Below, piece after piece: positions 1 to 64,000 of a stretch of DNA of 64,000 bases. Each line of letters opens with the position of its first letter. The stretch's first letter is position 1. The notes beneath the pieces are model-generated. The model was not told where the DNA came from. It ran no database searches and worked only from the letters and a program-made list of their open reading frames with translations. Position numbers and translations under genes: made by a program. The stretch is from Heterocephalus glaber (Eukaryota > Chordata > Mammalia > Rodentia > Bathyergidae). The stretch spans positions 11,357,389 through 11,421,388 of the forward strand of contig NW_004624734.1 of NCBI RefSeq assembly GCF_000247695.1. Direction: 5' to 3'.

Positions 1-600
1 CACTCTCTCCTCTTTCTTCATTGACTCCAATCAGTCTTATGTTATTCTTCTTTGCATTGTCTAGCAGCTGCTGGATTGATTTCTTGTGTTCCATTACAAT
101 TTTAAAGCAAATTTTCTTTTTCCTCCTCACTAATTGCAATCTTATCTTCTATATGTGAAATTCTATCCTCACATTGGTTCATTCTGCTGTGCAGACTTTC
201 AATGGACCTGTTATTCTTCTTTGCATCGTCTAGCAGCTGCTGGATTGATTTCTCATGTTCCCTTACAATTTTAAAGCAATTTTTCTTTTTCCTCCTCACT
301 AATTGCAATCTTATCTTCTGTATGTGAAATTCTATCCTCACATTGGTTCATTCTGCTGCGCAGACTTTCAATGGACTTTTTAATCTCTTGGAAATCTATT
401 TGTATCTGTTTTCTGGATTCCATTTGTTTCCTATGTTGGGATTCCGTCATGTTCCTCAGATCCTCTATTTTTTTTTTAATCTGTGTCCTCTCTAGATTTA
501 TTAATCATGTCTTGCACCATGAGCACAATCTTTGCTGTTATCTGAGTAATTATTTCTGATTTCATTTTCCCCAGATCCTCTTTTGTTGCCAGTTCAGAGA
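1..600 (-). mobile_element. L1 ORF1-region fragment (antisense) with internal tandem duplication
   Basis: Read on the minus strand this is LINE-1 ORF1 coiled-coil sequence. The open stretch at 102-341 encodes a charged peptide typical of the L1 ORF1 coiled coil (blocks such as KKNNRSIESLHSRM and EDRISHIEDKI). The segment starting at 41 is repeated from 210 with a period of about 169 bp and few differences. The element is cut by the left window edge and is not functional. It shows no connection to GPR68. Confidence 0.75.
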
Positions 601-3180
601 GTCCAGGTGGTTGAGTATCAGATTGTTCCATCTCGTTTCCTTTGGGGTTGCTGTAGGTGATCTGGAAGTCTGTTTTTGAGGCTTGTTTATGTGTTTTCTC
701 ATTTCCACGAGGCCGGAGGGGAAGCTTCTGGCACCCACATGGCTCACCTTCTCTGCCCTAGGAGCCTGGGTTGGCAGCAGGGGGGCAGGGCTGGTTTTAT
801 GACAGAAGTTGAGCTGGGTGGAGGTTAAGGGACCTTTAGGATCCTGAGATGCTTCACAGTGTCATTTCTAGGTCTAGTCTTCACTTCTTGCTTTTGGTGA
901 AAAAAAAAAGATCTTTGTACCAAAGAACACAGCATGGGCTCTGTGGGCTCTGTGAGTGGGCCTCACTGACTCAGTAAGGCTGAAGTGAGGGGCACTCTTC
1001 CCTCTGCATCCCCAAATCCCTGGCCTGGAGAGAGGAGGGTCTCCTACCCTTGGTGAGAATGGGTGCATCTGCCAGCTGCGGGCCTGGGGTACCTATGGTC
1101 CCTAGGTGGGAGCACTTGCCAGGGGAAGGAGGGGACATGGTGCCATCTGTGGTACCTGGAGGTGTAGAGGTGATGATATTGACATCTGTGTCCTGTTAGG
1201 CTGGGGTCCCCCGTGGAGGGAACCATGGGTACTCTCTTTGTTGGGTGTGACTTGGGAATAGCAACAATCACTATTGGTCCTGCACTCCTAACTCCCAAGT
1301 CCTCCCATGTGACAACAGAGAAGACCAGTGACACCCCTGGACTTCTCTATTCTCAGGAATAGTATCTGTGTCTAAGTGCAGATGACTGTACCAGGACAAG
1401 TGGCAGCCTGGCTTGTGATTGACGGCCTATAAGGAGCAACTCATGTAGTGACAGCTGAAAAAGGCCTGCTTGGTGATAGCATTTGCTACTCATACAGTCC
1501 CCCAACAGGTCTACAACAATTTGCTGGTTGGAGAAGATGGGTCCTCCAGGTCATGTCATGGGGTAGGGAGAAGTGATGTCCCCCCAGGACCCCATGCACA
1601 GTGTGTATTGGCTTCCTGGCTCTGAAAAGTATCAGCTTCCAAGGAGCCTGGAAGGAGGTAGTTGAGGCAAAAGAGCCAGGGGCCTGAAGTCAACAGCAGG
1701 CTTCATTCAATCATAGCTCTGTCGTCTGCTAGCAGCCAGGCTCTGGCCCAGAGCCTCTGCCCCTAGGGGCCTGAGTTTCCCTACCTGTCAAATGGGAGCT
1801 GAGCTGGGTAACCTCCAGCGGGCTGTGTGCCCTCCTGTGCAGTGAGGCGAGGAGGAGCATTGAGTGTGTGCTCCTGAGGGCCAGAAGAGCCCACCAGGCC
1901 AAGCTGTGTGCCTGCTCCCTGCTCTGGGCCGCTTGGTTTCAAACACTGATTGCTTATTCCTGCCCAGAATCTTGGCCCCTTTGCTCTTTCCCCTTGACCC
2001 CATCCATCTTCACCACAGCAGCGGTTTCCCCACCCCAGGCAGCACTTTAGCCATCCAGGGAGGCTTCAAAACCCTGATTAGCCTGGGATGGGGCCTGAAT
2101 GCTTGTAGTTTTTAGAGGCTCCTGGGTGTTTTCTAAAGCACACAGCCAGGGATGAGACCCACTGACCCAGATGTTGGTTGCCCCGGGGAAAGGGAAGAGC
2201 TTGAGGACAGGAGTGAAAACAGCTTCCTCTGTCCCTGCCTCTCCTCCTTGTCCTTGCCAAGTCCACACTACAGCAGTGACCACAGCATACCGCAGTCATC
2301 TGGCTGTGGACCTGAGGGGCTCCATGAGGGCTTCCGGGCAGGGGCTCACTGTCCTGTCGCTCCTGGTTCGATGGAAAGAATTAGCACAGCCCATTCTTCC
2401 CATGTACCCCCAGTGCCTGAGGGCACCTGCGCCCCAGTGGAGGTCTTAGCGTTGCTGGCAGGGCTGCTCACCCACCTGGGTGTGTGGAAAGCCTGGAGGA
2501 TGGAGGATACGAGGAGGGAGGAGTTCTGCCCCCTCATCCTCCTGTTGGCGTGTGGTTCCTCGGCAACCGCCCAGCCTGACACCAGATTGGAGTTCACATG
2601 ATTCTGCCTCAGCTCAGGAATAGGCGGCCCCCGGCTGGGGATTTTCTAGTTGGTAGCGCTGGGAGGTTCGGGCTGCGGGAAATCTCGGGAGGGAGAGCTT
2701 GTCCTGGCTGCAGGGCCACCCAGGCTCTGCGGAGCTGCTGCAGGATCCTGGCTGCTGGAGGGTGCAGGGGAGAGCCCAGCTGGGCTGGCAGGGGCAGAGC
2801 AGTCTTGGCCCAGATACCCCACCGGAGGACTCCATCCTGATTCCAAGAGCTACCAAGGCTGGGGCTTCACTGCCTTCTTTCTCCTGCTCCCTACCTGGCT
2901 GTAGAGACCACACTGCCTTCCTGGGACTTGGAGGGTCTGGGGGAACCCAGGCAACATAGTCAGGGGACCACCTTGCTGTGTTTAAGCAGACTGATTTGTG
3001 GGTCAGAAAATTCATTTAGTAGCTCATGAGCTGCATCTAAAAAATGAAATAGAACAGAAAATACCGAGGTAAGTACGGCTCGGGGGAAGTTTGTTTCTCT
3101 GTGCATATACGTGTGTGGATTTGGCTGTGTGGGCTGGTCCCAGTGAAAAGTGTATTTCTTGCTATGGTTTGTGGTCAAAA
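601..3180. other. No gene seen; GPR68 upstream or 5'-intron sequence
   Basis: No conserved coding exon is recognisable on either strand. The ORFs here are short and overlapping and look like chance ORFs in GC-rich DNA. A MIR-like stretch lies near 1690-1830 (ends in the phrase that resembles 'gagtttccctacctgtcaaatggg'-type MIR 3' sequence). GPR68 has untranslated 5' exons in other mammals, and one could lie here, but nothing in the sequence marks it. Confidence 0.4.
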
Positions 3181-3194
3181 AAAGTTTCAAGGCA

Positions 3195-3310
3195 GCAGGT
3201 TGGTGCTTGAGTTCCTGGGTTCTGGATTCAGATCCACCCTGACTTTCTGTGTGGGCTTGAGCAACTGATTTAGCCTCTCTGGCCTTTAGGTTCTGTGAAA
3301 TGGGTTGGCA
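3195..3310 (+). repeat. MIR-like SINE fragment
   Basis: The order 'ggttctggattcagatcc', 'gggcttgagcaactgatt', 'cctctctggcc' and 'tgaaatggg' follows the core and 3' half of mammalian MIR elements. It is an old, diverged copy. Confidence 0.6.
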
Positions 3311-4189
3311 GTGCCAGCCCCAAATGACTCTGGGACTGTGTGGGCTCAGAGGGGACTGAACTTTGAAACTGCTACACAGGCTTGAGAAGTGAGACTCTAC
3401 TGTCCATCTGTTGTGGGAACAGGGCCATTTGAGGGAAAGATGGGAACTGAAGAAAAATGCACTCTGATTTCTACATTTTCCTCAGAGGGAAATAGCCTCT
3501 TTTTGGAAAGCTTGTGTGAAGTGTGGAGGGCTGGCCAGCTCCAGGGGACGGAAGCTAGGCTGGCAGGAAACTCCACAGCTCTGTGGGCTGGGCCCCCACA
3601 GCAGCACCCGACATATGAGTAACTGTGTGTGCCTGAATGCCCCACACTGAAGAAGTAGTGACGAATGAGATTACTGTTTATGTGCCAGCTGAAAGCCAGC
3701 ATGCAGGCTCCTCCACCCCTGACTCGGAACCTGTAAGAGACCACTCGCTCCTCTCAAAGGGGTGTTACCTTCCTGTTGGGGGCTTAATTTCCCCTGGTCA
3801 TTAGAATCCATGAAGCCCTCTACGCTGATTAGCATTTGTCTAAAAGATGTGCTTCTAAGCATTGAGTCACTTTGTGTGTAGTATCTTTTCAGTTTCTTTG
3901 CTGGATGATAAAATTGATGTTGCAATTCCTTCCTGTAGTGCCCTTCGCCTTGGGAGACTGTGGACTGGGCACACAGGTTTTCTTCCTCAGTGGGTGTTGA
4001 AGGAATAGTTGGCCCAGTAGAGCATCCTCTGGGTGCAGGGGACCAGCCCAGGATGCAGCCTGCTGACTCCTGAAGTGGCTTCTCTGAGGCTTGGAGTTTG
4101 GCTGAGCCTGGAGGTTGAGGGCGGTTGCTCAGAGGTGAGCCTGATAAACAGCGAAAGAGGGAGGTATAAAGGAAAGTGTGGGCCAGTTG

Positions 4190-4290
4190 GAGTTCAAAAC
4201 CTGGCCTGCCTCATCCCAGCTGTAGAATCTTGTGCTTCATCTCTGGGAGCCTCAGGTCTTTCATCTGTAAAGTGGAGGCTGCTGAGTGGT
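4190..4290 (+). repeat. MIR-like SINE fragment
   Basis: Contains the MIR-type run from 'cagctgtagaatcttg' through 'ctttcatctgtaaagtgg'. Diverged, with no coding meaning. Confidence 0.5.
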
Positions 4291-4659
4291 GGTGGAAGAG
4301 AGAAAGAATATACAGAAATGTATCTGGTGAATGGAGGGCTCGTGAGAGATGTGGCTTGGTTTTTCCATCCTGTGTTTTTCATTTGCAAAACACTTCTGCA
4401 TCTGATGTGGTCTTTGTTCTTTGAAGATCAAGGCTTTCTTGAGACCCGGTAGAGAAGGGACACTCCTGGTAAGGTGTAGTTTCCAGCTGAGGGCACCCGT
4501 CCTCAGGAAATGGCAGAAGCAACTGCTAACTGTGATCAGGTCTGTGAAAAAGCAGGATCCTCTGTCCAGCTCCGGGAGCCAGAGCAGAGGCCACAGATCC
4601 TCTTTCTCCTTTTCCTGTTTCTATTCGTGGCATAACTGCTCCAGAACCCAGCCTCAACC

Positions 4660-5015
4660 CCCTCCCCCGCCCCCATCTACCTATCCACCACCCCTACCCA
4701 TCTGTCCACCCACTCATTCACCTGTCTGCCTCTTCACTCCTCCATCTATCCATCTACCTCTTACTCATCACCCCTTCCATCAATCTCTCCACCCATTCAT
4801 CCACATACCCAGCCATCTATCCATTCATTCATCCATTCATCTATCTACCAATTCATTCCTCATCCCACAAATCAACTCACCCACCTACCCACCCACTTAT
4901 CCAGTCATTTACCCACACTCCCGTCCATTCATCCGTCTACCCACTCACTCATCCATCCATCTGCGTTTCGCTTAGCCACCCACTCACCTCTCTAGCCACC
5001 CACCTTCCCACCCAT
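4660..5015 (+). repeat. Degenerate (CCAT/CCCA)n simple repeat, pyrimidine-rich
   Basis: About 350 bp of CCATTCAT/CCATCCAC-type tetranucleotide repeats, strongly C+T+A with almost no G. An open frame across it (4421-4975) encodes a P/H/S/T-rich peptide that is a by-product of the repeat, not a protein gene. Confidence 0.9.
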
Positions 5016-5089
5016 GACAAGAAATAATTTTTGAGAGCCTTAAGGACCAGAAACTGAAGAACCTCTCAGAGTTACCCCTGTGACCTACT

Positions 5090-5490
5090 TCTTTTCTAAT
5101 TAGTTCTTGTTTCTACAGCTTCTTGCTGTATGTTCTCTGGCCATGCCCACCTCATACCTAGATCCTGTCATGCCATATGACTTTCAGTTCCCCAAATGCA
5201 CTCCTCTCCCTCTTGCATTTGATGTGTTGCTCACATTTTTCCACAGGCAGATGCTCCCCTCTGCTTGAACAGCCCTTCCTCCTTCTAAGCTTACCCCAAC
5301 TGTCATTACTCAGCACAGGCTTTTCTGATTAGGTGAGGTCATCTCCAATAACTCCCTAAAATCCTATGCTTTTTACATGCATGAGCTCATTTCTTTTGTC
5401 TTGCCTGTTATAAATCTAAAGTAACTTGACTCTAGGGTCAGTATTGAGTGCAGTGCCTTCTCTGTAACAGAAACTAGCCGAGTATTGTAT
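5090..5490 (+). repeat. L2-like LINE fragment
   Basis: Text such as 'ctgcttgaacagcccttcc', then 'tcattactcagcacaggc' and 'aggtgaggtcatctcc', matches the 3' part of L2 LINEs as remembered. Old and non-coding. Confidence 0.55.
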
Positions 5491-5504
5491 AAATGGAGAC
5501 CTGG

Positions 5505-5612
5505 ATGAATGAATGAACAGAGAGATGGATGGGTGGATGGATGGGTGGATGGATGGGTGTCTGAGTAAATGAGTGAGTTGTTGGATGGATAGGTGGATGA
5601 TTGGAGAGCCAT
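5505..5612 (+). repeat. (GGAT)n simple repeat
   Basis: About 100 bp of GGATGGATGGGT repeats, the complement of the CCAT-type array at 4660-5015 and about 0.5 kb away from it. Minus-strand open frames here are low-complexity peptides and were not called. Confidence 0.9.
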
Positions 5613-6639
5613 GGAAACAGGATATGAATGATGTGGTTAGATTTGTGTTTTGAAGGACAGCTTTGAGGTGGTAACATGGAGACAGGAAGTCCAACAAGAT
5701 GCTGTTCCGCCTACTCAGGGTAGGGGGGAGACATCTTGACCAAACCCAACAAAACTAGGGTGCCCATAAGAAAGCCAAAGAGGAGATGGATATGGTGAAT
5801 ACTTAGGGGTTGAAAATGGTACAACTTAATGCTGGGGATGAAGATGAGGGAGGAACCTGAAGGCCAGGCACCCAACATCAGTGATGGGGCAGGTGGAGCA
5901 CTCCTTCCAAGGACATATTAGAGGAGAAAATGGTGGACCCTGCATGGGCCTCACTGGGCATGTCCTACGAGGCAGCAGAAGCAGTTATGCAATGTCAGCC
6001 TGGGGAGGGTTCTGGGAGTCATCAGAGTATAATGGGATTGGAACCCTGGAGGAGATGCCATGCCACACAGAGTGGGCATGGAGTGAGTGTGTGTGGGAGA
6101 GATGCCCACAGCACCTACCAGACACTGCTGCACATGGCAGTGACCGGAGCATGTGGCATCCCTATCTTCTGAATTTGGAGGTTCCCTAAGGGTGCAGCCC
6201 CTTTCTTGTTTATCTCTCAGTCACTTGTGTCTAGCCTGGTGCTGTGGACATTGTACCTGCTCCATTAATACTTGTCCCATGAAACCCTGAAATTCTGGAC
6301 TATTGGGGAAGCTGCTTCATTTCTCTGGACATCAGTTTCCTTGTCTAAAATGTGGACAATAACAGAGCTGCTGTGAAGATGAGACAAGAGGCCAGAAGAA
6401 AAATGTTCTGTAAATGGTAAAATAGTTTTGCAAATAAAAGATTACAGGCACTTGGACAGGTTCAGTCACTATTTCTTGAGCCCTGGAATCTGTCTGGAGA
6501 TGCCCATTGGCTGACTTTCAGTTCTGCCCACAGCTCTGCTGGGTCTTAAGTTCCCTTGCAGCTGCTTCTGCTCCCCTGCCTTGGGAACTTGGGCAGGACA
6601 TGTGTGTAGAAGCTGAGCCCAAGACCTTGACTCTCTCAG

Positions 6640-6830
6640 TGGCTTGCCTCTCAAAGTGTTGTCCACGGCCCAGCAGTTCAGCAGCATCCACGTCACCTAG
6701 GAGCTTCTTAAAATGTAAATTCTTGAGCCCTCCATCCCCGCCAGACCCACTGAGTCCGGAAAATGGAGAGCGGGGCTTTGTAATCTGTCTTAACAAAGCT
6801 CCTGGGGATTCCAGTGCACCAAGTTCAAGA
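6640..6830 (+). repeat. MER5A-like hAT DNA transposon fragment
   Basis: The series 'catccacgtcacctaggagc', 'ttaaaatgtaaattcttgag', 'ccagacccactgagtc', 'ctcctggggattccagtgca' follows the MER5A-type hAT MITE found across placental mammals. Fossil, non-coding. Confidence 0.6.
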
Positions 6831-7424
6831 CCTACTTTTCTTTTTGCTCCAAAATGACCATAGGATGTGCTTTAATCTAAATGTAGTAAATGTTTCTTCT
6901 TGGCCCTGCAGACTCAAATATTTCTGACTTGGGTTGCCAGATTAAACTTACTACTGGCCTAGGAAAGAAGAAGCTACAAACCATCGCCCCGCCCCATCCT
7001 ACACAGCCGTATAGTCACCACTCGTAAACAACAGACAAGAACCTGGTGACTCTCAGGGAATTTCCAAGACATGACAGGACATGTTCTCATGGTGGCTTCA
7101 TTTGCCCTGTTTTGTTGGAGCCCGGGAGCCCGTGCTTTTGAATGGTCTGTATCTTCCTGCTGGTGAATTTTACTTGGGCTAGAGAACCCCAGGCAAACAT
7201 GAACAGTTCTGAGTGGGTGCCCTCTGGGGACCATGCAGGAATCCAAGATGCCCTTGACATCTAAGGGATCTTGGTGAGTGATTGGCCCCACAGTGTGGCT
7301 TCAATTCTGACTTAGCCATCTGTGTGCATTTGAGGGTCCCAGTCCTCAACTGTTCCTTCTTCCTTTCCTTTCATCACCAAAACATGTAAAGGAAAGCAGA
7401 TAAACAAACCAACAATGCCCATGT

Positions 7425-7790
7425 ACACTGCCGATCCAAAATGGTGTATCCATCATGGAAAACAATATGGCGGTTCCTCAGAAATTCAACACAGAATTTC
7501 TATATGATCCAGCCATTCCAGTTCTGGGTGTGTACTCTAAAGAACTGAATGTGGGAACTTGAACAGGTCTTTGCACATCCATGTTCACACCAGTATTATT
7601 GCAAATACCCAGAAGGTGAAAACAACCCAAAATATTCTTGACAAATGAATAAATGAAAGTTGACACATGCATATAGGAGCATTTTATTCAGCCTTAAAAA
7701 GCAGGACATTCAGACACATGCTACCCATTATACTAAATTTAAAAAGCAAGACATAATAGGATAAATACTGAATGATTATGACAAAACATT
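7425..7790 (+). mobile_element. L1 3'-end fragment (sense)
   Basis: Sense-strand remnant of the 3' part of L1 ORF2/3'UTR. Text such as 'ggaaaacaatatggcggttc', 'gatccagccattccagttct' and 'acccagaaggtgaaaacaac' is characteristic. 5'-truncated and not coding. Confidence 0.8.
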
Positions 7791-8644
7791 TTATTCTACC
7801 TTATTAAAACTTATTTGTGTATTTGGCATCTTCTTTGTAAAACTCTCAACAATGGGAACTTTTCCCTAATTCAAATTGAGATTACTGTCTTTGACTCCCT
7901 TTTTGCTTTGGAAAAAAAACTATGCTGCTCATCTTCATATCTGTCATTCAATGTGGCCTTCATACTGATCACTAGGGCCAGGTGTCCTCATCTCCATTTT
8001 CCAGGTGAGGAAATGGTAGCTGGCCCTGGCCTGGTGCTCATGTCCTTCAATCCCTGATCCAAAACCTTTCCCAGGCTCCCCAGAGGAGAAGAGAGGTAGC
8101 AATTGCTGAGGAGCGCCCAGGAATGTGGGCTGGGTCCTGCAGGAAGCTTTTAATTCTTGCCAGAGCACAACAGGATGTGGACAAGGCTGCAGCTCCTCTG
8201 AGACTGTCTGTAGAGGCCCCCTCCAAGGAGAGGCTGTGGACTCAGAGTTAATGGACCCAATTAATGCAGCCCTATGAGCACATAGGAAAAATGTGAGTGA
8301 TGCTCTTGCTCCAGCCAAGGGTGGCGGGGCCCTCACTGTTGTGTGTGGGTTGGAATGGATGTCTGCCTTGAGCCTCCCTTGGAGAGCTGGATTCAGGCTG
8401 GACTCATACTCCTCAGGTCTCCTGAACTTACTTGCTGCAAATAGAGACCAAAAAAACAAATAAAGGATAGGGAATATATATAAGGAAAGCCAGAGAAGGA
8501 ATAAGGAGCCATAAGCCACATTCCAGAGTCTTTGTATGTGACCCATTTAGATATTCTATTTGCATTTGAGTTCGTTGGTAGAATCTATAAGTGGACCTAT
8601 AAGAATCTATAATCTATAAGAATCTATATGGTGAATGTTTAAGT

Positions 8645-8775
8645 AAAAAATTTATTAAAGCAAATGAGACATTGCCAATTATCCCCCTCAAAAAAATTCC
8701 CCCTTCACTTCCATTACACTTATCCCATTGTTCTTACCACTTTCTGAAGCAGTTCTGGAAAATCCTCTTTCATGA
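8645..8775 (-). mobile_element. mariner transposase C-terminal fragment, inverted copy
   Basis: Read on the minus strand this segment parallels the 3' end of the mariner fragment to its right: the reverse complement of 'ccactttctgaagcag' here equals the 'ctgcttcagaaagtgg' at about 9030-9047, and similarity runs on toward the element end. The decayed peptide ends in VMEVKGEFF, like the mariner C-terminus. The two fragments are head to head. Confidence 0.65.
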
Positions 8776-9110
8776 GTGCCTTTACAAGATGTGATCAAAA
8801 ACACAGTGACTGCTGTTGCCCAGTGCCATCCCGTGAGAAGGCTGGCTTGTAAAACATTAGGGTGTGTCCTGTCCTCATCATCGTATTCACTGGATCTTGC
8901 ACCAAGCCACTTCTGGCTCTTCCCCAAAGTCAAAATGACCATGAAAGGTAAACATTTTGAATCAATTCAGCATACTGAGACAGCCACAATAACTCAACTA
9001 AAGACACTCTTGACAGGGGACTTCCAGACCTGCTTCAGAAAGTGGCAAGAACTACGGAATAATGTGTTCCAAGCAGGGGTGGGGGTGTTTCTTAAGGGAA
9101 ACTAATGGCT
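8776..9110 (+). mobile_element. mariner transposase remnant (Tc1/mariner), inactive
   Basis: A 109-residue open stretch carries the mariner C-terminal catalytic-region signature YSLDLAPSHFWLFPKVK followed by MKGKHFESIQ. Mariner transposases normally read YSPDLAPSD(F/Y), where the Asp is, as I recall, the third catalytic residue. Here it is His, and the N-terminal DNA-binding and first catalytic regions are missing. This is a fossil with no host role evident. Confidence 0.8.
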
Positions 9111-9252
9111 ATATATCTTTTACTATAATAGTTTTTTTTAAATTTTAAACATTTTCCATAGTTTTCAACCATACCTCACAAATGAAAGGACTACAACATA
9201 CAGAACCATGCCTTAGACACAGTAGGTGCTATGTAAATGCTAGCGCTGATTA

Positions 9253-9282
9253 TTCTAAGACTTTCCCACCTTTGACTTGCAG
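9253..9282 (+). promoter_or_regulatory. GPR68: Probable 3' splice site of the GPR68 coding exon
   Basis: A pyrimidine-rich run ends in 'cacctttgacttgcag', with the AG at 9281-9282, 119 bases before the chosen start codon. GPR68 in other mammals has a spliced 5'UTR and an intronless CDS, which fits. The exon would begin at 9283. Confidence 0.6.
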
Positions 9283-9401
9283 GGGCCCGCCCACAACCAG
9301 TGATGCCCTCCCCTTGATATAGCTTGAGCCACCTTCTGTAAACAAGATGGCGGTGGGGAGTCCCTGAGCCCATGAAGGGTGAGGCCCCTCCCAGACCAAA
9401 G

Positions 9402-10490
9402 ATGGGGAACATCACTGCAGACAATGCCTCGCTGACCTGTACCATTGACCACACCATCCACCAGACGCTGGCCCCTGTGGTCTACATCACAGTGCTGGTG
9501 GTGGGCTTCCCGGCCAACTGCCTATCCCTCTACTTCGGCTACCTGCAGATCAAGGCCCGGAACGAGCTGGGCGTGTACCTGTGCAACCTGACCATGGCGG
9601 ACCTCTTCTATATCTGCTCGCTCCCCTTTTGGCTGCAGTATGTGTTGCAGCACGACCACTGGTCCCATGGCGACCTGTCCTGCCAAGTGTGCGGCATCCT
9701 GCTGTACGAGAACATCTACATCAGCGTGGGTTTCCTCTGCTGCATCTCCATCGACCGCTACCTGGCTGTGGCGCATCCCTTCCGCTTCCACCAGTTTCGT
9801 ACCCTGAAGGCAGCCGTGGGTGTTAGCGTAGTCATCTGGGCCAAGGAGCTACTGAGCAGCATCTTCTTCCTCATGCACCAGGAGGTCATTGAGGACAAAT
9901 ACCAGCACCGTGTCTGCTTCGAGCACTACCCCATCAAGGCCTGGCAGCGCAGCATCAACTACTACCGCTTCCTGGTGGGCTTCCTCTTCCCCCTGTGCCT
10001 GCTGCTGGCCTCCTACCGGGGCATCTTGCAGGCTGTGCGCCGGAGCCACGGCACCCAGAAGAGCCGCAAGGACCAGATCCAGCGGCTGGTGCTCAGCACT
10101 GTGGTTATCTTCCTGGCCTGCTTCCTGCCCTACCACGTGCTGCTGCTGGTGCGCAGTGTCTGGGAGGCCAGCTGCGAGTTCGCCAAGAGCATCTTCAATG
10201 CCTACCACTTCTCCCTGCTCCTCACCAGCTTCAACTGCGTCGCCGACCCCGTGCTGTACTGCTTCGTCAGTGAGACCACGCACAGGGACCTGGCGCGCCT
10301 CCGAGGGGCCTGCCTGGCCTTCCTCACCTGTGCCAGGACTGGCCGGGCGCGGGAAGCCTTCCCACTGGGTGCCCCTGAGGCCTCTGGAAAAAGCGGGGCC
10401 CAGGGCGAGGAGCCTGAGTTGTTAACTAAGCTCCATTCAGCCTTTCAGACCCCTAGCTCGCCTGGAGTGGGAGGGTCCCCTGTGGCCTAG
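9402..10490 (+). CDS. GPR68: GPR68 (OGR1), proton-sensing G-protein-coupled receptor
   Basis: Encodes a 362-residue class A GPCR nearly identical to human GPR68 (365 residues as remembered). This plasma-membrane receptor is activated by extracellular acidification (and reported to be mechanosensitive), coupling mainly to Gq/phospholipase C. Visible features: N-glycosylation sites N3 and N8; seven hydrophobic helices from about residue 24 to 290; the C94-C172 pair; DRY at 118-120; DPVLY in TM7 (282-286). The histidines implicated in pH sensing, H17, H20, H84, H169 and H269, are all present. The start at 9402 is preferred: A at -3, G at +4, and MGNITADN matches the family. An in-frame ATG at 9372 would add ten residues but has a weak context (C at -3). 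The C-terminus ends GVGGSPVA, three residues shorter than human. The CDS is one exon with no defect, and the gene converges on the DGLUCY locus. Confidence 0.98.
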   Translation: MGNITADNASLTCTIDHTIHQTLAPVVYITVLVVGFPANCLSLYFGYLQIKARNELGVYLCNLTMADLFYICSLPFWLQYVLQHDHWSHGDLSCQVCGILLYENIYISVGFLCCISIDRYLAVAHPFRFHQFRTLKAAVGVSVVIWAKELLSSIFFLMHQEVIEDKYQHRVCFEHYPIKAWQRSINYYRFLVGFLFPLCLLLASYRGILQAVRRSHGTQKSRKDQIQRLVLSTVVIFLACFLPYHVLLLVRSVWEASCEFAKSIFNAYHFSLLLTSFNCVADPVLYCFVSETTHRDLARLRGACLAFLTCARTGRAREAFPLGAPEASGKSGAQGEEPELLTKLHSAFQTPSSPGVGGSPVA

Positions 10491-11311
10491 CCTGGGTCAC
10501 CCGCGTGTGGGGATAGGTGAGGCCTGAGCCTTCATCCCACTGGCCTTGTGGTCCTGAGCTTGCACCTGGTTGCCTCCTGCTTTGACCTGGCAGGTGCCTC
10601 TTCTGCTGGAGGGATGGATGGACTGGCTGCAGCTGGGCTTCTCTCGCCCGGGAGCCCTGCTCTAGCTTGGTGAGGCCAGCGGCACTGTCCAGGATAGAAT
10701 GAGCATTGTCATTTCCTGGACATCCGCTGCTGCCAGCTGGGGCTGCTGGTGGGAGGGAGGCAGTGACCTGTCACTTCCAGGAAGTTTGCGAAGAGCAGCT
10801 GGGGTTGGGGTGTAGAGTTCCAGGACACGGAGGCTGGGGAATTGGAAGGTGAAGGCAGGGACCTGGGTGTTCACTTGCCACTGCCTTCCAGAGTCACTGT
10901 TGTCACAGATGATACCTGTGCAAATGTACGGCAGTTACCTGATGCTGTGACACATGAGGCTGTATTGTAGCCATTAACACTAGAAAGCCACTCTACAATG
11001 AGGTGGGCAGGGAAGACTGGATGGGGAGAAGGAAGGTGGAGGGATTTCCGGCACTGGGGTGGAAACAGGGACACTGGGGGAGTGTGGCAGGGAGAAACCC
11101 CATCTCCAGCCATGCCATGCTGTACAGGGAGAGATGAGAAGATCCCCCAGTCTGAAGGGTAATGGCAGACAAAGTCCAGGGCTCCTGGGGAGATGCCTGG
11201 GCCCTTTTGAACAATCACTTTGTCCTTAATCAAGTTCTTGACACATCTCTGCTACTTAGCTTTGTCTCCATCTGCCCAAAAGTGCCAGACATGGGAGTCT
11301 GGAGTGGGGAC

Positions 11312-11373
11312 ACACACACACACACACACACGCACGCACGCACGCACGCGCGCGCACACACACACACACACAC
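11312..11373. repeat. Alternating CA/CG purine-pyrimidine repeat
   Basis: (CA)10, then (CGCA)n and CGCGCG, then (CA)10, followed by a short (GA)n. About 62 bp of uninterrupted purine-pyrimidine alternation inside the GPR68 3'UTR. Confidence 0.95.
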
Positions 11374-11415
11374 AGGGAGAGAGAGAGAGAAATGCCAAGG
11401 TCTCCATGACAGCTG

Positions 11416-11456
11416 TGGCTGGGGATTTAGCTCAGTGGTTCTGCTGCCTTCCTCCA
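11416..11456 (+). mobile_element. ID SINE, 3'-truncated
   Basis: Only the head of the ID element is present: 'ctggggatttagctcagtgg' followed by 'ttctgctgcctt', with no B box or A tail. It sits next to the dinucleotide repeat in the GPR68 3'UTR. Confidence 0.8.
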
Positions 11457-12827
11457 TGACAGCTGTTTCCAAAACATTGAGGTTAGGGTCATGTCTTTTC
11501 GGGGCCCTGCTATACAGACCATAGAACATCTAGCATCTCAGAGAGGAGCACAGCATTATCCCAGGGTTCACTGATACACCCAGGCCAACAAAACCCATGC
11601 ATGCATCCTGGCATCTTTCAGCCCACAGGTCTGGGCTTAAGCTCCACTCTGGCTTAAAGAGCTCCTGTGACCAAGATGCGAGGTGGCCTGGAACCCACCT
11701 TGCCTGTTTTCCATGCAGGCTCCTCTGCCTGATGTCCCACCTTACCTACCCGGAGATGACAGTGGATCCATGGCTATACGAAGCCCAGGACACAGACCAC
11801 CAACTTTGTTCTGCCCTGGAAGGCTAGGTACAAGGCTTGTCTCTTGCAGCTTTTGTCCCTGGCCATGTTGAGGTGTCCCTCCCACCCTCAGGACACCCAC
11901 AGGTTTCTCCTGTTCTGTTTTGCAGTAAGGCTTCCTGCTCCTTGAGTGCCACCTCCTCACAGTTCTCTGGAGAGCGGCAGAGAGTGCATGGGGTGCACCA
12001 GCCTCATCTGACTTGTTCAAATGAGGGACTTGGCTTTGTACTGTGCCAAGCACAGCCCTGGCCTGGTGAACATACCAAAGGCCAGAGGAGCCACTTGCTG
12101 CCCCAGAAGATCACCTTCATAGGAATGCTAGCCTTTCAGACTTTCTGTATGGGGGCTAGAGCCAGCTCTGACTTCGCAGGACATGCCCTCAAAGTCCTGG
12201 GATTTGAGTCCCTCCAGACCAAGAGCTAGGGAGGCTGAACGGTGGCCAGGGACTAGGGCAGGAAATAGAGAATAGGTAGTGGTTGGCATCAGTAGAATGT
12301 TTCTGAAATCTGCTGAGAGTGGGAGTTGGGAGGCCAGGCAGAACTTCATCTTCAATCTTCCTTCCCTCTTCTCATCAGCCTCTAAGAGGCTCATCCTTTA
12401 GTTGTGTCTTAATCCTTACATCAGAGGATCCCAGAAGCAGATAACCCAAGCTGGTATGCCCCAGGAAGGGTGCATACTGCAGTCCAAGGGCTACACTTGG
12501 CTGTGAAGCCCCACTCCAATTCCTTGTGGAATTGAGCCTCAAATGACCTAGAAGGTTCTCTTTTTTTTCCTGGAAGAAGAACCAGGATCTTGCTGGGGCA
12601 ATAGCATTGGCTGAGCCTTCCTGTCTCTTCATTCTACAGTATTCCTCCCTATTTTGATCTTAAACACTGGCGTTCCTTCTGGCATGGATTGGGATGAGCT
12701 GGGAGCAGTTCTGTTTATTATGGAGAAGTGTATTTTTGTATTGTCCTATCTTTTACATCAAGTATACATGAGAAGTATTTGTGTGTTGGACTGTGCAATG
12801 GATTTATGTAGCAAACCTCCTTCTGCA

Positions 12828-12833
12828 AATAAA
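12828..12833 (+). terminator. GPR68: GPR68 polyadenylation signal AATAAA
   Basis: AATAAA, followed about 25 bases later by the GT-rich 'gtagggtgtgctg'. This is the first such pairing after the GPR68 stop codon. Confidence 0.7.
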
Positions 12834-12850
12834 GGAAAGTAACCAGCCAC

Positions 12851-14395
12851 AGTAGGGTGTGCTGCAGTCTTTCTTTCTTTTACCAGGGAGATCTAGAGGG
12901 TCCTTGAAACTCCCAAAGCCATCAGAAAAATCCCAGAATTGACCTTAGAGAAAACTCAGAGCAATTGGGGGATTTTCCCTTGACCATCCAACAAGTGATC
13001 AAGGACAGAGCCCCCCAGTGAAACAGGGTTCTCTCTCTTTCCTCATGCTAAGTGTCATCTAGTTGTTCACTATGTTGTTGCAAATCCACTCTGGGATTTA
13101 TCTTGACCACCTCCCTTTTGAGAGCCTAGCCTGGTGGTTTTGAGAATGCTACTCCCTCTGTCTTTGGCCGCTTGACCCTTTGTACTTGTTGCATAGCTCC
13201 TCCCCAGAGCAAAGGGGACTCCATCAGACTATCCCCTCCTTACCAGAGCAGAGTCCCAAAGCAGAAAGACCCATTGCTTAATCTCTTTGGGGATTTCCTC
13301 AATGGTGGGGTGTTGTCTGGGGAAGCCCACATGTTGACCAGCCTCTTCAGGCTGGAGGATCTTCTCAATAGAGACAACAACATGTTTATAAACAAGTGTT
13401 TATCAGTAAGGATTAACTGCATCTCATTGAAATGTAAATTTGATTTTGGTCAGTTAATCCCCTTGGGTCAGGCTCCTGGAGTCCTGAAGTGTTCTGCAAG
13501 AGTAGATGCTTATTCTAAAACTAAGTAAGGACATTACTGGGGATTAAGGCTCCTTTCTTTCCTGAGGAATGGGTGGGAGGAAAAAGTCCATTTGGTTTGG
13601 ACTGCAGGCAGCAGAAACCATTGAGATTCCTTTCTTATTCGCCAATATTGCTTAGTAAAGCAAGGGCTCATCATCCTGTCTATATGCACTGGCCCGTAGG
13701 TTGGCCAGAGAGGAGTGGGAGAAATCCAACACAAACACATCTTCGTCTGCTCTTTCCCTCCAGCTGATACAATGAAGAGAGAGCCAGAATCTGACCCTCT
13801 TGGATCCATGCCTTTTTGGAAAATCCACTTCTTGTAGGTGGTGATCCTGCAGCCTCCCTTCCTGGAATCTGTCTGGCAAGACAGTGGTCTTTGATGACAT
13901 CAATCCTGGGGTCACAATGATGCTTAGTGCTCTGAGGAAATAGTGGGATTTCAATCCCATTTACTTTCATTCAACAACCACCAGGAGAATAGCGCAGGGC
14001 TAGACATTAGATATCAGCCCTGGAATATACCAGAAAGGTCATACTATTTAACCCCTTCACTCTGAAGTATCCCTTCCACATCTCTCAAAAATGATGGTCT
14101 AGTCTCTCCACAAACACCACCAATGGCAGAAGACTCACTACTATCCAACACAAGTCATTCCAGGGTTGGGCAGAAAATCTTACCTATTAACAAGCCAAAG
14201 TAGAACCACTTTATCCACTGGCCTTAATCATGGCAGCTGGAGCCATGTGACCCCTTAAGTACTGTTGTTTGAAGACTCTCATATCCCACTCTCTCATATC
14301 CCACTTTTTAGCACTCAACCTTCCAGGCTTGTATAGGCAAAGGTGGATTAGACCACAGATACAAATAAACCTTGCCCAAAGCACAGAGTCTTAAA
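12851..14395. other. Intergenic, nothing recognised
   Basis: Between the GPR68 3' end and the DGLUCY 3' end. No exon, RNA gene or clear repeat is recognised. Short open frames on both strands have no domain signature. Confidence 0.45.
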
Positions 14396-14398
14396 ACA

Positions 14399-14495
14399 AG
14401 GGGATCTAGGGTGTACCCCAGTGGTAGACTGTATATTTAGCATGAATATGACCATGAGTTCAATCCCAGCCCAAAAAACCAAAACCAAACCAAAT
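14399..14495 (+). mobile_element. Old ID/tRNA-derived SINE
   Basis: 'ggggatctagggtgtacccc', 'agtggtagactg', then 'gagttcaatcccagcccaaa' and an A/C-rich tail: A- and B-box-like order of an ID element, well diverged. Confidence 0.6.
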
Positions 14496-16505
14496 CAAAC
14501 CCAATGAAAGTTTCTCTTGTTCATTAGAGGGTGCTTTCTGGCAAATCTTTTCCCAAGGGATGGCAGTGATTCAGGATCCTTCCATGAAGAGCTCCCATCA
14601 TCTTGGGGTCTTCCCATCCCACCCACACAGGTAGAAGAACCTCACACAAAAAGAACCTCACAGGGGTTTATGGCCAAGTCTGGAAGTGGTTGATATCCCT
14701 GTTACTCACACTTCACTGGCCAGATCATAGCCACATGGCCCCAACCTAACTGCAAGTGAGGCTGGGAAATGTAGTTTTGCTGTACATAAACAAGAAGAGG
14801 CAGAATTGTTAAGCATCTGGCCACTCTCTGACAAACGACTCTCCAAGACACCTCCACTTAACAGCTTTCGCTTTTCTGTACCTTCATTGGAACAAAATCT
14901 ACTTCTTCCAATGTGCTACCGGGATCTGAGGATCTGAGGTGAGACTAAGTTTGCCTGGCCTGCTCTCAGGAAACGTGGGCCATTTTCCTTTCTCTTTACT
15001 CCTGGCAAGCATGTCATATAGCTGATGTATACTGAGTTTCAGCAAATTGCTGGTAAGTAACATCTTCTCCATCCTGCTATAGAGCAGTGAACTGCATCGT
15101 GGAGCCAGTGGAAGCTGCATGTAATGGGCGGGAAGTAGCAGATGCAATGGGCTGGACCAAATTGGGGCTAGGGGTCAGCGGGGCCCATGCAATGAGAACC
15201 AAGAAGTGACCTCAAAGGAATGGTTTTCCCAACTGAGCATTGAGGTCTCCCTTAGCCAGAGGAGCCCGGGGCCTAGCTGGCTCCCTTGGCTTCAAGTCCC
15301 ACTTCCTGCATGCTCTGTATGGAGTACACTATCTCAATGTGCCCAAGGTGCTCTGCTTGCCCTTAAATAGCCACAGAGCACCCTGAATACTATTTACCAG
15401 GACTCCTTCCCCCAACATTCCTACAAATGCCTAGGGATGCTTATATGTCCTTCAGTTCCATCCTGGTCAGCCCCAGGCTCATCTCTCTGGGTGACTCCAT
15501 TCCTCCTTGTAAATCACCTCTGGTTCCCATCACCAGCTTCTGCAGGCTACAGCCATGCTCATCATCCTATCCCGAACATGGACACTGTCCTTCCCCCATG
15601 CACAGGCACAGTGAGGACAAATTTGAGCAAAGGCAAGCAAAACTTTACAGGTCTGAGAAGAAGTCATTTTGTGGGGTGGAAAAGCTTTAAAACTGGATCC
15701 TGGAGAGCAGAGCTCCTGGGCCAGACCCTACTAAGAGGTCTTTTCCTGATCTTCCTTGTACCCCAGCCCCTGCTGCAGGGCCCCAGGCCTGCCTCTCCCT
15801 GCAGGGAGCCTCCAGATGCCTCACTGAGTCTAGGATCCCTATTCTCTATTCCAAGCCTTCTCTGGACTCAGCCAGATCTCAGTCTCTTTCCCAAACTTGC
15901 GAATCTCCCATGCAATTCCATAGCAAGGATAACCTATTACCGGGTTAGACCTCAAGCGGCTCTGCAGAATTCTGCTATCACTATGGCAAAACCAAAGGCT
16001 CATACATGTCCCCCCTCCCCATATGAGAAGAATGCTGGCGTCTTTTCCTTAGTGATGGCTTCTTTCTTGTTGCCATCAAGATTTCAAAAATGTCAGGATA
16101 CCATCTTCCATCAAAGACCCCTGTGTCATGGAACTCTGGAGTCCCAAATCAGGGACCAAAAATTGTAATTGGAGGAGACCTGGTAAAGCTGCAGTTGGGC
16201 TCAATGAGCTGTGAGGTCACAAGTGGAGGGCTGGGTGCTCATTTACGAGGTGAAGCCTGGTGCCACCAATGCATGCACATGCTCTGCAGGTGGGAATGCC
16301 TGGCAGAGTGACAAGGGAGATCTGGGCAGAGGCCCCACCCCAACTACTGTACTTCTACCCAGGGGCTTCACCACACCCCTGTGAAGGGATAATTGGAAGT
16401 TAACTCCACAACCACTTAACTATACTTATACTTTTTTGGAGTGCACAATGTTATAGTTAATTTCTATACCATGTGTTCATTCTTCACAATGAATGCCCCT
16501 TAAAA
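14496..16505. other. Intergenic, nothing recognised
   Basis: No coding exon or RNA gene could be supported. The longest open frame (15437-16168, plus) has no domain, no start context and no similarity I know, so I treat it as chance. Confidence 0.4.
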
Positions 16506-16511
16506 GATCAA

Positions 16512-16640
16512 ACTGGGGATGGGGATTTGGCTCAGTGGCTCCACACCTGCCTGGCAAGTGCAAGGTCCTGAGTTCGATCCCCCGTAGCCCCAAAACAAAA
16601 CAAAAAACAAGTTCGATCCCGGTACCAAAAAAAAAAAATT
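16512..16640 (+). mobile_element. ID SINE with partial B-box duplication
   Basis: Full-length ID ('ggggatttggctcagtgg' to 'gagttcgatcccccgt'), then an A-rich tail, then a second 'gttcgatcccggtacc' and another A tail. This could be a tail-to-tail remnant of two IDs or an internal duplication. Confidence 0.85.
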
Positions 16641-16649
16641 AAACTAAAT

Positions 16650-16858
16650 TGGGCATAGGGACCCACACCTGTAATCCCAGCTACTCAGGAGCCTGAAGCA
16701 GGAAGATTGCAAGTTCAAGGGGAGCCTTGGCAATTTAGCAAGGCTCTATCTCAAAATAAAATAAATATGGTTAGGAGTACAACTCAGTGGTAAAGGGATT
16801 GCCCAGCATGCTTGAGACCCTGGGTTCAATGCCCAGTGCCGCCAAAAAAGAAAAAAAA
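16650..16858 (+). mobile_element. B1-ID dimeric SINE
   Basis: A 7SL-derived left part ('cctgtaatcccagctactca', 'gcaggaagattgcaagttc', 'ctatctcaaaataaa') is joined to an ID-type right part ('gagtacaactcagtggta', 'ccctgggttcaatgcccagt'). This is the B1-dID layout of squirrel-related and some other rodents. Confidence 0.85.
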
Positions 16859-17165
16859 TCCAATCAAATTAGACACAATTAGGGAAATGAAATAAAGTAA
16901 TCCTGACAAACAGTAGAGCCCTAGCTGGGTCTACCCTATCCAGGTGAGTCAGTTGTCACTCAGCAAGACGTAAGAATGGAATAGGACCAGTGCTTCGGTT
17001 TCTGATCCTGTTGGAAAATGAACAGTGGGAGGTTGTGAAAGAGACTAGAACACACTGACTAGGAGGACTGTGTGCCAGCCAAAGTTCTGGTCAGTCCAAT
17101 CCACCCTTGGGCTCCAGGGCTGCAGCTGCCCTTCTAGGTTGGGAGGTCAGAGCGTCCAGCTGGGG

Positions 17166-17252
17166 CTCCAGGTGAGTGGATGGGGAGGAGGTGGATGAAG
17201 TATGGGGGGTGGAGGAACCTGAAGGCCAGACAGGAGGAAGTGGTTGGAGAGA
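17166..17252 (+). repeat. 85-bp segment duplicated at 19702-19785
   Basis: The stretch from 'ggtgagtggatggggagg' to 'aggaagtggttggag' recurs 2.5 kb to the right with roughly 85-90% identity by eye. It is not an L1, SINE or LTR that I recognise. Confidence 0.75.
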
Positions 17253-17791
17253 TCATTTGCCTAAGTAAACAAAATGCTGTTTGAGAAAGAAGGCTTTTCA
17301 AAGGTATAAATATTTTGGTGGTGCTGAGTAAACCTTCCACAAAGCCCAAATGCTTGGTAAATACACATGCCACATCTGTGCATTTTACCCTTTCTTAATG
17401 AGCCTAGAGGATTATTCCTGGTCTTGGTGACACTTATTCTCATGCTCTGCCTACTGGTTAATTGTTCACCGGTGTCCCTATAAGTGATGGGCAAGAGGGT
17501 GGCCTGAATGAGCCAGCATGAAGGGGTTGAATGCCTCTACAACATCAGGTACAAAGCAAATATATTTGAAGCCCCAGAGAAATGTCCCTGGTCCACACCA
17601 TCAGCCCTATTTGCCCTGTTTCCTTCCAGGAAGAGGGTATGCTGTTTCCAGGCCCCATGAATGTGTTGCTCACACACTCAGTGTTAATCTGCAAGGCTGC
17701 TATGAGAAGAAGCTGGGGGTCTCAGGGAGCTTCTGCCTAGATGCAGGCTTGGCCGTCACGTAGGAACTCTGCACATGCGTGACACAGTTGG

Positions 17792-17941
17792 TCACACGTG
17801 CCCCGTGGTGATGTCCATCAACTTCTGGATCATCACAGCATGGACACCAGGGAAGGGCAGCCCATCTACCTCCATGCCCATGATTCCTGAGACTGCACTT
17901 TGGACCTTGTGCTGTACCAGGATGCCCAACATTTTTTCTTC
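17792..17941 (-). pseudogene. DGLUCY: DGLUCY terminal coding exon (open)
   Basis: After the acceptor 'tgatttttccag' this 150-base segment reads 49 codons plus TGA, exactly the length of the human last segment. It encodes [13 protein letters not shown], then [10 protein letters not shown] and MIQKLMD near the end. The human motif HNTHAEM has become PGVHAVM. Reading frame and acceptor are intact. This is the C-terminal end of the DUF4392-type cyclase domain. Confidence 0.9.
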
Positions 17942-18059
17942 CTGGAAAAATCAAATGAAGCAGAGGTAGAAGTTGTGGAGGGGGAAGAAAAAGCAAGAAA
18001 TGCATATATCTGCAAGTGGAGAAAGAGCCTTTGACTTGATGTGTCTCTTTGAAAAATAA

Positions 18060-18240
18060 AGTTTTCTTGTCATCCCAGCTACTCAGGAGGCTGAGGTAGG
18101 AGGATTACAAGTTCAAACCTAGCCTGGGTAATTTAGCAAGACACAGTTTCAAGAGAAAATTTAAGAAAAAGGGGGCAGGATGTAGCTCAGCAATTGCTTA
18201 GCGTGCACAAAGCCCTTGGTTCAATCCCCAGTATTAAATT
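18060..18240 (+). mobile_element. B1-ID dimeric SINE
   Basis: 7SL-type left arm ('cccagctactcaggaggctg', 'ggaggattacaagttcaaac') followed by an ID-type arm ('gatgtagctcagcaattg', 'cccttggttcaatcccc'). Lies in the DGLUCY last intron. Confidence 0.85.
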
Positions 18241-18699
18241 TTTTAAATTAAAAATGCTCATGTCACTACAGGTTTATGATGAAAAATAAATCCATATCAT
18301 GCCTCATGGGCGCCCAAACCCACTCCCCAGAAGTCCCCACTTGCACAGGTCAGGCTGTTCTTCAGGTGGTCATCTTCAGGTCACCAAATCCTGTGCTCTT
18401 GTGGAGACCTGCGTTTTCTTGCAAACACTAAAGATTCATCCTCCAGCAGGGGCTCCATGGCCCCATCCTGCCAACCAGCCCAGCCCTGCCCAATGATCCA
18501 CTGGAGGCCTGAGTGAGCCAGAGGTCCCTATTCCCCCACACCCCACCCTCAGCCTCCTACAGCACAGGCGACAAATCCTGCTGCTGTTGCTGTCTAGGGT
18601 GGAAGAGGGAGCAGCTGGAGGGAGCAGAGCTGTGGAGAAAACACAGTCCAGGGCCCAGAAGCAGCATGGCTTTGGGACCAGACAGATCCAATGTGGGTC

Positions 18700-18880
18700 T
18701 TTCCTGGCAGGGGCTTTGACAGAGAGCTGCGTCTTCGGGTACTTACCTGTAAAATGGGGATGATGCCAATGATCAGAGTAATGGCCTCTTCAGAAGCTGC
18801 TGTAAAGATTAAATGAGATCATGGAAGTAGAGCATCTAGCATGGCCCTTGGTACACAGTAGGTGCTCACAAAAGGAGGCT
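18700..18880 (+). repeat. MIR/L2-like fragment
   Basis: Includes 'acctgtaaaatggggatg', 'taatggcctcttcag' and 'ggtacacagtaggtgctcac', the usual 3' end of MIR/L2 elements. Confidence 0.55.
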
Positions 18881-19439
18881 GATTATTAAAGGCAGGGCTT
18901 GGGCTCGGGCCTTTCTTCCTTTGACTCACTTGGTGGTTAAGGGGAAAAAAGGTTTGATCCTCGATCTCCCCCTTTCCCATTCTCTCCAAAAATAAGGTCC
19001 GCAAGAATTAGCTGTCTAAGCCACTAATGTGTCTGTCCTTGGCCACACAGCTCAGGTCTCTCTGAGGAAGGTGGGTCTCAGAAGGCATCAGGCAGGAGGG
19101 GCAGAGGTCAACACCTTCCTCCCTCCCTCCTCCACAGGCAGAGGCAGAGGGGAGACGGGAGACCAGAGGACGTCAGTGCTGGTGTGAAAGGCTCGCACCT
19201 GCCTGCTCAGGCATGCTCTCATCTATTCCATTAGCTATCGGTTTTATTGAGCACCCATCTGGGGCCTGGTCCTGACCCAGAGATACCAGAGTGAGTGTGA
19301 CCCAGCCCTGCCCCAGGGGGTTCCCAGCTAGATGAGTAACAGGGCAGTCACAGCACGTGTGTGGGGGGGTGTCACAGCACAGAGCGGGGACACCCAATCC
19401 AGCTTATTATGGTGGCCCAGGGAAGACTTCATGGAAGAG

Positions 19440-19865
19440 AAGTTTATGGACTGAATGTTTGTGTTCTCCAAAATCAGTACATTGAATCCCTAATCCTCAA
19501 TGTAATGGGATTTGAAACTGGGGCCTTAGGGAGGTAATGATGTTAAGATGAGGTCATGAAGGTGGGGCCTTCATGACGGAATTAGTGCCCTTCTAAGAAG
19601 AGGGACTAGAGCTCCTCTATCTCCACTACACCAGCACACAGTGAGAAGGCAGTCATCAGCAAGCCGGGAAGACAGCCCTTACCAGAGAATTAAACCTTCT
19701 GGGGTGAGTGGCTGGGGAGGAGGTGGACAAAGTATCAGGGATGAAGGGACATGAAGGCCAGAGAGGAGGTAATGGTTGGAGTCAACCTTGATGTTGGGCT
19801 TCCCAAACTGTAGAACTGTGAAGACCAAAAGGCATGTAAGCCACTACAGTCTACTGTGCTTTGTT
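19440..19865 (+). mobile_element. MaLR-like LTR fragment, interrupted
   Basis: Opens with 'ggactgaatgtttgtgttct' and continues through 'gaagaaggtggggccttcat'-type text to 'cccaaactgtagaactgtga', the layout of ERVL-MaLR solo LTRs. Between about 19700 and 19785 it is interrupted by a segment foreign to the LTR that duplicates 17166-17252. Confidence 0.6.
19702..19785 (+). repeat. Second copy of the 85-bp segment, inside an LTR
   Basis: Near-copy of 17166-17252 in the same orientation. The flanking LTR text resumes immediately on each side ('ttaaaccttctgg' and 'ttgatgttgggcttcc'), so this copy arrived after the LTR. Confidence 0.7.
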
Positions 19866-20727
19866 CCAGCTTCCTGAGATGACTAAGATGAGGGGTGAAA
19901 AGGGTCAGAGGTAATGAAAGAGCAGGAATGAGCCCAGTGAGGGGCCTTGAGAGCACTCATGAAAACTCTAAAATAATGAGTAAAGGGTTGGCAAGTGTTG
20001 GCAACTGTCACCTCGGAACAGCTGGCCAGGGCCAGGGTGGATGTTCTCTTGTAGAGGGAGGCCCAAGGGCATTTCCACTTTTCCACATGAGCTCATTGTT
20101 CAACAGCCCCTTTCCTGGGGCTGCCCAGCCCAGAATGGAATTTCCCACCCTTTGTCTGGACTTTATTCCCCCACTTCTCTTTCCCATTGGTCACATCCTC
20201 TCTTTGTGGGAGAATGCATCTCAGACTGTTGGACCATTTTCTCCAAGTCTTCGGCCTGCCCTCAACATCCTCCTCCTCCTGGCACCCAGGGGGAACACAG
20301 GGAGGGCCTGGGGGTCCGCAGGGGGCCTGTGACCAGCCAGCAGGCTAGGAACTGGCTGCCACTCAGCCTCTAAGAGCTCACAGACCAGCTGGGCTAACAG
20401 CTACTCCCTGCACATTTCCAGGAATTGCTGAATGGCCACCTCATCTTCTAAGAAGCCATGTAGGGGCGGTGATGGGAAAGAAGGGTTGAGGCAGGAGCAG
20501 CTGCCTGGTCCAGGCTGAGAGAGGCAGTGGGGCAGGAGAGCGGGACAGAAGATGACCAGAGTAAGACTATGTGGACAGGAACTGGGGCCTGATTTGATGT
20601 GCATGGAGAAAGAGGCCCCAGGGAGACTTGTGGGCTTAGAGGCTGAATGGGGTACCTGCTATTAATTCTTAGTGGAGCACACTGGGCTGGTATTTATGGG
20701 ATGTGATGCTGCTTTAAAGTGTGGTGA

Positions 20728-20855
20728 AAAGCTGGGTGTGCACTTACAGTCCCAGCTACTTGGGAGGCTGAGGAGGGAGGATTGCTCAAGCTCAGGAGTT
20801 CGAGACCACTGTGGGCAACATAGTGAGACTCGGTCTTAGCAAATCACAACAAAAC
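20728..20855 (+). mobile_element. 7SL-derived (B1-like) SINE
   Basis: 'gctgggtgtgcacttacagt', 'cccagctacttgggaggctg', 'ggattgctcaagctcagg', 'gagaccactgtgggcaac' is a 7SL-type SINE close to the Alu/B1 ancestor, with an A/C-rich tail. Confidence 0.85.
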
Positions 20856-20859
20856 AAAA

Positions 20860-21240
20860 TTGTTATGTCATATCTAGATGTCTCCCCAAGGCCTCATGCT
20901 TTCATAGATGGGGCTTTTGGGAATGACCTGATTATGGGTATGCGCTATTGGATTAGTCTGAATGGTTTAGCATAGTTCTGGACTTACTGAGGAGGGAAGA
21001 CCCAGCATAGATGTGGGTGGTACCAACCAATAGGCTTGGAGTACGGATGGAATTAAAAAGGAAAGAAGAAGGACCCGGCATGAATTGTTTCTCCTCGGTC
21101 ATGCCTTTCTGCCATGCCACCTTGCTTTGCAGCTATGGACTGAAACCTCTACAAACTATGAACTAAAACAAACCTTTCCTCCTTTAACTTGTGGGTGTTG
21201 GGTATTTTATCCCAGCAATGAGAAAGTAACCAAGACAAAA
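20860..21240 (+). mobile_element. MaLR/ORR1-like solo LTR
   Basis: The right half is diagnostic: 'gaacccaca'-like text is absent, but 'aaacaaacctttcctccttt', 'gggtgttgggtattttatcc' and 'cagcaatgagaaagtaacca' is the R/U5-side end of MaLR LTRs. No internal ERV genes. Confidence 0.6.
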
Positions 21241-21319
21241 GTGGAGTGGATAAGGGGCCTCCTGGAAAGTCAGGACTGTTCTGCATCTTGATCTTAGTGG
21301 CAGCTGCATGGGTGCATGT

Positions 21320-21440
21320 GTCTCAGTCACTTTCTCCTTACAGAGGTCCACTACTTAAAGGAGGAAGGTTTATTTTGGCTCACGTTTTTTAGAGGTGGCT
21401 GGCTCCAGGGCAGAAGCAGCACCGAGGCAGGACCTGCCTA
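21320..21440 (+). repeat. Medium-reiteration repeat (URR1-like), partial
   Basis: Shares the opening block 'tcagtcactttctcc', 'acttaaaggaggaag', 'ttttggctcacg', 'tggctggctccagggcag' with copies at 33095, 35140 and 57910. I recall this type as URR1-like, but the family name is uncertain. Confidence 0.55.
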
Positions 21441-21489
21441 GCACGAGAGGGGCACTGGGTTCAATCCCCAGAAAACACACACACACACA

Positions 21490-21810
21490 AATTATTCCTG
21501 CCCTGAACATTTACCAACTTTTCCTTGTCACTCTTCCCTGAACGAGACAGTATAACAATCATTTGCATTGCGCTAGGTATTACTTGTCACCTAGAGATGA
21601 TTTAAAATGCTCAGGGGCTGGGGATTTAGCTCAGTGGTGCCACACCTGCCTCGAAAGTGTAAGGTCCCTGGTATGACAAAAACAAAACCAAACCACCAAA
21701 ACTAAAATGCACAAGAGGGTTGTGAGGGTCACAAGTAAACACTACCCCATTTCATACAAGGGTCTTGAGCATCACAGATTTTGGTTCCCTATGGATACTG
21801 AGGGACAAGG
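21490..21810 (+). mobile_element. Tigger-type DNA transposon MITE, split by an ID SINE
   Basis: 'cttgtcactcttccctgaac' and 'acagtataacaatcatttg' on the left and 'ttcatacaagggtcttgagc' plus 'ggatactgagggacaagg' on the right are halves of the same pogo/Tigger-type MITE seen again at 52478. The ID at 21614-21705 divides it. Confidence 0.65.
21614..21705 (+). mobile_element. ID SINE inserted in a Tigger MITE
   Basis: 'ggggctggggatttagctca' to 'taaggtccctggtatgac', then an A/C-rich tail. The direct repeat 'aaaatgc(t/a)ca' flanks it as a target-site duplication. Confidence 0.85.
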
Positions 21811-22430
21811 GTAGCAGAGAAAGAGAAACTGACTAGATGATGACCAGGCAGAGCCGGTCTGACTGGCCCCAGCTGTAGTCCCCCTCTGGCTGAGGGACAG
21901 TGGCTCCACCCTCATCCTTGGAGGTCCCCAGTTCCTCCCAGGCCTCCAGTCCCTGCCCAGAGCTCTGTTGTCCTGTCCCCCACAGCACCTCTGTCCCCAA
22001 GGTGAGGAAATATGTAGCTCTGCTGGGTCCTTGCATGCCTGACCCTGCAGAACCACTGACAAAAGGCATCTGACAGCTCTTGGCCTCTGGCTGGCAGTCC
22101 TGTCCCCTGTCCTCCCCACCCCATGCCTGCCAGTATTTTCTCTGCACTCAAGAAAAACCCGAGCCCTCACTGGGAGGAGCTCTTGGGCTGAGGGTCACAG
22201 TGGGCAGGGTGTGCCCTAAATAGTGGTGGCCACCCCTGCCAGTCACCATCAGACTCCTGATGTCTCCTGTCTGTGAATAGAGGAGGCTTTGCTTACAGGA
22301 AACTCAGAGCAGAGGGGGGGGACCCTGCTCTGCCCAACCGATCAAGCTTTGTCACCACCTCAGGCCACGGCTCTACTCAGCACCTCTGATGACTCAGGGA
22401 GCCCCATGGAGAGACTTACTGAACTCTAGC
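21811..22430. other. DGLUCY intronic sequence, nothing recognised
   Basis: GC-rich, with several overlapping chance open frames on the minus strand (21772-22170). None resembles a DGLUCY exon or a known protein. Confidence 0.4.
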
Positions 22431-22439
22431 GTGCCGATT

Positions 22440-22700
22440 CTGGTTACCCCCCCGCTGCACACCACACTGTTTCTTGTCTCTGCACCTTTGCTTTGTGGGA
22501 CCTGAGTCCTGGAAGCCCTTCCCACCCTTCCTTCCTGGCTCACCCCTCATCCTCCCAAGCCCCAGCTCAGGGCCACCTCCTCCAGGCACCCTTTTCTGAA
22601 TGAGCTCACTACTTGCAGGGCACACTCCATCCTGGTTTCTAAAGTGTCCTGCCCTGTGTTGCTCCCCTGTGGTCCTCAAGTTCCCTGTCTGACTCCTCAC
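22440..22700 (+). repeat. L2-like LINE fragment
   Basis: 'tgggacctgagtcctggaag', 'cccagctcagggccacctcc' and 'tccaggcacccttttctg' are typical of the L2 3' region. Diverged. Confidence 0.45.
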
Positions 22701-23109
22701 TGTCACCAGAGCAGCCTGTGCCTGGCTTAAGGAGGGGTCAACTCACATCCTTCTGCTTAAAAAACCTGCCCTTCTAGTCCCCTTCTGAGGGTGCTGCGCT
22801 GTTCCTGTACTAATGAAGGATTGGGTGGAAATGTGAAAAGAGAACTTTCTGTCCCTGGAGGGTGCCGAAGGGCTGCATGGACTTGTCTGGGTGGGGCTCG
22901 TGCTTTGGTGTCTGTGTGAGTCAGGAATCATGTGAGAGGCAGCACTGTGTGCTTTTTTCCCAGCTCAGATTCAGGAAGTGTAAAGAAAGCACACGAGACC
23001 ATTTCCCCTCTGAAAATCTCACTGCTGCAGCTGCCTGAGCCTGGCACCCTCCCTCCCCTGGCCCCCTGGCATCCCCAGGAGCTGGGAAACATCTAAGCCA
23101 CATCAGAAA

Positions 23110-23230
23110 AGCCCAGAGTCTGGGGTGAGAGAGATTCAGGTCTCAGCTCTGCCTCTTTCCTGGGTGGTCCTGGCACCTCTCAGAGCCCCAGCTCCTGCCT
23201 CTAGCATGGAGATGACAACATTAATCCAGG
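23110..23230 (+). repeat. MIR-like SINE fragment
   Basis: 'cccagagtctggggtgag', 'gattcaggtctcagctctgc' and 'ctcctgcctctagcatggag' follow MIR order. Confidence 0.45.
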
Positions 23231-23802
23231 AAATGTCCGAATTAATCAGAGGGAGGCGGGGAGAGGGGGCAGAACCTGCAGGGAGGGAAAGACAGGCAGA
23301 AGCAAGAGAATGGGAAGGGTGAATGACAGCAGGAAAGAGAGACAGAGAGGCATCGAGGAGCTCTGTCTGGAGGCGGAGGCTTGTGAGAACTGAGAGGCGT
23401 GGGCCTTAACTCCTGGCTGGCTGGGAGACTTACCACAACCTCCTGGCCCGTCTCAGCTTCTGTCGGCTGAGCTCAATACCCAGGAGGCTCCCTGCCTCTA
23501 GGAGGCCTTCCCATCTCCCCAGACCAAGCTTCTTCCAGGCCTTGTAAACTACTCTCTAAGCCCCGGGTTCTCCAGGCATGTCCCGTGGGAGTATCTGGAG
23601 ATGGGTTGGGAATGCAGACTCTGGCCACCTTGGCCCTCCTGCAGCAGGAGGTGCTGAAATGACTCCCTTGTATCTAGAATTTGAGAATTTCAGCTCTAAT
23701 GAAGCTCTGCATTCATTGCCTGATTCACCAAGGATTTCCCAGCACCAGTCACGGGGTCTGCTGGACTCACCACTGGGAAAGCAGATACAGGATAAGAAGA
23801 CC

Positions 23803-23887
23803 GGGCTGGGGATTTAGCTCAGTGGTTTTGCCTCCTGCTGCACCAGTGCAAGGACCCGAGTTTGATCCCTGGTACCAAAAAAAGAAA
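23803..23887 (+). mobile_element. ID SINE
   Basis: Complete: head 'gggctggggatttagctcag', B box 'gagtttgatccctggtacc', tail of eight A with one G. Confidence 0.9.
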
Positions 23888-23930
23888 ACCTAGCTGCTGA
23901 TCTCTAAGAGTTTGTTTTTTAGTTTATGCC

Positions 23931-25099
23931 TTTTTTTTTTCTTAAGTTCTTTTATTGGTACATTTTAGGTATACAATTCGTTTACATTTATCATTGGGTG
24001 TTTGTACCTGTACATGATGTATCTTGGTTCTTATTTTTTCCCCATTACCTCTGCACCCTTCACCCCCTCCGCCCTTCCCTATTTACATAGACATCATTTC
24101 CATTTTTTTTTCTTTTCTCATAGTTTTTCCTTTCCCTCCTTTCCTTTCCCCTTCCCCTCCCTTCACCCCTTCATCTTTGGACCTTTTTTCCTATTTCAAA
24201 TTATCAATTATTCATTTTAGTCCTTATTTACACTTTCAGTTTCTCACACTAGAGAAACTATTGGGTATTTACACATGTGTGTCCTATTTATTTCACTTAA
24301 GAGTAAGGCCTCAATATCCATCCATTTAGCTATAAATGACTCTAGTTTTTTGTTCTTTATGGCTGAGTAGTACTCCATTTTATAAAAAAACCACATCTTC
24401 TTTATCCAGTTTCCAGTTGATGGGCACTTGGGCTGCTTCCAAGCTTTAGCTATTACAAACTGTGCCGCTATGAACATGGGTGCACATATATCACTGTGGT
24501 ATGATTCTTTTAATTCTTTGGGGAAGATCCCCAGCAGGGAAATAGCTGGGTCAAACGGGACCTCTAGTCCTAGTTCTTTGAGGTATTTCCATGCTGATTT
24601 CCACAGTGGTCGCACCAGTCTACACTCCCACCAGCCATGGAGAAGGGTTCCTTTCTCCCCACACCCCCGCCAGCATTTGTTATTGGTTGAAGACATTGGC
24701 ATAGGAAAAGACTTCATGAACAAAACCTCAGTAGTACGGGAACTAGCACAAAGAATCAACAACTGGGATCTCATCTTATTAAAAAGCTTCTGCACTGGAA
24801 AAGAAACCACCAACAGAGCTAACAGACAACTTACAATATGGGAAAAAATTTTTACCACCTGTACCTCAGACAAAGGACTACTATCTAGAATATATAAAGA
24901 ATTGAAAAAAATCAGATCCCCCAGATTCAAAGACCCAATTCAAAAATGGGCATCTGAAATGAATAGACATTTCTCAGACAAAGAAGTAAAAGCAGCAAAC
25001 AAATATATGAAAAAATGTTCAACATCACTGGTCTTTTGAGAGATGCAGATGAAAACAACACTGAGATTCCACCTCACCCCAGAAAGAATGGCTGCTATC
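23931..25099 (-). mobile_element. 5'-inverted (twin-primed) L1 with target-site duplication
   Basis: A poly(T) start at 23931 marks the 3' end of a minus-strand L1. From there to about 24690 the sequence is antisense L1 3'UTR and ORF2 C-terminus (minus-strand peptides [29 protein letters not shown] and MEYYSAIKNK). From about 24691 to 25099 it is sense L1 ORF2 that lies just upstream in the parent element ([36 protein letters not shown]). The inversion joins two pieces contiguous in L1. The insertion is bounded by AGTTTATGCCTTTT on both sides. Both ORF2 pieces are incomplete. Confidence 0.9.
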
Positions 25100-25149
25100 T
25101 AGTTTATGCCTTTTGGGGAACAAGCCTGGGAAAGTGAGGCCATATGCAT

Positions 25150-25258
25150 GATCTAGTTTCATTCTCCTGCATGTGGATGACCAATTTTAGGAACACCATT
25201 TGTTAAAAGAGGCTACCTTTTCTCTAGTGTATGTTTTTTGGCCCCTTTGTCGGAGATC
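25150..25258 (-). mobile_element. Short isolated L1 internal fragment
   Basis: About 110 bp nearly identical to 27096-27207, from 'ctagtttcattctcctgcat' to 'cctttgtcggagatcag'. It has no poly(A) end of its own. Confidence 0.8.
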
Positions 25259-25756
25259 AGACTGGCTCAGGCTGGTTGGGACTGGTGTTGGGATCAGCAG
25301 GTCTGCCTAACCCGGCCCAGGAACCCATCCCCAATCCCTGAATGGGGACCCTGGGTCACAGGCCTCCCTTCTGGTAGGTGGGGCAGCTTTTTAAAGCCAA
25401 CAAGCTATTCCTTATTTAACTGGCAGTGGTCCTGGAACCACTACCCTTTGGGCTGCTTTTGTCCCTTGGGTGGCTGAAGGGTTGTCTGTCACCTGTCCCC
25501 AGAAAGCCATTTGGGTGTGAAGTCCCAGGTCCCCCTGGACCTTGTCTCTTTCAGGTTAGACAGGCCAGTGCTTTTCACCATGTTCCTAGCCCTCCCACCT
25601 GCCATGTGCTCACAGGTGAAGTCACATCTGACACAAGATTTCAAAGTCAAGTCAGGGCTTTGGCTCCAATTTCTTTCCTAAAAAATATTTACTGTAATGT
25701 TTAATACATAATGTTTAGATTCATTTTGGGGAATTGGTAGCTACATATATTACATC

Positions 25757-25965
25757 TTTTTTTTTTTTAAATTAAATTCTTTTATCGGTACATTGTAGGT
25801 ATACAACACAATTACATTTCTCACTGGGAATTGTACCTTTACATGATGCATCTTGGTTCTTATTTTTTCCCCATTCCTAGCCCTCCCTTCACGCCCTCCA
25901 CCCTTCCCTATTTACAAAGACTTTATTTCCATTTTTTCCATTTCTCATCATTTTTCCTTTCCCTT
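25757..25965 (-). mobile_element. Short 5'-truncated L1 inserted in older L1
   Basis: A poly(T) opener and an antisense L1 3'UTR (near copy of 23931-24130), ended by a repeat of the flanking 'tatattacatctt'. The direct repeat at about 25745-25756 and 25968-25980 is the target-site duplication. The older L1 text resumes as 'gattattgttgacccc'. Confidence 0.85.
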
Positions 25966-28900
25966 CTTATATATTACATCTTGATTATTGTTGACCCCTT
26001 TTCTCCTCTTCCCCAGCTTCCCCTCTTCCTTTTCCTTAACTGCTTTCCTCACTCTAAAACATCTGCCTTCATTTTCTACCATTGTTCTTTTATTTTACTC
26101 TTTTTTTTATATATTTTGGGTTTCTTATATGAAAGGAACCATGCAATATTTAACTCTGTGTCTAATTTATTTCACTTCACATCATGGGCTCAACATCCAT
26201 CCATTTTCCTGCAAATGGAGTGATTTCATTCTTCTTTATGGTGGAATAATATTCATATATATATATATATATGTGCCATATTTTCTTTATCCTTTTATTT
26301 GTTGATTGGCATCCAAGCTGTCTCCAGACCTTAGCTATTGTGAATTGCATTGCTATAAACCTGAGCATGCATGTGTCATCATAGTATGATGACTTTAATT
26401 CTTTTGGAACTATACCCAGGAAAGGTACAGCTGGGTCAAATGGGATTTCTATTGTTAGTGTTCTGAGGAATCTCTATACTGATTTCCACTGTAGTTAAAC
26501 TAATTTACATTCCCACCAACAATGTAGAAACACTCCCACCCCCGCCTTGTTAGCATTTGTTGCTTCTTGTGTTCTTGATGACAGACAGGCATTCTGACTG
26601 GAGTAAGATGGAATCTCAGAGTAGTTTTGATTTGCATTTCCCCAGTGGCTAAAGATGTTGAACATTTTTTCATGTATTTATTGGCCATTTGTGCTTCTTT
26701 GGAGAAGTGTCTACTCAGTTCATATGTCCATTTTTTGATTGGGTCATTTGGTTTTGGGAGGTTAATTTTTTTTGAGTTCTTTAGACAGTCTAGACATTAG
26801 GCTGCTATTAGAAGAGCAGCTGGCAAATTTTTTTCCCCATTCTATAGGTTGCCTCTTTACTCTGTTGGTTGTTTCCTTGGCTACGCAGAAGATTTTTAAT
26901 TTGATATGATTCCATATCAAATTAATTGGAATTATTTCTTGTGCTACTGGAGTCCTATTGAGGAAGTTCTTGCCTGTGCCTATGGATTCAAGTGTTTCTC
27001 CTAAGCTATCTTCTAGCAGTTTCAGCATTTCTGCTTTTGTATCTAGATCTTTGATCTATTTTTATTTGATTTTAGTGCAGGGTGAGAACGTGGATCTAGT
27101 TTCATTCTCCTGCATGTGAATGACCAATTTTATGAACACTATTTGTTAAAAGAGGCTATCATTTCTCTAGTGTATGTTTTTTGGCCCCTTTGTCAGAGAT
27201 CAGATGGCTGAAGATGCATAGGGTTGTTTCTGTGTCTTCTGTTTTACTCCATTGGTCCACACGTCTATTTTGTGCTAGTATCATGCTGTTTTTGTCATTA
27301 TTGCCTGTAGTATAACTTGAAATCTGGTATTGTGATGCTTCCTGTTTCTTCTTTTTGCTCAGGATTGCTTTGGCTACTCTGGGCGTCTTCAGGTTCCATA
27401 TAAATTTTAGGATTTTTTTTCCTAGTTCTGTGAAGAATGTTGTTGGTATTTTAATAGGAATTGATTATCTTTTGATAATATGGCCATTTTAATGATTTTA
27501 ATTCTATTTATTCAGGCACAGGGGATGTCTTTCCATTTTCTAACTTCCTCTTCAATTTGTATTTTTAGAGCACCATAGTTTCCATTGTAGAGGTCCTTCA
27601 CCTCCTTGGTAAAGCTGATTTCAAGGGGTTTTTTTGTTTTGTTTTGTATTTGTTTTGTTTTAAGGCTACTGTGAATGAGACTGTTTCCTTGATTCTTTTC
27701 TTGGTGGGTTCCTTATTGGTGTGCGGGAATGCTACTGCTTTTTGTGTGTTGATTTTGTATCCTGCCACTTGGCTGAATTTGTTTATTAGCTCTTAAGAGT
27801 GGAGTCTCTGGGGTATTTTATGTAAAGGATCATATCATCTGCAAATATAGTCTGGCTTCCTCCTTTCCTATTCATATCTCTCTTTTTTCTTTCTCTTGCC
27901 TGATTCCCTTAAAGTTTCAAGTATTACTTTGAAGAGGAGTGGGAGTGGATGAGGTAGGTCTGTTATATCTTTAAGGGATTTCTTTGTCCAATCTGCCAGT
28001 ATGTGTCTTTTGACTGGGGGGTTAGGATTATTTACACCAAGAGTTATCATTAAAAAGTATTTAGTAATTCTTATCATTGTATTATTTGTTCTATGCTGAT
28101 TTCTTTTAATTTTCCTTTTGGTAAAATCTCTCCCAGTGAGATTTATTCTTTCCTTTGGGTTCTTGGGTGTTGATGGCCTCATTGTTTAGCATTCCCTTAT
28201 GTATTTTCTGCAATGCTGGTTTGGTGGTCATGAATTTTTTTTAAGATTTTGTCTCTGTCATGGAAGATCTTTATTTCTTCGTCTATTCTGAAGTACAATT
28301 TGGGGGGGGTATAGTAATCTGAGTTAGCAATTATTTTCTTTTAGGGCTGAAAGACTTCACTCCTGGCCTTTAAGTTTTGTGTTGAGAAATCTGCTGTTAT
28401 GTTGATGGTTTTGCCTGTATAAGTTATTTGACACTTTTCTCTAACAGCTTTTGGTATTATCTTTTTGATTTGAATTTCTAGAACTTTGACTATGATGTAT
28501 CATGGAGAAGTTCTTTTCTAGTTGTGTCTATTTGGGATTCTAAATGCTTCACTTAGCTGGGTATCCAACTCATCACCTAGATTAGGAAAATTTTTTGTAT
28601 TGATTTGGGTGAATAAATCTTTATGCCATTAAATTCTATCTCTAACCCTTTCTTAATTCCAACAATCCTTGGGTTTGTTCTTTTAGGGTCATGTAGGAAG
28701 TCTTGGGAATTCTGATTATCTTTTGGGTATCACTAAGTAAATGACATGCTATCTCAACCTTGTTCTCAATCCTGATATTCTGTCTTCTGATTGATTGTGC
28801 CTACTGCTAAAACTTTCAATCGAATATTTCATTTCCATAATTTCTGTTTGATCTCTTTTCATATCTAATGTCTACTGAAGTGGTCTTTCATATCCTGCAC

Positions 28901-28989
28901 TGCCTTCCTTAATTCAGCTTCTTATTTGTTTCTCCTTTAAATTCATTGATAATCTTAATTAATGCTTCATTTCACTGCTTACTTACATC

Positions 28990-29068
28990 TTTTTTTTTAT
29001 GGTATTGGGGATCTACCTTGTGCTTATGAGGCAGGCATGGTGCCTCTGAGCTACATCCCCAGCCCTAC
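28990..29068 (-). mobile_element. Old ID SINE (antisense) in L1
   Basis: 'ttatggtattggggatctac', 'gcaggcatggtgcctctgag', 'ctacatccccagccc' is an antisense, diverged ID element. Confidence 0.65.
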
Positions 29069-29299
29069 ATCTTCTTTAAGTTCATTCATCATTTTAATAA
29101 TCATTTCAGTTAGCTGCATATTTGTCTCTTTTTTGACCTTTTCAATCATTTTTACCTGTTTTGAGTTGTTTGGAAATTCATCTACTTCTGTGTCTGTGAG
29201 ATCCACTTTAAGGAGTTATAAACTTTTGGAGGCATCTTTTTGCCTTGTTTTCTCATGATTATTGTTTTTGTGTTGAAGTTTGGATCTGATGGACAGAAA

Positions 29300-29345
29300 G
29301 GGCCAGGGATTTAGCTCAGTGGTTATGCTGCCTGTCTTGATGGGA
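29300..29345 (+). mobile_element. ID SINE head fragment
   Basis: 'gggccagggatttagctcag', then 'tggttatgctgcctgtcttg'; truncated before the B box. Confidence 0.75.
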
Positions 29346-31777
29346 CAGAAAGCTCTGCCACTATAGTAGAGATGTTTTTAGGAAGTGGATTTCTCCGTGT
29401 GATGGCTTTGGGGATGATCCTACTTAACCTCTTCAGAATACTGGGATCTATCCCTAGCATGAACTGCAAGGAGAGAACAATTACCAGTAATAGCAACATC
29501 CAAAGAGCCAATCATGCATCAACTCATAATATCAAATTTGTTTAAACAGTTTTCAAATCTTTCAATGTCCCAGGAAGACTAGCGAATAGTAATGATGGAG
29601 AACAGATGGGGAATTAGGAGGAGAAGGAAGAAAAGGGTGGGGCCTAGAGAAAGAGGAGGGAACATAAGAAAGAAGAAAACATAGGTTTTGATGCTATTAT
29701 TTTTATGCTGGAAACAAGGAGAGGGAGAGAAGAATCTTGAGAGGTTATGTGTAGGACAGAATGAAAGAAGAAAAGAGAAGTAAATGTCAGTTAAAACCCT
29801 AACCAGATATTGCCAGGGAGTAGAAACCTTGTTTAGAAAGATCGCTACACAGGGGAAGCCAAGGAGAGAAGGATAATATACTAGGCTACAGAAAACTAAA
29901 TATTAATGATAATCAGATTAATACTAATAGTGTATTGAGAGGAGCATAAAGGATTTAAAGCAAAAGAAAAAACTGTGGAAGAGAGGGGGAGAGCAGAGAG
30001 AGAGAAGGTGTATGAAGGGATGAGAGAAAGCAGGAGAGGTGAGAGAATAGTTAAGAGAGAAGAGTCGTTTCCAACTGTCAAACTGACTGTCCCAGAAAGA
30101 AAGTTAAACAGGCTTAAGAAGCGGCCTTTGGTATGGGATCTACTACTAAACAGCTTAGGCTACTAAAGCGGGAAACTAGTACAAATAGCTATATATGGAT
30201 ATACATATATAAAAAGTCCAAACCTAATTACATTCAGCAAAATTCTGATAGATGAGCAAAGAAGAGAGAAAAATGGAAAAATATGTGCATATGTAAAAAC
30301 AAACAAACCAAACATGCAGTCCCTGAGCAGCCTGTCACTGCTGCTGCCTTCCGGTTGCCATATTCAGGAGCCTGTCTGTGCTCAGGGACTGTGGACCGGG
30401 CTTGGAGCCACTCTCTTTGGTGTCTCAGCCTTTGGGTCCCAGGCCATGCGCTGCCATAGACTCCATGACGAGTTCTTCCCCTTTCTTCTCTCAGTCACTG
30501 GCCCCCCACTAGGGTGGGGTTCTCTCGATTCTGGAGCAATTTTCCCAATCTCCCCCCAGCCCGTGAGCTCAGCAGCATCTGAGGATCCTGAGTGAGACAG
30601 CTCTACTCTGGTTCCGGTGTTTTTACTCCACCCCCAATGCTCACGCACGCCAGCTGTCTTGGTTCTTCGGATTTCTCCCAGGCTTGTGGCTCCCACAATG
30701 CACAGTGCTGAGGGAGGTATGGAGGGAGAGGACAAAAGCCAAGCCAGGACCATCCCTCATCACTCCCAGCATCCGCTGCTTCTGCCTTTGCCTCCTCGTT
30801 CCCTGAGTTTCTCTCGGGGTCACAGCCGCCTCAGGGCTGAGTGCCATGGAGATGGAAGCCTGAGCCTGGGCTCTTCTTGGTGGCGATCGCGACTTCTAGC
30901 TCCGACCCAGTCCTCCCTAGTTCTCTGTGGTTCAAGTTTCCCAGAGCCCCCGGTATAAAGGGAGCCTCCCTCATGGGAACATCTCAGTCTCTGGTCCTGC
31001 CCTGTGTTGTTGTGGTGGCTGGGATGAGTGCTAAGCTGGCTTCCGCCTCCAGGGGTGTTTCACAGAATGACACAGTCTCTAGATGCGCACTGTGAGCAGT
31101 GCCAAGGCAAGGTGCTGCCTCCATTCTTAGGCTTTCACCCGTTTGCTTTCCTCTTCAGGTTATAGTTCCCTGGGGGCTTTGCTACCTCCTCGTGCAGCCA
31201 CGCAACCTCTCACCTGGGTGAATGCTTTCGATGCAGTGAGTGTGCAGCTTCCTCTAGACCACCGTGATGGAATCTTGGCCCCAACTTCCCAGGCTCAAAT
31301 GCCTCTGGCACTTTCGCCAGGGAGGTGTCCCGCGGGGCACTGGTGTCATCTGTGTCCTGTAAGTCGTGTCCACCAGCTTCTCTTCCAGGTGCAGGGGTTT
31401 GAGTGTGGACTCAATGTCAGGGGCAAGACTTGCTCCGGGAGGTTTATGGAAACTGGGGCTCAGGGAAGGGACAGCCAGTCTAGCTGCCTACCTTGCTGCT
31501 CAGACCCCAGGACGGGGGCAGCATTGCCAGCATCATTTGCAAAGTTGGCCACCTCCCTTGTGTTTCCGCCCCTGGATATGTGGATTTTCATCACCCTGGA
31601 CTACAGGATGCACCTGGAACTGCACGCACGAGGAGCTCAGACAAACCTTCGCAGTGGATGCTGATGCCCTTGCTCAAAGCCCCGCAGTGGCTCCCTATTA
31701 CCTTGTAGGTAGAACCCTTAGCAGAAAAGCCTGGCTCTCTTGAATCCCTCTCACACAATCCTCCTCTTCCCAAGGTT

Positions 31778-31863
31778 TCTTTTTTTTTGGTACCGGGGAT
31801 CGAACTCAGGTCCTTGCGCTTGTGCAGCAGGTGGTGAAACCACTGAGCTAAATCCCTGGCCCT
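31778..31863 (-). mobile_element. ID SINE with target-site duplication
   Basis: Antisense ID: T tail, 'ggtaccggggatcgaactca', 'aaccactgagctaaatccc'. CCCAAGGTTTCT on the left and CCCGAGGTTTCT on the right form the target-site duplication. Confidence 0.92.
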
Positions 31864-32324
31864 TCCCGAGGTTTCTTAAAGCTCCCCTGGCCCCACTCAG
31901 AGAATTGGATAAAACTCTGGATGCTTGCCCAGAAAAAAACATGTAAAGGAACAGTTTTGAAAACTATTTTGGGGGTCTCATGGTCCCTTCCTTGTGGGTC
32001 CTGGGCTCCCCCTCCTCTGACTCCTATCACAACCCTGTCCACAGCCCTCCACCTCGAGAGATCTCTCACCTGAACCAGCAGGAAGCCTGGCCTCACCTTC
32101 CAGCCCTGCTCCTGGATTCTTCCCACCTGCAGTGCCTCCCATCCTATCCAGGGGGTTCCTTCCCACCCACAGGATTGTTTTCCCCCTTACCCACCCTGCA
32201 CCTTAATATCTGTCTCACCTAAGAGGTTTTAGTGCCCTCACTGGGTTGTCAATCCTTGGAGGGGACAGTAAGGACCCCCTGCCCCCTGCCAGATGGTGTC
32301 TTTCATGGGTCAGGCCTTCAGTTC

Positions 32325-32450
32325 TTCCAACAGTGCTGGCTGCCTCCATTTTGCAGATGAGGAAACTGAGAGTGGTTAAGCAACTTGCCCAATGTCAAGC
32401 TGGCAAGGAAATGGTCACTCAAAGCAGGTCTTACATATGACTTAGGGTCA
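32325..32450 (-). repeat. MIR-like SINE fragment
   Basis: 'ttttgcagatgaggaaactg', 'gttaagcaacttgcccaatg', 'caagctggcaaggaaa' has the MIR core order in the reverse sense. Confidence 0.65.
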
Positions 32451-32647
32451 GCAGCTGGATGAAGGAGTGTCGGTCCCCCACCCAACATCTAGTCCAGCGG
32501 GGACACCTTGCCTCAAGGGCAGTTCTACTTTGAGCTTTTGACAAGCAGCATGGTTCTTTCCCTAAGCTTATAGCTTGGAATATCAGGCCAACTTATCCCT
32601 CATTGCCAAAACGTTGTTCTGCGCCAGCAGCCTGTGGGGTGTGTTAC

Positions 32648-32799
32648 CTTAATGACAGGCAGCAGGGCCTGTGTCCAGCTCTGCTCCTCAGGTGCTCTGG
32701 AGGGTCCAACTGCCTTCCTCAGATAAGGTCCGTGGGTCTCACATGAGTTCAGGATGTACAATGCGCAGGCCAAGGCATAGCTGCCCCAGTTAGAAACAC
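32648..32799 (-). pseudogene. DGLUCY: DGLUCY exon encoding [11 protein letters not shown] segment (open)
   Basis: 152 bases, acceptor 'gttgttgtcctag', donor 'gtaaca'. Enters in phase 1 and reads [16 protein letters not shown], then SYLRKAV-like [14 protein letters not shown] and ends VIK, codon for codon in register with the human segment (50 residues). No stop or frameshift. It belongs to the C-terminal cyclase domain. Confidence 0.93.
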
Positions 32800-32892
32800 C
32801 TAGGACAACAACAACAACAAAAGAATCTGTCCCAGAGCATTAATGGTCCGGTGCTCCAGCCACTTGCTTCAGGCAGCAGAACTCATCTGGAA

Positions 32893-33075
32893 GCATGGTC
32901 CCAGACCAGAGGCACCAGGGTCACCTGAGGACTTGTTATGATGACAAATTTGTGCCCCCACCCCGGCCCGACCTGCAGAATCAGAAACTCAGCAGGGCAG
33001 GAGGGAAGCAAGTCCGGTTTAATGAGCCTTCCAGCTGAGTCTGATGCAAGTTAACAGTTGAAAACTGTTGCTCGA
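32893..33075 (+). repeat. MER5A-like hAT MITE
   Basis: 'caccagggtcacctgaggac', 'cccgacctgcagaatcagaa', 'tttaatgagccttccagctg' is a fossil hAT MITE pattern. Confidence 0.6.
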
Positions 33076-33094
33076 AGCCATTTGGTTTATATAC

Positions 33095-33470
33095 TGTTAA
33101 CTGTCTTTATCATTGTCCTGTAGCTGAGACAAAATACCCGACACCCGCAACTTAAAGGAGGAGAGGTTGGTTTAGGCTCAGGTTCAGTGGATTCAGGTCA
33201 TGGTTGGGCCCCTCCAAGGCAGAACGATAAGGCAGAGGAAAGCTGTTCACTGAATGGGAGTCCAGACGTGGAGAGAGAAGGGAGGAGCCACGGACAAGAA
33301 TGCACCCTCCAGGCCTCGTCCCTCCGAGTGCCCATCTCCTAGCAGCACTCTGAGCTACTGACCTCCTCAGAGGATGAATCTTCTGAGGACTATAGCGCCC
33401 CCATGATCCAGCTGTCTTCCAAGGAGATGAGATGTGGGGGGAATTTTAGATCTAAACCATACCAACCATG
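33095..33470 (+). repeat. Medium-reiteration repeat (URR1-like)
   Basis: Full copy of a roughly 380-bp family: 'gtagctgagacaaaatacc', 'cacccgcaacttaaaggagg', 'catggttgggcccctccaag', 'gaattttagatctaaaccat'. Related copies lie at 35140-35520 and 57910-58270. Confidence 0.65.
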
Positions 33471-34149
33471 AGAGAAGAAGACTCAGGCACTAACCCTCCA
33501 CATAAAAAACCCTCCCAGTGGCTGCAGGGACACAGGCTATAGGGAAGCCCGTCCTCCCATCCTGCTTTGTGTGCTTGGGGCTCACAGCTAAGTCAGCCTC
33601 CGACTTCCCTTTCTGTTCAGTCAGCCAGCCCCTAATACCTCATCCCCCAGCCTGGGGAATCGTCTCCTCTCTGAAACTCTCTCCACTCCACTGAAGAAGG
33701 ATGGACCAGGGGCCTGCTAAGTTCTGGGTGCTGGGGCATCAAAAGAGAGAGGAGTGCCCAAGGGGGTCAGGCACACAGTAGCCAGGGGAGGGGATCTATG
33801 AGCTGTTCAGAGGATCATGGGAGCCCTGAGGAGGGCCTTCGGATTCTGACTGGTTCAGCAAAGATTTCAGAAAAGGGGTCATTTATCATAGGCCTGGTAG
33901 GCTGGGTGCACTTCTGCTGGAGGAGAGGCTGGGGTGGTGCTTCAGGAAAGCAATCAATACAAACAAAACCTAGTGAGCACAAAGGCGCGTGACACAAGCA
34001 TAAAAGGCATACAGCAAACTAAAGTGGAGACCGAGAGACAATCACGATACTGTATTTCACAGATTCTAAGACACCTTTTGGTTACATTTACATCCTGAAT
34101 TAGGAAGTCCGTCCTATTTTACACTTGTCGTTGGCTATGTTTTCCTTCA

Positions 34150-34325
34150 TTTATTTATTTATGCTATTGGGAACTGGATCCAGGCCCCTTGCACTGATTA
34201 GACGTTTTTTCTTTTTTAATTTGAGCCAGAGTCTTGCTAAATCATTAAGCTATCCAGGCTGGGTTCAAACTTGGGATCCTCCTGCTTCAGCATACCAGAG
34301 TGTGCATACCATGCTCTGCCTGTGT
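34150..34325 (-). mobile_element. B1-ID dimeric SINE (antisense)
   Basis: Antisense ID part ('ttgggaactggatccaggcc') followed by antisense 7SL part ('ttgctaaatcattaagctat', 'gggatcctcctgcttcagca'). Confidence 0.75.
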
Positions 34326-34739
34326 TTTCCTTTTTTAGTGCTTCCTAAGATAATGGTAATTCTTGTCACCAATGGTGTTTCACATTTAATGGAAGAGAGT
34401 AACACTGTCCATTGGAAACAGCATCAGATTCCGTAGGCTCAGGACTCTGTCCCACTTTGGATGCCAATCACAAACCCTGGGTTCACCAGTTATCAACTGA
34501 GGGCCCCATGACCGGCTCCCTGGATTCTATCCATTTCTCCAGAGGCTCACAGAACTCTGGGACACTCATACACAGCCCAGAGGCTCAACTGATCATCAGC
34601 ACCAGAGAATCTGTTAATTAGAAAAATAAATGAATACTGGAGTACAGAAATATTAGAAACCTTGGTGAAACGGATGGTGTTCAAGACAGGAGAGTTGGCT
34701 AAAAGTAATTCTTAGGCACTTCCACCCTTGCAGAATTGA

Positions 34740-34885
34740 GATTTTAAAAAGCCAGCCTGGGCAACTTAGCAAGTCCCTGTCTCAAAATAAAAGGGCTGGG
34801 GGTGTAGTTCAGTAGTAGTGTGCTTGCCTAGCATGTGTGAAGCCTCAGGTTCAAGCCCAGCACCATATATATATATATATATGGT
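34740..34885 (+). mobile_element. B1-ID SINE remnant ending in (AT)n
   Basis: The left arm is reduced to 'ccagcctgggcaacttagca', then an ID arm 'gggctgggggtgtagttcag' and 'caggttcaagcccagcacc', ending in an (AT)n tract at 34866-34882. Confidence 0.8.
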
Positions 34886-34934
34886 GGTCAGTACCCTTTG
34901 AGGTATTCTATACCCACAAGCCACTGTTGGAGCC

Positions 34935-35060
34935 TATGGGCACAATGTGTATACCTATAGCTCCAATCCCAGCTACTTGGGAGTTTGAGACAGAATTGCT
35001 TGAGCCCAGGAGTTTGAGACCAGCCTAGGCAACATAGTGAGAGCTGTCTCAATAACATTT
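34935..35060 (+). mobile_element. 7SL-derived SINE
   Basis: 'ctccaatcccagctacttgg', 'gaattgcttgagcccaggag', 'gaccagcctaggcaacatag' is Alu/B1-like monomer sequence. Confidence 0.8.
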
Positions 35061-35134
35061 CATGCAAGGTATGTGTCCCAGTGCCTCAAGGACAGAAGAC
35101 CGGTCCTCTTGATCCTACTAAACAGATGAATTAC

Positions 35135-35520
35135 TGTGTCTTAGCCACTTTCGTGTTGCTGAGACACAATACCTGACACCTGCAACTTAAAGGAGGAGAC
35201 ATGTATTTTGGCTCACGGTTTCAGAGGTTTCTGTTTATGCATGGTCAGCTGGCTCCAAGGCAGAGATGGCATGGTGGAAAGGCCTGGTAGAGGACAGCTG
35301 CTCATGTCAAGGCAGTCAAGAAGCAGAGAGAAGGGAGGATCAGGAGACAAGAATGTACCCTTCTAGGTCACTCCCCAGTGACCCCCCTCTCTGACCAGGC
35401 CCCACCTTCTAACAGCACATTCAGCTACAGCACTCCCATAATCGAATCACCTTCCAAAAAAGTTCTGCCTCTGAGCACACGAGAATTTTGCGAGTCATTC
35501 TTGATCTAAACTATAACATA
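35135..35520 (+). repeat. Medium-reiteration repeat (URR1-like)
   Basis: Second full copy of the family at 33095: 'ttgctgagacacaatacctg', 'ctgcaacttaaaggaggaga', 'ccttccaaaaaagttctg', 'ttgatctaaactataacat'. Confidence 0.65.
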
Positions 35521-35638
35521 GTATTCGAGTTTGGTTCTGTACAGGCTGGCTTCCACTGCAGGATGGTGGAGTGGGGAACCAGAGCTGACCCATCTCAAAC
35601 ATGAGAGACCAGACTTAGCCAAAAGAATCAGGTAATTG

Positions 35639-35722
35639 GGCCAGAGATTTAGCTCAGTGGTTCCGATGCCTGCCTTGCAAGCACAAGGTCCTGAGTTCGA
35701 TCCCCGGTACCAAAAAAAAAAA
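35639..35722 (+). mobile_element. ID SINE, first of a tandem pair
   Basis: Complete ID ('ccagagatttagctcagtgg', 'gagttcgatccccggtacc', A15). The preceding AAAAGAATCAGGTAATTG is repeated, in part, after the tail. Confidence 0.95.
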
Positions 35723-35735
35723 AAAAAGAATCAGG

Positions 35736-35819
35736 TTGGGGCTGGGGATTTAGCCCAGGGGTTTCGCTGCCTGCTGTGCAAGGACCCAAGTTCGATCCCC
35801 GGTACCTCCCCCCCCCCAA
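35736..35819 (+). mobile_element. ID SINE, second of a tandem pair
   Basis: Complete ID of a different subtype ('tggggctggggatttagccc', C-rich tail). It is preceded by AAAAGAATCAGGT and followed by AAAAGAATCAGGTAATTG, so the target site appears three times. Confidence 0.95.
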
Positions 35820-36579
35820 AAAAGAATCAGGTAATTGACCAATACCTTCCTTTCACACCCTGATGATTTTTCTCAGAACAGTTTTCCAGACTGATGCCCG
35901 CTCATCAAATGACAGAAAATAATACCACTTGGAAGTGTTCATGGGTCTGCTAAGGGGGAAGTCTGAAGCCATGGCCAGCCACCTCCACCTGCCTTCTCAC
36001 ATCTCGGGGTACCACAGTAAAGATGGAGTCCATTCAGTGGGGTGGGGGCAGGGTATCCTCGCAGCTCCTTCAGACCCCCACTGCTGATGGCCCCTCTGGA
36101 CTCTGTGATCCTCTACCCTGGGAATCCCCCTCAAAGGCCTTGGGTCCTCTGCCTGCCAGCCCAGAGTAACAGGAAGCTCGGAGTCAGCCAAGCCACCACT
36201 CTGGGAGGGCCACACCCATGGTCTGTTCTGGGAAAGGCCCAGCCATCTGCAGAAACTTTCTAATCATTGTCTCCTCAAAACCTCAAAAGCCAAAGGGGAC
36301 TAATGTGTCTGGGAAACACTCCAAAGTGCTTGGGTGGAGAGAAAAGGCGCAGGGGACAGACAGGCCTTAATTGCCCTGACAGGCCTGAGACCTGCCCCAG
36401 AGGGGGAAAGTTGGTTCTTTTAGAAATTCATAAAGGCGGCGGCATAACTCCTGGGGTCTGGACTCTGCTCCTAGTTCTACCAGCAAGTATAATCATCTAG
36501 GCAACCTCAAAATATGTCTCTGGTTCCCAGTTTTGGACAGTGTACTGCTCTTCTATCTGACCCCCAACCCTCATCGCTT

Positions 36580-36778
36580 TTTTCCTTCTGGTGTTACAGA
36601 GGGTTGAACCCAGGACCTTTGCACTATGCTACATCTCTGGTCTTTTAATTTTTTTTAATTTTGAAAGAGGATCCTGCTAAGTTGCCCAGGCTGGCCTCAA
36701 ACTTGCAATCCTCCTGCCTCAGCCTCCTGAGTAGCTGGGAATACAAGTGTGTGCCATCATGCCCGGCTGCTCGTAGGT
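36580..36778 (-). mobile_element. B1-ID dimeric SINE (antisense)
   Basis: Antisense ID arm ('gggttgaacccaggaccttt') and 7SL arm ('gttgcccaggctggcctcaa', 'ctcagcctcctgagtagctg'). Confidence 0.85.
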
Positions 36779-37249
36779 TTTTTTTTTAAAGGTGTGAATA
36801 ACACAATTGATATAAAACTTCTCTCAAAACTATAAAGTTTTGCATAGATACTACCACATTATTATACTGCTCACAATAATCCTACAGGAATCATATATTT
36901 GATATACTTAAAAATTAGGGTGTTTCAAAAAAATGAGACAAATTTCATCCTATATGATCCAAATAATATGCTGTCTCAATTTTATTCTTGTTACTGTTTC
37001 ATCATTTGTCTTACTACCTTAGATTCCAGCAACTAGAATATGCTCTGTAAGTGTCACTTCCCCTTCTTGCTTCGGAAACGTCACTTTCGAAATGGCTGTG
37101 TCATTAATGTCTAGACTGCCTAATAAAGAACATCTTTGGTGTGGAAGACAATAGTCCCCATGCAGCTCTCTCCTGCTCTCTCTCACAGCTAATAGGAAGA
37201 CATTTAGTGCTGACACGTTGGTGTGCACTTCTTGGAGGATCCCGCTTAC

Positions 37250-37398
37250 CCGTTGATGAGATTCCAGGAATTTTCTGTGCAGCGAGGAAAAGGTCGTCAA
37301 CGTGGTCCACTGAGTGCTTCACGTTCCTCTTCCTGGCGTTGTAGTAATTGCCATCGGCAGCCCTTCCGGCACACGCTGTGGCCACCCCGTGGTCAAAT
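37250..37398 (-). pseudogene. DGLUCY: DGLUCY exon encoding [13 protein letters not shown] segment (open)
   Basis: 149 bases, acceptor 'gcttccaggcag', donor 'gtaagc'. It reads [30 protein letters not shown], then [16 protein letters not shown] in the same phases (2 in, 1 out) and length as human. [12 protein letters not shown], a conserved block of the cyclase C-terminal domain, is preserved. No lesion. Confidence 0.95.
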
Positions 37399-37867
37399 CT
37401 GCCTGGAAGCAAGGGCTCTAGGTCCTTATGGCAAGTGTGGCTGCTTTGGTGTCGCCTTTGTGAGTCTGTGTGAAGGACCCTTGGTTCTTTCTTGGACCTC
37501 TTTCTCCCCAGGAACTGGACTGACTACCTGCTCTGTACCAGCCCTTCCATGGGGGAGCGGGCATTGGATCACCTTAAGACACAGCACTGGGTCTTTAGCA
37601 ACGTCTTCACTAGAGTCCGGACCAAGGAGAGCAGGAAGTCAAAGCTCAGGGTGACTGGGGTGCCCCACCCAGGGGCCCCTCATCTGGCAGTGAGCAGCGG
37701 GCAGCTCCGGATGTGAGGAGGGTTGGCTGCTGTTGCCCCACTGCTACCCTCTACCGGGAACTTGTTCACTTTACAGGCATGAGAGAAGGATTTGAAACAG
37801 AGGATGGATGAACCAATGGAAGAACGAACTACGCTAGGGAGAAAGAGCTACAGAAACAAGGGACCCA

Positions 37868-38070
37868 GATAGTGTAGTGGTCAGAATGGGACTGGGAACC
37901 CCTGTGGTCCGATTCCCCTTTCTAGGTCTGGGGCACTCGTCTTGGGCAAGGTGCCTAACCTCTCCAGCCTTCCTTTTCTGCATTTGCACTGCCACACTCA
38001 ACAGCACTGACCTCAGTCAGCATCGGGTTAAATGAGAAAATACACAAGAGGTGCCTGTCATGGGGCCACT
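37868..38070 (+). repeat. MIR SINE
   Basis: 'gtgtagtggtcagaatggga', 'tcttgggcaaggtgcctaac', 'ctctccagccttccttttct' is a MIR over most of its length. Confidence 0.7.
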
Positions 38071-38166
38071 GCCTACTTAGGATTCAGTCAGTGTTAACGG
38101 TGGTTATTGTTGGTATTATTATTGCCAGGGATATTGTTTGATCATCCTTATTGAACTTGCAACTTG

Positions 38167-38250
38167 GGCCAGGGATTTAGCTCAGTGGTTCCGCCGCCTG
38201 CCTCGCAAGCACAAGGACCCGAGTTTGATCCCCAGTACCAAAAAAAAAGA
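38167..38250 (+). mobile_element. ID SINE
   Basis: Complete ID with A8 tail. A short flanking repeat 'gcaactt' (left and right) is the likely target-site duplication. Confidence 0.92.
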
Positions 38251-38329
38251 CTATGCAACTTATGCTTCTGCATGTCTCTAACTCCCTTAACAATGGAGTT
38301 CTTCAGAATCTTAACCATGCTATGCACAA

Positions 38330-38429
38330 ATTTTTTTTTTTTTTTTTTTTTTTTGGTACCGGGGATCGAACGTGGGACTTTACGCTTTTGAGGCAGGTGG
38401 CAGAATCACTGAGCTAAATCCCCGGCCCT
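38330..38429 (-). mobile_element. ID SINE in L1, antisense
   Basis: Long T tract (about 23), then 'ggtaccggggatcgaac' and 'cactgagctaaatccccggc'. Flanks CTTAACCATGCTATG and CTTAACTCTGCTATG form the target-site duplication within an L1. Confidence 0.92.
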
Positions 38430-39080
38430 TAACTCTGCTATGGAAAACAGTATGGCTGTTCCTCAAAAAATTTAAAAAATAGAATTACCATTTGGTCCAG
38501 CAATTCCACTTCTGGGTATATACCCCCCAAAATTGAAATCAGGGACTTGAAGACATATTTGCACCCCCACATTCCTAGAAGCATTATTCACAATAGGCAA
38601 CCTATGTGTCCAATGATGAAGGAATAGATAAATATATACTGGAATATTATACAGTTTGGAAAAGGCACAGAATTCTAACATATGCTACAACAAGGATGAA
38701 TCTTGAAAACATTATGCTAAGGGACATAAGCTTGTCACAAGAAGACAATACTGCATGACTCTACTCATATGAGGGACCTAAAAGAGTCAAAGTCATAGAG
38801 ACAGGAAGTTGAGTGGTAGTTGCTTGGGGCTGGTAGGAGTTGGGGACTGGGGAGTTGGTGTATAATGCGGACAGAGCTTCAGTTTGAGGCAATGGAAAAA
38901 GTTCTGGAGACAGGCGGTGGTGATGATCACAAAGCATTATAAAGGTGTCTAACACCACTGAACCATACACTGAAAAGTGGTTGAAAATGAGGCTAGTATG
39001 TAGATCGGTTGTAGAGTGCTGTATGCTTACAACATGCAAAGTCCCGCGCTCAAGCTCCATCACCCAAAGAAAAAAAGTTA
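38430..39080 (+). mobile_element. L1 3'-end fragment (sense)
   Basis: Older L1: 'tctgctatggaaaacagtat', 'ggtccagcaattccacttct', 'gggtatatacccccc', then 3'UTR text 'gagtggtagttgcttggggc'. The ID at 38330 interrupts its left end. Confidence 0.85.
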
Positions 39081-39702
39081 AAATGGCAATAAACTTGAGG
39101 TTAGGTGTATTTCACATCAATGCAAAAAAATCTGAACTGTGAATTTTTTTTTTTTCTGGTAATTTTTTAAAAACACAAAGTCCCCGCGACTGTCCTTGTC
39201 CTTTGGTTGTGCTGAAACAGGAAATCACCTATGCCTTGAGGTGGGGCCACCAAGTAGGTCTTCAAATGCAGCCCCGAGGCTCCCTGGAGCTGGTGGGAAG
39301 TAGAATTAGCAGGAGGGAGGAGTTTGGACCCTGAACGTCCCCTCGACCAACGTCGGTCATCAGTGGTGCTGAAAAGGCCATTAGAACAGGAGCTGCCGAG
39401 GACAGCAGCGCGTCTTCGGTCACGGAGGGGGAGCTCTTCCTGGATGTGACCCCGAGAGAAGGCAGCTGTGGGTGTCATGGAGGGGGACTGGCGTTTCAGC
39501 ACCCAGGGATCCACTTAGCTTGGTGCACAGTGTTCATGCCTGGGAAGTGCTGGCCCATCTTCACACACGCACGGCTCCGGCCCCCCCGCCATGAACAGAG
39601 CAACATCAGCAGCACCTGCCATCTGGGTCCCACCAGGAGGACTTTTGACTTTCCCCTGGGCTCCTGCCCGGGCTTTGTCTGCACACCCACCAGCAGGGGG
39701 TA

Positions 39703-40128
39703 CAGATAGTCCCCGTTTAACGACCTACCTGTTTAATGGCTTTTGGACTTTCGACCTGCTGCTCAGACTTAAGACCCGCCTTTTTTTCTTGTACTGTTCT
39801 GTACATCTTGTTTATAGAGCCTCAATGTCTTTTTTTTTTTTTTTTGCTACAGTATACCTTGTTTATACAGTACTGTAATTCTTGCAGATTGTATCATACC
39901 GTACAGTACTGCAGCTTTATGTCCTGTTGTTCTGTTACACATTTCAGTACTTCATGTAAGTGTTATGCAAATAAAAGCAAATTCATCAAGCTGGAGTTTC
40001 CTTTGGACTTTTCTTTGTCCTGACTATTATAACATACGCACAATATACAAGTTCTCATTTAGTGACCAATTCATTTAATGGCCCAATGGCAGGAGTGGAA
40101 CTTGGTCGTTAAATGAGGAATGTCTACG
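39703..40128. mobile_element. Tigger-like non-autonomous DNA transposon with TIRs
   Basis: The left end 'cagatagtccccgtttaacg' and the reverse complement of the right end 'cgttaaatgaggaatgtctacg' pair as terminal inverted repeats of about 25 bp. TA flanks both sides, the Tc1/mariner/pogo target site. The interior has no transposase. Confidence 0.75.
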
Positions 40129-41064
40129 TAAACCCACCTGAGAGCACCTGTAGCAGCTGTAAGCAGCGTATCAGATCCTCAGCCACACTTCCCTTGGTGA
40201 CTCAGGATCCTGGATTCTGCTGCAAGCTGTGATATGGCCATGCCCTCAAGGCCTATTAATACAGTGTTTTAAAATTCTAAGTGGATATTTGTTAGCGAGT
40301 TACAAAATAAATTTTTTGGGTCTGATCAGTACCTTTTGAAAAGTGCAATAGAACAGACTAAAACAGAGAGCATCAGAATACATTGCACATAGAATCATGG
40401 TAAGTCTTGCAATACTGCAAGAGTCAAAATTGGTTTTTGAAACATCTATTTGAGTTGTGTGTGTGTGCTATCTATCCTGATTTGCAACACAAAATGTGTT
40501 TCTATGGATTATTATCAAAAATGTTTGCAAAACACAGTGTTACAAACTGTAAGATCTGAAACATCTCTATATGTAATAAACAGGTATTTTTTTTAAAGAC
40601 TTGACTATGCCACACAGTAAGAAACACGCTCACAGTTTCATAAGAGAGTACTTCTTATCACTATGCAAGTATAAAACATGATTTCCATTTCATTTTCCAA
40701 AGGTGCTGGTTACCCCAGCTGAAATGATTTTACTACTCTCTGATGAGTCATGAAACAAATTTGGAAAGACTGCTGGCCTTTTTCGTCTTTAAAAGTAATT
40801 GTCATATCTCCTCCCTCTGTGGAGAAGATTGGGTATCTCTCTCCCCACTGGCTAGGACCTGCTATTTCTGGGGGTGCTCCGTGAAGCCCCCTGCACTCTG
40901 TGAGACCTGACCCCTGCCTCATGTGTCAGTGTGGTCCATCAGAACCCGTTTCCTGGGCTCATGGCTTCGTAAAGGCCTGGGGTCTGGAGAAACTTTGTTG
41001 GTGAAGTTAACAGCACCTGGGCTTCCCTACCATCATCATTAACCTGGGATGAGACATAACGTGC

Positions 41065-41188
41065 CGGGGTGACTTGGGGTCCCCACCTTTGCACGGAAAG
41101 GCCTGAGCATCTTCCACTGACCCACCTTGGTCAGTTAATACTGGGATCTTACCACTTGGTAAGTTAATACTGGCATCTTCAGAACACC
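41065..41188 (-). pseudogene. DGLUCY: DGLUCY exon with tandem duplication and GC donor
   Basis: Acceptor 'cctctattttcag'. In the phase needed by its neighbours the 124 bases stay open and give [20 protein letters not shown], then GGDPKSP, like human. The first third contains a second copy of the CCAGTATTAAC block at a period of 29 bases. With small compensating changes the exon is 24 bases (8 codons) longer than human, and its first residues no longer match. The donor reads CCCCG|gcacgt, GC in place of GT. Disruptive but not by itself decisive. Confidence 0.85.
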
Positions 41189-41611
41189 CTGAAAATAGAG
41201 GCAAAGGGTGGACACTTTAGCTCTGGTGTTTTATTTTGGAAATTTACATTTGCTTCTCAAAAGCTTCTTTGGATTGCATTGTGAGAGTTACCGAACAACA
41301 CCTCTGAGTCGGGTACTTTGTGAAGTAAGCCAGGACTGACAGAGGACAATAATTTTACTTTTGGTGCTGAGTAAACTCTAGGGCTGGGCTGGGCTGGGGG
41401 GTGGAACTGGGCCGGTGTGGACAAGCGGAGACGCTGTGGGGAAGAAGCTCACAACACCAGGTGAACCAAAGGCCTGTTCCGCCCCAGTGCTATGGGGAGA
41501 GCTGGGTACACGTTTGTGTCCCCACAGTGAATGTGCGCCAGGCTTCTGCTAGGTGTCTGACACGCATACTCCAGTCTTCCCAACATTTCTGGTTAAGAAA
41601 AGTATTATGGG

Positions 41612-41695
41612 TCTGGGGATTTAGCTCAGTGGTTTCGCTGCTTGCTGCGCAAGCGCAAGGACCCGAGTTCGATCCCCAGCACCAAAAAAAAAAAA
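41612..41695 (+). mobile_element. ID SINE with target-site duplication
   Basis: Complete ID with A14 tail, flanked by AAAAGTATTATG on both sides. Confidence 0.95.
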
Positions 41696-41944
41696 AAGTA
41701 TTATGATTCCCATTTTACAAAAGAGGAAAACAAGGTTGAGAGACACTGAATAACACGGGCAAGGTCAAATATTTATGTCAGTATCATCACTCTGGCTTTC
41801 TCCCTAAGTTCTCACCTGATCCCTGCCCCACTGCACACCTTCGAGAGGTTCAAGAACATCCAAAGGAAGCCCAGGGACAGCCTTGGGCCGGCTACTTACT
41901 GGGAATGATTTCCAAAGTGAATCTGGCTCTTCCAAATGGCACCT

Positions 41945-42340
41945 TTTTAGTTTTTAATTTTTATTAGCACGTTTGCAGTACGTCACGTTTACATTTGAGT
42001 GAGGGATTGGCACGTGTACAGAACACAGCTTAATCCCTTCCCCCCATCTCTTGATCCCCTTCCCAGTTGAGAAAGATCCATCTCCCCGCTTCCTATTATT
42101 TACCTCTTATTTTATTCTTTATAATTTCAGTGTCTCATATAAGAGAAACCATGCAATATATAACCTCACGTGTCTGATTTATTTCACTTAGCATTATAGT
42201 CTCAAGGTGCACCTATTTTCCTACAAAATGACTCAAGTTTATCTTTTGTTATGGCAGAGTAGTACTCCATTGTGTGTAAATACATTTTCTTTATCCATTT
42301 GTTGATGGACATATAGGCTACTTCCAAAATTTAGCTGTTA
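41945..42340 (-). mobile_element. L1 3'-end fragment (antisense), 5'-truncated
   Basis: 'tttttaatttttattagcac', 'cagagtagtactccattgtg' and 'tttatccatttgttgatgga' are antisense L1 3'UTR/ORF2 end. It stops abruptly at about 42340, where PELI2-like sequence begins. Confidence 0.85.
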
Positions 42341-42615
42341 TGGCCTCCACGCTGCCCCGGTTCCCGGGATGGGAAGATAGCCAGGTGCAGGCTATCAAGC
42401 GGGGCTCCATATTCTCCCCAGGCCTGGAGGAGCCCTGCGTCCCCGGCAAGGAGCCTGTCAAGTACGGGCAACTGGTGGTGCTGGGGCACAATGGTGCTTT
42501 ACCTAATGGACACAGAGGACGCAGGAAAAGCCGTTTTGCCCTCTATAAGTGTCCCAAGGTGAATGGCGTCAAGCCCAGCTCGGTCCACATGCTATCCACA
42601 CCCCAGGCATCCAAG
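42341..42615 (+). pseudogene. PELI2: PELI2-derived fragment (5' coding part)
   Basis: From 42409 the plus strand encodes a peptide strongly resembling the N-terminus of Pellino-2, an E3 ubiquitin ligase in IRAK/TLR signalling: FSPGLEEP, EPVKYGQLVVLG, NGALPNGHRGRRKSR, FALYK, NGVKPS and STPQASK. The initiator ATG is ATA. Conservation ends at AAG (42615), followed directly by gtaag, like an exon end with its donor. The rest of Pellino (FHA and RING regions) is absent. Human PELI2 lies elsewhere on chromosome 14, so this is a dispersed copy. Whether it arose from unspliced RNA or DNA is unresolved. Could derive from a PELI1 relative, but EEPCVP and FALYK favour PELI2. Confidence 0.8.
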
Positions 42616-42626
42616 GTAAGAAGTCT

Positions 42627-42712
42627 TGGCTGGGGATTTAGCTCAGTGGTTCGGCTGCCTGCCTTGCAAGCGCAAGGTTCCGAGTTTGATCCCCTCCCCC
42701 ACAAAAAAAAAG
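42627..42712 (+). mobile_element. ID SINE
   Basis: Complete ID ('ggctggggatttagctcagt', 'gagtttgatcccc', A9 tail), 12 bases after the PELI2-like fragment. Confidence 0.92.
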
Positions 42713-42743
42713 TATTGATGGAACTTCAGATACTGTAGGACCG

Positions 42744-42784
42744 ACAGAGAGAGAGGGTGAGAGAGAGAGAGAGAGAGAGAGAGA
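42744..42784 (+). repeat. (GA)n simple repeat
   Basis: About 40 bp of GA dinucleotides with a few interruptions. Confidence 0.9.
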
Positions 42785-42789
42785 ACATC

Positions 42790-44530
42790 ATCTTGGAAGT
42801 CAAGACAAGGCAGAGACATTATCACCCTGACAGGCAAGTTTCACAACCAAGAATTATACAAATTAATGAAGTATTTTTTGTTTAAAAATTTCAGGAAAAT
42901 GCCATTGGGCCTATGTAGTATATTACAAAATTGGCTTTCACACTCTTCTTGGAAGACCCCTTTCATATTCTTAAAACCAATTTAGACTTCTATTCCCCAA
43001 AAACTTTGGGGTTAGTAGGTCACAAAAGGTTTGGTCAGATTCAAATTATTTTTGAGAAGACAAGAATTCTAACTCTCACTTCTCTAGGCGCAGAGATGAT
43101 GTACAGTTACAGTATTTCACCATACTTTCTTGGTATTGTTTGAACAGAGTTGCATAGTAATAAATAAGTACAAATTTCGGAACAAATTTACTACAGGAAC
43201 TCTGTCAGATTTATTTGAAAATGATTAATTACATTCATGTTATTTTCATTATTTTTACCAAAGAGAAAAATCCATGAACTATTTGATGAATTTTTGGGCT
43301 TCACTACAATAAAAATGAATTTGGACAAAGATGTCCCAGCAAAATCTACCTGTTCAATGTTTTGTCCAAAGAGAATACATAAATTTCTTCATGTATTTAT
43401 TGGGCTAAAATGACACCTCTTCTAATGATAAAATAATATGTAGTATTATAGAATATATGGAAATATACCAAAATTCCAAAATAAAACAGAATTAATTTGG
43501 TTTTCATCAACTAATCAATCTTCCAGGAACATGGGGTAGAATCCTGGCTTATTCACTGGCCCAGGACAGAGTCTTCATGCAGAGCTGAAGAGAGCAGGGG
43601 GATGATGGTCCCAGTGGGGTCCCACTGGGGTTCCACTGGTTCTTCAGGGATTCCATCTGCTCTGTGGCCAACAAGAGGAGCAAGCCTTAGAAGAGATTCA
43701 GTCACCTCCATAGTCTTCGTCATCGGCTCTTCACACCCCTCCCAGAAAGCCAAGCCAGGTAAGCTCATGTCTATGTTGTCACCGTCTATGTCAAAGCTAC
43801 AAGCTCACATTATCAATGAAGGTTCAAGGCAGCAGCCCCACCCCCAGGTGCCAAGCAAAGGCTGCTCTTTCCCACTTCCTTGAAGCTGGATCAAAGACAT
43901 AGGACACCAGTGAGAAGCAGTATCACAGAGCCAGACAGGGCAGGGAATATGACACATCTGGAGGGGCCACATTTACTGGAGACCCCTGAAACATTACCAG
44001 AAACCTCTGCAGTAGGCTCCAGTCTCCTGCTCAGTGTATGATGCAAACCTGAGGAAAAAACTAAAAGAACCAAGAGAGACAGAAAGCAGAGAGCCAGGAT
44101 GGCCAATTCTGCTTTAGCAAAAGACACTGGTCTATCCAGCCACTGATTTTTATTATTAATCCATTGGGGGTAAAGGCAAGCTATGTGCAAGGGAAGGACT
44201 ACATGAGAAGATGTGCCATCATGTGGTTTCTATAGAAATTAATGTAAGCAAGGCTCATAAAGGACAAGACAAAGCATTCTTGAATTAGGAACAGAATAGA
44301 CAAAATATATGGTTGTGATTAGAACATTGTCCTTTTAGTAAGAAGGTTTTAGTTGTGGGAACGGAATTCGGGTGGGAGTTACTCTGACCTCGGCACATAG
44401 GTTCCAGCTGGACCCACTTCTATAAATGAGCCAATTGTGGGGTTAGCTCTTCACAGCCTGCACTGTTTACAGCCTGCTTTGGGCATAATCAATATCGCAG
44501 GCCCTAGCACACACGCCTGACAAAGGACAC
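42790..44530. other. DGLUCY intronic sequence, nothing recognised
   Basis: AT-rich on the left, mixed on the right. No exon-like block with splice sites on either strand and no repeat I can name with confidence. Confidence 0.4.
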
Positions 44531-44534
44531 ATGA

Positions 44535-44845
44535 GACCCTTGAATCTGGGCTCAACTGTCGCCTCCTCCGTGAGGTCTTCCCTCACTCTCCTGTCCACAG
44601 TAGCAGCCCCCTGCCCACCCCCTCTGTCTCCATTCCCCTCCTCCTGCTCCATCTCTCTGCCAACATCATTGCTTCCTAACACAAGACACACATCTTATGT
44701 AGCTTATTCCCCTTCTCACTGTACAGTGCGTGCTCTGTGGGGGCAGGATTGTCGGTTTTGCTCACAGATAGACCTCAAGAGCCTAAAACCATGCCCAGCA
44801 CACAGTAGGTGCTCAGTCCACATCTGTGGAATGAGAGGGCATCAT
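44535..44845 (+). repeat. L2 LINE 3'-end fragment
   Basis: 'cctccgtgaggtcttccctc', then 'tgctctgtgggggcaggatt' and 'cccagcacacagtaggtgct' is the L2 3' end. Confidence 0.7.
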
Positions 44846-45517
44846 TCACAGACACAGAATTTTCAAAAGTTCCAAATGGTTGAAGCCCTTTTGAAATGCT
44901 AGAAGCACAAAATACCTCTTTGAAGAATGCATTGTGAAGGACACAGAGAGACAGGTGGTGGGAAGCAGCTAGACTTACCAGGCTCCAGCTTGTGCCTGAG
45001 TGGCCCTTCCTGCAGGATGGAGGCGAGAGGAGGAGCAGCCCAAGGCCATCTTGTCCACTGATGGCGCTTTTGGAACCCCATGTCTCCCACACCTGCAGCC
45101 CTGGTGACTCCTGGGGGCGCCAGCTACATCCCTGCCCATCTGGACCAGGCCAGACCCCTCTATACTCCACTACCCACCCCATCTCTGGTGGCCTGGGGCC
45201 GCCCTGCTCCCATACTCAGTGGCCACTCATCCCACAGGGAGGACAGCTGGTGCTTTTCAGTTTTCAGGTCAAATTCCAGCGCGGCATTCTTGCCTGCATA
45301 AATCACCTGGCTCTCTTGGAGCCTCAGTCTTCTCCTCCATAAAATGGAAATAATGCTGCTTACAACAAAGTGTTTCTCTGAGCTCTTAGGAAAACAAGCC
45401 ATGTCAAGGACACAGCCCAGTGCCAGGTGGCAGAGGCGCCACACACACTGACTCCCTCTACCCTCTGCTACAGAGGCCTGTTTGGGGGAAATGGGCTGAG
45501 CCTGAGTCACTACTCAC

Positions 45518-45775
45518 CTTGCTTGACAGCATCCTCAACAAGTTTCCTGTGCAAGGTCAAGGCCCTCTGGTCAACCACCTTAGAGACCTCCTTCCCCAGG
45601 CCCTGCAGGAAGGTGGCCAGAGCAATGGCTCCTGGGGGACCGTCTGTCTCTTCCAGGAGCTCAAGATTGAAATTTGTGGGCAACCCGGTGGTGATCAGCA
45701 CGGAGTGGGCATGGGACAGCAACAGAGGCCTTCAGCAGCTCATCTTTGTGGAACAGGGCCTGATCCCTCGGTTGC
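45518..45775 (-). pseudogene. DGLUCY: DGLUCY exon encoding [13 protein letters not shown] segment (frameshifted)
   Basis: Acceptor 'gtaattttag', donor 'gtgagt'. It enters as (G)NRGI as in human, then loses one base before the KDELLKAS block and two bases after it, so the exon is exactly 3 shorter than the 261 expected. Read in the inherited frame the first deletion brings a TGA at 45732-45734. After the second deletion the frame is again that of human: [45 protein letters not shown]. Start of the C-terminal cyclase domain. Confidence 0.9.
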
Positions 45776-46037
45776 CTAAAATTACAAAACAAAGTGAAGT
45801 ATTAAAGGAATTGTGTTTAAAATAGAAACTTACGCTGAGTGGTTTGGGTTTTTTGATTGTTGGCTTTGTTTTTCCAAGAAGTGGATTGGAGGGATGTGGC
45901 AGGGACTGAGAATTGTTCACCAGAATGCTTTCTTGTCCCCCAACCCCGGTAGGGAAGGGTTACTGTAGTGGAAGTGACGGTGTCACCTCTGCCCTCACCC
46001 TACACTTTGGTGCATTTCTCCAAGCTTTTTCCTTTCT

Positions 46038-46118
46038 TTTTTTGGTACCGGGGATCGAACTTGGGACCTTGCGCTTGAGAGGCAGGTGGTGGAACCACTG
46101 AGCTAAATCCCCGGTCCT
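46038..46118 (-). mobile_element. ID SINE (antisense)
   Basis: Complete: 'ttggtaccggggatcgaact', 'gaaccactgagctaaatccc'. Confidence 0.92.
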
Positions 46119-46189
46119 CTTTTTCCCTTTTCTTGGGTCTGGAAAGTGGATCCCCAGAGCCCCCATGGAGTCACCTGGTACAATGGCAG

Positions 46190-47100
46190 AGCTGTGGGTC
46201 CCCGAGTTGGTGGAGCCGAACTCCTTCCTGCTGGTCCAGGACCCTGCCTGGATGACCTGCCCTGGGCTGTGCCATGAGGAGCATATACTTCGTTTTATTT
46301 AAGCAAAGCATCTTGGGGTTGTTTGTCAAGGAAGCTTGGAAAACCCTAACTAATACAGGAGTACACGAGGAGGAAGGGACTCGGCACTGTATTCATGGGG
46401 GATTGCTTCCCTGACAGGAGACCCTGAGAAGAGGACGTGGGTACAAGTATTTCAGTGGGAGGCGATCCCGACAAAGATGAGAAAGAGAAAGAAAGGCCAC
46501 TAAAGGATTGAGTGGACAAGTGAACTCCCAAGGCAAATGAGACTCAATTTTGCTTGAGATCCTCTAAGAAACCATGGGGTACATGCCTCAGAATTGTCCT
46601 AGCAGAGGGCAGGGGGACTGTGCATTTACCACAGGTCTCTGCCCCCTACCAGGGGAAGGTTGCCCACTGGGGTGCTGCCCCCTCCCTGGGCTGTGCCTGC
46701 TGTGGTGGTGAAGGCCTTGGGGGAGGGAGACCGTCCTCCCCACCCCCAGTCAGCCACCGCCTCCGCCTGGCGGAGAAGCAGAGACCAAGCCTAAGGTGGG
46801 AAGCTGTCCGGCTGGGGATCACCCACGGCAGCTGCCGGCCAAACCCAGGCAGGCCCAGGGCACATGGGCAGGGCAGCGGCAGCAGGTGTTAGAGATGTCC
46901 ACCAGAGGCTGCCAAGCTGGGCCCAGCTGGGCGGCACCGCCTCGTGACCTTTGTCATGTCCCCTTCACACTTCTGTCTCCACTCAGGTCACCCGCAGCAC
47001 AACTTAGGAGTTGTGGCTGTGGCTGAAATCAGAGGTGGGCACCGGGACACGGAGAAGCATTGGCTTGCAGTGGAGGTGCATGCAGAGCGTGAAGGATGTA
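46190..47100. other. DGLUCY intronic sequence, nothing recognised
   Basis: GC-rich, with several chance open frames (for example 46554-46892). No exon or named repeat supported. Confidence 0.35.
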
Positions 47101-47104
47101 GGGG

Positions 47105-47250
47105 TCTGATTAGGCACGAACAGCTCCAGATTTAGAATCTGGAAGCTTAATTCCAGCACAAGCACTGGCACATCATGGCTGCGTGTCCTTGGCCGCATCC
47201 CCTGACCTCTCTGAGCCTTGGTTTCCCTAAGTGGAAAATGGGGTGGTCCA
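47105..47250 (+). repeat. MIR SINE
   Basis: 'gatttagaatctggaagctt', 'gctgcgtgtccttggccgca', 'ctctctgagccttggtttcc' is MIR. Confidence 0.7.
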
Positions 47251-47906
47251 GGTGTAGGAAGGCTGTGGGGACCTGGCCTCTCATCTCCTGCTGGTGGAGT
47301 GCGAGCTGGACCAGTTCTGCCTGGAGGGTGATTTCATCTTAGATCTGTACATTTCTCGGGAGCCAGCAACTCTTCTAGTATGCAGCATCCCTAATAAAGC
47401 AATCACGAGTATGTACACAGATTTAGTGATAAGGATGCTCGCCGTGACACTGTTCATGTCAAGTAATAGGATATTAATCATATGATGGATCGCTTGTATA
47501 AAGGAACTCTGCAAACATTAAAAAGGATGTAGAAGGCTGTGACATGGAAAGATGTTCACGATATGTTAAAAATTAAAAGCAAAGCAAGTACTAAAATTGC
47601 ATGACAGTAAGATACTCGTATATCTACACATGCATGCAGAGGTTTGAGATGGAAGGAAAAGACTTTAAAGGCAAGCACCAAACATTATTGGTTAATTGCA
47701 GAGGGATTCTGGTGATTTTTATTGCCTCTTTCCTTTCATTTATTTTCTGATGCTTCTATAATGAACATGAAGAACTGTTGATAAGATGGGAGAGAAATAA
47801 CAATATTTTTTCAAAATTGGGATGTAATCTATTTCATAAGATGTGAAGAGCACCAATGGAGAGATGGGAGAATTTTGTCAACTGAAAGCCATGTATACAT
47901 TTATGA

Positions 47907-47991
47907 TTTCTTTTTTGGTACTGGGAATCAAATTTGGGTCCTTGCACTTGCGCAGCAGGCAGAGAAACCACTGAGCTAAATCCCTGGCCCT
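47907..47991 (-). mobile_element. ID SINE with target-site duplication
   Basis: Antisense ID ('ttggtactgggaatcaaatt', 'aaaccactgagctaaatccc'), flanked by ACATTTATGATTT on both sides. Confidence 0.93.
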
Positions 47992-48040
47992 TACATTTAT
48001 GATTTTATAATAGGTGGCAAGATCATTACTATAAACCACA

Positions 48041-48046
48041 TATATA

Positions 48047-48078
<32 letters not shown>
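48041..48078. repeat. (AT)n simple repeat
   Basis: TATATGATATAT then an uninterrupted AT run of about 30 bp. Confidence 0.95.
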
Positions 48079-48083
<5 letters not shown>

Positions 48084-48844
48084 CTCCAGGCACCTCAAAT
48101 GTAAAGCAATGTCCTTTTAAAAAGTTTGAGTGGTTCTATTATTACACCCATGAGTGATGCTCAATACACTCCACTGTCATTAATCTTATTTAATACAGTT
48201 GGAAACACAATCATTTACCGTTCTTCAGGATTAAAGATGGCCCTTAATAGATGACATTGGTAAATCCAGACAGTCGTAAATCTGCCTTCCCATGAACCTC
48301 AAGCTCCAGCCTCAACTCCCCGTCTGCAGGAAGAGGGACAGATGTGTTGTGTCTGACCTCTTGGATCATCCTTATTTAGCAATGGTGCACTGCCTCCTGT
48401 AGTAAATTTACTTCCCAGCTTTCTCTTTTTTTAAATTTAAGCTAATGGCAGAGTTAATAATTCATCTTCCTTCATGCCCCTGGGCTAAGTGGAAGAGCCA
48501 TCAGCTTGGGTAATATTGTGGAAAAAAATTGAAAATGTCCACCCAGGAGGTCAACCATCTCAGTGACTCTGTGTATAGCTGTCGTGACCATGTCTGTGGT
48601 GGGCACAGACCCCACATTTATCGTGTGTTTGTATGAAAAGGAAACCGTATTTTCTGCAGAATGGGAATGAACCAGGCAAAGAGCTGTACCCAGTGGTTTA
48701 GGAGGAAGTTTAGAAAATGCCAACTTCCTGTTCCCAGAGGAGAGAAGCAGCCATTTCTAAGGCTGCTCTGCTCCACAGGCTCTTGGCTATGATGCTGGAG
48801 GCCGGCTCCCAGGCTGTCCATGCCATAGCTCTACAAGGACTTAT

Positions 48845-49060
48845 TTTCACTCAACAGTCACTAAAGCAGCTCTGTGTGGGGTCCAGTACTGTCCGAATTA
48901 CCGACTAGATATGTGGACTTGGGAAAGTTTCTTAGCCTTATTTGTCTTAGTTTTCTGACGTGTTAAATGAAATAATAATAGCTGTTTCAGTCGTTGGGAG
49001 AACTTAACATGGAAGTGCTTTTAGCAGGATGTTTGACAGAGTGAAACTCCCGAGATGATA
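48845..49060 (+). repeat. MIR-like SINE
   Basis: 'tgtggacttgggaaagtttc', 'ttagccttatttgtcttagt', 'gttaaatgaaataataatag' fits MIR order. Confidence 0.55.
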
Positions 49061-49329
49061 GCTATTATTCTTATTACTTGTTACAACTCTGGGAGGAATG
49101 TACAATTGTTAATTGTCTTGTTACATTGATGAGGAAACTGAGGTAGAGTCCACGCTAATTCTCTCCTGAGCAACAAGAAACTAAATGTATCTACTACGCA
49201 GTACAGTGGGTGAAACAGCTCCCTCCGCTGGCGGCCTCGGGTTAGACAGTGAGCTCTTAAATACATGCAGCTAGAAGTTAAAGCCCTCAAACCGCTTTGA
49301 GCACCGCCCCCCACCCCCCGTCCCGCCTT

Positions 49330-49426
49330 TCTTTTTTTTTTCCTTTTGTACCGAGGATCGAACTCAGGTCTTTGCGCTTGCGAGGCAGGGGAGGGGGCGG
49401 AACCACTGAGCTAAATCCCCAGCCCC
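49330..49426 (-). mobile_element. ID SINE (antisense)
   Basis: T-rich tail, 'gtaccgaggatcgaactcag', 'cggaaccactgagctaaatc'. Confidence 0.9.
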
Positions 49427-49754
49427 TGCAAAACTCTTCCTAACTGGGATCAACAGACCCTCTGCGAGTCCCCTGGAGCTGTCCCAAGCCCACAAAGCCA
49501 AAGGCTTCCTTAGTGCAAAAAACCTCTCCTTTCCGTGAGATGCCGAATACGATGTACATGTTGGCTACAAACTGCTTTGAGGCTGTGGCTGTCCTGTTTG
49601 CTGGGATCCCCAAAGGGGAAGCAATCAGCCCCCTACACCTACACCTGCTTCCCAGATTTAAAAAAGCGATTTTATGCTCAATCCCAGAGCAATGGCACAA
49701 AAAGGGAAGATGGGGAGATTATTAAATACATGGATAAAATTTTTGGGATTTTTG

Positions 49755-49833
49755 GGCAGTGTTGGGAATTGAACCCAGGGTCTCATGCATGTCAGGTGAG
49801 GGCTCTCACCATGAGATACATCCCCAACCCCTA
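49755..49833 (-). mobile_element. Old ID SINE (antisense)
   Basis: 'gttgggaattgaacccaggg', 'catgagatacatccccaacc'. Confidence 0.7.
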
Positions 49834-49859
49834 ATATGTGGATTTAAAAGAAAATGATG

Positions 49860-49950
49860 GCCCCAGGAATTTAGTTCAGTGGCACCATGCCTGCCTCAAA
49901 AGCTCAAGGTTGTGAATTCTATCCCCAGTACCCCCCCCCAAAAAAAAGAA
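49860..49950 (+). mobile_element. ID SINE, older subtype
   Basis: 'ccccaggaatttagttcagt', 'gttgtgaattctatccccag', C-run then A tail. Confidence 0.8.
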
Positions 49951-50217
49951 AGAAAAGAAAACTATGGCTCTTGCCTATGTCCCTCTTTTCATACCTACCT
50001 GGTTCTGGGCGGTGTGCCCAGCTGATATACTCACCGCTCAAACTTCTTCACATGTTAGGGTTGACATTTAGAACAACGTAAGGAAGAAAAATTACCCACA
50101 ATTCCCCTACGCAGAGACCATCAATAGCAGTGTTTTGGTGCATGCACTTCTAGACTTTCTGGGATTCATGCATAGTATAAGCACAAAAATCATGCTGTAG
50201 ATACAGTTTACTTCCTG

Positions 50218-50300
50218 CTTTTTTTTTTTTTTTTTTTTCTGGTGGTCCTGGGAATGGAACCCAGGGCCTTAGTGCAGGCTGAGCAAACCACCCAGCCTGA
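50218..50300 (-). mobile_element. Old ID-like SINE (antisense)
   Basis: Long T tract, 'ggtggtcctgggaatggaac', 'ccagggccttagtgcaggct'. Confidence 0.6.
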
Positions 50301-50377
50301 GTCTTGCCTTTTCCACTAAACATTATAACAATGACAAATTTCTTCTGGTCATTAGGTGTAAATGCTTTCTTTTTCAC

Positions 50378-50576
50378 CTGGGTCTATGGCAATTGTCAAC
50401 TTTAGTTCTCTGATATTTGGAAGGGCTGAAGCTGACACAATGCTGTAGAGCAAAGGGTCTTGGGAAATGAGATGGATTTCTGGAACTGTCTTGGGGGTGA
50501 CACTGGGCTGCAGTCTCTGTATCTTTCAGATGGGTCATAACTGCACCTGGCATGCTAGTGAAAGCCAGTGGAGCCT
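50378..50576 (-). pseudogene. DGLUCY: DGLUCY exon encoding APLAFTSMPG segment (frameshifted)
   Basis: Acceptor 'gttgtgtgttgcag', donor 'gtgaaa'. It opens in register with human (APLAFTSMPG, VMTHLKD). Two bases are lost before the conserved [16 protein letters not shown] block, which then reads in another frame through SIVSAS and IRELK to IDP at the donor. Length is 199, against 204 deduced for human: one codon plus two bases shorter. The frameshift is not compensated inside the exon. Confidence 0.88.
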
Positions 50577-51189
50577 CTGCAACACACAACAGGAGGGACT
50601 AAGGTCAGTCCTCTTCCATGCTCAGCTTATTCTCATATTGCCCACCATGGCTGGGCACAATGACATCCAGGTATGAACTCTGCCAACAGCACTCCCTATA
50701 CTGTGTGCTAGCACCAAGTCAGAACTAGCTGGCTTATGGCTAAATCAAGTTCCATTTAAACAGTTACCTCCAACTTCTGGAAAAGCAAAGATGAGTTTAG
50801 TGTGGCAGAATAAATGAGGTACAGCCATGGCTAGAACTAAGTTGTTGAATATCCCATCAATTGAAGCTACGGATAGCAGAAAGCATTTACTGAGCTCTTA
50901 CAATATATGAAACCATTTTGCTTTATTTTCTAGCAAATGTTAGAGTTGGTACCCTCTGTGAACATAGCTTCTATATTTTCTCCTGGTTCTATAATTTTGC
51001 TTTGGTTTTTGTTAATTTTGTTCTTTAAGAACACTTTCCCCTACTAGGATTACCGGCCACATGAGGTGGTCCAGCATAGTTATTAAGGAGTAGCTTTAGC
51101 GTGGCAACTGCATCTGAGTTTGAGATGTAACTTTATCCTTTCTACACCTCTTTCTTTGATTATGAAATAAGATAATGTCTCCTCTGGTA

Positions 51190-51530
51190 GTTGTCAGTTC
51201 TAAATTGGAAAATGCACATGAACATGTTCAGCAGAGTGCCTGATACAGAGTGAACACTCAATAAATGATGGTTTGCAGTATTGAACCAGGCACTGTCGCT
51301 TATAATTTATCTTGGTGCCTGGATCCTGGTGCTTAATGCTTACGCTACTTAATTCACCCTTTCTGCCTCCTTATTATCCGTGAGTGCTCTATCTCTACTC
51401 CTTCCAAAGTGGAGTGATCCTTGAAGAAGGCTTCTTGAGAAGAGGAGCCATTGCTTATTCATCTTAAAATCTTACATAGTGCTTTGCACACAATAGGCAT
51501 TCCATCAATGGAGATGTGAATAAATAACAA
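51190..51530 (+). repeat. L2-like LINE fragments
   Basis: 'tgatacagagtgaacactca', 'ataaatgatggtttgcag', then 'agtgctttgcacacaatagg' and 'cattccatcaatggag' are L2 3' ends, probably two adjacent pieces. Confidence 0.5.
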
Positions 51531-52477
51531 TGTCTTGAATTTCACAAAAACAGGAAAATGTCTTAGATTTCACAGAAAGTTGGAGTCAGCCAACACTTCA
51601 AAAGGTTAATCTAATGATAGATATGTAACTTTTAGAAGTGATATAGAAAGGGAAGAATTAATGGATCTGATGGACACAAACATCATTTTCAGTAAAACCG
51701 GTCACTCTAAAGCCAGGTCCACATCAGAACAGTCAACTCGGAGTATGACTCACGATTCTGTCCCCATTTGTTGGACAGTGTGCAGCAATTAATCTGTTGC
51801 CAATAGAAGTTTAAATGCTGAAGTCTGAGAATGATTCAAGGCTGCCCCTGACTGATGATGTCACTTAGTCTCATGTAAGATCAAGTACGCTCTCACCATG
51901 AGCACTAAAGGGCTGGGGTGTTGGGATAGTGAGAGCTATTTTTCAGGGTATCTCCCATGGCTGAGGGAAAGACACCACGTACATGTTGGCTTCGAAACAC
52001 AGTCAGAAATGGGTGCATGTTCCCTGGAAACCCCATGTTATCTCATACAGCTTTAAACCCCAGGGTCTAGGCTCATGCCTGGCACATAGTAGGTGCTCAG
52101 TACATACATGGGACATAGATGAATGCATAGATTCTGTGGATTCATAGGACTCTGTAGATTTTGACATACCTCATCAAGATTATTAGAGAATCCTTCCCTG
52201 TCATGAGGACATTCAGATTGCTAAACTCTCATGACACCCTTTAAAATAAATTGAAGTACTGTAATGCTAAATTCTATTATTTCTAATGCAAGTATGGCTG
52301 ACCTGGCCAGAATTTTCCAGCATCTATGATAGCTGGAAGTTACTTTTAATATTTCTACCACGTACCCATCATCCTGTGAGTCAGTGAGGGCATCCCTATA
52401 TGACTTTTTGTTGTAATATCATTATAGCCCTTTGGGAAAAAATGTACTGACTGTATTGGTTTGCATCACATTGCAAA

Positions 52478-52790
52478 TACAGTCGGCCCTGTGTATCTAT
52501 CAAATTGTGAACTGTAAATATTTGAAAGAAGGAAATTGTGTCTCTGTTGACATGGACACTTTTTTCTTGTCACTATTCCCTAAACAATACAGTATAACAG
52601 CTATTTATACAGTTTTACATTATAATTGGTGTCATAAGTAATTTAGAAATGATTTTAAATATACAGGAGGATGTACACAGGTTATACACAAATATTGCTA
52701 TTTCACAGAAGGTACTTGAACGTTCATGAATTTGGTATCCGAAGGGAGTCCAGGAACCAGTTGCTCATGGATACTGTGTGTGTTGTATGA
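52478..52790 (+). mobile_element. Tigger-type DNA transposon MITE
   Basis: The start 'cagtcggccctgtgtatcta', 'cttgtcactattccctaaac', 'acaggaggatgtacacagg', 'ggtatccgaagggagtccag' is the same MITE family as 21490, more complete here. Confidence 0.7.
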
Positions 52791-53162
52791 AATGGTTTGT
52801 CTAGTTGTATTTTTTGATTCACACCTTGGTTTCAAGGCCCTACCAACCTCTGAAATGTTTCAAAAAGTCAGGCTAGAGGTTGTTTCTTCTGTTACAATGG
52901 GTTTTGATTCTTCAGGAAATGGAAGTATATTTACTCAAAACAAATTTAACTGTAAGACAAGCTGCTCTGGTGAGAAGACCCAGCCCTGGGATTAAAAGAA
53001 GGAAACCAGAGAGCTATTCATGTAAAGCTCTAGACCTATGTTTGTGTCTTGTTCTCTGGCTTATTTTTAAAATCAGTGTCCTGTAAACCTATGCTTTCAA
53101 GAACCCAAGACCCTCCAGCGCCCTCCTAGGCCAGAGTAGTGGTCCCTAAGTCCCCCAACACG

Positions 53163-53285
53163 CTGCAGCTGCTGACGGCTTTGACACCAGTCTGCTGAGA
53201 AGGCCAGAACCCTAGGATGTCCCCTGGATGACACACACATGATTGCCATAGTCAGGTTTGGAAAGCGCTTTGATTCCCAACAGTT
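53163..53285 (-). pseudogene. DGLUCY: DGLUCY exon encoding LLGIKALSKPDYG segment (frameshift, stop)
   Basis: Acceptor 'ccacctgcag'. It reads LLGIKALSKPDYG in register with human. One base is then lost, and the continuing frame hits TAG at 53212-53214. In the other frame FWPSQQTGVKAVSS matches the human end of the exon. At the expected 3' boundary the text is CTGCAG|cgtgtt, with no canonical GT at the exact position; a weak gt lies one base on. Confidence 0.88.
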
Positions 53286-54284
53286 CTGCAGGTGGAAAAG
53301 GAAGCATAACTCCCCTGAAAGGTACCACCTACCTAGGGGGAGGAGATGGAGAACAGGGATTGAGGCTTTAACCGCCCAGGACACTCCATAACTTACAGTC
53401 TACGTTGTCCAGTACGGTTTTGGAACCTGGGATTTCAATCCTGGGTCATACAATGCTTGGAAGGAGACTTGGGTACAACTAGCCCAACTCTTTCATTGCA
53501 CAGATTGCTAACAGAGTCAGCATTTGTGAGTTTACTGTGACACAGACTGAGTCACATCACACAGCCCTAAACTCTGTTGCCTACTGCTACCGGCACCCCT
53601 AACCCTGGCCGCCCTCAAAGTGCTGATGAGGACAGTGAAGGTGGGCGTGTCAGGACCACGAAGGAGAAAACTACTCATCAGAAACCTTCCCAGTGGTGCT
53701 CCTGAGATCTTCATATGATGAAGGCAGCAAGTGCTGATCATGTTGTCATGGAATGCAAGGTGCTCTTTGTTACACAGCTGACCAAGTTCAGGTACAGGGG
53801 ATGGGACTCTGGCTCTCACGCAGCACTGACCCCAAACTCTCCTCAGCCTGGGGACCTTCTAGATTTTCACTCTTCACCCTTGGATGGGTTCACTCACTCT
53901 CAGGTTGAGTTACTGCTCTAGGGATCAATGGATTTCAGTTTGAAAGTTCTGAGCAAAGCTTTCTCTTGCCCACATATGCCACTGACAAGCTGCCTAGATT
54001 ACAGGTCACTATAAGATCACATCCTGGGACAGAGTCCTACTGACATGCCCTGCTTACCCCCACCCCAGGATCAGTTGAAGTTCACACGAACTTTGTGCTT
54101 ATCAAAGATTGCCAGTGGGTCCTTTATACCTGGGGGCATCTGTACTCACAGTTCTGTTCCTGCTGCTGGAATTTCCAGGCCCTATCTGGGACCTTCACTC
54201 CTGAAACCCTCAATAGAGTGAGTTCCCGGCCACTTCTCAGTCCAAGGGACACTGTCGGAATCATAAATGAGGGTGAACACTGAC

Positions 54285-54436
54285 CTGAGGGGGCCAATGT
54301 GGATGAATTTTCCTGGCTCACCCACCACAGAACAAGTGACCTACAACAGCCTTTCCAGTTTGTCCTTGGGAACGGGCCTCATTGTGACCACCAGGTGGCA
54401 GCAGAAACCAGCTACAGTGGCGCAAGGCACTGCTGT
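54285..54436 (-). pseudogene. DGLUCY: DGLUCY exon encoding [17 protein letters not shown] segment (nonsense)
   Basis: Acceptor 'gctttgtcag', donor 'gtcagt'. The 152 bases align residue by residue with human over 50 codons: [30 protein letters not shown], then a TAG at 54341-54343 in place of the human Arg, then VTCSVVGEPG onward, still in register. Length is conserved, so the stop is a simple substitution. Confidence 0.92.
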
Positions 54437-56783
54437 CTGACAAAGCAAGCAAAAAATGTTTAAAAATGGTTATCCCAGATCTACCCAGAGTTCAAGGCAG
54501 CTGCACAAAGGAGGAGGTCCCAGTAGCTGTTATATAAATACACCTTCTACTTTTAGATGACATAGAGGTGAGGAAGTTTGCCAGTAATTACTGGTTAACA
54601 ATTGGGAATCTTAACTTTTCGTGCGCCGTAACCCCTTTGGTAGTCTGATGTAGTTATGTGTTGTTAATCACATAAAAGAAAATTCATAGGATTCTCGAGG
54701 GATCCAATTATATTGTAAAAACAGTTATCAAATTCTGGGAAAATGGGATAAAGCAATATGCATGCTTTTTTTTTCAACAGCTTAAGGAACAAAACAGCAG
54801 ATCTACTATCATTGTGATTTTGAAGTGATGATCAACATATAGGATATTTTTGTGATACCAGGAAAATCTGTAATATGACGTGTAGATGTCTGTGATTTCT
54901 TTGGACAGCCACAAAGTTACAGGATTTGCTGACAGTCATAATGGGAAGAAATGCTAAATTTTAGTTTGAAATTATAAAGTTAAAAAAAAAAATCCCTATC
55001 CAATTTCATGGACCCTCTAAATTTTCTCCATGGGTCTCAAGGGGCCATGACAGTCATAGACAGAGGGACCTAAGGACTGGAACCTCCTGGGAGGAGACTG
55101 TCTGCTCTTTCTCCAGTTTCTATACAAGGGACACAGGCCTGTCCCTAGGCTACTGAATTCTGCTGTGTTCTTGCTTCAAAAGGAGTTGCCTGGGATGATC
55201 TGGGTGACTCTCATTGCTGTTGTGCTTATTCCCTTACTGTGACGTTTTCTGGTGCCAGCACTGGGGCTTACGAAGGATTTAGGGTATGTCCAGGACCGTA
55301 ATCCACCGGGGCAGCCTTGGTTGCTCTTAAAGGGCATTCTGTTGCCACCCTGGCAGCAGCAGGATGGAACCTGGGTGTGCCTGCCAGCCTGGTGTCTGCA
55401 TAGCAGCACCTGGAATGAGGAGAGGGCACACGACAGGGCTGCTCAGAGCCAGACTGTGCTCCTGAGGCTGTGTGGGGTCGCTTCATCCTGTCCAGGCCTC
55501 CGTTGGAATCCAAGATGGTCACTGGACATCCCCCACCCGCAGGAGCCATAGGGCTGAGACGCAATGATATTGGACTGACAGCTATTTGGTAACCATGGGG
55601 GCAGTGCTGTGAAGTGCTGTGAAAAAGCAACAGCAGCCATATTGAGCACTGAGCAGGGGAGGCTTTCTTAGTCTTTCGAATGGGCAGCACCTCTTGTAGT
55701 TAGGGGTTCTGGGGTTCAGTTGGCTGTGGCACTTGGGCAAGACTCTGTCTCTTTTTAGGCCTCAGTTTCTTCATTTCAAATGAGTGGCTTTGTGGTGAGC
55801 CAAGAGGCCTTCTCCACTCTTCTTGGTATAAATGATGGCGTGATCCTGGGCTGCTCTGCCTTGGTTCTGGCCAGCAGCTGTGGCTCTACCTTGCTCCTCC
55901 CTAGTTTGAAGAAAACCTTTCGGGCACCCAGTTCACTGTGAAAGGCAGTGGCAGCCTGTGGGTAGCCTTGTTTCTGGTCAGAGGTAACGCAGGCTTCTCT
56001 GGCAGCAGCCCAAACTAGGATTTAATAAATGCCCTGGAGCTCAGGATGTAATCTCCAATCTGAGTGCTCCATAAATAACCTCGTCTGGAGCCTGGCCATT
56101 TGCTGTGGCTGCCATTGCTCTAGCAGAGCAAATTCTCAGGCTTTTCCAAACAGCATCCAGGAGAGGCCCAGTGGAGTGAGGGACTCTTGTTCTTGAGCCC
56201 TGTCAGGTTACAGCTGGAAAAAGCTCAGAGGCTCAGTGGGAAGACAGGACCCAATGGCAGGCACATCCTGGGAATGGGGACCATGCTGCCTTTGTGACCA
56301 GCAGCAGCCACCTCCAGCCAAGAACATGACCCAGCTTTCTGGGCAGAGACAGCACAGCAGCTAGTGGCCCTGCTGAGGCTCTGCCGCAAATCCCTGGGCA
56401 TTAATAGAGCCAGCCACATTCTCCCTGAGGTGACATGAACCCAAAGCAGGAAGAATTTTCCAAAATCTCTTTGAGATGCCCTAAATTAAAAGAGCCAGAC
56501 AAATTCCAGACGAGTTTAGTTGATGTAGCTACAACTTAGGGTTAGGGTTAGTGTTAGGGATACCACAGTGGTATCAGACTTGGGTAGGAGAGAGGCTGGC
56601 TCAGAAAGGATAACAGCTTTGCCTGGGTTGCACAGCTAGTAAGTGGCTGATCTGGGGCTACAGCTTAGTTTTTCTACCTCCTGTGCCAGTGCTGTCCCCC
56701 TAGAGGAAAATGCAAATTGATCCACATTTTCAGGCCATTCTGCCCTGGTTGGTGGGTTGCAATTTTATCTTGTATGCTCTTGA

Positions 56784-56967
56784 GTGACTGTGACCTGCTG
56801 GGTCTCTTCTAGAGAGCTTAGCCTTCTCTAAGGCCTCTTTCAGAGAGAAGCTGAAGTCTAAGACAAAGGTTACCATGTCCTTCAGCTGCTCCGAGTACTC
56901 CTCCAGTGAGGACAGGCAGCCTGTGCAGGTACCAGACTTGTATTTCCAGAACTGGGGAAAACCTGTC
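56784..56967 (-). pseudogene. DGLUCY: DGLUCY exon encoding [12 protein letters not shown] segment (donor lost)
   Basis: Acceptor 'ttgtgtctccag'. It reads [44 protein letters not shown] and RRDPAGHS without a stop. It is 184 bases long, as deduced for human. The next two bases are TC where GT is required (CAC|tcaaga). A cryptic gt lies upstream inside the exon (CAG|gtcaca). Confidence 0.9.
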
Positions 56968-57324
56968 CTGGAGACACAATGGAAAGCTTGTAGGCTCTCA
57001 GACCATCAATATGACCCTTGATAATGCTTTTTTTTGAGACAGGTCATGCTATGTAGGGGGCCCTTGAACTCGGTATTTACCCTGGCCTGGACTTGTGCTA
57101 CCATATCTAGAGGACAATGCAGTTTTTAAAAGGACCTGTGAGAGTGAAGGAGATGTCTAGTGCTGAAATTTCAGGCACAGTTACCAAGGTAGGGAATATG
57201 GCTTTTGGCAGTGGGCTTTGTAGGCTCCCTGAAAATGTGACCAGTTAGAAGGTATTTAATCAGCCTGTATATAATGTAGCCCTTGGCTGCCACCCCACTG
57301 TAATTCCTATAACAGCCTGAGACT

Positions 57325-57412
57325 GGGCTGGGGATTTAGCTCAGTGGTTCTGTCATCTGCCTCACAAGTGCAAGGACCCGAGTTCGATCCCTGGTACCAA
57401 AAAAAAAAAAAA
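57325..57412 (+). mobile_element. ID SINE with target-site duplication
   Basis: Complete ID with A14 tail, flanked by ACAGCCTGAGACT on both sides. Confidence 0.95.
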
Positions 57413-57809
57413 ACAGCCTGAGACTAGCCACAACAACAGGAAAAAAACCAATGGTGTCCTGTCTGCCTTGGCCACACGACTAACAGACCACAAAGAACAA
57501 AGGAACCTCTCAGAGCAGGGGATGAAGCCTTTCTCTTCCTTAGAGAAACTCTCCTGCAGGCTTGAAAGCCTATAGTTATAACGTTCACTAGCTCCAAATG
57601 CATTTACGGCAGCGTTACTCCCTGCTGGGCACATGTGTGGTGATGGGGCTTTGAAGATGGAGAGGACCCCTTCCCAGAACTTAAACAGCTGGTTATCCTA
57701 CGCTGGTAGGTGAGACAATGTTGAAAACAGATAGTTGCAATATAGAGCAGTACATGTTAGCAGTCTAAGTAGAAGAGTGACTCAGAGAATGGAGAAATCT
57801 ATTTTCTAC

Positions 57810-58525
57810 TATTGTTGTAGTTTGGATATTGAATGTCTTCCCAAGGACTCCTGTGTTGAAGACTTCCCTAACCTATGGTGGGGTTGTGGAGCATTTATAA
57901 GGTGAGTTCTTGTCTTAGTCAGCCTTTTCATTGTGGAGAAACAGTACCTGACACTTACAACTTACAGAAGGAAAGTTTTAATATAGCTCATGGTTTCAGG
58001 AGGTTCAGTCCATGGTTAGTAGGCTCCAAGGTGGAACCCTCAAGGGAGAAGGGTGTGATGGAGCAAAACTGCTTAGTTCATAGTGGCCTGGAAGCAGAGA
58101 AAAGAAACAATGCCAGAGAGGAATGGGCAAGGGACCAGATATAGTACCCAAGGTCACACCTCCATGACTCACCCAGACACACTCGAGAGTGTTACTAATC
58201 TGCTAGGTATTTCTTAATCCAATGAAAGTGACATATCAGAGTGAAGGTCACAATCCTAGTGGAAGGAAGTTAGGTCCCTGGGAGTGTCCTTTGAATGGTA
58301 TATCATGTCTCTGGCTCCTTCCTCTCTCTTCCTTTGCTGCCTGGCCACCATGAGGTGAGCACCATGCATTTCCTCTGTGATGTGCTGCCTCACCACAGGC
58401 CCAAAGCAAAACAGCTAACCATGGACTGAGCCTCTGAAACCTTAAACCAAAGTAAACCTTTCCTTCTTATAAGTTGTTTGTCTCTGGTATTTTGTTACAG
58501 TAATGGAAAACTGATTAGCATACTC
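57810..58525 (+). mobile_element. MaLR-like solo LTR split by another repeat
   Basis: The left part 'gttgtagtttggatattgaa' and the right part 'ctggccaccatgaggtgag', 'aaccaaagtaaacctttcct', 'cagtaatggaaaactgatta' are the ends of one MST/MLT1-type LTR. The middle (57910-58270) is a URR1-like repeat. No internal retroviral genes. Confidence 0.7.
57910..58270 (+). repeat. Medium-reiteration repeat (URR1-like) nested in an LTR
   Basis: 'cttagtcagccttttcattg', 'acagtacctgacacttacaa', 'ggttcagtccatggttagta': third copy of the family seen at 33095 and 35135. Confidence 0.65.
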
Positions 58526-59134
58526 ATGATGGAGGAGGTTCTGGGTCTTGAGGTATAAATAGGAGCTTACCAGCATATCTAGGCCAAGGGAACAGGATAG
58601 GAAAAACATGAAGGTATTGAATACCACAGCCATTGCCAGGTCAGTTCTAGGAGTCTCCAATTTGGTGGTGCAAGAGGTGCCAGGGAAAAATGTAAAGGAG
58701 CAACCTTAGCCTCTGCTGAGGTTTCTGCAGAACCCTCCCATCCTTGTAGTCCACAAAATGAGGACAGGATGTTGCTGGGGAGCTTTCTGTCTGCATGAGG
58801 GCTAGGGCTGCCTGGAGTGTTAGGGTTAGGGGAAAAGGTGAGCCAGGGCTGGGTTACCACTGTTCCTGAGATGGGGCTTAAGGTGCCAGCCAAGGCAGGT
58901 ACTGAATGATGATTAATAGGAGAGTCACATGAGCAGATTCAGACCTAGAAAACCCCACCCTGGTGGGGAGAATAGAAGATGGGGTAGGAGGAGGAGAGGA
59001 CAAGACTAAGGTGAAGGGAACAGTCAAGACAATGGACAGTCTAGGCAAGGGAAGCTGGCCTAGTGGGAGAGACAAGGACTTACGGAGAGCCATTAATTAC
59101 AGAAGCAGAATCCTAGGGCAATTTATGAGACATG

Positions 59135-59410
59135 TCATATATTAACCACCCCCCATCCATGGACAAGAGCTCCCAGTGGATGCTTGAAACTGTGGCTGTA
59201 CCAAGCCCTACATATGCTATGTTTTCTCCTAAATATACATACCTGTGATAAAGCTTAATTTATAAATTAAAATAACAATAATTGTAACAATGTATGGCAA
59301 GAAAAGTCATTTAAACCTTTGACTTTTCTGTTTCTGGCATTTTTCATGTAATATTTTCAGATCTCCATTAACAATGGGTAACTGATACCAGGGATGGGGC
59401 CGCTGCTGAG
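59135..59410 (+). mobile_element. Tigger/MER-type DNA transposon fragment
   Basis: 'ccagtggatgcttgaaactg', 'accaagccctacatatgcta' and 'aagcttaatttataaattaa' follow a pogo/Tigger-type MITE as remembered. Confidence 0.65.
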
Positions 59411-59795
59411 TCTGAGTCAGGACCAATACACCCCACAGCACTGATGCCTTCTGTTGGTGACGCACATGTTTTTCTTCTGAATTCTGTGCAGGCAGCTTTC
59501 TGGCTTAGATAACGAAGTGACAGATGGCAGCACTCTTGGGATTTCTCCAGGCTGGACTTTCTTAGAAATCCCAAAGATTTTACTGTGGGGCAGGGGCCAG
59601 GGGTGGGGCAGGCGTGGGGGATGAAGTAGGAATGATGGGGAAGGTGGCTTGCCTCTGAGCAATAGTCACATGTGGGGCTCTGTGGCAGGTTCTACGGGGT
59701 CCCTGAGGCTGGACTCAGAGGCTCCTGGTGATGAAACATCTGGCTGTAGCATCTGGCCACTGCCAGACTTTGACTCCGAGACCCAGGCTCTCTAC

Positions 59796-59950
59796 CTGAT
59801 GTCGGGAACAGCACCCGACTGGGGCTGGCAGCATCCACTTCCCTGGCTCATTTTGGCCCAGCAGGGACAGAAGACCACGGTTGGCCTGGCAGAACCTTTG
59901 GAAAACCGGTGCCAGGGACCTGGGCAGGACCACTATGCTGGCTCGGAGCC
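59796..59950 (-). pseudogene. DGLUCY: DGLUCY exon encoding [16 protein letters not shown] segment
   Basis: Acceptor 'gtgacccag', donor CAG|gtagag. It reads [19 protein letters not shown], then [13 protein letters not shown] in register with the human N-terminal region (after the mitochondrial leader). Past WMLP the match fades, and the exon leaves in a phase one base off that needed by the next exon. A second GT 15-20 bases earlier (GTCGG|gtgctg) would keep the frame but drop residues. The upstream leader exon was not found in the window. Confidence 0.85.
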
Positions 59951-60004
59951 CTGGGTCACATGGGAGGAGGGACCAATGCACAATCAGTTGCTGCTGCTTA
60001 GTTC

Positions 60005-60575
60005 CACATTTGATTAAAGCATTACAGGCACCCAGAATATTGTACGTAAGTGTACAGGTTGTTGAATTTTCACAAAATGAACACACCCACATAATCAACA
60101 TTCACCAAGAGACACAACATTGGGCCCGGGGATTTAACTCAGCGGCACTGCGCCTACCTTGCAAGCACAAGGTCCTAAGTTCGATCCCGGTACCAAAAAA
60201 AAAGAAGAGTCCGAACATTAGCAGCACCCCAAAAACAACCCCTCCTGCTCCTGCCAACCTCCACCCCCTTAAGGCTGTCCACTGTCCTGACTTCTAACAC
60301 TGCATATTACCTTTCCTGCTCTTGGAACTTCACAGACTAGGATCACACTCCATGTGTCTCATGGGCCTTCCGGTATTCAACAATATGCTCGAGAGATTCA
60401 GGCATCTTATGTGTTTTGTAGTAGTTGTTCCCTGTCATGGATGTCTGGCTTATTCATGCTACAAGTACTCACCCAAGCCTACTGCGGATGGACACGTAAG
60501 GAGTGTCCAGGTTGGGGTTATTACCAGAGTAGCGGCCATGAACATTATAGAACATGCCTGTTGGGGTACATAATG
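60005..60575 (-). mobile_element. Old L1 3'UTR fragment (antisense), split by an ID
   Basis: 'taagtgtacaggttgttgaa', 'caacattcaccaagagacac' and 'cctgactggcttattcatgc'-like text resembles the antisense 3' region of old L1M elements. Confidence 0.5.
60124..60206 (+). mobile_element. ID SINE
   Basis: Complete: 'gggcccggggatttaactca', 'aagttcgatcccggtacc', A9 tail. Confidence 0.92.
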
Positions 60576-60939
60576 TGTGGCATATTCCTGGGGTTGCAGG
60601 GCAGATAAACAGCCTTAGTAGACACTGCAGGCAGTTTTTGAAAGTGGCTGAAGCAATTCATGCTCTCACCAGTGGCGTGTCTCTGGTGCTTGGGAAGCCT
60701 GTCTTTTTCATTCCAGCCATTCTGGCAGCCGTATGGTGGTATCACATTGTGGTTGCAATGTGCATTGCCCCGATAACTAATGGCCACTGGGTTATCCTTT
60801 TTGGGGAAGAGCCTGTTGCTGTCTTTTGTTTGGGCAAATTGACTGTTGACTGAGCATGCGTACAGAATCTCTGAGAGGAAGACCCTCACTTGCAACGCCA
60901 TAACCTCCTGTGAGGCAGCCAGACATCCTCTGGAATGGG

Positions 60940-61070
60940 AAGTGTGTTGGTTTTGGAGGGAAACCATTCTGAGCTTGGATCTGGTTCTGCCTCTGACTGT
61001 GAGCACGGGCAGTGGCTCTGCATCTTCAGCCTCACTTTTTCCATCTGCAAGATGGGTATAATCATTTCTA
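60940..61070 (+). repeat. MIR SINE
   Basis: 'ttggatctggttctgcctct', 'gcagtggctctgcatcttca', 'tttttccatctgcaagatgg' is MIR. Confidence 0.7.
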
Positions 61071-61399
61071 CCTCAAAGACACCTCAGCAAGTTAACACAT
61101 CTGTACTCAGGAAGCAGAGGATGGGCTTACATTCATTCAATGGAACCCTATACGGATACATCCTATAAAGATACTTGAAATTATGGTACAGAAGAAATGT
61201 GTATTGATTACATTAAACATGTTTGAGATACATCATTGAAGGAACAATACTAGGTAGCAAAACAGTGTGTTTGACACATCCTTTGTATAAAATTGATGAG
61301 AGAAAGAACTAGAAGAAAATATATCTACACATTAATCATGGTTGTCTCTAGGTAACAAGGCTGAAAGTGCCTTTAATTTTCTTCCCTGTGTTTTTCTCA

Positions 61400-61800
61400 G
61401 TATTCTAAACTTAAGACTGCATGATTGAGTTTTGGAATTTGGCTTCTCGGGTGGCAGTGTTGGGAGGTGCGGACTGGTGAGTGCAAGATCCTCATGAATG
61501 GCCTCATGCCTTCTTTCTCGTGGGTGGCTTCTTGCTCTCACGGTGCAGGTTTGGTTCCCACGAGAGCAGGTGGTTGTAGAGGAAGCTCACTCCTACTGTT
61601 TGCTGTCTTTGGCATGCACTTGCTTGCCCTTCTGCTTTGTCATGAGTTGAAGCAGCATCAGGTCTTTGCCAGTTGCTGGCTCCAGGCTCTTGGCTCCCCC
61701 CGCCTCCATCACTGTAGACCAACACAAACTTTTCTCCTTTATAAATTACCCAGTATTAGGTATTCTGTTTTAGCAATAGAAAATGGACTAAGACTGAGAC
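61400..61800 (+). mobile_element. MaLR (MST-type) solo LTR
   Basis: 'gcagtgttgggaggtgcgga', 'tcctcatgaatggcctcatg', 'ctcctttataaattacccag' and 'tagaaaatggactaagac' are diagnostic of MST/THE-class LTRs. No internal region. Confidence 0.8.
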
Positions 61801-61914
61801 CATTCCAAAGAAAAAAAAGTAATGATGCTCTACTGGAGAAATAACCTTGGAGATAATTCTCCTAACTGTTGCTGTATCAACATCTGGATATTTCTTTTCT
61901 GCAATCAATAATAT

Positions 61915-62085
61915 TGTTAGCTAGTATTTATTGAGTGCTTGTGATGTTCCAAGGTCTCTGTGCTAGGCAATTTGCACATTTAATCATTCAGAGAAATAAA
62001 GCTCTGAGAGATCAAGTGATTTTCCCAGGGTTACACAGCCAGTGTAAGGCACAGGTAGGATTTAAACCTGAGTTGTTCCCACTTC
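61915..62085 (+). repeat. MIR SINE
   Basis: 'gtatttattgagtgcttgtg', 'tctgtgctaggcaatttgca', 'cagggttacacagccagtgt' is a MIR. Confidence 0.7.
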
Positions 62086-62089
62086 GTAA

Positions 62090-62960
62090 CTGCACCATAT
62101 CTACTTGGCCATGGCATGGAGACTCCATGGTGATGAAATGGCTTCATCACCAGCCCTAGCACCTTCCTCCTCATTGTGGAGAGGAGCGGTTTCAGCCATC
62201 TGCTGGGGAAAATCCAGGTCAAGCTCCTACTCTACCCAGTGCGGCCTGGAACTCATTTATCTCAAACCCGATGGTGCCTGCCAATGCTACTTCCCAAATG
62301 AGGATGCCCGGCCACTCCAGCTGCCAGAATCTCAACGTTGCTGCCTCATGTCTCATGTAAGCCCAGCATAGCTCCAAAAACAATCAGGAGGGAGGTGGAG
62401 GGAAGACAGCAGCTCAGAGCGGTTCCCATCCCTACGCGCTGCTTCTTCCCTCCAGAGCCTATTGTGAGGACAAATTGGATTTTTGATACAATAAATCAAG
62501 GAGGCATTACATTCACAAAGCTTCTTTGTTTCCGTTTTAATTAAATGTACTCCAGGGGCACTGTGTTTAGGTTTTGTTTGTCTCCACCACTAGATATGAA
62601 TAGAAAAGTCTGTGTTGTCACCATCAGCAACAGGACACAGAATAGAGGCCTCTCCTGTCCCTTTTTGGGGAGGAATGAAGCCACGGGGCCTCCCTTAAAG
62701 GTCTGGAGGGCTTCACACACCCCGGAAGTCCTGGGCTTCAATTAAGCTCATGACACTTTCTCCTTGTGGAGAGAAGTGGAGCGATTCTTCTGAGCTTTTC
62801 CCTCCAAAATCAATTTTTAAAAACTTCATAACAAGAAAACAAAACCTTCTTTAAGGGTCTTAATCTGACTGAAAGCCCCAGAAGAGAGTTCTGAGCTGGA
62901 CTCTTTGGTAAATGAGCTGCTCTCATCCTGAAACATTTCACAGCAGCAGGTGCCGAGGGC
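62090..62960. other. Nothing recognised
   Basis: No DGLUCY leader exon, other coding exon or named repeat could be supported here. Short open frames are present on both strands without features. Confidence 0.35.
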
Positions 62961-62984
62961 TGAGCGCCTTCCCTCAGCTCAGGT

Positions 62985-63150
62985 GGCCTTCCCGAGGGTC
63001 CCAGAGGGAAGAGTCAGGCTACTTTCATTTTGGAGATGAGGACTGAGATCACGCAGTTCACCCACACCTCTGCAGCTAAGTAAGGAGTAAAGCTGGGACT
63101 CATGCCCAGGCTGGCTGACTCCAGGGGCTAAGGTCCTGGCTGCTCTGCTC
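62985..63150 (-). repeat. MIR-like SINE (reverse)
   Basis: 'ttcattttggagatgaggac', 'ctaagtaaggagtaaagctg' and 'ggactcatgcccaggctggc' is MIR read in reverse. Confidence 0.55.
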
Positions 63151-63540
63151 TGTCGTCCCTTTGAGGTCCCAGAAAGCAACTGTCACCTGGGTTTAGTGCC
63201 GGCTGACTGTGTATAGTGGCTTGGGACAGAGCCTTACCTTGGTGCTTCTCTATCAGTCATGCTTCCTGGTGTTCAGGGGGATGTTACCCCAGTGTCACCC
63301 TTGCCCATAAACTCTGGCCTTGGCCTTGGGATTTGCTCTGGCCCACAGGACATTAGTGAGTGTCCTGTATACACTTGTACACTAAGGCTTGTCTTTCTGA
63401 ATGCCCTCTCTTGGAGTCCTGAGCTACCATGCAAAGAAGTTTGGTTGCCACTGTTGGAGAAGCTTCACAGGAGAGCAAGAAATGTTAAGCCCAGCCATTC
63501 AATTGCCCCAGGGGTCACCAAAACGTGAGGGAGGGACCTT

Positions 63541-63624
63541 TTTATTTTTTGGTACTGGGGATCGAACTCAGAACCTTGAGCTCGCAAGGAAGGCACAGTG
63601 CCACTGAGGTAAATCCCCGGCCCC
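63541..63624 (-). mobile_element. ID SINE with target-site duplication
   Basis: Antisense ID ('ggtactggggatcgaactca', 'ccactgaggtaaatccccgg'), flanked by GGGAGGGACC on both sides. Confidence 0.93.
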
Positions 63625-64000
63625 TAAGGGAGGGACCATTTTGGATGGTCCAGCCCAGAGGCCACCACCTAGACAGAAGAACCACGCCACTGAGACCAGC
63701 CTTGGTATAGAGCTGTGGGAAGTATGGTGTTAAGCCACTAAGTTTCTGGGGTGCCTTGTACGGATAACTGTTAACCCAAAAATGGCAACAGAGGCCAGGC
63801 CTGTCATTAAACGAAACGAAAATTGTCTTGTCCTAATACTCTAAACAGTGTTATTGGTTTTGCCTCTTGTATTTCCACCAGAAGTTTGTTTGTTTGTTTT
63901 TTTAATTGTGAATTTTGGCCGAGACTTAGGTCAGTGACAAATGTGATGTGTTTTCTCTTGCAAGACCCTTGGGTGTTCTCTGGGAGACAGTGGGGAGATG

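Follow-up and report, generated by a model that had tools for sequence, protein, structure and literature searches.

The window, the whole analysed stretch of 64,000 nucleotides, carries the orthologous locus of DGLUCY, the mitochondrial D-glutamate cyclase, in a hystricomorph rodent; the locus very probably decayed to a unitary pseudogene after the split from the chinchilla lineage, with presumably no cyclase made. Judged from its sequence, Heterocephalus glaber is probably a natural D-glutamate-cyclase knockout. Disabling lesions were present at an intron-bearing orthologous locus, no open coding sequence with working splice sites was left, and no functional copy was detected elsewhere in the assembly. 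The orthologue is open in the models of beaver, squirrel and chinchilla, the last of these being a predicted model that contains an unusual insert and whose C-terminus is replaced.

Ten segments matching DGLUCY were found in order on the minus strand by tblastn with an approximate human DGLUCY query (E about 1e-6 to 1e-24). The database proteins of beaver, chinchilla and squirrel recovered the same ten segments, except for the last exon with the chinchilla model. The ordered, intron-separated series that a preliminary description had recognised from the letters was thus reproduced with a human-based query and three database proteins. The exon anatomy was obtained by frameshift-aware alignment of the beaver, chinchilla and squirrel proteins to each exon and by mapping of the splice sites; for exon K, which is missing from the chinchilla model, the beaver and squirrel proteins served. 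The features are:

59796..59950, minus strand: exon A (coding exon 2), frame shifted near 59822-59816, GT donor kept
56769..56967, minus strand: exon B, open frame, donor lost (AT at 56768-56767)
54285..54436, minus strand: exon C, TAG in frame at 54343-54341
53164..53285, minus strand: exon D, frame shifted near 53244-53235 and running into a stop (53214-53212), donor GC (53163-53162)
50378..50576, minus strand: exon E, frameshift near 50502-50499 and one codon missing, splice sites kept
45518..45775, minus strand: exon F, two frameshifts (near 45761 and near 45720) enclosing a TGA (45734-45732), splice sites kept
41065..41188, minus strand: exon G, 29-nt tandem duplication (41179-41151, 41150-41122) leading to TAA, GC donor at 41064-41063
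37250..37398, minus strand: exon H, open, canonical splice sites, Glu before GRAADG changed to Ala
32800..37249, minus strand: interval of exon I, about 40 codons with GVGDGGNELGMG expected, undetectable
32648..32799, minus strand: exon J, open, canonical splice sites
17792..17941, minus strand: last coding exon K, open as far as TGA (17794-17792), acceptor kept
9372..10490, plus strand: GPR68, syntenic neighbour, intact, adjoining the DGLUCY 3' end

The joined translation of the window, used as query in a protein search, matched proteins named DGLUCY, with beaver the closest at 68 % among the best 120 of 655 matches; the aligned window read-through shared 76 % identity with beaver DGLUCY (407 of 534 aligned residues). 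On the read-through, PF07286 and PF14336 were recognisable with 206.5 and 138.6 bits, above the cut-offs. The exons span 42 kb, several with intact splice sites, and the position beside GPR68 is also that of the human gene. By its ordered exons, both Pfam domains and the GPR68 synteny the locus is the DGLUCY orthologue by descent. A retrocopy or processed pseudogene was rejected, since introns and the GPR68 neighbour are retained.

The case is stronger than at first stated (at least six independent lesions): of the 11 coding exons that should lie in the window, 8 are affected. There are five frameshifts, three donors that are either lost or GC, a single nonsense codon, the 29-nt tandem duplication and one undetectable exon; neither domain is covered by an open reading frame. 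Of the positions singled out in the preliminary description, 54342 is the middle base of the in-frame TAG of exon C, which was flagged also in the whole-assembly searches, 53213 lies within the first stop met after the exon D frameshift, and 45733 falls into the TGA between the two frameshifts of exon F. Exon B is the one whose donor is lost, and two GC donors were present, in exons D and G. The frameshift of exon A is visible against chinchilla and squirrel, the beaver alignment ending just short of it, and exon C may contain one additional base at its 3' end. Beyond the first list of lesions are the duplication in exon G and a broken first coding exon outside the window. The latter was absent from searches of the window and was located about 0.6 kb past its end (flanking sequence L011 703-597). 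It lacks an ATG where the start should be, and a frameshift leads to TGA; its 5' side is uncertain, because a run of N lies directly upstream.

The exon reported as not found, exon I with the conserved GDGGNE motif, was sought between exons H and J, from 37250 to 32799. The scores of 28 and 31 with two queries were at the level of the shuffles (20 per query, means about 30), with two positive-control exons at 122 and 166. An exon I present but masked by divergence was rejected, the scores being no higher than those of the shuffles.

Exons H, J and K were counted against the pseudogene reading, since their frames are open and their splice sites good. They could still give a shortened product with a non-cyclase role: their splice sites are canonical, and a join of H to J without exon I preserves the frame, as in human isoform 5. 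However, exon H is altered at the most conserved motif, exon I is undetectable, and the upstream exons F and G are frameshifted. The window thereby fails both core motifs, E..GRAADG by the change of Glu to Ala and GDGGNE by the undetectable exon, and such a product was considered very unlikely.

Decay of a single-copy DGLUCY, the preferred reading, was further examined against the whole source assembly (2.59 Gb, 421 contigs), of which only the best candidates were scored and which has gaps. Both PF14336 matches and the only PF07286 match were at the DGLUCY locus. The beaver protein gave 11 matches, 10 of them at the locus; the eleventh had an E of 0.39 and two stops. No second DGLUCY copy was present among these best candidates, and the absence of an intact second copy, which the preliminary description had set as a test of its claim, held in the whole-assembly searches apart from this chance-level match. 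A dead duplicate with an intact DGLUCY elsewhere, assembled or unassembled, draws some support from runs of N near the locus, which may hide sequence. It is extremely unlikely, given that the assembly matches DGLUCY only here, that the ancestral GPR68 neighbour and the introns are kept, and that none of the best 120 of 655 proteins is closer than beaver.

Amino acid constraint was assessed in an alignment of 55 rows, the window read-through and 54 hand-picked DGLUCY proteins, each from a different species. The reference consisted of 43 placental proteins that carried no low-quality flag; the others were 7 flagged proteins and 4 from marsupials and platypus. The 54 were drawn from 128 DGLUCY proteins among the matches listed, 24 of which carried no name. 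Of the 131 columns that do not vary among the reference placentals, the read-through breaks 13, the highest fraction of all rows. Among the references, 41 of 43 break 0-4 columns; the exceptions are Grammomys (8 of 157) and Chinchilla (7 of 163). In Grammomys, 7 of the 8 broken columns fall within 527-545, a pattern suggestive of an isoform effect. A second DGLUCY loss in chinchilla was rejected: the replaced C-terminus of its model accounts for four of the seven changes, so that three remain. The four non-placental proteins, presumably intact, break 8-12 of 156 columns through sheer distance, and the column test is therefore valid only within placentals.

That the gene works and its lesions are errors of sequencing or assembly is hardly credible: the data come from a single assembly, but nonsense, splice-site, duplication and missing-exon lesions are spread over separate exons, 13 of 131 invariant residues are altered, and the window also holds an undamaged GPR68. 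Indel-type errors cannot explain the lost constraint, which thus supports the pseudogene reading. The earlier argument that lesions in separate exons speak against a single assembly error gains from this variety of lesion types. The unitary pseudogene proposed in the preliminary description is likewise upheld by several lesion types in different exons, lost constraint, retained introns and GPR68, and the want of another copy in the assembly searches.

In Tajima counts of window to chinchilla, the window was ahead with each outgroup: 57:44 (Castor), 61:39 (Sciurus), 56:42 (Cricetulus) and 61:41 (Microcebus), with a chi-square above 3.84 for two of the four. The comparison with Homo (55:23, chi-square 13.1) was excluded, the Homo entry being a partial isoform with a poor alignment. 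This modest rate excess over chinchilla was counted against the pseudogene reading; it suggests that DGLUCY was probably under constraint for much of the period since the split. The read-through clustered with chinchilla with bootstrap values of 98 (19 taxa) and 95 (30 taxa), although in plain identity chinchilla (391 of 515) and beaver (407 of 534) are about equally close. The chinchilla model is open at the lesion sites of the window. GPR68 of the window is 97 % identical to chinchilla GPR68 over 72 % of the query; over all aligned columns chinchilla (270 of 309) is below another relative (277 of 309), owing to the different C-terminus of the chinchilla isoform. The intact GPR68 marks the window as mammalian. 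An ID-type SINE consensus matches it 21 times, which corresponds to about 20 elements and points to a rodent, and the grouping with chinchilla together with the GPR68 similarity places the window in a hystricomorph. No other named hystricomorph was present among the best 120 of 635 matches to chinchilla DGLUCY, which would fit a wider DGLUCY loss.

D-aspartate oxidase is another enzyme able to remove D-glutamate. The broken gene would supply no D-glutamate cyclase and hence no conversion of D-glutamate to 5-oxo-D-proline, and D-glutamate should accumulate in the heart, by analogy to the mouse knockout, unless intake is small or D-aspartate oxidase removes it. DGLUCY loss would in this way alter D-glutamate metabolism. 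The conversion to 5-oxo-D-proline was demonstrated for purified mouse DGLUCY, and mice without DGLUCY are viable, with no gross defects and high heart D-glutamate (PMC5339696, in part). With the loss thus tolerated in mice, the simplest cause of the decay would be neutral loss under relaxed constraint. In mouse, DGLUCY is the demonstrated clearing enzyme of D-glutamate (PMC5339696). A natural knockout would make the role of D-glutamate in the heart and brain of mammals testable without engineering, by either a high cardiac D-glutamate or another clearance route.

A low-quality flag from the source was attached to 7 of the 128 listed DGLUCY proteins: all four cetaceans, both sirenians and one sloth. 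The six cetacean and sirenian proteins break 10-15 of 155 or 156 invariant columns, similar to the window, and the flagged sloth model breaks 1 of 156. Three changes are common to all four cetaceans and nine to both sirenians, as expected if constraint ended before each group diversified. Tree branches are long in dolphins and less clearly so in sirenians. The semi-aquatic otter, beaver and desman break 1, 3 and 0 columns, thus water as such is not the rule; the underground Nannospalax breaks 3 of 158. The cetacean and sirenian models also look decayed, which suggests repeated loss. Whether DGLUCY was lost repeatedly and independently, in the hystricomorph lineage as well as at the stems of Cetacea and Sirenia, with mitochondrial D-glutamate clearance dispensable or even disfavoured under a shared physiology, appears to us evenly balanced. 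Our boldest guess for this physiology is low-oxygen life, in water or underground, the underground part presupposing an African mole-rat. If true, the cetacean and sirenian losses would show when D-glutamate cyclase stops mattering across mammals.

Unitary pseudogenes are a well-known kind, and the loss of DGLUCY is apparently undescribed in the literature searched. There, no paper title on an evolutionary loss of DGLUCY occurred among the matches listed, and the search terms had no occurrence in the covered parts of PMC12462620 and PMC10973426. The rodent unitary pseudogenes surveyed in PMC8851862 are likewise, in the part covered, lesion-bearing single-copy orthologues without a functional counterpart in the genome; DGLUCY is absent from the covered main text of this mole-rat survey, its gene lists being in the supplement. 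With the mammalian D-glutamate cyclase (DGLUCY / C14orf159 / 9030617O03Rik) the window has in common the exon order, PF07286, PF14336 and the GPR68 neighbour. In contrast to intact mammalian DGLUCY, it has no open frame over either domain, the GDGGNE exon is undetectable and several donors are lost. Archaeal TON_0340 (PDB 4dwz and relatives) is a structural relative of the C-terminal domain. Unlike it, the window is without the GVGDGGNE exon and Ala replaces the Glu before GRAADG, a residue kept in the archaeal relatives of solved structure; intact DGLUCY shares with TON_0340 the core of E..GRAADG, GVGDGGNE and VSNWG.

Three groups of repeats lie in the window:

40-377, left edge: 169-nt unit present twice in tandem, with 95 % identity between the copies
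11417-63624, both strands: about 20 copies of an ID-type SINE
24002-27204, between exon J and the last exon, K, of DGLUCY: AT-rich stretch with more direct-repeat pairs

The SINE copies belong to an unusual subfamily. The direct-repeat pairs of the AT-rich stretch measure 107-112 nt and are 71-95 % alike; judged by its appearance, this stretch is probably of L1 origin.

The predicted DGLUCY of Chinchilla lanigera (protein match P0052) carries about 40 extra residues between exons A and B, the second and third coding exons, and its C-terminus is replaced, the last exon being absent. These oddities may stem from an error of the gene model or mark an early stage of decay.

Among the matches listed, a low-quality flag was attached to the DGLUCY models of all four cetaceans (P0096, P0115, P0116, P0117) and both sirenians (P0082, P0092). 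Of 155-156 columns constant across 43 placental reference proteins free of this flag, 10-15 were changed in these models, and some of the changes were common to the members within the cetaceans and likewise within the sirenians. Judged from these protein models, independent losses of DGLUCY in cetaceans and in sirenians are possible.
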